A stretch of 31,059 nt of DNA. It comes from a virus. Each line of letters starts with the position of its first letter. Positions within the stretch are counted from its first letter, which is position 1. Of the stretch, positions 1 through 31,059 are shown in pieces. The notes beneath the pieces were generated by a model. It was not told the DNA's origin, made no database searches, and saw only the letters and a program-made list of their open reading frames with translations. The stretch covers positions 1 to 31,059 of the IMG/VR virus record IMGVR_UViG_3300025127_000150, one strand, 5' to 3'. The position numbers and the translations under genes were made by a program.

Positions 1-61
1 CTAAATTCATAAAGCAGACTTCTTCGGGTCTTCGCGAGAGTCGAACTCATATTTTGCAAAA

Positions 62-385
62 ATGAGCGAAGAGGATAAAAAAATATCTCTCTCTTTTAAG
101 TGCTACGAGAGAGAGGTGGCAGACTTCAGAATAAGACTTAGGTACGATAATTTAAATAAGACACAATTTTTTAATTCAATTATCAGGCTCTATATAGATA
201 ACGATTCAGAAATGTTAGACGTTATAGGTAAAATAAAGGAGAAAGAGAAAGCCATGGGAAAGAGAAAAATACAAAAAGCTAGAAGCGAGGTAGATTGCGC
301 AATAGAATTATCTGGTAATGAAAAAGAAAATCTATTTGATTTAATAGAGAACTTTCAAAATTGGAGCACTTCCTATGAAGAATAA
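62..385 (+). CDS. Small phage protein, possible ribbon-helix-helix-like DNA-binding protein
   Basis: This 107-aa charged protein is rich in Lys and Glu. Residues about 8-50 suggest a short beta strand (ISLSFKC) followed by two helices (EREVADFRIRLRYDNLNK, QFFNSIIRLYID), an arrangement seen in ribbon-helix-helix (Arc/MetJ) proteins; the rest looks helical. No clear Shine-Dalgarno precedes the ATG. Its 3' end overlaps the next gene (a sigma-region-4-like protein) by 11 nt, so the two are translationally coupled and probably form a transcription-related pair. The DNA-binding assignment is inferred from pattern only; it may simply be a conserved phage protein of unknown role. Confidence 0.6.
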   Translation: MSEEDKKISLSFKCYEREVADFRIRLRYDNLNKTQFFNSIIRLYIDNDSEMLDVIGKIKEKEKAMGKRKIQKARSEVDCAIELSGNEKENLFDLIENFQNWSTSYEE

Positions 386-581
386 GAAATGTTGCACAGA
401 AGATTCCTGCCGGTGTTGGATAGATTATCCTGAAGACGATAATTGTATGTACGTCGCCATAGAGAAGCACGGCGCGATGACACTTGCGGAAGTTGCAAAA
501 AGGCTGGGAATCTCTCTGGTAAGAGTATCTCAGATTGAAAAAAAAGCTTTATCTAAACTTTATAAAAGGATAAAAATCTGA
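375..581 (+). CDS. Small sigma70 region-4-like helix-turn-helix protein
   Basis: The 68-aa protein carries a helix-turn-helix at residues 36-64 (TLAEVAKRLGISLVRVSQIE, then KKALSKL) that follows the sigma70 region 4.2 pattern (TLEEVG..LGVTRERVRQIE.KALRKL). The N-terminal third has clustered cysteines (C6, C7, C12, C14, C24) that could bind metal. It lacks sigma regions 2 and 3, so it cannot be a complete sigma factor; it may bind DNA or the RNA polymerase beta flap, as small phage regulators do. A GGAG lies 8 nt before the ATG inside the upstream gene. An inverted repeat follows the stop codon. Confidence 0.72.
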   Translation: MKNKKCCTEDSCRCWIDYPEDDNCMYVAIEKHGAMTLAEVAKRLGISLVRVSQIEKKALSKLYKRIKI

Positions 582-586
582 CTTTT

Positions 587-619
587 ATAATACATAAACA
601 CTATTTATTTATGTATTAT
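587..619 (+). terminator. AT-rich inverted repeat followed by T-rich sequence
   Basis: Two perfect 12-nt arms (587-598 and 608-619, ATAATACATAAA and its complement) flank a 9-nt loop, and TTTGG follows. It sits between the sigma-like gene and the acidic-protein gene, so it may terminate the first pair or act as an operator. The loop contains CACTATTTA, part of a 14-mer that recurs upstream of the minus-strand gene. The stem is A/T only apart from one C-G pair, so terminator strength is uncertain. Confidence 0.45.
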
Positions 620-661
620 TTTGGCATCACTGCTTTAAAGAAAAAAAAAGGAGAACACAAA

Positions 662-1237
662 ATGAGTGATAATAAGTTATTGACAGAGAATACAGTGCGT
701 AGATTCATGAAACTGGCAAACGTAGATGGTTTGACAGACACCTTCATAGAGTCTTCGTACGGAAAGAGAATCCCAAAAGGAAAGAGCGCGGACACGGAAG
801 AACCTACAAATGAGGTAAATTCAGAGGAAGAGGCAGACATCACCGAACAGGCAGAAGAAGAAGAGGATGTCGCGGGAGAGCTAGCCGACGAAGAGCCAGC
901 AGATGATTTAGACATGGGTGACATGCCCGAGGATCCAGAGGTTGGCGATGACATGGAGCCAGGAGCGGCCGATATAAGCCTTACAGAAGAAGAGGCTCAG
1001 CTTTTAATCGACTTGGGCGAAAGGCTTAAGGAGGCAATGGGCGACGATGCAGACGTGGATCCTGCTGGTGATATGGATCTGGGCGCAGGTGAAGATGGCC
1101 TCGACCTAGACGCCGACCCTGATCTCGACGATGCTCCAGAAGAAGAGGAAGATATGATGCAGGAGACGATAGTAAACGAGGTACTCAAGAGAGTAACAAA
1201 AAGGATAGTATCTGAAAGAATTAAGAGAAGAGCGTAA
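662..1237 (+). CDS. Highly acidic phage protein, possible head-core or scaffold-like protein
   Basis: The gene encodes 191 aa. The start at 662 is chosen because AAGGAG lies just upstream; an in-frame ATG at 611 has no ribosome site. Residues about 40-170 are extremely rich in Asp and Glu with many Pro, Gly and Ala, interrupted by one predicted helix (LTEEEAQLLIDLGERLKEAM). The ends are different: the N-terminus (LLTENTVRRFMKLANV) and the basic C-terminus (NEVLKRVTKRIVSERIKRRA) look helical. Acidic low-complexity cores with structured ends suit phage scaffold or head-core proteins, but that is inference. A strong terminator follows, so this is a single-gene unit or the end of one. Confidence 0.75.
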   Translation: MSDNKLLTENTVRRFMKLANVDGLTDTFIESSYGKRIPKGKSADTEEPTNEVNSEEEADITEQAEEEEDVAGELADEEPADDLDMGDMPEDPEVGDDMEPGAADISLTEEEAQLLIDLGERLKEAMGDDADVDPAGDMDLGAGEDGLDLDADPDLDDAPEEEEDMMQETIVNEVLKRVTKRIVSERIKRRA

Positions 1238-1264
1238 ATACGAAATAAAACTTATTATCACCTT

Positions 1265-1292
1265 AAAGCCCCGGTTCTATCCGGGGTTTTTT
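1265..1292 (+). terminator. Strong intrinsic terminator after the acidic-protein gene
   Basis: CCCCGG (1269-1274), loop TTCTAT and CCGGGG (1281-1286) form a GC-rich stem, followed at once by TTTTTT (1287-1292). AAAG before the stem extends the pairing with the T run, so it could also work on the opposite strand. It separates the acidic-protein gene from the ClpP-like unit. Confidence 0.92.
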
Positions 1293-1304
1293 GGTTGAAA
1301 AGTC

Positions 1305-1333
1305 TTTACAAAGCTTGCTAAGCATGGTATTAT
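1305..1333 (+). promoter_or_regulatory. Sigma70-like promoter for the ClpP-like gene
   Basis: TTTACA (1305-1310), a 17-bp spacer and TATTAT (1328-1333), with an extended -10 (TGg at 1325-1327). It lies directly downstream of the terminator and 33 nt before the ClpP-like start codon. Confidence 0.7.
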
Positions 1334-1366
1334 ATATTTACAAGTTTTCAATAGAAGGAAGTCAAA

Positions 1367-2068
1367 ATGGTCAAAAGAGTTGCATCTTTTCCAAAAAAAG
1401 AAAAGAAAAAAGAAAAGAAAAAAACACAAAAATTAGATAAAGAAGAAAAGCAGATAATCATAGTAAATAATATTCAGGTTCCAAATCCTCTTGATAGTGA
1501 ACTAAGGACTATAAATTTGTATGGAGACATTAGCGAGCAAAAAGGCGCCGATGTGGTGGCGGCTCTTCTGTATCTTGAAAACACTTCGCACACAGTCCTT
1601 AGAGGAGAGGGAGAAGCAGAAGATTCCGCCACACCAGATACAATCGTCGCTAGATCTATATCTATGATGGTATCGACCCACGGCGGCTCGGCGTCGGACA
1701 TGTTCTCTATTCTTGATGTGATGGACATGGTAAAGGAGAGAACTTGTGATATTGAAACGTTTGGGATAGGAAAGGTAATGTCAGCAGGAGTTCCAATTCT
1801 TGCTGCTGGCACGAAAGGGCGCCGAAAAGTCGGCCGCAACTGTCGCATAATGCTTCATAACGTAATGGCAGGTACCGGTGGTACAATTTTTTCCATAGAG
1901 AATGAACTGGAAGAGATAAAGTGGGTACAGGAAAGGTATATTGAAACCCTCGCTTCCTACACTAAACTAACCCCAGCCAAGATCAAGAAGCTACTCAAAG
2001 CACAGAGAGATGTCTACATCTCGGCAGAAGAAGCAATTAAAATGGGAATTGCTGACGAAATTATCTAA
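1367..2068 (+). CDS. ClpP-family serine protease (S14-like), possible head-maturation protease
   Basis: The 233-aa protein has a lysine-rich N-terminal extension (residues 1-30) and then a ClpP fold. The triad is visible: Ser139 in KVMSAGVP, His164 in RIMLHNVM and Asp215 in AQRDVYIS, which is followed by AEEAIKMGIAD exactly as in ClpP. The glycine-rich substrate-binding stretch is STHGGSAS (103-110). A short insert (about residues 80-90) follows the first helix. Start ATG has AGGAAG upstream. It leads a unit with the 611-aa and 206-aa genes. Phage S14-like proteins are known as head-maturation proteases; the neighbours have targeting-peptide-like N-termini, which fits, but a role in general proteolysis is equally possible. 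No ClpX or ClpA partner is present in the window. Confidence 0.9.
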   Translation: MVKRVASFPKKEKKKEKKKTQKLDKEEKQIIIVNNIQVPNPLDSELRTINLYGDISEQKGADVVAALLYLENTSHTVLRGEGEAEDSATPDTIVARSISMMVSTHGGSASDMFSILDVMDMVKERTCDIETFGIGKVMSAGVPILAAGTKGRRKVGRNCRIMLHNVMAGTGGTIFSIENELEEIKWVQERYIETLASYTKLTPAKIKKLLKAQRDVYISAEEAIKMGIADEII

Positions 2069-2088
2069 TTACCTAGAGGAGCATCACC

Positions 2089-3924
2089 ATGTCGTGGCAT
2101 GAAGAATTTTTATCAACAAATCAAAAAAAGAAATCAATATCTTCGATAGGAGACTTATTTAATCTCATAGAAGAAGTATATGAAGTAGAGAAAGGCACAC
2201 TTTTCAAACAAGCCAAAAGTGAGCTTGAGATCTTAAAAGAGCAATTCATTAATGAAAAAAAAGAATTAACACTAACTCTGCAAGCAATACCAGAAATCGC
2301 CGTTTCCGAACTTGGCTGGACCGACGTTTCTGGCGAAGCAGGTTCAGAAATTGAAGGTCCGGAAAGAAAAAGGCTTAGTCAGTTTCTAGAGAACGTTGAA
2401 GGAACAGACTTCGTACAAAAGGTGGCATCTCTAGAGAGATTTTATCAAGACCCAGATGGTGCTATGTCTATGATGTTCCCAGATGGCGAAGCTTCAGGCA
2501 CTGCAGAACAAATTAAAGTCGCACTATCGTACATGGTTTTCTTTAAGACTCTTACAAAAGTTATCTCCAACTTCAATGCAGCATCTGCTGGGTTTAACTT
2601 TGAGGCTTTCTTAGCTGTTCTTGCAGGAGGATTCCAGGTTCCTGCAAACAAGGGCACCATTGCAGACTTTGTAAGTCGGTCTGAAGGCAAGGATGTACCA
2701 ATAAGTCTCAAGCTATACGGCGAAGGCCATCTTCACGTTGGTGGTAGCTTTACTGACCTTGTAAACGATCTCGTATCACCTCAATACGATGTGCCGATGA
2801 TGCGGTATATTGCTTGTACCAAAAAGTTTGAAGACGACAAAAAAGCCGGCCTTGACATAAACGGTAAGATCAAGTTCATGAGATTTGATTTTACACTACA
2901 GAACGTAATGAATTGTATGGCAATTTCATCCAAAAAGTCAAAAGCTAACGCACTTCTTGCCGCCGAATTTATTAGAAGAGTAGAGGCAGGAGAAGAAGAT
3001 ATAGATTACCGTTCAGGCCTCCCCGGCATAAATCTACCATCAACTCAGGAACTTGAGGATGAATTCATTGAAGAGATGAAAGGCATTCTAGGGGAAAGAT
3101 TTACAGATGAGCAAATAGATTATTTTATAGAACTTATTGGCTGGTCAAAAAACGATGCCCCTTTCATACCAATAGATGTGGTTGACTATGATGAGACAGG
3201 AACAAAGTTTGTGACTCCAACAGTTATTCGAGGGCAATCTCCCATACCCTACAGCAACAGGGGAAAACCTGAAAACAAGGAGAAATACCAATCTCTATTG
3301 GCCATGGTGGCAGCAAACATGCCAGAAGATCTAAAGCCAGAAGAAGGAGCTTCTCAGAAGGCATTCAACGCAAATGTGACCCTAGTTGCTAAATCTTATG
3401 GTGTCGCCAATAACCGAATCCTTGCACGCTATAATATTTCAGAACTAAACAAAGAAAGAGATGCTAAGCTGGAAAACGCATTCGACGGAGTGACGCTTGA
3501 AAAATCATTAGAAGTTTATAATAAACTTGCCGGAGACCCAGAGAAGCAAAAGATCGCACTTCAGAATTCTTTTGGATACCTGAGAAGAAAACAATTTAAT
3601 TTAATTCAGACTGCTGTAGAAAATCTGAATAAACTTGTGGACCCTAGCACGCCGGTTTTACCCCAAGGCCAAGATAGTGTTGTTTTTGGAACTATAGAAG
3701 TTGGAGCAAGAAACACGCAAAACATGCTCAATAGAATGACATCGGTTTTAAACGAAGCTATCTTTGACATTTTTGTCAGTGTTAAGTCAATACAAGAAAA
3801 TACATATGCTTATGTTGCTGGAGGTATGCAGGAAGATGAGAGAGCAAATGAAGCAATCACAGCATCCTCTAATGTTATTTCAAAGACAATGGAACTAAAA
3901 TCAACAAGAGGGGGCGACAAATGA
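2089..3924 (+). CDS. Large phage protein of unknown function (611 aa), possible virion protein
   Basis: A full-length soluble protein with no signal peptide or membrane segment. The N-terminal about 80 residues look helical or coiled (IEEVYEVEKG, AKSELEILKEQF). A central part (about 175-225) reads as a compact alpha/beta domain with KDVPISLKLYGEGHLHVGG, where a hydrophobic strand carries K before a Gly/His turn; this is faintly like phage PD-(D/E)xK-type cores, but I cannot confirm an active site. The C-terminal 150 residues are helical. AGAGGAG precedes the ATG, and the last codon overlaps the next gene (ATGA). Coupling to the ClpP-like protease suggests a substrate or partner, for example a head protein. 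Function not recognised. Confidence 0.8.
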   Translation: MSWHEEFLSTNQKKKSISSIGDLFNLIEEVYEVEKGTLFKQAKSELEILKEQFINEKKELTLTLQAIPEIAVSELGWTDVSGEAGSEIEGPERKRLSQFLENVEGTDFVQKVASLERFYQDPDGAMSMMFPDGEASGTAEQIKVALSYMVFFKTLTKVISNFNAASAGFNFEAFLAVLAGGFQVPANKGTIADFVSRSEGKDVPISLKLYGEGHLHVGGSFTDLVNDLVSPQYDVPMMRYIACTKKFEDDKKAGLDINGKIKFMRFDFTLQNVMNCMAISSKKSKANALLAAEFIRRVEAGEEDIDYRSGLPGINLPSTQELEDEFIEEMKGILGERFTDEQIDYFIELIGWSKNDAPFIPIDVVDYDETGTKFVTPTVIRGQSPIPYSNRGKPENKEKYQSLLAMVAANMPEDLKPEEGASQKAFNANVTLVAKSYGVANNRILARYNISELNKERDAKLENAFDGVTLEKSLEVYNKLAGDPEKQKIALQNSFGYLRRKQFNLIQTAVENLNKLVDPSTPVLPQGQDSVVFGTIEVGARNTQNMLNRMTSVLNEAIFDIFVSVKSIQENTYAYVAGGMQEDERANEAITASSNVISKTMELKSTRGGDK

Positions 3925-4541
3925 AAGATATGAAACTAATAATGGAAAGCTGGAGAAAGTTTAAAGAAGCAAAAGATGACTTCCCCGCCGATGGTTTAAA
4001 GCCAGTCGATAGTTCGGTTTACGATACACACTCAGGCGGCGCTGAACCGCAACTAAAAGGTGCACCCATAAAAAATAGAAACGCTATCGCGATATATCCG
4101 CCACCGGGAGAAATGTATGATGCACAAACCGGAGAAATAAATATGGAGTTAGCTCAAGAGCTTTTTGATTTTCTTGACCAAAATGCGGTTCAAGTTAAGC
4201 ATGATAAGGACCCTTACACAGATGATTGGCTTGAGAGGACTCATGAAATGTTTATGGATGCAATCAGAGGGTTTCAAGAGAAAGGGTCTCAGGACCAACT
4301 AGCACTGGATGACACTTTGGATGCAAAGTTTAAAGATGCTGTAGAGGAAATACAAGCAATTATCCAAGCAAGAAAGAGCCCTGAAGGGCCTTTGTACCAA
4401 GACGAAGAAGATACTCTGTCTTCTTCCGTGCCCGATATGGAGTTTCCAAGAGTCGACCAACCCCAAGAAGAAGAAGAGGAAGAGAGTCTTGCTCGCCGGG
4501 TTGCCCACCTCAATCAACAGAGAGATACACTTCCAAATTAA
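3921..4541 (+). CDS. Acidic phage protein with capsid-targeting-like N-terminus
   Basis: The 206-aa protein begins MKDMKLIMESWRKFKEAKDD. The segment W-R-K-F-K-E-A resembles the T4 internal-protein targeting peptide (Y-Q-E-F-I-A-E-A), which is removed after Glu by the head protease. The rest is acidic and partly disordered, with a helical centre (about 95-150) and a poly-Glu run (EEEEEE) near residue 184. The start overlaps the 611-aa gene by 4 nt (ATGA), so the two are made together. The ClpP-like protease two genes upstream is a candidate processing enzyme. Inference: an internal head or core protein. The exact function is unknown. Confidence 0.72.
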   Translation: MKDMKLIMESWRKFKEAKDDFPADGLKPVDSSVYDTHSGGAEPQLKGAPIKNRNAIAIYPPPGEMYDAQTGEINMELAQELFDFLDQNAVQVKHDKDPYTDDWLERTHEMFMDAIRGFQEKGSQDQLALDDTLDAKFKDAVEEIQAIIQARKSPEGPLYQDEEDTLSSSVPDMEFPRVDQPQEEEEEESLARRVAHLNQQRDTLPN

Positions 4542-4553
4542 AAAAAATAGTAT

Positions 4554-4581
4554 TTGATAAAACTAGATTGTATGCTATAAT
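4554..4581 (+). promoter_or_regulatory. groEL promoter with extended -10
   Basis: TTGATA (4554-4559), a 16-bp spacer and TATAAT (4576-4581), with TGc directly before the -10. It lies 42 nt upstream of the groEL ATG and is one of the best -10 matches in the window. Confidence 0.78.
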
Positions 4582-4623
4582 AAATAAAATTTAGTTCTTA
4601 AATTTAAACGAAAGAGAGACAAA

Positions 4624-6192
4624 ATGAAGACAGAACTTAGCCATGGGACCGAACTCCGCAACAAGGTCCTTAAGGGTGTAAATACGCTTGCGGACTATGT
4701 AGCCGCAACCTTGGGCCCAAAAGGCCAAAATGTGCTGATACACAACAAAAATAAAAGACCCTTCATAACGAAGGATGGAGTAACAGTCGCGCAGAGTATC
4801 ACTTTTGATGACCCTCACGTCAACGCCGGCGCAGAGGTTGTGAAACAGGTATCTGCAATGACAAACGCAGAAGCAGGAGATGGCACAACAACATCTACAG
4901 TCTTGGCCAGAGAAATCCTTTTTCAGTCCAACAAGCATATTTCATCGGGAACCTCCCCTATCGAGATCAAGAGAGGCTTAGAGCAGTGTCTTAATCAGGC
5001 AGTCAAAATTCTGGAGGACATCTCTGAACCAATATCGTCTTCGGAAGATGTAATGCACATAGCCACAATCTCCGCTAATAACGACATGGAAATTGGCAAG
5101 CTTGTGGCCACTGCTGTTGATAAGGTGGGCAAAAATGGAACAGTAACCATCGAGGAGGCAAGATCCCTAGACACAACACTTGATCTGGTAGAGGGGTTTA
5201 GATTTGACAGTGGGTTCTCGGCATCAGCTTTCATTACAGATGAAAGAAGGGGTTTGTGTAAATTTGAGAATCCGATGTTTTTCATAACAGATTCAAAAAT
5301 TGACCAAGTAAATCAGATCCTCCCAGCTTTAGAAATAGCCGCTCGCGAAGGCCGCCCATTTGTAATAATTGCAGAGGAAATAGAAGGTCAGGCTCTTGCT
5401 GCACTAATTATGAACACCGTCAGAGGATCAATGAAGGTCGTCGCAGTCAAACCCCCGCGATATGGAGAGGAACGCCGGGCTATTATGAGTGATTTGGCGA
5501 TCTCAACAGGCGCAAAGTTTTTCCAACAGAGTCTGGGCCATAAGTTAACAGAGGTTTCGTTAGTTGATTTTGGAAAAGCTTCGAGTGTCGAGATTACCAA
5601 GAGCAGCACTACAGTTGTGGACGGGGAGGGAGATCATGAAAACATCGAACACACTATCGAAAAAATTAAAAATGAGATTAAGCAAACTGATGATATCAAT
5701 GAGGCAGGGCGACTCCAAAGCCGTATTACTCGCCTCTCTTCTGGTGTTGCTATTATCAGGGTTGGTGCTTCTTCAGAAGTAGAGATGATAGAAAAAAAGC
5801 ACAGAGTTGAGGATGCACTGGAGGCTGTACGTTCAGCCCAACAGGAAGGGGTGGTCCCTGGCGGAGGAACTACTCTTCTGCGTATTTCTGCTTCCGTGGC
5901 GCCGAACTTTGAGACTGAGGAGCAGTCAGCTTCTCTATCAATATTTCGATCCGCACTTGAGGCTCCTTTTCGCACAATGGCTAAAAATTCTGGCCTGCAC
6001 CCTGAAGTAGTGATGTTGCAGTCAGAGAAGTTGAAGCAGTGGGAGGGAATAGATTTTTCGACAGGAGAAATTGTAAATTTAAAAAAGACAGGAGTACTCG
6101 ACCCAGCTAAGGTCACAAGATGTGCCCTCAAGAACGCTGTGTCCGTATCTGGAACTCTTTTACTGACGAACCACAGTATTGTGCAGAGTTAG
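4624..6192 (+). CDS. groEL: Phage-encoded GroEL-type chaperonin (HSP60)
   Basis: The 522-aa protein aligns along the whole group I chaperonin. Visible motifs: ATLGPKGQNV (28-37), DGVTVAQSI with catalytic Asp51, GDGTTTSTVL with Asp86, and RVEDALEAVRSAQQEGVVPGGG with Asp397. These correspond to E. coli D52, D87 and D398, so the ATPase should work. The apical domain keeps IIAEEIEGQALAALIMNTVRG (hydrophobic substrate/GroES groove). It ends after the last equatorial helix and lacks the Gly-Gly-Met tail of bacterial GroEL. No groES is in the window. Known phage chaperonins (for example from the jumbo phage EL) can act without a co-chaperonin. Probable role: folding phage virion proteins. Confidence 0.97.
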   Translation: MKTELSHGTELRNKVLKGVNTLADYVAATLGPKGQNVLIHNKNKRPFITKDGVTVAQSITFDDPHVNAGAEVVKQVSAMTNAEAGDGTTTSTVLAREILFQSNKHISSGTSPIEIKRGLEQCLNQAVKILEDISEPISSSEDVMHIATISANNDMEIGKLVATAVDKVGKNGTVTIEEARSLDTTLDLVEGFRFDSGFSASAFITDERRGLCKFENPMFFITDSKIDQVNQILPALEIAAREGRPFVIIAEEIEGQALAALIMNTVRGSMKVVAVKPPRYGEERRAIMSDLAISTGAKFFQQSLGHKLTEVSLVDFGKASSVEITKSSTTVVDGEGDHENIEHTIEKIKNEIKQTDDINEAGRLQSRITRLSSGVAIIRVGASSEVEMIEKKHRVEDALEAVRSAQQEGVVPGGGTTLLRISASVAPNFETEEQSASLSIFRSALEAPFRTMAKNSGLHPEVVMLQSEKLKQWEGIDFSTGEIVNLKKTGVLDPAKVTRCALKNAVSVSGTLLLTNHSIVQS

Positions 6193-6221
6193 ATACTAAT
6201 TAAATTGTGGAGGGTGTTCTC

Positions 6222-6491
6222 ATGGTTGATCAACAAGATTTAAATTTAGAAATACAGACGAAATTAGATAGAATTTGTAATGGAATGGAAGTCCTGGGAA
6301 ATAAGCAGGAGGAAATGTCCGAAGATATAGCAAAAATAAAAGAAGCAGTTTATAATCCAGACCAAGGTCTGTATGCAAGATTAAGAGAGTTAGAGTCCTG
6401 GAAACAAACTTCTTCCAGAATGATTTGGACTCTTTTTACTTCTGTTGTGGGTCTTATAGGCGCTTTTATTTTAAAGAACATTGGCCAGTAA
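6222..6491 (+). CDS. Coiled-coil protein with C-terminal membrane anchor (XhlA/holin-associated-like)
   Basis: The 89-aa protein starts at ATG 6222, which has GGAGG 8 nt upstream; the in-frame GTG at 6207 is not supported. Residues about 10-60 are heptad-like (LNLEIQTKLDRICNGMEVLG, EDIAKIKEAV) and end in LYARLRELESW. Residues about 66-86 form one hydrophobic membrane segment (MIWTLFTSVVGLIGAFIL) with a short positive tail. This cytoplasmic coiled coil plus C-terminal anchor is the layout of XhlA-type haemolysins and phage holin partners, so a role in lysis is possible. It is the first gene of a tight group running to 7717. Confidence 0.7.
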   Translation: MVDQQDLNLEIQTKLDRICNGMEVLGNKQEEMSEDIAKIKEAVYNPDQGLYARLRELESWKQTSSRMIWTLFTSVVGLIGAFILKNIGQ

Positions 6492-6512
6492 ACGAAAAGA
6501 AGAAGATTGAAA

Positions 6513-6809
6513 ATGTTAGTAGCATTTAATAAATTAGTTATTATAAACGAGGGATACAAAAGGACGTATTCTTTGAATAAGATATATGTTAACCCTGCAC
6601 ACATAATTAGTGTTAGGGACTATCAAGAGGCATCCGACTTCCTCATGACAGAGGGGGCGTCAAACCTTGTTCAAAAAAAATTTTCACTCATTAAAATAAA
6701 TAATGCAAGCTGCGTAGAGGAGGTCATAGTTTCAGGCCACTCAGAAGAAATTTACAAGCTAATAAAGTCACCGGACTCTAAAGACAACAGAGGTATACTT
6801 AATGGGTGA
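6513..6809 (+). CDS. Small beta-rich protein, FlbD-like
   Basis: The 98-aa protein is started at ATG 6513 behind an AAGAAG ribosome site (a TTG at 6507 is also in frame). The pattern KIYVNPAHIISVRDY, then FSLIKINNAS and EEVIVSGHSEEIYKLI resembles FlbD (hydrophobic strand, NP..I, two strands, then V.ES..E...I), a small flagellar-operon protein. The likeness is structural, not enough to claim the same function. The end overlaps the glutaredoxin gene by 8 nt. Confidence 0.6.
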   Translation: MLVAFNKLVIINEGYKRTYSLNKIYVNPAHIISVRDYQEASDFLMTEGASNLVQKKFSLIKINNASCVEEVIVSGHSEEIYKLIKSPDSKDNRGILNG

Positions 6810-7044
6810 GAGGTTTATAATTATAGGAAGATCTACTTGTGATTTTTGTCTGCTTGCTCAAGATCTGCTGACAGCCTCAGGTTTACAGTTTACTTTTTTG
6901 GATTATGCTAAATTTCCTGAGTATCTTGATGAGTATAAAGAATTTCACAATCACCAAACTGTTCCAATTATATTAGCAAACAATCTCGAATCAGGCCACA
7001 CGAGAAAAATTGGCGGATATACTGAGTTGTTGAGGTATTTATAG
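6802..7044 (+). CDS. Glutaredoxin
   Basis: The 80-aa protein has a full thioredoxin-fold glutaredoxin: an N-terminal strand (RFIIIGRS), the dithiol site C13-D-F-C16, the cis-proline motif TVP (53-55) and the GGY turn (71-73) before the last helix. It should reduce disulfides using glutathione or thioredoxin reductase. Phage glutaredoxins often feed electrons to ribonucleotide reductase, but no such gene is in this window. It overlaps both neighbours (8 nt upstream, 1 nt downstream), so it is part of one translationally coupled group. Confidence 0.9.
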   Translation: MGERFIIIGRSTCDFCLLAQDLLTASGLQFTFLDYAKFPEYLDEYKEFHNHQTVPIILANNLESGHTRKIGGYTELLRYL

Positions 7045-7379
7045 TGGAAGAAAAGGAAATAGAAGTAGATGTCTCTATATTGAGGGTAATATATGAAGCA
7101 GCACTCTCAACTCACTATCGAGTAAATTCTTTACTAGAAGATAATATAATGGGAAACTTTCCCATCTCAGAAACTGAAAAGTCTTTGCTTTTGGAATTTT
7201 GTGCATCTTCTACAACTTTAAAGGTTCTGTTTGAAAGTTTGTTTGAAGACTTTTCTTCTATCAATACTGAGAAGGTATCTTTAGGGCAAGAAGTATATAT
7301 GGCAATTATTGGTTTAGCCAAGACAGTTGAAATGGCTTCTCGTTCAGCCTTTGGCTCTGTTGTTTTGTGGGCGCATTGA
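7044..7379 (+). CDS. Hypothetical helical protein (111 aa), GTG start
   Basis: Translation starts at GTG 7044, overlapping the glutaredoxin stop codon by one base, with GAGG about 8 nt upstream. The protein appears all-helical (SILRVIYEAAL, SETEKSLLLEFCASSTTLKVLFESL, GQEVYMAIIGLAKTVEMASRSAFGSVVL), with no membrane segment long enough to be certain. It stops at TGATG, coupled to the next membrane-protein gene. Function not recognised. Confidence 0.7.
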   Translation: MEEKEIEVDVSILRVIYEAALSTHYRVNSLLEDNIMGNFPISETEKSLLLEFCASSTTLKVLFESLFEDFSSINTEKVSLGQEVYMAIIGLAKTVEMASRSAFGSVVLWAH

Positions 7380-7717
7380 TGAATGTGTTCCTCGGGGCAG
7401 TATTTTTTTTCGTAGGGCAAGTCATTGGTTGGTTTTCGATGAATTCCCAATTTATATCAGGATGGTGGAAAGACAAACCAATTCTCGCAGCAGTATTGAT
7501 GGGTGTGCCAACTTCAATCTGTTTCTGGTATGCTTATAAAATTATAGTGGAGTCTACAGGTTCAGCTTGGACTGCTAGATTTATTGGATCTTCTGCTGGG
7601 CTAATTGTTTTTCCGATGCTGACTTGGTTTCTACTAGGGGAGTCAATGTTTACCGTAAAGACTATACTTTGTTTTTGTTTAGCTCTTCTTATAATTTTAA
7701 TTCAAGTTTTCTACTGA
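7379..7717 (+). CDS. Small multi-pass membrane protein (DMT/DUF486-like)
   Basis: The 112-aa protein is started at ATG 7379, inside TGATG with the upstream stop. It has four hydrophobic stretches: FLGAVFFFVGQVIGWFSM, PILAAVLMGVPTSICFWYA, a Gly/Ser-containing third (IGSSAGLIVFPMLTWFLL) and ILCFCLALLIILIQVF. GES between segments 3 and 4 and the overall spacing recall half-size drug/metabolite-type transporters (SMR/DUF486). Phages carry such proteins with no known role. It ends 7 bp from the converging minus-strand gene. Confidence 0.75.
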   Translation: MNVFLGAVFFFVGQVIGWFSMNSQFISGWWKDKPILAAVLMGVPTSICFWYAYKIIVESTGSAWTARFIGSSAGLIVFPMLTWFLLGESMFTVKTILCFCLALLIILIQVFY

Positions 7718-7723
7718 GACTCT

Positions 7724-8527
7724 TCATTTACGACAGTAAAGTTTAGAGAATGTAGGGACACGAATTGCATTTGGATCATCTGCTGCGCCGCCTGTTGTAC
7801 CATCTGCTGAAAGACCTTCTGCTTGTTTTCCTGACCTAGCGACTAATATCCATTGTACACCCTTTTCTAGTGGGTAATAAGGTTGCGCGGTCTCGACCAT
7901 ATGGTTTAAGTGTATATAGTACTTGAAACCTTCTTCCGGAGAACCAGCACTGAGTCTTTGTAGAGTTGATGAGTTTTCATATTCAGGGTTTACTTCACCT
8001 GGAGATGTATAGTATCTTGGAGGATACCATCTATAAGCTAATTGATATATTGCGTTTGGAGCGTGAAATCTAATCCCGTAGGCTGGTTCTATTTTTCTTT
8101 CATTGGGTTCTGCGTATGGTTCAACAAATTTAAATTTTGAGTCTCCAATCTTCGGACCGAAATTTCCTCCATATTTTTTCGTAAACTTTGGTCGCAAGTT
8201 TTTAACGACACCATCCCATGATGGACCCATCTTCTCAATGGTGATATCATAAATAGAAAAATCAGATTCGTTAATTATCTCGATTGTACCTTGTTCTTTT
8301 GAAAGGTCTTTTTTAGATCTCTTATGAGCGCCAAAAATCGATTTTCTAAGTGCATCGAACACTTCTGCATTTTTAGGATTCTGAACAGCTTGTATGATTA
8401 GTTTATTAAAATCGATACTTTGACAAGGGTTGATTGATTGCTCTCTTAATATTTTTCTCGCCTCTTCTATTATTTTTTGCTCGGAACGGTATTTGTTCCA
8501 GTTTTCCATTATTAAATTAAAATCCAT
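7724..8527 (-). CDS. Unknown protein with capsid-targeting-like N-terminus; only minus-strand gene
   Basis: The 267-aa protein is read from ATG 8527 on the minus strand, chosen because TTGGAGAAGAAA directly precedes it; an ATG nine codons upstream lacks a ribosome site. It begins MDFNLIMENWNKYRSEQKI followed by IEEARK, echoing the LIMESWRKF.EA start of the 206-aa protein, with I-x-E-A as a possible cleavage site. Residues about 85 onward look beta-rich (GTIEIINESDFSIYDITIEK) with many aromatic residues in a possible binding domain. It converges on the 7379 gene and diverges from hsp20. Function not recognised; a packaged virion protein is inferred. Confidence 0.78.
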   Translation of the reverse strand: MDFNLIMENWNKYRSEQKIIEEARKILREQSINPCQSIDFNKLIIQAVQNPKNAEVFDALRKSIFGAHKRSKKDLSKEQGTIEIINESDFSIYDITIEKMGPSWDGVVKNLRPKFTKKYGGNFGPKIGDSKFKFVEPYAEPNERKIEPAYGIRFHAPNAIYQLAYRWYPPRYYTSPGEVNPEYENSSTLQRLSAGSPEEGFKYYIHLNHMVETAQPYYPLEKGVQWILVARSGKQAEGLSADGTTGGAADDPNAIRVPTFSKLYCRK

Positions 8528-8544
8528 TTTCTTCTCCAAAAAAC

Positions 8545-8573
8545 TTGACAACATATTAAATAGTGTTTATACT
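8545..8573 (+). promoter_or_regulatory. hsp20 promoter
   Basis: TTGACA (8545-8550), exactly 17 bp, TATACT (8568-8573). It starts 18 bp beyond the minus-strand start codon and reads toward hsp20, leaving a 70-nt leader. The same stretch on the minus strand contains the 14-mer ATAAACACTATTTA. Confidence 0.8.
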
Positions 8574-8643
8574 ATAGAAGTAGCACAAATTGCCGTCAGG
8601 AATTTAACTATAAATGTAACTTGCTTAATAAGGAGGACACAAA

Positions 8644-9069
8644 ATGAATGCAATTACAATCCGTCGCCCAGGACTTTTAGGGCACAATGTTATCAATGAG
8701 GTCTTTGATAATTTTTTCAACGACTTTCCAACCCACCTCAAGGCATCCACACAGGGCTATCCCGTTGCCGACATCTATCGAGACGACGATGGCTCAACAG
8801 TATTGGAGTTTGCTTTGGCTGGATTCAAGAAGAAAGAGTTAGCCATCGACATACAGCCTGATAAGAGGTCAATCACTATCACTGGCAAGGCGAATGAGGA
8901 AAACTCAAAGCGCCAAAGAATTGCCCGACGCAATTTTACAAGGACATATGTAAATTATGATGATAACCTTGATTTATCAAACGCTAAAGCTGCGTTTAGT
9001 GACGGCCTGTTGACAGTTCGGGTACCTCAGAGACCCGAGGTAAAGCCAGTGTCTATTGATATTCAATAA
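8644..9069 (+). CDS. hsp20: Small heat-shock protein Hsp20 (alpha-crystallin family)
   Basis: The 141-aa protein has a short variable N-terminus, an alpha-crystallin domain at residues about 40-129 (YPVADIYRDDDGSTVLEFAL, SITITGKA, NFTRTYV) with the hallmark GLLTVRVP (121-128), and a C-terminal I-D-I (138-140) like the I-x-I oligomerisation motif. GGAGGA precedes the ATG. It holds unfolding proteins for refolding and is frequent in T4-like marine phages. With GroEL and ClpP it makes a small proteostasis set, though each has its own promoter. Confidence 0.95.
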   Translation: MNAITIRRPGLLGHNVINEVFDNFFNDFPTHLKASTQGYPVADIYRDDDGSTVLEFALAGFKKKELAIDIQPDKRSITITGKANEENSKRQRIARRNFTRTYVNYDDNLDLSNAKAAFSDGLLTVRVPQRPEVKPVSIDIQ

Positions 9070-9119
9070 AACAATCGCCTTAGCTTCCACTTGACTATTT
9101 ATAATAAAAGGTTTTATCT

Positions 9120-11576
9120 ATGTCAAATTTTCATAGCAAGTGGAAGCAATTCCTTCAAGAGGCACAACAGGATGCAAAAGTCCTAAGAAAAATAAATGTT
9201 GATCGAATAAAGAAAGAGATGCCTCAATTTCCAGATGAAGAGGTACGAGATTATTTTACTCGCATACAAGATTTGGAGCGAAACCCCGAATATCTAAACC
9301 CAATATTCCCGACGGGTCTTGTCACTTGGATGGAGTCATTGCCCGACAATCACTTTCCAAGAGATGGTCGTAAGCGCTTCGCAAAGTGGTTGGCGAACGC
9401 AGTATACGTACATGAAACAGAACTTTACGTGAGAAATATCGACACGGTTGACAAGCCAGAAGAGCTAAACATACACAACAATGACATCCGTTATATCTCA
9501 GATTACCTGAATGGTGCAAATGAGTTTCCTGAAGATCTTTGGGAGAAATCTTTGAATGAGATGTTCGTACTAGCGGAGGAGTGGCACAATACTCTTAAAG
9601 GTGTTGAGAGTACGGGAGACTACCAAGACAAGGAGGTTGTATATAAGTTCGATAATGGATTTACTATAGTAGACGTTAACACAGAGAACGACCTTGGCGT
9701 CGAGGGAGACAAGATGGGTCATTGCGTCGGATCATATTGTGACGATGTGGCCTCGGGCAGAACAACTATATATTCCCTTAGAGACGCAAGGAATGAGCCT
9801 CACGCCACGATTGAGATATTGCCTACCTTACCCCTTGGGAGGTCTCGATCTCGTGGCAAGGTCGAGCAAATAAAAGGTAAAGGTAACGCTGCACCTGTGG
9901 AGAAGTACCGGCCAATGATAAAGCAGTGGCTACAAACTACAGAATTTGAGTATGAGAACAGTCCAGATTATCTTAATATCTTATCAGAAGAAGAGGTTAA
10001 GGAGAGGTTATTTGCAGGAAAACTAGACGCAGATAGTGAAAGGTCACTGGCAAAGAGCACAGAAGATCCAGAAATAATCAAGTTCTTTCTAAGTCAGATT
10101 CTTGCAGCAGGATATACGTTTGGTGGGACAGACATAGCTAGGGTAACAAAACTCGGCGCGCCCGACTTGGCGGGAAGCCTGTTAAGGAATGATAACTTAA
10201 GCGAAGATCATAGGCTAAGTCTTGTAAAGATAAACTTTCAATTGCGCCAACCCGTGCTTGGCCTTCGAATAGCAATGTTAATCGGTGCTCGTGGCATTAC
10301 CCCAAATCAGGATTTTGATGCTGCAAGTCTGTCTTCTCGCATTTGGGAGGAACTTGGAGACGAGCTTACAAAGGGCTATGATGATGAAAAGCTATATTGT
10401 ATGCAGTCGCTGATGGAAGTGGATGAGGTTTCAGACTCAATCAGAGAAGACATTATAAATCACTTATTAAGCGATGAATATATCGAAGGAGCGGTAAAGC
10501 AAAACCCAAACATACTAAGCAACCAACAGCAACCATACGGAGCAATATTACAAGGATATTTGACACAAAAGTCTCCAAAACCAGAGCAAGTTAAAAGACT
10601 CTATCTCGTGCAGAGAAGTGACAAGTTTTTCGACGTAATTGGAAACCCCGGCCGTATAAATGGCTATGTCGCTTCATCTCGGGGTATGACTGATGACTTG
10701 GCGGATGAAATTATCAAAGATGTTAAGGATGAAGAGCGTTATGCGTTTATGGGTCGAAACCTGATAGACATGGTTTTAAACCCGCGGGTGAGTGATTCAA
10801 AAAAGATAGAAATACTAAACATCGGGCAACTTGGAATAAGCATTGTTTCCTTGACGCAACCCCAATCAGTCGACGGTCTCAAGTACCACATTTCTGGTAA
10901 GTCCTATTCGCGTCAACTCTATGAGGCCGCAAGGGAAAAGAAGTTTAGTAAAAAACTTGTAAAGTACATGATAGATGCAGGCGTCTTCAACCCTCAGTAC
11001 GTGAACGTTTGGGTTGGACAAAGAACAAAAATGACTGGCCAACGACCGAATATTGAAAAGTATGATGAGGACGAAAAACAAAAAGTATTGGATATTGTAA
11101 GATCACGGCAACTGCAAGAGTTCGAGTCTGGTATTTTTGACGAAGATTTATTTGAAGAAATGAACAATTATTTTAGGAAAAACATAATGACAAAAAACAC
11201 ATTTTATGATAATATTAAAGAACAATTGGGAATAAATGAAGAAAAAGGCAGAAGCCGACAGAGAGGTATCTATAAATTTTATTGCATGATATCTTATGGT
11301 TTAACTGCCGAAGGGGAAAAAACCAGGGGTTTAGATGATATCTTGGCCGACATGCGCGCCCTTCCAAATGTGACCATTGTTACAGTTGCTATCAGAAACC
11401 AGAAGGTAGCAGAGGGCAGATATATCGCAGGCCTGGCAATTAAATTTATACCCTCTACTCCTGGAGATATGAACACTCCAGAAAACGTAAAAGCTAGAAT
11501 CGTAAGAGACATCAAAAGGTTAGCCAATGTTCAGTCTCTCTTTAAATTATCAACAGGATTAATAAGACTAGAATAA
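9120..11576 (+). CDS. PcfJ-like domain protein with targeting-like N-terminus and ferredoxin-like C-terminal domain
   Basis: The 818-aa protein has three recognisable parts. (1) Residues 1-20, MSNFHSKWKQFLQEAQQDAK, contain W-K-Q-F-L-Q-E-A, a close match to the T4 capsid-targeting peptide with an L-x-E cleavage site. (2) Residues about 173-272 match the PcfJ-like domain: MGHCVGSYCDDV (199-210), IYSLRDARNEPHATIEI and VEQIKGKGN. (3) The last 105 residues (KFYCMISYGLTAEGEKTRGL, LPNVTIVTVAIRNQ, IKFIPSTPG) look like a ferredoxin-type beta-alpha-beta domain. The middle 400 residues are helical, HEAT-like. AAAGG lies 8 nt upstream of the ATG. PcfJ proteins come from conjugative elements and phages; their activity is unknown. 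Likely a virion-packaged protein (inference). Confidence 0.82.
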   Translation: MSNFHSKWKQFLQEAQQDAKVLRKINVDRIKKEMPQFPDEEVRDYFTRIQDLERNPEYLNPIFPTGLVTWMESLPDNHFPRDGRKRFAKWLANAVYVHETELYVRNIDTVDKPEELNIHNNDIRYISDYLNGANEFPEDLWEKSLNEMFVLAEEWHNTLKGVESTGDYQDKEVVYKFDNGFTIVDVNTENDLGVEGDKMGHCVGSYCDDVASGRTTIYSLRDARNEPHATIEILPTLPLGRSRSRGKVEQIKGKGNAAPVEKYRPMIKQWLQTTEFEYENSPDYLNILSEEEVKERLFAGKLDADSERSLAKSTEDPEIIKFFLSQILAAGYTFGGTDIARVTKLGAPDLAGSLLRNDNLSEDHRLSLVKINFQLRQPVLGLRIAMLIGARGITPNQDFDAASLSSRIWEELGDELTKGYDDEKLYCMQSLMEVDEVSDSIREDIINHLLSDEYIEGAVKQNPNILSNQQQPYGAILQGYLTQKSPKPEQVKRLYLVQRSDKFFDVIGNPGRINGYVASSRGMTDDLADEIIKDVKDEERYAFMGRNLIDMVLNPRVSDSKKIEILNIGQLGISIVSLTQPQSVDGLKYHISGKSYSRQLYEAAREKKFSKKLVKYMIDAGVFNPQYVNVWVGQRTKMTGQRPNIEKYDEDEKQKVLDIVRSRQLQEFESGIFDEDLFEEMNNYFRKNIMTKNTFYDNIKEQLGINEEKGRSRQRGIYKFYCMISYGLTAEGEKTRGLDDILADMRALPNVTIVTVAIRNQKVAEGRYIAGLAIKFIPSTPGDMNTPENVKARIVRDIKRLANVQSLFKLSTGLIRLE

Positions 11577-11582
11577 ATTAAA

Positions 11583-12194
11583 ATGCAGAAAACTCCACAA
11601 CAATTCAAAAGATTAGAAGTCAAGCAGATAATAGATAGAGTGCTTAAAAAAGAAAAAAAAACCCTAAGTCCCCTTTCGATAGTGGTAAAAGAGTCGCTAC
11701 AGTGTGACCACACACTAACAGACTTCTCGTTCCGTGAAAACTCTTTTGAAGACAAAGTTGTGGATCTCAAAGAACAAGAGGGGAAAGGATTCATAGACGG
11801 CCTTTTTGGAGGGCTTCACAACCACTATTACAATCTCTATCCCAGCCTAGCAGAAATTATGATTGTAGATTACAGCGTAAATCCAATCTTATCTAAATCT
11901 AAAAATAGCATGGGTACTGATGCTCAAGCCTCAGTTTCCCTTTCGGTAAACGTGGGAAAACATGGAGTGTCAGAATTTCACCACCAATCTAGATCTATGA
12001 TATATTCAAGTTTTGTTTCAGCCCTCGAAGCGTTTCAATTTTATATAAATTGCGAGAAATGTTTTTCCAGGATCCAATTTCTTCTAAAAGATGCAAAAAA
12101 AAGAAACAGAGGAGATATAGAGAGTCAGTATATTTATGACTTATCAAAACTTACGGAGGTAAATTCCTATGAAAAAAGAGAGCCGCGGCCTTGA
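11583..12194 (+). CDS. Protein with LeuA regulatory-domain-like fold
   Basis: The 203-aa protein has, at residues about 86-158, a pattern like the allosteric/dimerisation domain of 2-isopropylmalate synthase: EIMIVDYSVN, GTDAQASVSLSVN (111-123) and SRSMIYSSFVSALEAFQFYI (136-155), matching the G.dA...V.v and S..ii.AS..A motifs. The catalytic TIM barrel is absent, so it is not a LeuA enzyme. The N-terminus is basic and helical and the C-terminus charged. No Shine-Dalgarno is obvious; the start is 6 nt after the 818-aa gene, suggesting re-initiation. Its 3' end overlaps a microprotein gene. Confidence 0.65.
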   Translation: MQKTPQQFKRLEVKQIIDRVLKKEKKTLSPLSIVVKESLQCDHTLTDFSFRENSFEDKVVDLKEQEGKGFIDGLFGGLHNHYYNLYPSLAEIMIVDYSVNPILSKSKNSMGTDAQASVSLSVNVGKHGVSEFHHQSRSMIYSSFVSALEAFQFYINCEKCFSRIQFLLKDAKKRNRGDIESQYIYDLSKLTEVNSYEKREPRP

Positions 12195-12261
12195 CTGGCC
12201 TCTTGCAATTGCTGCAGCGTTTCTTACGGCTGCTTTATACATTTGGAGAAATTTTGGATAA
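12169..12261 (+). CDS. 30-aa single-pass membrane microprotein
   Basis: ATG 12169 lies 8 nt after a strong GGAGG(T) that sits within the end of the LeuA-like gene. The product starts MKKESRGLDWPLAIAAAFLT and continues with a hydrophobic segment (about residues 10-26) and a short basic tail. Positive N-terminus plus one membrane helix is typical of phage inner-membrane microproteins. Function unknown. Confidence 0.6.
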   Translation: MKKESRGLDWPLAIAAAFLTAALYIWRNFG

Positions 12262-12370
12262 ATATAGAAACCACATGGTAATAATATGGATAGCCCTATT
12301 AATTATATTAGGGATGGTATCTTATTATGGGGAAGTCTATATCTCGAATCAAAGACCTAGCAGTAGGTGA
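12254..12370 (+). CDS. Membrane microprotein, TTG or internal ATG start
   Basis: An open frame of 38 codons starts with TTG 12254, 5 nt after GGAG; an internal ATG at 12275 would give 31 aa. The core MVIIWIALLIILGMVSYYGE is a clear membrane helix. It overlaps the preceding microgene by 8 nt and the following GD-motif gene by 44 nt in another frame. The large overlap lowers confidence. Confidence 0.4.
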   Translation: MDKYRNHMVIIWIALLIILGMVSYYGEVYISNQRPSSR

Positions 12371-12623
12371 TCTTGTTACTCATATTTTATATGGAAAAGA
12401 GTGGGTTGGTATAATTGTATCATTTAAGGATGAAGGAGATTCACCAAGGGGAGAAAAAGCTCTAGTCCAAATGCAACCGGGAACGCGCTATGAAAGTTTT
12501 TTTGCAAAAAGCGTCTCAAAGAAAGATAGAAAAAACGACAGCTTAGGATATGTTACAAGCAATTGGCTATTTAAGCTTGAGGTAGAAAGTGCAAGTTCTA
12601 GATTTACACGGAACAAGACATGA
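12327..12623 (+). CDS. GD-motif small SH3/KOW-like protein (98 aa), first family member
   Basis: Residues 8-35 read IKDLAVGDLVTHILYGKEW then VGIIVSF, the family pattern: GDLV strand, a loop, then G[IV][IV]xx[VF]. Later ALVQMQPGTR and WLFKLEV supply further strands. The C-terminal 10 residues are read through the start of the Smr-like gene (35-nt overlap). It is separated from the main arrays and is the leftmost copy of the family. The SH3/KOW/Tudor-like barrel is predicted from the strand pattern only. Confidence 0.7.
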   Translation: MGKSISRIKDLAVGDLVTHILYGKEWVGIIVSFKDEGDSPRGEKALVQMQPGTRYESFFAKSVSKKDRKNDSLGYVTSNWLFKLEVESASSRFTRNKT

Positions 12624-12804
12624 AAAGGCTGATGACATAGTGAGAAGATTCCTCAATCATGTCGACTTGCCATGTGAGATAATAACAGGAAACTCTCCAG
12701 ATATGAAAAGGATAGTAAAGAAAATTGTCTCTGAGTACCTTTGGGTCTGCTACGAAAAGGATTATTATAACTACGGAACACTAATTATAAGTGAAAGGAT
12801 TTAA
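12589..12804 (+). CDS. Small Smr-like domain protein, GTG start
   Basis: The 71-aa protein starts at GTG 12589 with GAGG about 7 nt upstream. It shows V-L-D-L-H-G at residues 3-8, then a helix (EKADDIVRRFLNHV), IITGNS (31-36), a helix with MKRIVKKIVSEYL and a final strand (GTLIISE). LDLHG plus [IV]TGxS is the Smr domain signature; stand-alone Smr domains bind or nick branched DNA or RNA. It is about the minimum size for the domain. It ends one base before the next start region. Confidence 0.75.
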   Translation: MQVLDLHGTRHEKADDIVRRFLNHVDLPCEIITGNSPDMKRIVKKIVSEYLWVCYEKDYYNYGTLIISERI

Positions 12805-12805
12805 T

Positions 12806-13072
12806 ATGAAATATTTTCACTGTTTAGCTTTTCTCTTTGTACTGTCGTGTGTTGAGGACAGTGGTGTACACCAAGCAGATCAAAGTATATCTCAAAATTA
12901 TATAGAAATTTGCCATAATCCCGAATCAACTAATCACAGAAAAATTTGCACTGAAAAATGTTTTGAACCAAACTTAGGAAGTCATTCGTTTTGCTGGACT
13001 TTACCAGAACAAGACTGTCAAGAGCCGCTAATATATGAGTGGCAGAGAGAAAATTGTCATCTTTTTGATTGA
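12806..13072 (+). CDS. Small cysteine-rich lipoprotein
   Basis: The start ATG 12806 has AAGGA 8 nt upstream; it gives an 88-aa precursor beginning MKYFHCLAFLFVLSCVEDSG. L-x-S-C with Cys15 is a lipobox, preceded by a hydrophobic core. The mature part (about 74 aa) has six more Cys (including CHNPE, CTEKC, FCW, DCQ, NCH) that could form disulfides in the periplasm. Small phage lipoproteins are known as spanin partners or receptor-blocking superinfection-exclusion proteins; either is possible. The stop codon overlaps the -35 box of the uvdE promoter. Confidence 0.78.
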   Translation: MKYFHCLAFLFVLSCVEDSGVHQADQSISQNYIEICHNPESTNHRKICTEKCFEPNLGSHSFCWTLPEQDCQEPLIYEWQRENCHLFD

Positions 13073-13097
13073 CATTTTATAAAAAATAAGATAATAT
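13069..13097 (+). promoter_or_regulatory. uvdE promoter
   Basis: TTGACA (13069-13074) overlapping the upstream stop codon, 17-bp A/T-rich spacer, TAATAT (13092-13097). It is 33 nt upstream of the uvdE ATG, which has AAGGAGAAG as ribosome site. Confidence 0.78.
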
Positions 13098-13130
13098 ATA
13101 CACACACAAAGTAACAACAAGGAGAAGTCC

Positions 13131-14063
13131 ATGAACTACGGATACGCATGTATCAATATGACTTTATCTGATGTGCCTAAGTCTAAGCGCATCACAACCA
13201 ACCGGTCCATGATAAAAAGAACCTTCAGCGAAAAGGGTATTAAATATGCCTCTGAGCTTGCACTACAGAATGTACTCGACCTTGAGAAGATCCTCAAATG
13301 GAACGAACAGAGAGGTATCAGATTCTACCGTATGTCATCTGACATCTTTCCTTGGGCCTCAGAGTACGAGTATAACGATTTGCCGGACATTTCTACTATC
13401 CGTAGGGTACTAACTAGGGTTGGAGAGTATGCGGTCTCTAACGGCCACCGCTTGACCTTTCACCCAGGTCCGTTTTGTTGTCTTGCCTCGCCGAACCAGA
13501 CTGTTGTGGACAAGACCTATAAGGAACTTAACAATCATTCTCGTATTTTTGATATGATGGGCTTCTTTCCTAGTCACTATAACAAGATTAACATTCATGT
13601 CGGCGGTACATACGGAGACAAAGAAGCAACCGCAAAGCGATTCATCAAAAACTTTCTCAAGCCGGCCGGTCTCGATGAGAACTGTAAGAAACGCTTCACG
13701 TTAGAAAACGACGACAAAGCTTCAATGTGGAGCACAAAGGAGATTTATGAAAAGATTCACCACGAAACTGGAATCCCGATTGTTTTCGATTACCATCACC
13801 ATCGATTCTGCACTGGAGGACTCACAGAAAGACAGGCACTCGAACTCGCAGCCTCAACTTGGCCAGAAGGAATCAATCCCGTTGTTCACGTCTCAGAGTC
13901 GAGAGCTATTGAACAAGGCGACCCAAAAATTCGCCCGCAAGCTCATTCGGATTTTATCGAAAGACAAGTAGATTCTTATGGTCAAAGGCACGATATAATG
14001 CTTGAATGTAAGAAGAAAGAATTGGCTCTATTGAGACTCAGAGACAAAATTTTGACAAAATAG
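13131..14063 (+). CDS. uvdE: UV damage endonuclease (UvdE/UVDE)
   Basis: The 310-aa TIM-barrel enzyme cuts DNA 5' to UV photoproducts, starting an alternative excision repair. Family motifs in order: YACINMTL (5-12), FYRMSSDIFPW (65-75), LTFHPGP with His111, NIHVGGTYGDK with His156, TLENDD with Glu192, VFDYHHH with Asp220 and His223, PVVHVSES with His253, PQAHSDFI with His272 and MLECKKKE with Glu292. These match most of the metal ligands of the Thermus enzyme, and length is normal. AAGGAG precedes the ATG. It is a single-gene unit with its own promoter, with a further promoter starting in its last codons. It would protect phage DNA in sunlit water. Confidence 0.95.
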   Translation: MNYGYACINMTLSDVPKSKRITTNRSMIKRTFSEKGIKYASELALQNVLDLEKILKWNEQRGIRFYRMSSDIFPWASEYEYNDLPDISTIRRVLTRVGEYAVSNGHRLTFHPGPFCCLASPNQTVVDKTYKELNNHSRIFDMMGFFPSHYNKINIHVGGTYGDKEATAKRFIKNFLKPAGLDENCKKRFTLENDDKASMWSTKEIYEKIHHETGIPIVFDYHHHRFCTGGLTERQALELAASTWPEGINPVVHVSESRAIEQGDPKIRPQAHSDFIERQVDSYGQRHDIMLECKKKELALLRLRDKILTK

Positions 14064-14081
14064 TCAAGCTTTTGAACTATT
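14052..14081 (+). promoter_or_regulatory. Candidate promoter giving a leaderless mRNA for the 14088 gene
   Basis: TTGACA (14052-14057) inside the last uvdE codons, an 18-bp spacer and ACTATT (14076-14081) preceded by TGa. Six bases separate the -10 from ATG 14088, so the predicted transcript begins at the start codon. The -10 is a weak match. Confidence 0.45.
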
Positions 14082-14087
14082 TACAGT

Positions 14088-14276
14088 ATGAACGAAGACT
14101 TTGAAAAGGGCGATCGTGTCATTCTGTTGGACAGGCCCATGGGACACCCAAGCAAAATACGTGGAGTTATTGTGGGTATTGTGGGAGAAAATTTCTATAA
14201 CATATTATTGACAAATGGACTCTTAAAAGGTAAAATAAAAAGAGTTAAGTTTTTCGAAATCAAAAAGGAACAGTAA
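14088..14276 (+). CDS. GD-motif small protein (62 aa), predicted leaderless
   Basis: FEKGDRVILLDRP (5-17) and IRGVIVGIVGENFYNILLTN are the two characteristic strand blocks, followed by a basic end (KRVKFFEIKKEQ). There is no Shine-Dalgarno; a -10-like element ends 6 nt before ATG. The stop TAA shares one base with the next ATG. The fold is probably a small beta barrel that may bind nucleic acid or protein; function unknown. Confidence 0.7.
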   Translation: MNEDFEKGDRVILLDRPMGHPSKIRGVIVGIVGENFYNILLTNGLLKGKIKRVKFFEIKKEQ

Positions 14277-14542
14277 TGCAAAAGATCCGCAAAGGAAGAT
14301 ATATCAAAACCATTATCCGCGATGAACATAGTGATATGGAGTTTCACGAAGTCGACAACCTAGATACTAAGAGTATTGACCAAGCAGAAGATAATTACGA
14401 AAAAACATTTATTACGGTGAGAGAAGCTCTTTCTAGAAATGAACAATATTGTTGTGATGACGAAAATGATAGGCTATCACTTACTCAAGTGGTCACTGAT
14501 CTACTTAAGCAGGGGGGCCTTATTCGCAAGGAGTCGAAATGA
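14276..14542 (+). CDS. Hypothetical 88-aa phage protein
   Basis: ATG 14276 overlaps the upstream stop (TAATG) and has AAGGAA 8 nt before it. The N-terminus is basic (KIRKGRYIKTIIR), the middle acidic and helical (SIDQAEDNYEKTFITVREAL), with a C-terminal helix (LSLTQVVTDLLKQ). No family recognised. It overlaps the next gene by 4 nt. Confidence 0.65.
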   Translation: MQKIRKGRYIKTIIRDEHSDMEFHEVDNLDTKSIDQAEDNYEKTFITVREALSRNEQYCCDDENDRLSLTQVVTDLLKQGGLIRKESK

Positions 14543-14787
14543 AAAGAGGCGAAGCTGTAAGGTGCATCGTTGATTATGATCTTTTCGATGTGAATATAAA
14601 CGGGGAAGAAGGCTGCTTTGTGAAGCTAGATCCAGTCTCAAACAAGTCATTGACCTATTTTTGGATAAATGGCGAATGGGCTGAGCTTGAGCCTTCACAA
14701 TTCGAGCTTGTCAATAAGCCTGGCTATATTTCCTCAAAAAATAAAAAGTTCGTTACCCGGATCAAAACCTTAGAGTATAGTTATTAA
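14539..14787 (+). CDS. Hypothetical small beta protein (82 aa), GD-family-like
   Basis: MKRGEAVRCIVDYD replaces the usual KVGDLV start with RGEAV; GCFVKLDP, SLTYFWINGEW and SQFELVN give the later strands, so a diverged member of the same barrel family is likely. ATGA overlap with the gene before and AAGGAG upstream of the ATG. The last 20 residues are basic. Confidence 0.6.
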   Translation: MKRGEAVRCIVDYDLFDVNINGEEGCFVKLDPVSNKSLTYFWINGEWAELEPSQFELVNKPGYISSKNKKFVTRIKTLEYSY

Positions 14788-14788
14788 G

Positions 14789-14992
14789 ATGAAAGCTAAA
14801 GACGTTAAATGCAATAAAACATACTGGTCCACTCGATATAATCGAAAGTGTGTTTGTGTTGGCGTTGCAAGATGGCTGGTAGATCTTGAATTTCAAGATC
14901 CAAAAAAGAACGGATGGTACCACTGCCAAGAGATAGAAGAAGTGCCAAAATCACAAGAAAAAGTTATTGACATCACAGACATAATAAGGTAA
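14789..14992 (+). CDS. Hypothetical small protein (67 aa)
   Basis: The protein starts MKAKDVKCNKTYWSTRYNRK and continues KCVCVGVARWLVDLEF, a strand-rich pattern with V.CN.TYW that resembles the GD family without its Gly-Asp. It ends with an acidic helix (EEVPKSQEKVIDITDIIR). It begins one base after the previous stop. No function recognised. Confidence 0.55.
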   Translation: MKAKDVKCNKTYWSTRYNRKCVCVGVARWLVDLEFQDPKKNGWYHCQEIEEVPKSQEKVIDITDIIR

Positions 14993-15001
14993 TATATTAA
15001 T

Positions 15002-15166
15002 ATGATTGAACTTTTACTAGGGATTGCAATTTTGCTATTTATCAGAAACCGCATGAAAGCTAGTTTCGTCCAGAGTCAAAAAGAAGAACTCATGAGGGAA
15101 GTAGTAAGACAGGTAAATCAAAAAAGAAAACTGGATGAGCTTTATGGAAGAAATCAAGACAGGTGA
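15002..15166 (+). CDS. 54-aa membrane-anchored microprotein
   Basis: ATG 15002 begins MIELLLGIAILLFIRNRMKA: an N-terminal membrane helix (residues 2-15), then a charged cytoplasmic helix (KEELMREVVRQVNQKRKLDE). AAGG lies about 15 nt upstream, further than usual, so the ribosome site is weak. It overlaps the next gene by 23 nt. This type-I-like layout is common in phage inner-membrane microproteins. Confidence 0.5.
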   Translation: MIELLLGIAILLFIRNRMKASFVQSQKEELMREVVRQVNQKRKLDELYGRNQDR

Positions 15167-15314
15167 TTACGTACAGTACCGATCAGCACAGGGCGAAGTT
15201 ATGGGGTATGGCATTATCGTTGAGGTAACTGAACACTGGCATATACTGATAGACCAGCACACAGGTAAGAGAGAACACTGGTGTGACACTTTAATGAGAA
15301 AAATTGTACCATGA
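15144..15314 (+). CDS. GD-motif small protein (56 aa)
   Basis: MEEIKTGDYVQYRSAQG then GYGIIVEVTEHWHILIDQHT and a C-terminal strand (LMRKIVP) give the whole family pattern in 56 residues, one of the shortest copies. ATG 15144 lies inside the previous microgene. The stop overlaps the next start as ATGA. It opens the first array of GD-motif genes. Confidence 0.7.
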   Translation: MEEIKTGDYVQYRSAQGEVMGYGIIVEVTEHWHILIDQHTGKREHWCDTLMRKIVP

Positions 15315-15499
15315 AAATCGGTGATTTAGTTAGAAATGGGCAAGGTCACACAGGAATCGTGACGGGTCTAGGTTACGCTGGCAAGTGTCCGAGTTATGAA
15401 AAGAGCGCATTCTTGAATCCTGACGTCCACGTCGTCACAGCACACGGCAAAAGATTATGGAGTTACAAAGCATTGGTGGTGATCAGTGAAGGTCGGTGA
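15311..15499 (+). CDS. GD-motif small protein (62 aa)
   Basis: MKIGDLVRNGQGHTGIVTGL then VHVVTAHGKRLWSYKALVVI and the family ending ISEGR. Overlaps the preceding stop by 4 nt and the next gene by exactly 14 nt. Its C-terminal codons contain the GGTGGTGATCA that precedes the GTG of the next gene. Confidence 0.75.
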   Translation: MKIGDLVRNGQGHTGIVTGLGYAGKCPSYEKSAFLNPDVHVVTAHGKRLWSYKALVVISEGR

Positions 15500-15677
15500 T
15501 TTGGTGATGTGGAAATGGGACGGTAAACTAGACCCTGAAAAGACAGGTATTATTATTTCAGATTATACGCAATCCATCCCACCAGACGGCGGCTTTTACA
15601 AAAATGTTTATTGGTTTGATTGCCGATGGGTGAGGCCAATCAACCCAGAGTATTTGGAGGTTATCGGTGCATCATAA
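15486..15677 (+). CDS. GD-motif small protein (63 aa), GTG start
   Basis: GTG 15486 starts MKVGDLVMWKWDGKLDPEKT, then GIIISDYTQ, NVYWFDCRW and a final strand (PEYLEVIGAS). The 14-nt seam overlaps the upstream gene. The codons for LEVIG contain GGAGGTTATCGGTG, the ribosome site and GTG start of the following membrane microgene, so here the seam now leads to a different type of gene. Confidence 0.75.
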   Translation: MKVGDLVMWKWDGKLDPEKTGIIISDYTQSIPPDGGFYKNVYWFDCRWVRPINPEYLEVIGAS

Positions 15678-15786
15678 CGAAGAATTTAGAAAAGACATTG
15701 AAAAAGTAGAGCAAGTCATACTTGGTATTTGTTTATATTCAATGCCGTTTGTTGTTGCTTTTTTAGTGAAAGTTGTAGTATTATAG
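15667..15786 (+). CDS. 39-aa membrane microprotein, GTG start
   Basis: GTG 15667 lies 6 nt after GGAGG, at the place where the array normally continues with a GD-motif gene. The product is MHHNEEFRKDIEKVEQVILG followed by a hydrophobic stretch (ICLYSMPFVVAFLVKVVVL). Stop TAG shares its G with the next GTG start. Confidence 0.55.
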   Translation: MHHNEEFRKDIEKVEQVILGICLYSMPFVVAFLVKVVVL

Positions 15787-15929
15787 TGGAAACAGCATTG
15801 TTTGGCTTTCAGCTTGCAGAAATACTTGATTCTATTTGGTCAGTGTGGTGTGTCGTATTGCTTGTAGCTGGTGCTGGAATCTGGACTCACGCAACATATT
15901 TTATGCAGGACGACAATGAAAATCGGTGA
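15786..15929 (+). CDS. 47-aa membrane microprotein, GTG start
   Basis: GTG 15786 overlaps the upstream TAG. One membrane helix (WSVWCVVLLVAGAGIWT) with an acidic C-terminal tail (MQDDNENR). The tail is encoded by the 14-nt seam: its stop codon is the TGA within the GGTGAT of the next GD-motif gene. A longer frame reaches back to 15729 but has no ribosome site. Confidence 0.5.
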   Translation: METALFGFQLAEILDSIWSVWCVVLLVAGAGIWTHATYFMQDDNENR

Positions 15930-16119
15930 TCTGATTGAAGCACGTCACGGTGAAATCGGCGTCGTGATTGAGGCAGAAATGATGTATCCGGGCCACCCAG
16001 ATTCCCCTACAAGCAGGATAAAGGTAAGGTGGCAAGGGGGACCACCTCGGTGGTGCCGCGACGATTTAATGTTTTCAACAATGGCAATAAAGAGAGTTTT
16101 GAGTCGTGCAGGTTGGTGA
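15916..16119 (+). CDS. GD-motif small protein (67 aa)
   Basis: The start ATG 15916 (AGGA upstream) gives MKIGDLIEARHGEIGVVIEA, then RIKVRWQGGPPRWCRDDLMF. A longer in-frame start at 15871 would run through the upstream gene and is rejected. Both ends are 14-nt seams. Confidence 0.75.
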   Translation: MKIGDLIEARHGEIGVVIEAEMMYPGHPDSPTSRIKVRWQGGPPRWCRDDLMFSTMAIKRVLSRAGW

Positions 16120-16303
16120 TTTGGTAAAAGAGACTTGGGGTATGGAAAGATCTGGAATTATTATAGCAGAAGTCGGTCAGACTAGTGGCGCCCACCGCAG
16201 GAGATTGTTCAAAGTCTTATGGGATGCTCTCTCTCCAACAAGTCCTACTTTGATAGGCCCACTATGGGAAGCACAAGCGGAGGTTATCAGTGAAAGTCGG
16301 TGA
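16106..16303 (+). CDS. GD-motif small protein (65 aa), GTG start
   Basis: GTG 16106 starts MQVGDLVKETWGMERSGIII, then RLFKVLWDAL and the family ending AEVISESR. The ribosome site for this start is poor, but the GGAGGTTATCA at its own 3' end drives the next gene. 14-nt overlaps on both sides. Confidence 0.75.
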   Translation: MQVGDLVKETWGMERSGIIIAEVGQTSGAHRRRLFKVLWDALSPTSPTLIGPLWEAQAEVISESR

Positions 16304-16490
16304 TGTTGTCAGGTGGACACCTATGGAAACGGCATACCACCACGCCTGTCTTGCTCCTGGCATTACAGACTTGACAGATGATAGAAAATGTGGTATTATC
16401 GTAGATAGAAATCCTAAATACTTTTTTGTTCTTTGGCAAAACAAAGAACTTTTAGCACAGCTACCAAACTCAATCGAGGTAATCAAATGA
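16290..16490 (+). CDS. GD-motif small protein (66 aa), GTG start
   Basis: GTG 16290, 6 nt after GGAGG, starts MKVGDVVRWTPMETAYHHAC, then CGIIVDRNPKYFFVLWQNKE and IEVIK. It resembles the 24951 copy (both MKVGDVV.WTP), which suggests these two arrays share ancestry. It stops in ATGA with the next microgene. Confidence 0.75.
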   Translation: MKVGDVVRWTPMETAYHHACLAPGITDLTDDRKCGIIVDRNPKYFFVLWQNKELLAQLPNSIEVIK

Positions 16491-16570
16491 AGCACAAAGA
16501 TCAATACTGGCGACATATGTTTGAATTTGTTGGTATCGTACTAGTGCTGGTAATTTTATCATTTTTATAG
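16487..16570 (+). CDS. 27-aa membrane microprotein
   Basis: ATG 16487 overlaps the upstream TGA and has GAGG 8 nt upstream within codons for IEVIK. The product is a polar start (MKHKDQYWRHMF) and one hydrophobic helix (FVGIVLVLVILSFL). It ends 9 nt before the next gene. Confidence 0.5.
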   Translation: MKHKDQYWRHMFEFVGIVLVLVILSFL

Positions 16571-16579
16571 GAGAGAGAA

Positions 16580-16816
16580 ATGGAAGTCGGTGATTTAGTT
16601 ACGCTATCTTCGTATGGCAAGAAGATAAAAAGAACTGGTTGGATTAGAGATGGCGACGTAGGTATCATCAAGAAAGTCGGCGCATACAATACTTACAGGA
16701 TCCTCTGGTGTAACTCTATTTACAAGCACTCACAGAAACGAGACTACGCAACACGAGGAAGCTATTGGGATTGGCAAATGGGCTTTGATCGCCGCGACCT
16801 AAAGTTTGCAAAATAA
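16580..16816 (+). CDS. GD-motif small protein (78 aa)
   Basis: MEVGDLVTLSSYGKKIKRTG, then GDVGIIKKVGAYNTYRILWC and a C-terminal FDRRDLKFAK. GGAGAGAGAA precedes the ATG, so this copy has an ordinary ribosome site rather than a seam. The promoter of the next gene starts directly after its stop. Confidence 0.75.
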   Translation: MEVGDLVTLSSYGKKIKRTGWIRDGDVGIIKKVGAYNTYRILWCNSIYKHSQKRDYATRGSYWDWQMGFDRRDLKFAK

Positions 16817-16819
16817 TTC

Positions 16820-16848
16820 TTGACAATTTATAACAACTAATGTATAAT
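16820..16848 (+). promoter_or_regulatory. Near-consensus promoter, -10 ends 6 nt before ATG
   Basis: TTGACA (16820-16825), exactly 17 bp, TATAAT (16843-16848): consensus in both boxes. The ATG of the next gene starts at 16855, the expected transcription start, so the mRNA should be leaderless. Confidence 0.88.
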
Positions 16849-16854
16849 GATATT

Positions 16855-16989
16855 ATGGATTTAGTAGCCGAACATATGGGTGACTTGCTTTTGATACTTA
16901 TGCTGTTGTTTGGCTTCATTTTAATTGTGTATGTAAATGCAGATTATCTGCCTGATGAGGAGCGGAAAGATTATGACGACTGGTTTTGA
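16855..16989 (+). CDS. 44-aa membrane microprotein, predicted leaderless
   Basis: It starts MDLVAEHMGDLLLILMLLFG, with a membrane helix (about residues 10-27) and an acidic tail (DEERKDYDDWF). There is no 5' leader and no Shine-Dalgarno if the consensus promoter upstream is used. It overlaps the next gene by 17 nt and supplies that gene's GAGGAG ribosome site. Confidence 0.6.
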   Translation: MDLVAEHMGDLLLILMLLFGFILIVYVNADYLPDEERKDYDDWF

Positions 16990-17161
16990 AATTGGCGAAA
17001 TTGTAGAGATGAAGCACTCAGACAGAAGGCACAGGCACAAGGCAGTGGTATTAGGTTTTGAACCTAATAAGCTGTTCGACTCAGTTCAGTGTGTTAAGGT
17101 TATGATCATCGGTCGAGACAAGCCGACCTTCACCCTTTCTGATAGGATTGTAAAACTATGA
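16973..17161 (+). CDS. GD/GE-motif small protein (62 aa)
   Basis: ATG 16973, chosen because GAGGAGCGGAAAG precedes it, gives MTTGFEIGEIVEMKHSD, then HKAVVLGFEP, VKVMIIGRD and DRIVKL. Glu replaces the Asp of the GD motif. ATGA overlap with the following gene. Confidence 0.7.
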   Translation: MTTGFEIGEIVEMKHSDRRHRHKAVVLGFEPNKLFDSVQCVKVMIIGRDKPTFTLSDRIVKL

Positions 17162-17835
17162 TGACCGACGCCGAAAAGACGTTTATCTTTTTTTCTCACC
17201 TAAGCTCCGTGGAAGACCATATCGCCTATGGTGATAAGCAGTTCTATTTGTCTTTATTTTGGCAGCACGAGAATAAAAGAGAACTTTCTTCATCTCAATT
17301 GTATCACTTAGAGCGGTTGTATAATAGATACAGTATGGACGAAATTAAAAAGAAAGAAGAGTTTGCACAAAACTACTCCGAAGCACATCGTCGAGTTGCT
17401 GTAAGGTGTGCCCAATATTACGCGGACCAGTATCCTCCGTATTATGATGCTATTGTAGAAAAAGTTCTGAAAGATCCAGAAGGCCACACCCTCTCTTACA
17501 ATGAGTACAATAAGATGTGTAACAACAAGTATGCCTTAAAGATCTTGGCCTGCTACAAGGAAGAGGCGAAGTATCAGATTGGTGATTTTGTACAGATTAG
17601 GGCGACGAATAGAGTAGATATTGCAAACACTGACCAGAAAGCCGGACACATGCCTCGCAGGTCTGTCTGTTCTCAGATGGCCAATAAATTCTGCATGGTA
17701 ATTGAAGTAAACGCTAAACCAATTACCAGGGCCGCCAAGGGAGCAAGGGTCTACAAGGTACTAATTACTGACGAGGCTCAGCCAATTTACGCCCACGAGT
17801 CAGACTTGAAGAAAGCTAGGAGAGTCAAAAAATGA
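17158..17835 (+). CDS. Helical protein fused to a C-terminal GD-motif domain (225 aa)
   Basis: Residues 1-135 are helical and rich in Tyr (SSSQLYHLERLYNRYSMDEI, RVAVRCAQYYADQYPP). Residues 139-222 are a family domain: YQIGDFVQIRATN, a loop, FCMVIEVNAK, RVYKVLITDE and SDLKKAR. So the small domain can be a module of larger proteins. ATGA overlaps at both ends. Function not recognised; the fusion suggests that the small domain gives binding and the N-terminal part gives specificity. Confidence 0.75.
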   Translation: MMTDAEKTFIFFSHLSSVEDHIAYGDKQFYLSLFWQHENKRELSSSQLYHLERLYNRYSMDEIKKKEEFAQNYSEAHRRVAVRCAQYYADQYPPYYDAIVEKVLKDPEGHTLSYNEYNKMCNNKYALKILACYKEEAKYQIGDFVQIRATNRVDIANTDQKAGHMPRRSVCSQMANKFCMVIEVNAKPITRAAKGARVYKVLITDEAQPIYAHESDLKKARRVKK

Positions 17836-18254
17836 AAAACAAAGTTATTCACGCAATTTCATTCTTGCACAACGGAGAAAGGGTGGTAGTAAAGCCTACC
17901 GTTGTTGGCAAATTCCGCGTACCTGTTGTGAAGGTAGAGAATGGTTCACTAAAGACTAGGATGAGAGCATTGACAGCGATGGAGATTTTGAGTCACGACA
18001 TTATTAAGAATTGTGACCCGACCTTTTATCTAGAAAACAATGAAAGGTTGAGAGTTTATCCAGGCGGCGATCCATCATATTTGCCCGCACAAGCAGAGGG
18101 CATCGCACTCAAGCATGACACTGTAAACAAGGTAGAGTTTCCAAAGCTGAAAAACAAAATCAGTACGAAACCACCATCAAAGTATGATTATGAACAAGCA
18201 TCGCTCGATATATATGGATGGTACCCAGGATATGACGACGGAACAGCAGACTAA
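17832..18254 (+). CDS. Hypothetical 140-aa protein
   Basis: A mixed alpha/beta protein: strands at the start (NKVIHAISFLHNGERVVVKP), a short helix (ALTAMEILSHDII), then a Pro/Tyr/Asp-rich C-terminus (DIYGWYPGYDDG). AGGAG precedes the ATG at the end of the previous gene. The last 23 nt are shared with the next gene. No family recognised. Confidence 0.65.
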   Translation: MKNKVIHAISFLHNGERVVVKPTVVGKFRVPVVKVENGSLKTRMRALTAMEILSHDIIKNCDPTFYLENNERLRVYPGGDPSYLPAQAEGIALKHDTVNKVEFPKLKNKISTKPPSKYDYEQASLDIYGWYPGYDDGTAD

Positions 18255-18486
18255 AATACAGCCAGGCGACCTTGTATACACGCACCCACAGGACAACCCT
18301 GAGCATATCAGAAGACTACCATCTTACGCGCATCTAACACCTTACCTTGTGTTATCGATTGATAATTGGACTCGGCCCACGTCAGAGACTTGGTTCAGAC
18401 TAATGTCAACAAGCAAGGTTACAGGTGAGACAAGGATTGTTAAATTACCAGAAAACATGCTCTCACTTTACGAGGAGCTTTTATGA
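18232..18486 (+). CDS. GD-motif small protein (84 aa)
   Basis: ATG 18232 with CAGGA upstream gives MTTEQQTKIQPGDLVYTHPQ, then TPYLVLSIDN, WFRLMSTSKVTG and MLSLYEELL. The longer frame from 18184 is unsupported. ATGA overlap to the next gene. Confidence 0.7.
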   Translation: MTTEQQTKIQPGDLVYTHPQDNPEHIRRLPSYAHLTPYLVLSIDNWTRPTSETWFRLMSTSKVTGETRIVKLPENMLSLYEELL

Positions 18487-18776
18487 ACGAAGTTTATAAT
18501 TTGAGAATTGGTGATATGATCTATCACCCCAGAGCCATTAACAGGAAAGGTGAAAGGGAAGATTCTACAATTATGGCTGTCATTTACAAGATGACACCAA
18601 AATATGTTTATTATGCCTGCTGTGCAAGACACCGTGACAATCCAGGGGATCACTTTATTACTAAAGACAACCGTGTGAAGAAAGATAGTATTTATAAAGC
18701 TATACGAGAGGGTTCATGCTTTATAAGTTATTCAAGCGGCACAAAGCGAAGGAGAAAAATTGAAAGTTTTTCTTGA
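18483..18776 (+). CDS. GD-motif small protein (97 aa) with basic tail
   Basis: LRIGDMIYHPRAINRK, then IMAVIYKMTPKYVYYACCAR; the tail is strongly basic (GTKRRRKIE). GAGGAG lies 8 nt before the ATG. The basic tail would suit nucleic-acid binding. Its last codons contain the -35 box of the next promoter. Confidence 0.7.
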   Translation: MNEVYNLRIGDMIYHPRAINRKGEREDSTIMAVIYKMTPKYVYYACCARHRDNPGDHFITKDNRVKKDSIYKAIREGSCFISYSSGTKRRRKIESFS

Positions 18777-18801
18777 CATTGCTGAAAGGTTTGTGGTACC
18801 A
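18773..18801 (+). promoter_or_regulatory. Candidate promoter for the 18808 gene
   Basis: TTGACA (18773-18778), 17 bp to GTACCA (18796-18801), or 18 bp to TACCAT with TGg before it. The hexamer ends 6 nt (or 5 nt) before ATG 18808. The -35 is consensus but the -10 is weak. Confidence 0.5.
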
Positions 18802-18807
18802 TGAAGT

Positions 18808-19044
18808 ATGACTAGGCAAAGTATTGACATTGGCGATCTTGTGGAGTGTTATCTCGGTAAGGGCGAAGAAAAAATGACAGGAGTTGTGGTTGAAAGAAAA
18901 GCAATCAACCCTGCGTATAACACTGACAGAGCCTTCCATCCAGATGAGTATCACTGCAAGGTTTTAATCTTAAACTCAGAACCAGAAAACGAACAACGAT
19001 GGATTCGTACTAAATGGTTGAAATTATTATCAAAATCTTCTTGA
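18808..19044 (+). CDS. GD-motif small protein (78 aa), predicted leaderless
   Basis: MTRQSIDIGDLVECYLGKGE, then TGVVVERKAI, YHCKVLILNSEP and WLKLLSKSS. No Shine-Dalgarno precedes the ATG, and a promoter-like element places the transcription start there. The last base pairs overlap the next promoter's -35. Confidence 0.7.
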   Translation: MTRQSIDIGDLVECYLGKGEEKMTGVVVERKAINPAYNTDRAFHPDEYHCKVLILNSEPENEQRWIRTKWLKLLSKSS

Positions 19045-19069
19045 CTTTTTTATCAAACTCTGATAATAT
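19041..19069 (+). promoter_or_regulatory. Promoter with extended -10 for the 19096 gene
   Basis: TTGACT (19041-19046), 17 bp ending TGA, TAATAT (19064-19069). The -35 overlaps the stop codon of the gene before; a 27-nt leader includes AAGGAG. Confidence 0.78.
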
Positions 19070-19095
19070 TATAATACAACAATGAAGGAGTGGAA

Positions 19096-19701
19096 ATGAG
19101 CCACCTAAAGAAACATATCCCTAACATGACTAACCCTGAACTGATTGGTCTTGCCAAAAATAGATACCTTGATGAAGAAGATCAAGTCGCCATCGCTAAG
19201 TTTCACTACCGCCGCGCCCATAATTATCTGATTGAGAATATGAATCTTAAAACAGCAGCGCGAGATGTCTTGTGGGACTACAACGGCTACGCAAGAAAGT
19301 GTGAGCTTATCACATACGGGCATTTCCTCGAAGAACAAGATAAATACCACGAGCTTTACGATGGTTACGGAACACAGATGCGGAACCGTTCACCGTGGCG
19401 TCTCCCTCGTGTCTTCCTGTGCCACTATCGGTGGCACTCCCACGGTGTATCAACCAGAACTGATAGAACGGGAACACCACCAAAGATCATTGAGGACATC
19501 TACCTCAAGGATGTACAGCGGCAGAGAGCAGGCGGCTCGACCGGTTCCTCTGGTTACTACTATTCAGGCCCATCAAACACAGAGAGGATGATCATCGAGA
19601 ATAAGAATACGCCGCTTGAACTTATTGTAAAAATTTCAGCATCTTCACCAGATGACGGGAACCGTAATCTTGCAATGAAAACTATGGCAAGACGTAGTTA
19701 A
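19096..19701 (+). CDS. Helical-repeat protein of unknown function (201 aa)
   Basis: ATG 19096 is placed 5 nt after AAGGAG; the GTG at 19090 is part of the ribosome site. The N-terminal half is helical (NPELIGLAKNRYLDEEDQ, AHNYLIENMNLKTAARDVLW). The middle is Arg/Trp/His-rich (WRLPRVFLCHYRWHSHG), then a Gly/Ser/Tyr linker. The end, IENKNTPLELIVKISASSPD and NRNLAMKTMARR, matches one leucine-rich-variant/HEAT-type repeat (N.NTP..L..La). Own promoter, single gene. Function unknown; a protein-binding role is a guess. Confidence 0.72.
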   Translation: MSHLKKHIPNMTNPELIGLAKNRYLDEEDQVAIAKFHYRRAHNYLIENMNLKTAARDVLWDYNGYARKCELITYGHFLEEQDKYHELYDGYGTQMRNRSPWRLPRVFLCHYRWHSHGVSTRTDRTGTPPKIIEDIYLKDVQRQRAGGSTGSSGYYYSGPSNTERMIIENKNTPLELIVKISASSPDDGNRNLAMKTMARRS

Positions 19702-19720
19702 ATTTTTTATGATTTTTATG

Positions 19721-19749
19721 TTGACAAATCTAACCAACTATGACATACT
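19721..19749 (+). promoter_or_regulatory. moxR promoter with extended -10
   Basis: TTGACA (19721-19726), 17 bp ending TGA, CATACT (19744-19749). A 48-nt leader follows with AAGGAG 8 nt before the moxR ATG. T-rich sequence just upstream (19702-19718) may end the previous transcript. Confidence 0.78.
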
Positions 19750-19797
19750 AGTTAAAGATAGAGAAAGAAATAACGCCGACAAACAAGGAGATTACTA

Positions 19798-20865
19798 ATG
19801 GCCGTTGACTTCACTACATTTTCACAGATCGTTCATCACGTAACCAACGTCCGCAAGCCTGTGTTGCTTCGTGGCCGCCACGGTATTGGCAAGTCCACTG
19901 TTGTGTATCAGTATGCTGCACAACAGAACATGGAAGTTGTCGAGCGTCGGGCATCTCAGATGACTGAAGGTGACTTGGTTGGTTTGCCATCCATTGATGA
20001 CAATTCCACTACCTTCAATCCACCTGACTGGTTCAAGGCTGCTTGTGATCGTCCTGTTGTTCTGTTCCTCGATGAGGTCGACCGAGCCACTCTTGAAGTT
20101 CGTCAGGGTATTTTCGAGCTTACTGATTCTCGTAAGCTAAATGGTCACACCCTTCACCCTGACACGTTGGTTTTCGCTGCTGTCAACGGTGGCGAGCATG
20201 GCGCGCAATATCAGGTTGGTGAGATGGACCCTGCTGAGCTTGATCGCTGGACTGTGTTCGACATCGAACCATCTGTCGAGGATTGGTTGTCTTGGGCTAA
20301 GGAGTCTCAGGTATCAGATGAGATCTGGAACTTCATCAATCAGAACCGCAACCATCTTGAGCATACTGATGACTTTGAGCCAAACAAGGTTTACCCTTCA
20401 CGTCGCTCCTGGGAGCGTCTTGACAATTGTCTGACGCAGGCAGACTTGTTGAAGGAAGCAAGTCCTGTTCTATACAACTTGACATCCGCTTTTGTTGGCT
20501 TCGAGGCCGCTGTTGCTTTCAACGATTTTGTCCTGAACTACGACCGACAGGTCACGACAGACGATATCTTGATTCATGGCAACTTTGCTAAGGTTGCAGA
20601 CTTTGGTATCAATGACCACACTGCAATCATCGACAAGTTCGAGGCGGAAGAGACGTTCCACAATGAGCTTGACCAGGCGCTGGTTGATAACCTGGCTCGA
20701 TACTTTGTGATGCTGCCTTCAGAGGTTGCCATGAAGCTGTGGACTGTGATGGGCAAGGGCGATGTAAACAACACCGTCAAGCTGCACAAGTCTGAGGTTG
20801 ATGGAGAGTCTGTTTCTAAGCACTTTGTTCGACTCATCAACGGGTCGGAGGAAGATAAGAAATAA
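19798..20865 (+). CDS. MoxR-family AAA+ ATPase
   Basis: The 355-aa ATPase shows Walker A GRHGIGKST (26-34), Walker B VVLFLDEVD (87-95), sensor-1 Asn130 in VFAAVN and an arginine-finger region AELDRW (Arg150). GDLVGLPSIDD between Walker A and B is the MoxR-type pore or insert region. MoxR proteins work as hexameric chaperone-like machines with a VWA-domain partner, and the next gene encodes just such a protein. Codons are richer in C and G at third positions than in the surrounding small genes, which hints at higher expression or separate origin. Own promoter and ribosome site. Confidence 0.9.
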   Translation: MAVDFTTFSQIVHHVTNVRKPVLLRGRHGIGKSTVVYQYAAQQNMEVVERRASQMTEGDLVGLPSIDDNSTTFNPPDWFKAACDRPVVLFLDEVDRATLEVRQGIFELTDSRKLNGHTLHPDTLVFAAVNGGEHGAQYQVGEMDPAELDRWTVFDIEPSVEDWLSWAKESQVSDEIWNFINQNRNHLEHTDDFEPNKVYPSRRSWERLDNCLTQADLLKEASPVLYNLTSAFVGFEAAVAFNDFVLNYDRQVTTDDILIHGNFAKVADFGINDHTAIIDKFEAEETFHNELDQALVDNLARYFVMLPSEVAMKLWTVMGKGDVNNTVKLHKSEVDGESVSKHFVRLINGSEEDKK

Positions 20866-20868
20866 TTG

Positions 20869-20897
20869 TTGACAAATCGTACTACTTATAGTAAGAT
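20869..20897 (+). promoter_or_regulatory. Promoter for the metallopeptidase/VWA gene
   Basis: TTGACA (20869-20874) starting 3 nt after the moxR stop, 17-bp spacer, TAAGAT (20892-20897). The leader is about 30 nt, with TTGGAGG before the ATG. Confidence 0.75.
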
Positions 20898-20926
20898 ATA
20901 GTTGTACTTAATTATTGGAGGCTGTC

Positions 20927-22153
20927 ATGTCTGCTCAAGAATTTGATCTCAACCTGAACACCGCCCGTCTTCTCATGGAAGAACCTTTCTTTGCGGCTAT
21001 CTCACGTCGTATTGACAAGCGAGCATCTTACGCTATTCCCACCGCTGGGGTCATGGTCAATCCTGATACCGCTCAGTTCGAGATGCTTTACAATCCAAAG
21101 TTCTTTGCAGACTTGACAGACCTTCAACGTACTGATGTACTAAAGCATGAGTTTTATCATGTCTTGTTTGAGCATGTTACTGGTCGTATGCCTGACGGCG
21201 TGAACCTGAAGCTGTGGAACATCGCCACTGACCTTGCAATCAACTCGCACTTGCACAACCTACCAGAAGGGGGCCTAATCCCCGGTGAAAAAGATTCGCC
21301 ATTTGAGCATCTGCCCCAAGGCGAATCAGCAGAGTGGTACATGGCTAACATGCCTGACTTCAACAAGGACGATGGCAACAGCGAAGGTCCAAGTAGCAGC
21401 GAGTCTCAAGGTCAGGGCGGCGACGGCGGTGAACCAAGCGACAACCAGGGAGACGGATCAGGTATCCCCGATACCCTCGATGACCATTCAGGCTGGCAAG
21501 AGTGTTCTCAAGAAGTCAAGGAGATGGCTAAAGAGAGGCTCAAGGAAGTGGTGCGTAAAGCAGCAGAAGAAGCCAGCGCGTCTAACCGTTGGGGTTCAGT
21601 ATCCCAGGAGACTCGTAAGAAAGTTATGAAGATGCTTGAAACAAAGGTTGACTGGCGCAAAGTTCTTCGTTATTTTGTCAAGTCATCTCAACGCGCCAAC
21701 CGCTCCAGTTCTATCAAACGCATCAATCGTCGATACGCTTATGTCCATCCAGGGCGCAAGTCAAATCGTGTTGCTCGTGTTGCAGTATCTGTTGATCAGT
21801 CTGGCTCGGTGGATGATAACATGCTCGCTATGTTCTTCGCGGAACTTAACAAACTAGCACAGATTGCAGAGTTTGTCGTGATCCCTTTCGACACCCGCGT
21901 TGATGAGAGTAAGGTATTCACCTGGAAGAAGGGCCAGACTAAGTTGCCAGAACGAGTCTTGCAAGGTGGTACATGTTTTGATGCCCCGACCGAGTACGTA
22001 AATGGCAAGGGTTTCGATGGTCATATTGTGTTGACTGATATGTGCGCTCCGAAGCCAAAACCAAGCAAGTGTCAGCGTATGTGGATGACAACTAAGCAGT
22101 ATGCTGACAGGAACTATTTTTCAACCAACGAGCGCGTGGTTGCTGTAGATTAA
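20927..22153 (+). CDS. Putative metallopeptidase with VWA-like MIDAS domain (DUF2201-type)
   Basis: The start ATG 20927 has GGAGG upstream (the longer TTG frame at 20915 covers the ribosome site). The 408-aa protein has HEFYH (74-78, an HExxH zinc motif) followed by LWNIATDLAINSHL, the typical DUF2201 N-terminal pair. A Gly/Ser/Gln-rich acidic linker (about 148-182) follows. The C-terminal VWA-like domain has a full MIDAS: D290-Q-S-G-S294, Thr349 in GGT and Asp371 in LTD. MoxR plus VWA/DUF2201 is a known bacterial pair for cofactor or metal-dependent remodelling. Whether it cuts proteins is not known. It likely acts with the ATPase upstream. Confidence 0.88.
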   Translation: MSAQEFDLNLNTARLLMEEPFFAAISRRIDKRASYAIPTAGVMVNPDTAQFEMLYNPKFFADLTDLQRTDVLKHEFYHVLFEHVTGRMPDGVNLKLWNIATDLAINSHLHNLPEGGLIPGEKDSPFEHLPQGESAEWYMANMPDFNKDDGNSEGPSSSESQGQGGDGGEPSDNQGDGSGIPDTLDDHSGWQECSQEVKEMAKERLKEVVRKAAEEASASNRWGSVSQETRKKVMKMLETKVDWRKVLRYFVKSSQRANRSSSIKRINRRYAYVHPGRKSNRVARVAVSVDQSGSVDDNMLAMFFAELNKLAQIAEFVVIPFDTRVDESKVFTWKKGQTKLPERVLQGGTCFDAPTEYVNGKGFDGHIVLTDMCAPKPKPSKCQRMWMTTKQYADRNYFSTNERVVAVD

Positions 22154-22221
22154 AATCCATAACGAGCAGTTATGGTGTCGGTTGGTCAATCTTGTGGGTA
22201 AACATCCAGCACACAACCTTG

Positions 22222-22404
22222 GTGCATAGCGGTGTACTCGACAAGCAACCGGCGGATTCTTGGACAATATATAGGATATTGGCGCGCTTGTCTGTAACCG
22301 CGTCCGTGTTCTTGTGTCGGACAACAATAGACGTCTGGCAACAAGAGAAAGAAAATAAAATTAGACATAGGCTGGCGAAAGTCAAGGCGGTGAGGACAGC
22401 CTGA
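22222..22404 (+). CDS. Doubtful small protein (60 aa), GTG start
   Basis: GTG 22222 starts within GTGCATAG, overlapping the stop of a short upstream frame (22149-22229) that has no good start codon. The product has a hydrophobic or amphipathic middle (IYRILARLSVTASVFLCRTT) and a basic end (RHRLAKVKAVRTA). No ribosome site is clear. The 22154-22447 stretch is the longest part of the window without a firm gene, and this is the best coding candidate in it. Confidence 0.35.
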   Translation: MHSGVLDKQPADSWTIYRILARLSVTASVFLCRTTIDVWQQEKENKIRHRLAKVKAVRTA

Positions 22405-22447
22405 CCCAAGAATCTAACTTTTTTGTCTTTTGTTGTATATTTACTAT

Positions 22448-22672
22448 ATGGCAAAAAAATATGAACCCGGTGACTTTGTTGCTTGTTATATCACAAATAC
22501 AGAGGTATACGAAGATCTGTTAGCGTGGGGCATGGTTATTGAAGTGTCACCTACTTTAGAAGATATACTCGTCTTAGATAAGGATGGGACAAGAAACTGG
22601 TGGCCTGCTCATAGGTGGAGACCGCTAGATAACTTTGAGAGAAGTGTAGATATTTTTGGTATTTTAATCTAA
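22448..22672 (+). CDS. GD-motif small protein (74 aa), possibly leaderless
   Basis: ATG 22448 gives MAKKYEPGDFVACYITNTEV, then WGMVIEVSPTLEDILVLDKD and WRPLDNF. An in-frame TTG at 22430 has no support. No Shine-Dalgarno; TATATT (22436-22441) ends 6 nt before the ATG, as at other predicted leaderless genes, but its -35 is poor. Confidence 0.7.
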   Translation: MAKKYEPGDFVACYITNTEVYEDLLAWGMVIEVSPTLEDILVLDKDGTRNWWPAHRWRPLDNFERSVDIFGILI

Positions 22673-22698
22673 TCAAGTAACATTACAAGGCACAAAGA

Positions 22699-22836
22699 AT
22701 GACTTATTTTCTTGGACTGTTTCCACTTCTTATAATAATTTTTGTAATTTGCTACTCAGTGGAATTGATAATATCTTTTTTTTGCTGGATCTTTTTATCA
22801 ATATTGTATTTCTTTTTCCCGAATGATGGATCTTGA
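22699..22836 (+). CDS. 45-aa two-helix membrane microprotein
   Basis: It starts MTYFLGLFPLLIIIFVICYS and continues with a second hydrophobic stretch (LIISFFCWIFLSILYFFF), ending PNDGS. AAGG lies upstream at about 11 nt. Almost wholly hydrophobic; holin-like size, but there is no other lysis gene nearby. Confidence 0.55.
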   Translation: MTYFLGLFPLLIIIFVICYSVELIISFFCWIFLSILYFFFPNDGS

Positions 22837-22838
22837 AG

Positions 22839-23039
22839 ATGGGTGGAAACAAGCTAGAAAGAAAAGTTGTAAGATACAAAAATGACCCCTCTTTTATCGG
22901 GGTAACTTTATCAAGAAAGAACAATATGTCTTTCGTATTGTGGACAAAAGTAGAAGATCCAGAGTGGGTTCCAGATTATTGTTTGAATTTTTTATACTCT
23001 GTGGAATTACAAGATGTTCTTCTAGGTAATAGAAAATGA
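22839..23039 (+). CDS. Hypothetical small beta protein (66 aa), GD-family-like
   Basis: ATG 22839 (TTG 22833 is an alternative overlapping the upstream stop). NKLERKVVRYKNDPSFIGVT, MSFVLWTKVEDP and a last strand give the family strand order, with a diverged first motif. Followed by a short gap and a run of A and G as ribosome site for the next gene. Confidence 0.55.
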   Translation: MGGNKLERKVVRYKNDPSFIGVTLSRKNNMSFVLWTKVEDPEWVPDYCLNFLYSVELQDVLLGNRK

Positions 23040-23052
23040 GAAGGAAAAAAAG

Positions 23053-23283
23053 ATGATTCGATGTAGATCAGAAAAGCCGCAACAGAAAATGGAGATCGAC
23101 CTAACAGGACCAGAGGGCAATGCTTTTGTTCTTATGGGCTACGCCCAAAAGTGGGGTAGGCAACTCGGATACAGTGAACATAGAATTAAATGTATAATTG
23201 ATGAAATGAAATTAACTAACTATGAAGGACTGTTGCACACCTTCGACCGAGAATTTGGTGAGTTTGTAACACTTTGGAGATAA
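23053..23283 (+). CDS. Conserved phage-type hypothetical protein (76 aa)
   Basis: EIDLTGPEGNAFVLMGYAQK then a helix with EHRIKCIIDEMKLTNYEGLL and FDREFGEFVTL. This compact strand-helix-helix pattern is one I associate with a small protein of large T4-like and marine phages, but its role is unknown. AAGGAAAAAAAG precedes the ATG. One base separates it from the next gene. Confidence 0.68.
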   Translation: MIRCRSEKPQQKMEIDLTGPEGNAFVLMGYAQKWGRQLGYSEHRIKCIIDEMKLTNYEGLLHTFDREFGEFVTLWR

Positions 23284-23284
23284 A

Positions 23285-23605
23285 ATGTTTGATGACTTTA
23301 TAGATGAGAAAACCGCGAGAAGAAGGGTCTTGTCACAGGGCAGACATATCCTTCAATCAATTATAGAGTCATATGACTCAGGCTTTCTCGATGACCCGCG
23401 CCAAGCTGCAAACCTTTGTACTCTTTTTGCGCTTTGCATCGAGGGAAAAGTTACCGCAACTTTTGATGAAGAGTCTGCGACCACTAAATGGTCGTTAACA
23501 GAAAACTGGACCAAGCATCTACGCGATGTCGAGCAGTCAATTTTTGACTCAAAAATAATTAAAGGACCGTGGGAAAAAACGGTTGACAAACCGCTAAATA
23601 CCTGA
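23285..23605 (+). CDS. Hypothetical helical protein (106 aa)
   Basis: Helical throughout: TARRRVLSQGRHILQSIIES, DDPRQAANLCTLFALCIEGK, then WTKHLRDVEQSIF. GGAG lies directly before it. Its last codons contain the -35 box of the next promoter. No family recognised. Confidence 0.62.
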   Translation: MFDDFIDEKTARRRVLSQGRHILQSIIESYDSGFLDDPRQAANLCTLFALCIEGKVTATFDEESATTKWSLTENWTKHLRDVEQSIFDSKIIKGPWEKTVDKPLNT

Positions 23606-23611
23606 TATTAT
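23583..23611 (+). promoter_or_regulatory. Promoter with extended -10 for the zinc-ribbon gene
   Basis: TTGACA (23583-23588), 17 bp ending TGA, TATTAT (23606-23611). It overlaps the end of the upstream gene. It probably drives the run from the zinc-ribbon gene through the second GD-motif array. Confidence 0.8.
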
Positions 23612-23639
23612 TATAATATAAACAATCAGGGAGTATCCA

Positions 23640-23843
23640 ATGTCTGCACCAATCTGTATCAAATGCCAAGTCGAGTTCAACCCTCGTCGTTTTGAACTTG
23701 GCTATCGTACCTGTCTCACTTGCGGTGGCAAGTCTGCTCTAATCGAGAAGGCTCGCAAAGCAAAGTGTTCAGCCCCAGCCTACAACAAGGGCGCGTATCA
23801 ATATGTCGGCACAGTCCAGGTAGCACGAGGAGTCGGTCGATGA
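23640..23843 (+). CDS. Small zinc-ribbon protein (67 aa)
   Basis: C6-I-K-C9 and C25-L-T-C28-G-G form a CxxC/CxxC zinc ribbon; the rest is basic and Tyr/Gln-rich (YNKGAYQYVGTVQVARG). Phages often carry such single-ribbon proteins, which may bind nucleic acid or RNA polymerase. GGGAG is the ribosome site. ATGA overlap with the lipoprotein gene. Confidence 0.75.
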   Translation: MSAPICIKCQVEFNPRRFELGYRTCLTCGGKSALIEKARKAKCSAPAYNKGAYQYVGTVQVARGVGR

Positions 23844-24022
23844 TTCGTATTTCTGTTGTTGTATTCTGTCTATTCCTTTCTGGTTGCCCACCAGAAGAAG
23901 ACTGTCAGAAAATCATGGAGTGCCAAGACGATCAAGAGATGGTCTGCGACAAGAATGATTCTGGTTGCGGTGAGGATTGTCACTACTACGTCGTTGAGCA
24001 TTGTTATGAGGTGTGTCGATGA
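23840..24022 (+). CDS. Cysteine-rich small lipoprotein (60 aa)
   Basis: ATG 23840 overlaps the previous TGA and has GAGGAG upstream. MIRISVVVFCLFLSGCPPEE gives a signal with lipobox L-S-G-C16. The mature peptide is only 45 aa with seven more Cys (EDCQ, MEC, VCDK, GCGEDC, HCYEVC) and net acidic charge, so likely a disulfide-rich outer-membrane or periplasmic lipoprotein. It resembles the 12806 product in type but not clearly in sequence. Superinfection exclusion or spanin function is a guess. Confidence 0.72.
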   Translation: MIRISVVVFCLFLSGCPPEEDCQKIMECQDDQEMVCDKNDSGCGEDCHYYVVEHCYEVCR

Positions 24023-24234
24023 TGGTTGGAGACTTGGTTAGGTTGTCAGAATATGGTATAAAGCGTGATTACAACCACGCACTGACGAAGGAGGACCCAT
24101 ATCAGGTTGGAGTTGTTACCAGTATACTTCTTGGTTCTTATCCTTACAAGGTCCATTGGATGAAAGCACACCGCGCGCCCAGTTGCTTTTTGGTGAACAC
24201 GCACTCAAGGAAGGAATTGAAGTATGCAACCTGA
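24019..24234 (+). CDS. GD-motif small protein (71 aa)
   Basis: Two adjacent ATGs (24019, 24022) overlap the lipoprotein stop. M-V-G-D-L-V-R-L-S-E-Y-G, then YQVGVVTSILLGSYPYKVHW and ELKYAT. The first gene of the second GD-motif array; GAGGTG lies upstream. Confidence 0.72.
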   Translation: MMVGDLVRLSEYGIKRDYNHALTKEDPYQVGVVTSILLGSYPYKVHWMKAHRAPSCFLVNTHSRKELKYAT

Positions 24235-24427
24235 TGCAATCAAAATTGGTGATTTAGTGAAGCTGCCGCCAAGTCTGATCTATTGGTGGGGAGACCAGAT
24301 TGGAATCATTGACATTGTAGAACCAGAAGAAAGCTCACACGTTACTTATCGAGTGTTTGTTCCAGGCAAGGGCCACGCGCGCTTCGGTGATGTAAATTTC
24401 GTGGAGGTTATCAGTGAAAGTCGGTGA
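24224..24427 (+). CDS. GD-motif small protein (67 aa)
   Basis: MQPDAIKIGDLVKLPPSLIY, then IGIIDIVEP, TYRVFVPG and the family ending VEVISESR. Its start lies 11 nt inside the upstream gene. The GTGGAGGTTATCA at its end is the ribosome site for the next GTG start, via a 14-nt seam. Confidence 0.78.
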   Translation: MQPDAIKIGDLVKLPPSLIYWWGDQIGIIDIVEPEESSHVTYRVFVPGKGHARFGDVNFVEVISESR

Positions 24428-24602
24428 TTTAGTAAATCGTAAAATAGAGCCTTGGGAATATCATAGAACCAACACCCCAGACTTTGGTATTGGCGTTGTG
24501 ACATATTATGATGGCCATGGCAAGTTCAAGGTTCTGTGGTCAAATTACAGCAAGCCTATTTCTCACGATATCTATGAGTTGGTACCACATGCGAATCGGT
24601 GA
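24414..24602 (+). CDS. GD-motif small protein (62 aa), GTG start
   Basis: MKVGDLVNRKIEPWEYHRTN, then FGIGVVTYYDGHGKFKVLWS and YELVPHANR. Start and stop are both within 14-nt seams. The K-F-K-V-L-W strand is shared with several copies. Confidence 0.78.
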   Translation: MKVGDLVNRKIEPWEYHRTNTPDFGIGVVTYYDGHGKFKVLWSNYSKPISHDIYELVPHANR

Positions 24603-24762
24603 TATTGTAAAATACGGATACTCAATCTACGATGACGGTTCGCCCGTTATTGGAAAGGTATTATCTATAAACCATGAAGGCGGTACAATCAAGGTGCTGG
24701 ACAAGTACGGCGAGATCGACTGGTTTGTCACGAGCTATTGCGAGGTTATAGATGAAAATTAA
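24589..24762 (+). CDS. GD-motif small protein (57 aa)
   Basis: ATG 24589, in the 14-nt seam, gives MRIGDIVKYGYSIYDDGSPV, then IGKVLSINHEGGTIKVLDKY and YCEVIDEN. A longer frame from 24508 would overlap the previous gene completely and is rejected. It overlaps the next gene by 11 nt. Confidence 0.75.
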   Translation: MRIGDIVKYGYSIYDDGSPVIGKVLSINHEGGTIKVLDKYGEIDWFVTSYCEVIDEN

Positions 24763-24964
24763 AGTTGGCGACCTCGTAACTGATGATTTCTATGAGGATC
24801 TGGGGATCGTTATCTCGGCGCCGAGATTATCAGCAGATTGTGACACCAAAGCTTTGGGAGTTATGAACGGGGATGTCTATGATGTTGTGGATGTGCTTTG
24901 TCCTGATGGAAGTGTCCGATTGTTCACTACCGATGAATTGAGGATTATCAATGAAAGTCGGTGA
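24752..24964 (+). CDS. GD-motif small protein (70 aa)
   Basis: MKIKVGDLVTDDFYEDLGIV, then VYDVVDVLCPDGSVRLFTTD and the family ending RIINESR. GAGG lies 7 nt before the ATG, inside codons for CEVI of the previous gene. Ends in a 14-nt seam. Confidence 0.78.
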   Translation: MKIKVGDLVTDDFYEDLGIVISAPRLSADCDTKALGVMNGDVYDVVDVLCPDGSVRLFTTDELRIINESR

Positions 24965-25169
24965 TGTTGTAGCTTGGACACCAACAAGGGGTGTATACTG
25001 CTCTCAGAAAGTTAAGTTTGTTGGTGTTGTAACAGAGGTTATCCCTGCGAGTTGCACCCCATACGCCACCGAAGGTCATGTTTATGTGATTTGGAACGAG
25101 TCAACACTGCCAACCTTGAACGATCCAAGAGATGTAAAAGTTATTGAGATAGTCAATGAAAGTCGGTGA
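24951..25169 (+). CDS. GD-motif small protein (72 aa)
   Basis: ATG version of the seam start: MKVGDVVAWTPTRGVYCSQK, then FVGVVTEVIPAS, VYVIWNES and IEIVNESR. The first 10 residues are close to the 16290 copy. 14-nt overlaps at both ends. Confidence 0.78.
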   Translation: MKVGDVVAWTPTRGVYCSQKVKFVGVVTEVIPASCTPYATEGHVYVIWNESTLPTLNDPRDVKVIEIVNESR

Positions 25170-25329
25170 CTTAGTACAGCATGTTGACATACCAAAGAAG
25201 TGCCGCATAGTAGGCGTTGTAGTTGAAATTCGTGGTCCTGGCATTTGCGAAGTTATTTGGTTCGATAGGGACAATGAACGCTTTATACACCATCCAGGCT
25301 CGTTGGAGTTAATCAGTGAAAGTCGGTGA
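25156..25329 (+). CDS. GD-motif small protein (57 aa)
   Basis: MKVGDLVQHVDIPKKCRIVG, then VVVEIRGPGICEVIWFDRDN and LELISESR. At 57 aa it is easy to miss in gene calling, yet its seams on both sides are the standard 14 nt, which strongly supports it. Confidence 0.78.
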   Translation: MKVGDLVQHVDIPKKCRIVGVVVEIRGPGICEVIWFDRDNERFIHHPGSLELISESR

Positions 25330-25504
25330 TTTGGTAAAAGACAATCATCCAAGCCGGATGGGTGCTGAAAGAATCGGGGTGCTTGTCAATCAGACTCGAT
25401 TAGGCACATCATCGTTAAACAAGTCGTTTAGGGTGTTGTGGCACGATGGCTCCATTGGAAATAATGTTTGGGATTATGACTTAAAAATAGTAAAAAGTTC
25501 TTGA
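25316..25504 (+). CDS. GD-motif small protein (62 aa), GTG start
   Basis: MKVGDLVKDNHPSRMGAERI, then GVLVNQTR, SFRVLWHDGS and DLKIVKSS. Last member of the second array; the -35 of the next promoter overlaps its stop codon. GGAG lies in the upstream LELIS codons. Confidence 0.78.
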   Translation: MKVGDLVKDNHPSRMGAERIGVLVNQTRLGTSSLNKSFRVLWHDGSIGNNVWDYDLKIVKSS

Positions 25505-25529
25505 CTTTCAGTAGTTTAGCTGCTATACT
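25501..25529 (+). promoter_or_regulatory. Promoter with extended -10 after the second array
   Basis: TTGACT (25501-25506), 17 bp ending TGC, TATACT (25524-25529). The leader of about 30 nt has AAAGG before ATG 25566. Confidence 0.8.
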
Positions 25530-25565
25530 ATAAGAGTAGAAACAATCAAGAAAGGTTATTTTTCT

Positions 25566-25754
25566 ATGGCTCTCGAAACAAAGTGTTTAACACCAGATGC
25601 ATACTTCACGACTCACATTGGCGAGCGCCTCATTGCTATTGACATACATTTACCATTTAAGCTCGACCTAAACGAGCAAGACGCAACTCTCTTGGAGAAG
25701 CTAATCCACAACCAACTTGAACTTGTACTTAGGAGTTATTTCAATGGCAGGTAA
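25566..25754 (+). CDS. Hypothetical 62-aa protein
   Basis: Strand-strand-helix: RLIAIDIHLPFKLDL followed by NEQDATLLEKLIHNQLELVL. The ATG is preceded by AAAGG at about 10 nt. It overlaps the zinc-ribbon gene by 11 nt and supplies its AGGAG. Function unknown. Confidence 0.62.
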   Translation: MALETKCLTPDAYFTTHIGERLIAIDIHLPFKLDLNEQDATLLEKLIHNQLELVLRSYFNGR

Positions 25755-25923
25755 AGCAAGAATGAGATTTATTGCGAGGTCCAATCGGCTTCGCTTCGAG
25801 CGTGACAGTGGACACTATGCAGGACAAGCTATCTATGGCGTTGACTGCATTTACTGTCACGAGTATTTTCCCAACGTCAAGAAGCCAGAGTTTGGCGGTC
25901 ACGTATGCAGGAGTTGTAAGTAA
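25744..25923 (+). CDS. Small basic zinc-ribbon protein (59 aa)
   Basis: ATG 25744 lies 7 nt after AGGAG. The first 20 residues are strongly basic (MAGKARMRFIARSNRLRFER); C35-I-Y-C38 and C55-R-S-C58 form a zinc ribbon. Basic tail plus ribbon suggests nucleic-acid binding. TAATG-type overlap with the next gene. Confidence 0.7.
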   Translation: MAGKARMRFIARSNRLRFERDSGHYAGQAIYGVDCIYCHEYFPNVKKPEFGGHVCRSCK

Positions 25924-26276
25924 TGGGTTATCGTAGTGATGTAGGCTTCGCCTGTGATCCAATCATCAAGCAAGTGATTGAAACTGTGAGTGAGTGGGAC
26001 AGCGAGTTCAAAGAATTGTTGAATTGTGGCGAGGATTTATCGAGCGGTGACGGCTATCAGGGTCGCTATCGTTGGGAGTCTGTCAAGTGGTATGATAGTT
26101 TTCCAGACGTCCAGATCGTAGAAAACATTATGACAATGTGTGATAATGTAGACACCGGCCGTCTTTCTTATGAAACATACGGATTCATCCGCCTTGGTGA
26201 AGACCATGATGACAGCGAAACACGAGGTGACACTTGTGCGTTTGATCTTTATATCAACAGGAGCATAGACATATGA
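25923..26276 (+). CDS. Conserved phage hypothetical protein, MGYRSDV-type (117 aa)
   Basis: Begins MGYRSDVGFACDP, has YRWESVKWYDSFPDVQIVEN, then GFIRLGEDHDDSETRGD and ends LYINRSIDI. MGYRSDV plus F.R.GE...D is a pattern shared by a widespread set of phage and bacterial hypothetical proteins. No enzymatic residues stand out. ATGA overlap follows. Confidence 0.72.
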   Translation: MGYRSDVGFACDPIIKQVIETVSEWDSEFKELLNCGEDLSSGDGYQGRYRWESVKWYDSFPDVQIVENIMTMCDNVDTGRLSYETYGFIRLGEDHDDSETRGDTCAFDLYINRSIDI

Positions 26277-26509
26277 AAAGGGGATGGGAAGGTAGAATTG
26301 TCAAGGGTGGTAACAGCATCCACACAAACTCTGGTGTAATCACCAAATCCAAGCGGCATTACTGCGACAACAATGAGGTGGAAATTATTCTTGCAGAAGT
26401 GCTATTCCAGAAGGAAGGCTTTAATCGGGCGATCTATGCTTATACCAACAATGAGTTTCATATTATCAAGGACTGCCCCGGCGCACCAGCAACATTGGAG
26501 TTCGCATGA
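26273..26509 (+). CDS. Hypothetical small protein (78 aa)
   Basis: Basic N-terminus (MKRGWEGRIVKGGNS), then VEIILAEVLFQ and a C-terminal strand (EFHIIKDCPG). It may be a distant beta-barrel relative of the GD family, but the motif is missing. ATGA overlaps at both ends. Confidence 0.6.
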   Translation: MKRGWEGRIVKGGNSIHTNSGVITKSKRHYCDNNEVEIILAEVLFQKEGFNRAIYAYTNNEFHIIKDCPGAPATLEFA

Positions 26510-26676
26510 ATGAGGATACATTAAAAGAAGCGTTTAACGTCGCTGCTATCGTTGCTTTGCTTAACCATAAATTTGCTGTAAATTATGATAACGAAGATAA
26601 AGCAGAAGTCTTGACAGAAGTCTTAAATGATGTTAAACTATTACTACAACCAACAACAAACAACGAGGTTCACTAA
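26506..26676 (+). CDS. Small helical acidic protein (56 aa)
   Basis: MNEDTLKEAFNVAAIVALLN, then DKAEVLTEVLNDVKLLL: two amphipathic helices, acidic overall. Starts in ATGA with the upstream stop and ends in TAATG with the next gene. GGAG precedes the start. Confidence 0.6.
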   Translation: MNEDTLKEAFNVAAIVALLNHKFAVNYDNEDKAEVLTEVLNDVKLLLQPTTNNEVH

Positions 26677-27194
26677 TGAAGTACAAGTCTTTTATCAACA
26701 AACTCAAGAAGCGACTCGGCACCAAGGATCTGGATATTACTACTGATGAGTTCGGGGTCAATGGACGCAGAGAGTGGCTGGTTTATGGCGACACAGTGGC
26801 TCGCTGGCACGTAGAGAGAGGTGACTATCGCGATCCAGAGTCAGAACTTGTGGTGTCGAGCTTTCATACAAAGGGTGTTAATCAAGAGTCTGATCCGCAT
26901 ACTGACTATTTTCCTGGCACTTATTGGGACAATGCAACACAGCTAATTGATCGGCTTGTGCCACCACCGCCAAAGTTTACGCCTGGTGTCCTCGTTCGAG
27001 GCAAACCAGAAAACAAGCGCGCAAAGCGTCACGGCTATGCGGGTAAGACTGCATTGGTTATGGGAGCTAGTGGCAAATATATGAGTTTGCAATTCGTGTC
27101 TAACGACGACGATGAATGGCTTAGCAGCACTTGTACTAATGCCTGGAACAGGATGTCATATCCTGTGCGTGACTTCGAATTGGTGTCAGGATGA
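26676..27194 (+). CDS. Hypothetical protein with C-terminal small beta-barrel domain (172 aa)
   Basis: Residues 1-95 form an alpha/beta part (REWLVYGDTVARWHVERGDY). Residues 102-171 have the family layout: FTPGVLVRGKPENKRAKRHG, then YAGKTALVMGASGKYMSLQF and a closing strand (VRDFELVSG). With the 17158 gene this is a second fusion of the small domain to a larger part. ATGA overlap with the next gene. Function unknown. Confidence 0.7.
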   Translation: MKYKSFINKLKKRLGTKDLDITTDEFGVNGRREWLVYGDTVARWHVERGDYRDPESELVVSSFHTKGVNQESDPHTDYFPGTYWDNATQLIDRLVPPPPKFTPGVLVRGKPENKRAKRHGYAGKTALVMGASGKYMSLQFVSNDDDEWLSSTCTNAWNRMSYPVRDFELVSG

Positions 27195-27370
27195 ATCAAA
27201 TCTACAGGGTCCGCTATCGCATTGGCAAAGAGCCGAGTCACGAGATCATCGCGATTGAAAAGATTTGCAGAAAGCGCATAGCGGAACTGTTCAAGGAGCA
27301 TGGAAAAAATATAAAGTTTTCCAAGATGGTGTCTGCCGCGACTCACCCTCGCGGCGCACCTCATATCTAA
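27191..27370 (+). CDS. Small basic protein (59 aa) ending at the tRNA-Lys 5' end
   Basis: MNQIYRVRYRIGKEPSHEII, then a basic helix (EKICRKRIAELFKEHGKN). The stop TAA ends at 27370 and the tRNA-Lys begins at 27371. Start overlaps the previous stop. Function unknown. Confidence 0.62.
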   Translation: MNQIYRVRYRIGKEPSHEIIAIEKICRKRIAELFKEHGKNIKFSKMVSAATHPRGAPHI

Positions 27371-27443
27371 GGGCTACTAGCTCAACTGGCAGAGCATCGG
27401 ACTTTTAATCCGCAGGTTCAGGGTTCGAGTCCCTGGTGGCCCA
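27371..27443 (+). tRNA. tRNA-Lys (TTT)
   Basis: Acceptor GGGCTAC pairs with GTGGCCC (one G-T pair); D-stem GCTC/GAGC; anticodon loop CTTTTAA gives TTT; T-arm CAGGG TTCGAGT CCCTG. CCA is not encoded. The outermost anticodon-stem pair is T-C, as also in the Arg tRNA here. It reads AAA/AAG. Confidence 0.95.
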
Positions 27444-27469
27444 CTAAAATTTTATGAAAGGAGGAATAG

Positions 27470-27652
27470 ATGAAACCAAATAAGAAACTATCTAGCTTAT
27501 GCTTCTTCGCATCGCTTGTATCTGTTGCAGCTTCTATTGTTACGTGGGTAACGGTTGGAGATTCAGACCCTGCTCATGCTGAACGTTTTGGTATTTTTAT
27601 TGGTCTTTGGGCGCCCACTTTGATGGCGATGTCCAATCATTATAAGGAGTAG
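27470..27652 (+). CDS. 60-aa two-helix membrane protein
   Basis: AAAGGAGGAATAG gives a very strong ribosome site. MKPNKKLSSLCFFASLVSVA starts the first membrane helix (to about residue 28); a short loop with DSDPAHAE precedes a second (FGIFIGLWAPTLMAMS). Positive N-terminus suggests both ends inside. Confidence 0.65.
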   Translation: MKPNKKLSSLCFFASLVSVAASIVTWVTVGDSDPAHAERFGIFIGLWAPTLMAMSNHYKE

Positions 27653-27658
27653 TTAGCT

Positions 27659-27898
27659 ATGAGTCTAAATCTAATGGAATTTTTGAAAGTCTTTACCATT
27701 GTCGCGACCTTCTCAACTCTACTGCTTTTAGGACACAACTATATGTGGAAATTAATTGAAGAAGACAATGAGAATGACGATGACAATGTTTTAGATTTTC
27801 CAAAAATTGTTTCCTCTCAGAGAATTGACCCAAATGAGTCTGATTTCATTGACTATGATGGAATGGGCAACCAAGGTCGTTTTCCGAAAAGAAACTAA
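27659..27898 (+). CDS. 79-aa single-pass membrane protein with acidic tail
   Basis: One membrane helix (FTIVATFSTLLLLGHNYM, about residues 11-28), then a very acidic stretch (EEDNENDDDN) and a polar tail. AAGGAG before the previous stop serves as its ribosome site. It ends 6 nt before the tRNA-Gly. Confidence 0.62.
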   Translation: MSLNLMEFLKVFTIVATFSTLLLLGHNYMWKLIEEDNENDDDNVLDFPKIVSSQRIDPNESDFIDYDGMGNQGRFPKRN

Positions 27899-27904
27899 TA
27901 CCAA

Positions 27905-27976
<72 letters not shown>

Positions 27977-27985
27977 TATTTTTAT

Positions 27986-28062
27986 CGGGGTGTAGCGCAG
28001 CCTGGCAGCGCATCTGGTTTGGGACCAGAGGGTCGTAGGTTCGAATCCTACCTCCCCGACCA
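27986..28062 (+). tRNA. tRNA-Pro (TGG) with encoded CCA
   Basis: Acceptor CGGGGTG with CTCCCCG pairs except for one T-T mismatch at the sixth pair; anticodon arm TCTGG TTTGGGA CCAGA gives TGG; T-arm GTAGG TTCGAAT CCTAC. CCA is encoded at 28060-28062, unlike the other four tRNAs. It reads CCA and other CCN codons. Confidence 0.94.
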
Positions 28063-28069
28063 AAGTATT

Positions 28070-28171
28070 ATGATAAGAGATTGTATAATAAAAACAATAT
28101 GTTACGCTGCTGGTGTTGCAATGGTAGGAGCTTTAATAGTTTTGCCATATATTGTCAAGCAGAATAAGTGA
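28070..28171 (+). CDS. 33-aa membrane microprotein between two tRNAs
   Basis: MIRDCIIKTICYAAGVAMVG with a helix to about residue 28 and a basic end (VKQNK). No Shine-Dalgarno is obvious. The stop TGA ends at 28171 and the tRNA-Leu begins at 28172, the same abutment as at the tRNA-Lys. Confidence 0.45.
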   Translation: MIRDCIIKTICYAAGVAMVGALIVLPYIVKQNK

Positions 28172-28253
28172 GGCTGGGTGGTGGAACTGGTAGACACAGG
28201 AGACTTAAAATCTCCCGACTTCGGTCGTGCGGGTTCGAGTCCCGCCCTAGCTA
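28172..28253 (+). tRNA. tRNA-Leu (TAA)
   Basis: Acceptor GGCTGGG with CCTAGCT (two G-T pairs); anticodon arm GGAGA CTTAAAA TCTCC gives TAA; long variable arm with CGAC TTCG GTCG as expected for Leu; T-arm GCGGG TTCGAGT CCCGC. CCA not encoded; a run of T follows. It reads TTA/TTG. Confidence 0.95.
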
Positions 28254-28271
28254 CTTTTTTAATCTTTTTTG

Positions 28272-28300
28272 TTGACAAGGTTAGAAAATTTTGATATACT
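28272..28300 (+). promoter_or_regulatory. Promoter with extended -10 before tRNA-Arg
   Basis: TTGACA (28272-28277), 17 bp ending TGA, TATACT (28295-28300). It is 23 nt upstream of the tRNA-Arg and would also serve the genes after it. Confidence 0.82.
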
Positions 28301-28323
28301 GTAAGTATAGAAAATGAGGATTT

Positions 28324-28396
28324 GCCCTAGTAGCTCAGTGGATAGAGCATCGGACTTCTAATCCGCAGGTCGTAGGTTCGACTCCTACCTGGGGCG
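28324..28396 (+). tRNA. tRNA-Arg (TCT)
   Basis: Acceptor GCCCTAG with CTGGGGC; anticodon loop CTTCTAA gives TCT; T-arm GTAGG TTCGACT CCTAC. CCA not encoded. The D-arm and anticodon arm are nearly identical to the Lys tRNA at 27371, suggesting a common origin. It reads AGA/AGG. Confidence 0.95.
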
Positions 28397-28419
28397 CAAA
28401 TTACCTTTGGTGATAGTAA

Positions 28420-28620
28420 ATGGCTTACAAAGTAGAATTGATAAAAATTAAAAAGAGCTACAGAAGTGTTATAGTCGATGCAGACAATCGAAGAGAAGCG
28501 TTGACAAAAGCGCGGTCTATGCCAGAAGATGAATTTGACGAGACAGAAAACACAGAGCAAGTTCAATGGGAAACAAAAAGAGAATGGAATTTGCTAGACT
28601 TTTTATTTAATAGAGTATAG
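28420..28620 (+). CDS. Hypothetical phage protein (66 aa)
   Basis: MAYKVELIKIKKSYRSVIVD then ADNRREALTKARSMPEDEFD: two strands and a helix, with an acidic second half. The V.AD...EAL..A pattern occurs in many small phage hypothetical proteins. The ribosome site is weak (GGTGAT). Confidence 0.62.
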   Translation: MAYKVELIKIKKSYRSVIVDADNRREALTKARSMPEDEFDETENTEQVQWETKREWNLLDFLFNRV

Positions 28621-28628
28621 GAGAAGAA

Positions 28629-28712
28629 ATGGACTTTCTTGGCGGAGTAATCACTATTGCAGTCGGCTTATGGGTTGGCCAGTGTTTGATTGATTGGTGG
28701 AGAAAAGGATGA
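28629..28712 (+). CDS. 27-aa membrane microprotein
   Basis: AGGAGAAGAA precedes ATG 28629. MDFLGGVITIAVGLWVGQCL followed by IDWWRKG: one membrane helix with a Trp/basic end. The stop overlaps the next start as ATGA. Confidence 0.55.
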   Translation: MDFLGGVITIAVGLWVGQCLIDWWRKG

Positions 28713-28897
28713 AAAAGTATCTAGAAACATACAGTGGCGATTTTATTGGTTTCTCCCGTCGAGACCTCGAACGCGCAAACAGGTCAGAACTTGTAGATTA
28801 TCTTGAAGCACGAGGTTCTGCTTGTTACGATGATGAATCAACAGAGCTTCTCCGAGCCGCTGCACTAGATGATTGGGACGGTGAGTACAGTGGTTAA
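28709..28897 (+). CDS. Small acidic protein with SAP-like helices (62 aa)
   Basis: ATG 28709 with AGAAAAGG upstream. FSRRDLERANRSELVDYLEA then RGSACYDDESTELLRAAALD: two helices joined by a turn in the L..LK.RG....G....L spirit of SAP domains, but without the usual basic residues. A longer frame from 28694 is not supported. Confidence 0.62.
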   Translation: MKKYLETYSGDFIGFSRRDLERANRSELVDYLEARGSACYDDESTELLRAAALDDWDGEYSG

Positions 28898-29150
28898 TTA
28901 TTCCAACAGAGACATCAACAAGCTTTTCGATGCTTACAATCCAAATAAAATCAAGTCTGGGGATCTAGTTATTGTCAAGCTGAGCCATGTAAGTTATTCT
29001 GCGAGAGTTGTTGGCTTGTCGCTGGACATGAAGAACAAAAAGGTGTATGCTGATCTTAAGCTAATTGAGCAAAACAGAAAGCATCCAACGCGCGTCGACG
29101 CCGCAGATTGTATGACGAGTGGTATGCCCTTATATCCTGGGCATCATTAG
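28869..29150 (+). CDS. GD-motif small protein (up to 93 aa)
   Basis: NKIKSGDLVIVKLSHVSYSA, then RVVGLSLD, KVYADLKLIEQN. The start is uncertain: ATG 28869, GTG 28881 or GTG 28890 are in frame and none has a clear ribosome site. It overlaps the upstream gene by up to 29 nt. Confidence 0.65.
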   Translation: MIGTVSTVVNYSNRDINKLFDAYNPNKIKSGDLVIVKLSHVSYSARVVGLSLDMKNKKVYADLKLIEQNRKHPTRVDAADCMTSGMPLYPGHH

Positions 29151-29166
29151 AATTATGGAGAAAGAG

Positions 29167-29367
29167 ATGGTAGATTTTTCAATGGGTAGCGCCCGCCGGG
29201 TCGCACGACAAATGGTTGATATGAGAGATGATAAGCGCAAAGCAATGTTAAAGACATTCCCAACGGATCTCAAGTGTAAGATTGTCGAAGAAATGGTAAA
29301 TATTAGACTTGAACGACTACGCGGACCAGATGGTGTGATTAGACCAGCGAAAGTGAGCGAACGATGA
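29167..29367 (+). CDS. Hypothetical basic helical protein (66 aa)
   Basis: ATG 29167 is preferred because GGAG lies 6 nt upstream; ATG 29155 (70 aa) is the alternative. MGSARRVARQMVDMRDDKRK and KIVEEMVNIRLERLRGPDGV are Arg-rich helices. ATGA overlap with the next gene. Confidence 0.6.
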   Translation: MVDFSMGSARRVARQMVDMRDDKRKAMLKTFPTDLKCKIVEEMVNIRLERLRGPDGVIRPAKVSER

Positions 29368-29624
29368 AGCGAGTAACTAACGATGAAGTGGCCCAAGCAT
29401 GGCTCGAAGGCAGAGAAGCAGTAAGCCACACAGGTAATTTCAGCACAGACGGAAAAAAGATTTACTCTTACGAATTGCAGATTGGTGACACATCTGATGG
29501 TAAAAAGATTGTCCGTGACTACACAGCAAAGGGAAGTTATGGTTTCCGATCACAGACGACATCTTGCCATGTTGGGTTGTTGCGTTGGGTTCCAGGCCAT
29601 GAGACTCAGCCGATTATCATTTGA
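29364..29624 (+). CDS. Hypothetical phage protein (86 aa)
   Basis: A short helix (TNDEVAQAWLEGRE), then a strand-rich part (KKIYSYELQIGDTSDGKKIV, then TSCHVGLLRWVPG). Its size and pattern suit small conserved phage proteins of unknown function. ATGA overlap upstream. Confidence 0.65.
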   Translation: MKRVTNDEVAQAWLEGREAVSHTGNFSTDGKKIYSYELQIGDTSDGKKIVRDYTAKGSYGFRSQTTSCHVGLLRWVPGHETQPIII

Positions 29625-29644
29625 CAATTCGCGGTATTTTTTTC

Positions 29645-29673
29645 TTGACAACCTGGTAATTCTCTGATATAAT
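29645..29673 (+). promoter_or_regulatory. Consensus promoter with extended -10, predicted leaderless start
   Basis: TTGACA (29645-29650), 17 bp ending TGA, TATAAT (29668-29673). Six bases later is ATG 29680, exactly at the expected transcription start. Confidence 0.9.
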
Positions 29674-29679
29674 GTCTGC

Positions 29680-29958
29680 ATGAAAAATAAAAAAGAATTA
29701 AAAGCTGGTGATCTAGTCCAGATCTGGGACTGGTACCGAGAAGATGCTGATCATACAGCCGCGTTAAAATTAGCCAATCACGGTGATCTTGGTTATTTGG
29801 TCAAGAGACTTACAGAAACAGAGAAGCACGTATCTGGTAGTGAAATTTGGGAAGTGATCTTTTTCGGACAAGATCCTCCTGCGAAGTCACCCGTTAACTC
29901 TTCTTGGTTGCACAAGGTCGATAAATCTTCAGACATCAAGAAGGTAGAAGATGAATAA
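29680..29958 (+). CDS. GD-motif small protein (92 aa), predicted leaderless
   Basis: MKNKKELKAGDLVQIWDWYR, then DLGYLVKRLTE, IWEVIFFGQD and WLHKVDKS. No Shine-Dalgarno: the consensus promoter puts +1 on the A of the ATG. It overlaps the next gene by 8 nt. Confidence 0.75.
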   Translation: MKNKKELKAGDLVQIWDWYREDADHTAALKLANHGDLGYLVKRLTETEKHVSGSEIWEVIFFGQDPPAKSPVNSSWLHKVDKSSDIKKVEDE

Positions 29959-30175
29959 ACTACTCAAGGTTGGAGATATGGTGATATTTAGCCATGAGTC
30001 AGATCATCCTTTCACTGGCGTCATAAAAAGGATTGAAACTGATAAATGGGGACGCCAGGATAATGTCTTTATACACTGGCAAGGCATACAGCCGCATGTA
30101 TACACTGACAAGTATGGATTTTCAGGCTTCAATATTCGTAACCTTCGCCACGAGTTCAAGGTCATCAGGCAGTAA
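29951..30175 (+). CDS. GD-motif small protein (74 aa)
   Basis: MNKLLKVGDMVIFSHESDHP, then FTGVIKRIETD, NVFIHWQGIQ and HEFKVIRQ. AAGGTAGAAG serves as ribosome site. Last member of the family in the window. Confidence 0.72.
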   Translation: MNKLLKVGDMVIFSHESDHPFTGVIKRIETDKWGRQDNVFIHWQGIQPHVYTDKYGFSGFNIRNLRHEFKVIRQ

Positions 30176-30205
30176 AACTTTTTTGTGAAATGAGTCATTT
30201 TTTTC

Positions 30206-30234
30206 TTGACTTTTGGTTAAAAATTTGACATAAT
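30206..30234 (+). promoter_or_regulatory. Promoter with extended -10 for the 30267 gene
   Basis: TTGACT (30206-30211), 17 bp ending TGA, CATAAT (30229-30234). The 5' leader carries GAGGAAAGG before the ATG. Confidence 0.78.
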
Positions 30235-30266
30235 GTATATACAAACAATGAGGAAAGGCTCAAATT

Positions 30267-30599
30267 ATGGCAACTCGAATTTACTACCGACTATCTGATG
30301 ATACTAACAACGGACACTCACTCTGGACAGGTGCGATCACTGTAAAAGGTCGCCCGAAGAAGCATGAAGCGAGGCAAGCCGTCGCCCGCCACCTGCGATG
30401 CGATCGCCTTCCACCGAGAACTTTGGTTGTCTCTGACTTTGAGCTTCAAGTCGGTAACTGGACGGCAGACGAGATTCGCGGAGCAACAACACCAATGGCT
30501 GACGCACCAACGGTGAAGCGAAAGAAGAAAGCATTTTCCGACGTTGGGATGACTTTCGACCAAGCAGAAGATTTACTCAAGAAGTTTGGATTAAAGTAA
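30267..30599 (+). CDS. Hypothetical basic protein (110 aa)
   Basis: MATRIYYRLSDDTNNGHSLW, then ITVKGRPKKHEARQAVARHL and a linker of Pro/Lys, ending with a helix (TFDQAEDLLKKFGLK). The last helix resembles the end of small phage DNA-binding or RNA-polymerase-binding proteins only in being basic. No family recognised. Confidence 0.65.
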   Translation: MATRIYYRLSDDTNNGHSLWTGAITVKGRPKKHEARQAVARHLRCDRLPPRTLVVSDFELQVGNWTADEIRGATTPMADAPTVKRKKKAFSDVGMTFDQAEDLLKKFGLK

Positions 30600-30805
30600 T
30601 GGGATTTTGGAGAACATTAAAAGGTAAGATAATGTTACGCTATCCATATACAACGTTTATCGGGCGCGCCACAACATGGGGTTTTTCGTTCAAGCGATAT
30701 AACTTTGTGTTGTCAAGTGACACCACCACGCCATACAGTATTTTGCATCTTGGTCCGTTTGAGTTTTTCTCACGCCCCAAGTCTCGCGAGATTGATTGGT
30801 TCTAG
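30599..30805 (+). CDS. Hypothetical small beta protein (68 aa)
   Basis: ATG 30599 overlaps the upstream stop (TAATG); an in-frame ATG at 30632 with AAAGG upstream would give 57 aa. Strand-rich with many aromatics: YPYTTFIGRATTWGFSFKRY and SILHLGPFEFF. Function unknown. Confidence 0.6.
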   Translation: MGFWRTLKGKIMLRYPYTTFIGRATTWGFSFKRYNFVLSSDTTTPYSILHLGPFEFFSRPKSREIDWF

Positions 30806-30806
30806 T

Positions 30807-30887
30807 ATGTGGTGTGCACTTGGAGCGTTCGCAATCACGATGGTTACGTGTCTAATCTTTACTTGGACGATATCACTTAGACCATGA
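30807..30887 (+). CDS. 26-aa membrane microprotein
   Basis: MWCALGAFAITMVTCLIFTW then TISLRP: one membrane helix. It begins one base after the previous stop; the ribosome site is weak. ATGA overlap with the next frame. Confidence 0.42.
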   Translation: MWCALGAFAITMVTCLIFTWTISLRP

Positions 30888-30943
30888 TTGTGATGTTGAT
30901 TGTGGTGTGGCTGTTGTTGTATGAGTACGATTCGCGACGCTAA
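30884..30943 (+). CDS. 19-aa membrane microprotein candidate
   Basis: MIVMLIVVWLLLYEYDSRR: a hydrophobic helix with a charged end. ATG overlaps the upstream TGA. It is so short that it could be chance; coupling and strong hydrophobicity are the only support. Confidence 0.3.
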   Translation: MIVMLIVVWLLLYEYDSRR

Positions 30944-30970
30944 TCGGCGGTATTTTTTTCACCCGTGGGG

Positions 30971-31037
30971 GACATAGGCCAGAGACTTAGGTCGTGGCTG
31001 CGTAAGCGTGGAAGTGATTTCCAGGGTAGGCTATGTC
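30971..31037. ncRNA. Possible structured RNA at the right edge
   Basis: GACATAG (30971-30977) pairs with CTATGTC (31031-31037), closing a 53-nt region. Inside are TGGAA GTGAT TTCCA and GCT GCGTA AGC hairpins. GC content rises here, no open frame of note is present, and a T-rich stretch precedes it. It does not fold as a tRNA (no TTCRA loop). It may continue past the window; family unknown. The strand cannot be determined. Confidence 0.35.
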
Positions 31038-31059
31038 TAATCGCGAGAAGCTGGGAACT

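What the first reader, a model, noticed from the sequence alone, without database searches (positions are those of the whole stretch)
12327..30175. Expanded family of about 27 tiny GD-motif beta-barrel proteins in one phage genome segment
Seen: short proteins (or domains) with [KR][VI]GD[LV][VI] at the N-terminus, G[IV][IV]xx[VI] in the middle, [YF][KR]V[LI]W next, and L.VI at the end, at 12327, 14088, 14539, 15144, 15311, 15486, 15916, 16106, 16290, 16580, 16973, 17158 (C-terminus), 18232, 18483, 18808, 22448, 22839, 24019, 24224, 24414, 24589, 24752, 24951, 25156, 25316, 26676 (C-terminus), 28869, 29680 and 29951. Inference: paralogues with a common SH3/KOW/Tudor-like barrel and fast-changing loops. 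Such expansion in a phage points to a set of binders with different targets, such as host regulators or defence proteins.
Basis: partly seen in the sequence, partly recalled or inferred. Interest (0 to 1): 0.85.

Follow-up and report, generated by a model that had tools for sequence, protein, structure and literature searches.

The report
Shuffled cassette array of tiny barrel proteins
Uncultured marine relatives of phage T4 carry strings of tiny genes that all code for one small barrel-shaped protein fold, and the short sequence in which one gene ends and the next begins appears to act as a seam at which genes are gained, lost and reordered between viruses.

Summary
The family is real but overcounted. 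Of 29 named places, 18 are found by a family profile, 2 more strongly and 3 weakly by profile-profile comparison, and 6 are unsupported. An AlphaFold2 model (pLDDT 92) is a five-strand SH3-like barrel. No Pfam or PHROG family covers it.

The more important feature was not in the finding. The genes are cassettes. A sharply bounded 32-nt element, TGGAGGTnATCARTGAAAGTCGGTGATTTGGT, holds the Shine-Dalgarno site, start codon and MKVGDLV codons of one gene and, in another frame, the last residues and stop codon of the previous gene. In 80 loci chosen by an unrelated marker gene, 79 carry the family and 454 of 929 neighbouring pairs overlap by exactly 14 nt.

Between related viruses, homology breaks at these seams, whole cassettes are inserted or deleted with the seam as microhomology, and shared cassettes change order 6 to 15 times more often than other shared genes. 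The large records examined are T4-like, have a RecA-type recombinase, and have no detectable tyrosine or serine recombinase or reverse transcriptase. I conclude this is an integrase-free cassette array recombining at a coding seam. The proteins' targets are unknown; a binder repertoire is inferred.

The parts
12327..12623 (+). divergent member, 98 aa
   Evidence: profile E 1.1e-4
15144..15314 (+). member, 56 aa; 4-nt overlap with the next gene
   Evidence: profile E 4.2e-4; hhalign 95.7%
15311..15499 (+). member; best conserved cassette, with 11 different successor and 9 predecessor clusters in other viruses
   Evidence: E 2.8e-10
15479..15505 (+). junction element (Shine-Dalgarno + start + stop), 14-nt gene overlap
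   Evidence: coordinates
15486..15677 (+). member, 63 aa
   Evidence: E 1.1e-11
15916..16119 (+). member, 67 aa; 14-nt overlap with a non-family small membrane-like ORF upstream (15786-15929)
   Evidence: E 3.7e-10
16106..16303 (+). member, 65 aa; 14-nt overlap upstream
   Evidence: E 1.5e-9
16283..16309 (+). junction element
   Evidence: breakpoint of a 290-nt one-member indel against L111/L147 lies here
16290..16490 (+). member, 66 aa; 14-nt overlap upstream
   Evidence: E 1.2e-7
16580..16816 (+). member, 78 aa, longer loops
   Evidence: E 1.6e-6
17158..17835 (+). two-domain protein: eight-helix domain plus C-terminal SH3-like barrel (about residues 140-220)
   Evidence: hhalign 84%; AF2 pLDDT 94.6
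18808..19044 (+). member, 78 aa
   Evidence: E 2.5e-8
19798..20865 (+). MoxR-type AAA ATPase; anchor gene, not a family member
   Evidence: PF07728; 79 of 80 MoxR loci carry members
22448..22672 (+). divergent member
   Evidence: hhalign 94.9%
24019..24234 (+). member, first of eight consecutive members (second array)
   Evidence: E 8.2e-8
24224..24427 (+). member; 11-nt overlap upstream
   Evidence: E 9e-10
24407..24433 (+). junction element
   Evidence: one mismatch to consensus
24414..24602 (+). member; 14-nt overlap upstream
   Evidence: E 9.3e-7
24589..24762 (+). member; 14-nt overlap upstream
   Evidence: E 1.4e-9
24752..24964 (+). member; 11-nt overlap upstream
   Evidence: E 7.3e-11
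24944..24970 (+). junction element
24951..25169 (+). member; 14-nt overlap upstream
   Evidence: E 5.2e-11
25156..25329 (+). member closest to the family consensus; structure predicted; 14-nt overlap upstream
   Evidence: E 2.2e-15; AF2 pLDDT 92
25309..25335 (+). junction element
25316..25504 (+). member, last of the second array; 14-nt overlap upstream
   Evidence: E 4.8e-10
26676..27194 (+). 172-aa protein with a C-terminal family-like domain
   Evidence: hhalign 97.4%
28869..29150 (+). possible divergent member
   Evidence: hhalign 78%, 24 columns only
29680..29958 (+). possible divergent member
   Evidence: hhalign 89%
29951..30175 (+). member, 74 aa
   Evidence: E 3.4e-6; hhalign 96.7%

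Best explanation
The window holds two arrays of gene cassettes, one on each side of a MoxR gene, in an uncultured marine T4-like phage. Each cassette is one short gene for an SH3-like barrel of about 60-70 residues. Neighbouring cassettes are joined by a 32-nt coding seam in which the Shine-Dalgarno site, start codon and first codons (MKVGDLV) of the next gene overlap the last codons (EVISESR) and TGA stop of the previous one by exactly 14 nt. Because every cassette begins and ends with the same seam, homologous recombination or strand annealing at the seam can add, remove or move a cassette while keeping both reading frames and ribosome-binding sites intact (inferred; probably by the phage's own RecA/UvsX-type system). 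Shown: the seam, exact overlap, predicted fold, breakpoints at seams, one-cassette indels with seam-length microhomology, and reordering. Inferred: the recombination enzyme, translational coupling, and the role of the proteins as a changeable repertoire of small binders acting on host or rival-phage components.
For: Seam: information content >=0.5 bit is confined to -12..+19 around the start over 454 junctions. Exact 14-nt overlap: 627 of 1171 pairs in motif-selected loci, 454 of 929 in loci selected only by MoxR, 9 in the window (coordinates). x[SGAN]R ends occur in 86% of members followed by an overlapping member and 9% of those not followed. Codon 3 is GTC in 79% (background 22%), and in 81 of 120 even where the upstream frame is closed, so dual coding alone does not explain the DNA conservation. 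Ends of >=95%-identity alignment blocks inside arrays fall at seams 86-90% versus 29% random; in MoxR loci 56-82% versus 26-29%. One-cassette indels with seam microhomology: L108/L112 176 bp with 27 nt, L050/L108 196 bp with 26, L038/L030 139 bp with 38, L171/L169 166 bp with 35. Order discordance: family 31.5% versus other genes 2.1%; with reciprocal best hits 26.9% versus 4.5%. RecA-type gene in 18 of 18 large records; tyrosine integrase, serine recombinase and reverse transcriptase in 0 of 18. Fold. Purifying selection, dN/dS 0.21.
Against: Cassette turnover (shared fraction 0.20) is no faster than that of other small genes nearby (0.22), so seams add reordering rather than extra gain and loss. 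The clean indels are few (about ten distinct events). Pairwise locus comparisons are not independent, and at >=80% identity the discordance rests on 5 versus 1 gene pairs. Data are metagenomic assemblies. No recombination was observed experimentally and no protein function was tested. Part of the seam conservation is explained by translation initiation.
Confidence: 0.72

Rival explanations
1. The seam is conserved only for translation (strong Shine-Dalgarno site, coupled reinitiation), and the arrays differ merely because phage genomes recombine at gene borders anywhere.
For: The seam contains GGAGG and the start codon; gene turnover outside the family is equally high; part of the identity is forced by dual coding.
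Against: Conserved third positions persist where no overlap is possible. Block ends outside arrays sit at ORF starts only 9-11% versus 6% random, against 65-90% versus 29% in arrays. Reordering is far stronger in the family.
Confidence: 0.15
2. Ordinary local tandem duplication of one gene in this genome followed by divergence.
For: All members share one fold and a common start sequence; arrays are tandem.
Against: Within-locus best identities are mostly 30-40% and never >=90%, while close copies lie in other viruses at other positions; one cassette cluster has 11 successor and 9 predecessor clusters.
Confidence: 0.05
3. A dedicated site-specific recombinase acts at the seam, as in integrons.
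For: Precise breakpoints at a short conserved site with fixed orientation (1008 of 1009 members on the MoxR strand).
Against: No tyrosine or serine recombinase in 18 large records; microhomology at events reaches 26-38 nt, as expected of homologous exchange. An unknown recombinase is not excluded.
Confidence: 0.08
4. The differences are assembly artefacts caused by short repeats.
For: All arrays come from metagenome assemblies and the seam is repeated.
Against: Seams (about 30 nt) are shorter than the k-mers generally used at the end of assembly (general knowledge). Motif-anchored and MoxR-anchored loci agree, and adjacent pairs recur across loci: neighbours are the same in 236 comparisons.
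Confidence: 0.05
5. On function: the proteins are KOW-like nucleic-acid or ribosome/RNA-polymerase binders that tune transcription or translation, rather than varied protein binders.
For: Closest solved folds and profile hits are Spt5, NusG, uL24 and eL14 KOW domains.
Against: Profile E-values are only 5e-4 to 0.01 and Foldseek E>=0.03. Net charge ranges from -8 to +6 with median 0, so the set is not generally basic. Tudor, SH3 and PWWP score similarly.
Confidence: 0.3

Closest known systems
PeSL (promoter early stem-loop) modular shuffling in T4-type phages (Arbiol 2010; Comeau 2014; cited in PMC4503421; papers not held, content from memory)
   Same: T4-like phages; short repeated sequence between small genes acts as homology for gene-by-gene shuffling.
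   Different: PeSLs are intergenic promoter-terminator cassettes beside unrelated genes. Here the repeat is coding (start/stop overlap) and the cassettes share one fold.
Start-associated sequences (SAS/ESAS) of cluster K mycobacteriophages (PMC3203893)
   Same: Short repeat at start codons containing the Shine-Dalgarno core, sometimes holding the stop codon of the upstream gene, in front of genes of different families.
   Different: SAS lies a few bases upstream of the start and is not reported to extend into the coding sequence or to be a seam of one-fold arrays.
Integron gene-cassette arrays
   Same: Arrays of small cassettes joined by a conserved site, gained, lost and reordered.
   Different: No integrase found; the seam lies inside coding sequence.
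SH3-like small barrel families: KOW, Tudor, PWWP; phage DUF4314, DUF2158
   Same: Five-strand barrel, similar length, comparable N-terminal GD turn.
   Different: No Pfam family matches more than 3 of 100 members even at E<=0.05, and the window members tested reach no Pfam cut-off.
Far-T4 phages (PMC4360716)
   Same: Uncultured T4-like lineage near Rhodothermus phage RM378; nearest named gp23 relatives here include RM378.
   Different: The passages of that paper read here mention no such arrays; RM378 and other named relatives lack them. Membership of these phages in Far-T4 was not tested by a tree.

Membership tests
SH3-like small barrel superfamily | five-strand, strongly bent small barrel | tested here: met
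   AF2 model of 25156, pLDDT 92, strands 6-9, 19-26, 30-35, 42-45, 50-54; KOW, Tudor and PWWP among top matches, TM 0.65-0.79
KOW family (PF00467) | matches the Pfam model above its cut-off | tested here: not met
   1 of 100 members at E 0.005; PDB profile hits to Spt5/NusG only at E 5e-4 to 0.01
DUF4314 | matches the Pfam model | tested here: not met
   not among the families matched by 100 members; only a structural neighbour in BFVD
Integron cassette array | tyrosine integrase in the element | tested here: not met
   0 of 18 large records
Integron cassette array | attC-like folded recombination site | not tested
   the seam is coding and was not folded
Modular shuffling by short repeats in T4-like phages | T4-like phage backbone | tested here: met
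   Gp23 in 18 of 18 large records; the window fragment itself was not shown to hold gp23, but its MoxR region is shared with such records
Modular shuffling by short repeats in T4-like phages | gene-precise exchanges at repeat copies | tested here: met
PeSL | repeat is an intergenic early promoter plus stem-loop | tested here: not met
   the conserved seam is a Shine-Dalgarno site with a start/stop overlap; conservation does not extend to a promoter
Diversity-generating retroelement | reverse transcriptase gene | tested here: not met
   0 of 18 large records

The most novel reading that the evidence does not exclude
A previously undescribed integrase-free cassette system: one structural fold supplies an open-ended pool of small binders, and the translated start/stop overlap of the genes is itself the recombination site, so that any cassette can be plugged next to any other in frame, in register and with its own ribosome-binding site.
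Probability: 0.45. Interest if true: 0.88.

Novelty: new variant of a known kind. Interest (0 to 1): 0.75.

Why it matters
It would show that a gene overlap can serve at once for expression and as a modular seam for shuffling, giving phages a plug-in repertoire of one-fold proteins without a recombinase of its own. The pool is large: 1772 distinct proteins in 1275 clusters at 60% identity from about 2.3 Mb of partly overlapping loci. It also gives a simple sequence handle for finding small host-takeover or counter-defence proteins in uncultured marine phages.

Tried and rejected
Pfam, PHROGs and PADLOC gave no family covering the set (a few members touch uncharacterised PHROGs such as 1690 and 9237). 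tblastn of two members against 50,697 phage records gave nothing. Six named gp23 relatives have no arrays, only one weak hit in each of two huge uncultured phages. Diversifying selection was rejected on average (dN/dS 0.21). An excess or avoidance of similar copies within a locus at 50-70% identity was not seen. Foldseek of the 17158 two-domain protein gave no clear function. Papers with the motif were not found; bioRxiv and many journals are not held.
Full report
WHAT WAS CHECKED. The window is a whole 31,059-bp virus record, apparently a fragment. All named open frames exist. The strict start motif occurs in 10 window proteins against 0.0135 expected from shuffles. A leave-one-out profile with decoys, then iteration over related loci, supports 18 members.

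FOLD. With 100 diverse members as alignment, gene 25156 is predicted with pLDDT 92 as a five-strand SH3-like barrel. The nearest solved structures include KOW (eL14, Spt5), Tudor (SMN, PHF1) and PWWP domains, with TM 0.65-0.79 but E>=0.03; a sequence profile touches Spt5, NusG and uL24 at E 5e-4 to 0.014. Pfam hits are scattered over many SH3-like families, none covering the set. The 225-aa protein 17158 carries a similar strand order after a helical domain (pLDDT 94.6). The proteins are under purifying selection (pooled dN/dS 0.21 over 113 pairs) and are not generally basic (net charge, 5th to 95th percentile, -8 to +6, median 0).

THE SEAM. Reading the DNA showed that the C-terminal ISESR of one gene and the N-terminal MKVGDL of the next are the same bases in two frames..GGAGGT TATCA GTG AAA GTC GGT GAT.. 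In those loci and the window 1291 members were found, and 627 of 1171 consecutive pairs overlap by exactly 14 nt. To remove selection bias I collected 80 loci by the unrelated MoxR gene 19798: 79 carry members, 1008 of 1009 on the MoxR strand, and 454 of 929 pairs overlap by 14 nt. Information content is confined to positions -12 to +19 of the start. The x[SGAN]R ending is present in 86% of members followed by an overlapping member but 9% of members that are not, so it belongs to the downstream start. A C-terminal hydrophobic strand is still common without a follower (67% versus 84%), so the last strand is a protein feature that is doubly encoded. Conserved synonymous positions (GTC 79% versus 22% background) persist at 68% where the upstream frame is closed and no overlap is possible; dual coding alone is therefore not enough. 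Shared descent through recombination, or a DNA- or RNA-level role, must contribute.

SHUFFLING. Members >=60% identical in different loci have different neighbours 566 times and the same neighbours 236 times. One cassette cluster (window 15311) has 11 successor and 9 predecessor clusters. Ends of highly similar blocks fall at seams 86-90% of the time in the first set (random 29%; outside arrays 9-11% versus 6%) and 56-82% in the MoxR set (random 26-29%). Single-cassette indels with 26-38 nt of seam as microhomology were read directly, for example L108/L112 (176 bp, 27 nt) and L050/L108 (196 bp, 26 nt), and L171/L169 (166 bp, 35 nt). The window itself differs from L111/L147 by a 290-nt indel with one member, with its edge in the seam near 16303. 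For loci whose MoxR proteins are 85-95% identical, shared cassettes are out of order in 31.5% of gene pairs and other shared genes in 2.1%; with reciprocal best hits and MoxR 80-97%, 26.9% versus 4.5%. The fraction of genes shared is about the same for both classes (0.20 versus 0.22): the seam is associated with reordering, not with faster turnover.

WHOSE GENES. Eighteen of 18 large records have the T4-type capsid gene gp23 and a RecA-type gene, and none has a detectable tyrosine integrase, serine recombinase or reverse transcriptase. Thirty-two large records hold 4 to 32 members each. The nearest named gp23 relatives (Flavobacterium immuto phages, Microcystis phage Mel-JY01, RM378) are distant and lack arrays. 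No host could be assigned. 'Marine' is inferred from the metagenome accessions and relatives, not from a stated source.

MECHANISM. Shown: one fold (predicted), seam, exact overlap, breakpoints at seams, reordering. Inferred: that the phage's RecA/UvsX-type recombination or strand annealing uses the seam; that overlap couples translation; that the proteins form a changeable set of binders for host or rival components. Structural kinship with KOW domains makes a role in transcription or translation the main rival for function.

NOVELTY. Shuffling at short repeats is known in T4-like phages (PeSLs; recalled, papers not held, cited in PMC4503421) and repeats at start codons are known as SAS (PMC3203893). 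I found no report of a coding start/stop seam joining cassettes of a single fold. I therefore call it a new variant of a known kind, with a fair chance that it deserves a class of its own.

Noticed in passing
window 16820-16848 and 29645-29673: Two perfect TTGACA-TATAAT promoters (0.07 expected). In related loci, other breakpoints carry 29-56 nt of TTGACA-rich promoter sequence as microhomology (L187/L177, L067/L075), which looks like PeSL-type promoter-mediated shuffling in the same phages.
   Followed up: partly
window 19798-22153: MoxR AAA ATPase next to a DUF2201 metallopeptidase/VWA protein sits between the two arrays; relatives of the MoxR gene were found in 245 viral stretches, and 79 of the best 80 lie beside members.
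   Followed up: partly
window 17158-17835: Eight-helix domain of unknown function fused to an SH3-like barrel, with orthologues in many related loci.
   Followed up: partly
   Followed up: no
window 1367-9069: A group of proteostasis genes: ClpP-like protease, GroEL-like chaperonin, Hsp20-like protein and a glutaredoxin-like protein; also a UvdE endonuclease at 13131 (Hsp20 and glutaredoxin by eye only).
   Followed up: no
window 3921-4541, 7724-8554 (minus strand), 9120-11576: Several unrelated proteins share an N-terminal 'LIMESW.KF..'/'..KWKQFLQEA' type segment, possibly a common tag or propeptide.
   Followed up: no
L129 (CP070664.1): Three members occur in a sequence labelled a WOR-3 chromosome, next to Lgt- and EF-G-like genes; probably a binning or joining error, not checked.
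   Followed up: no
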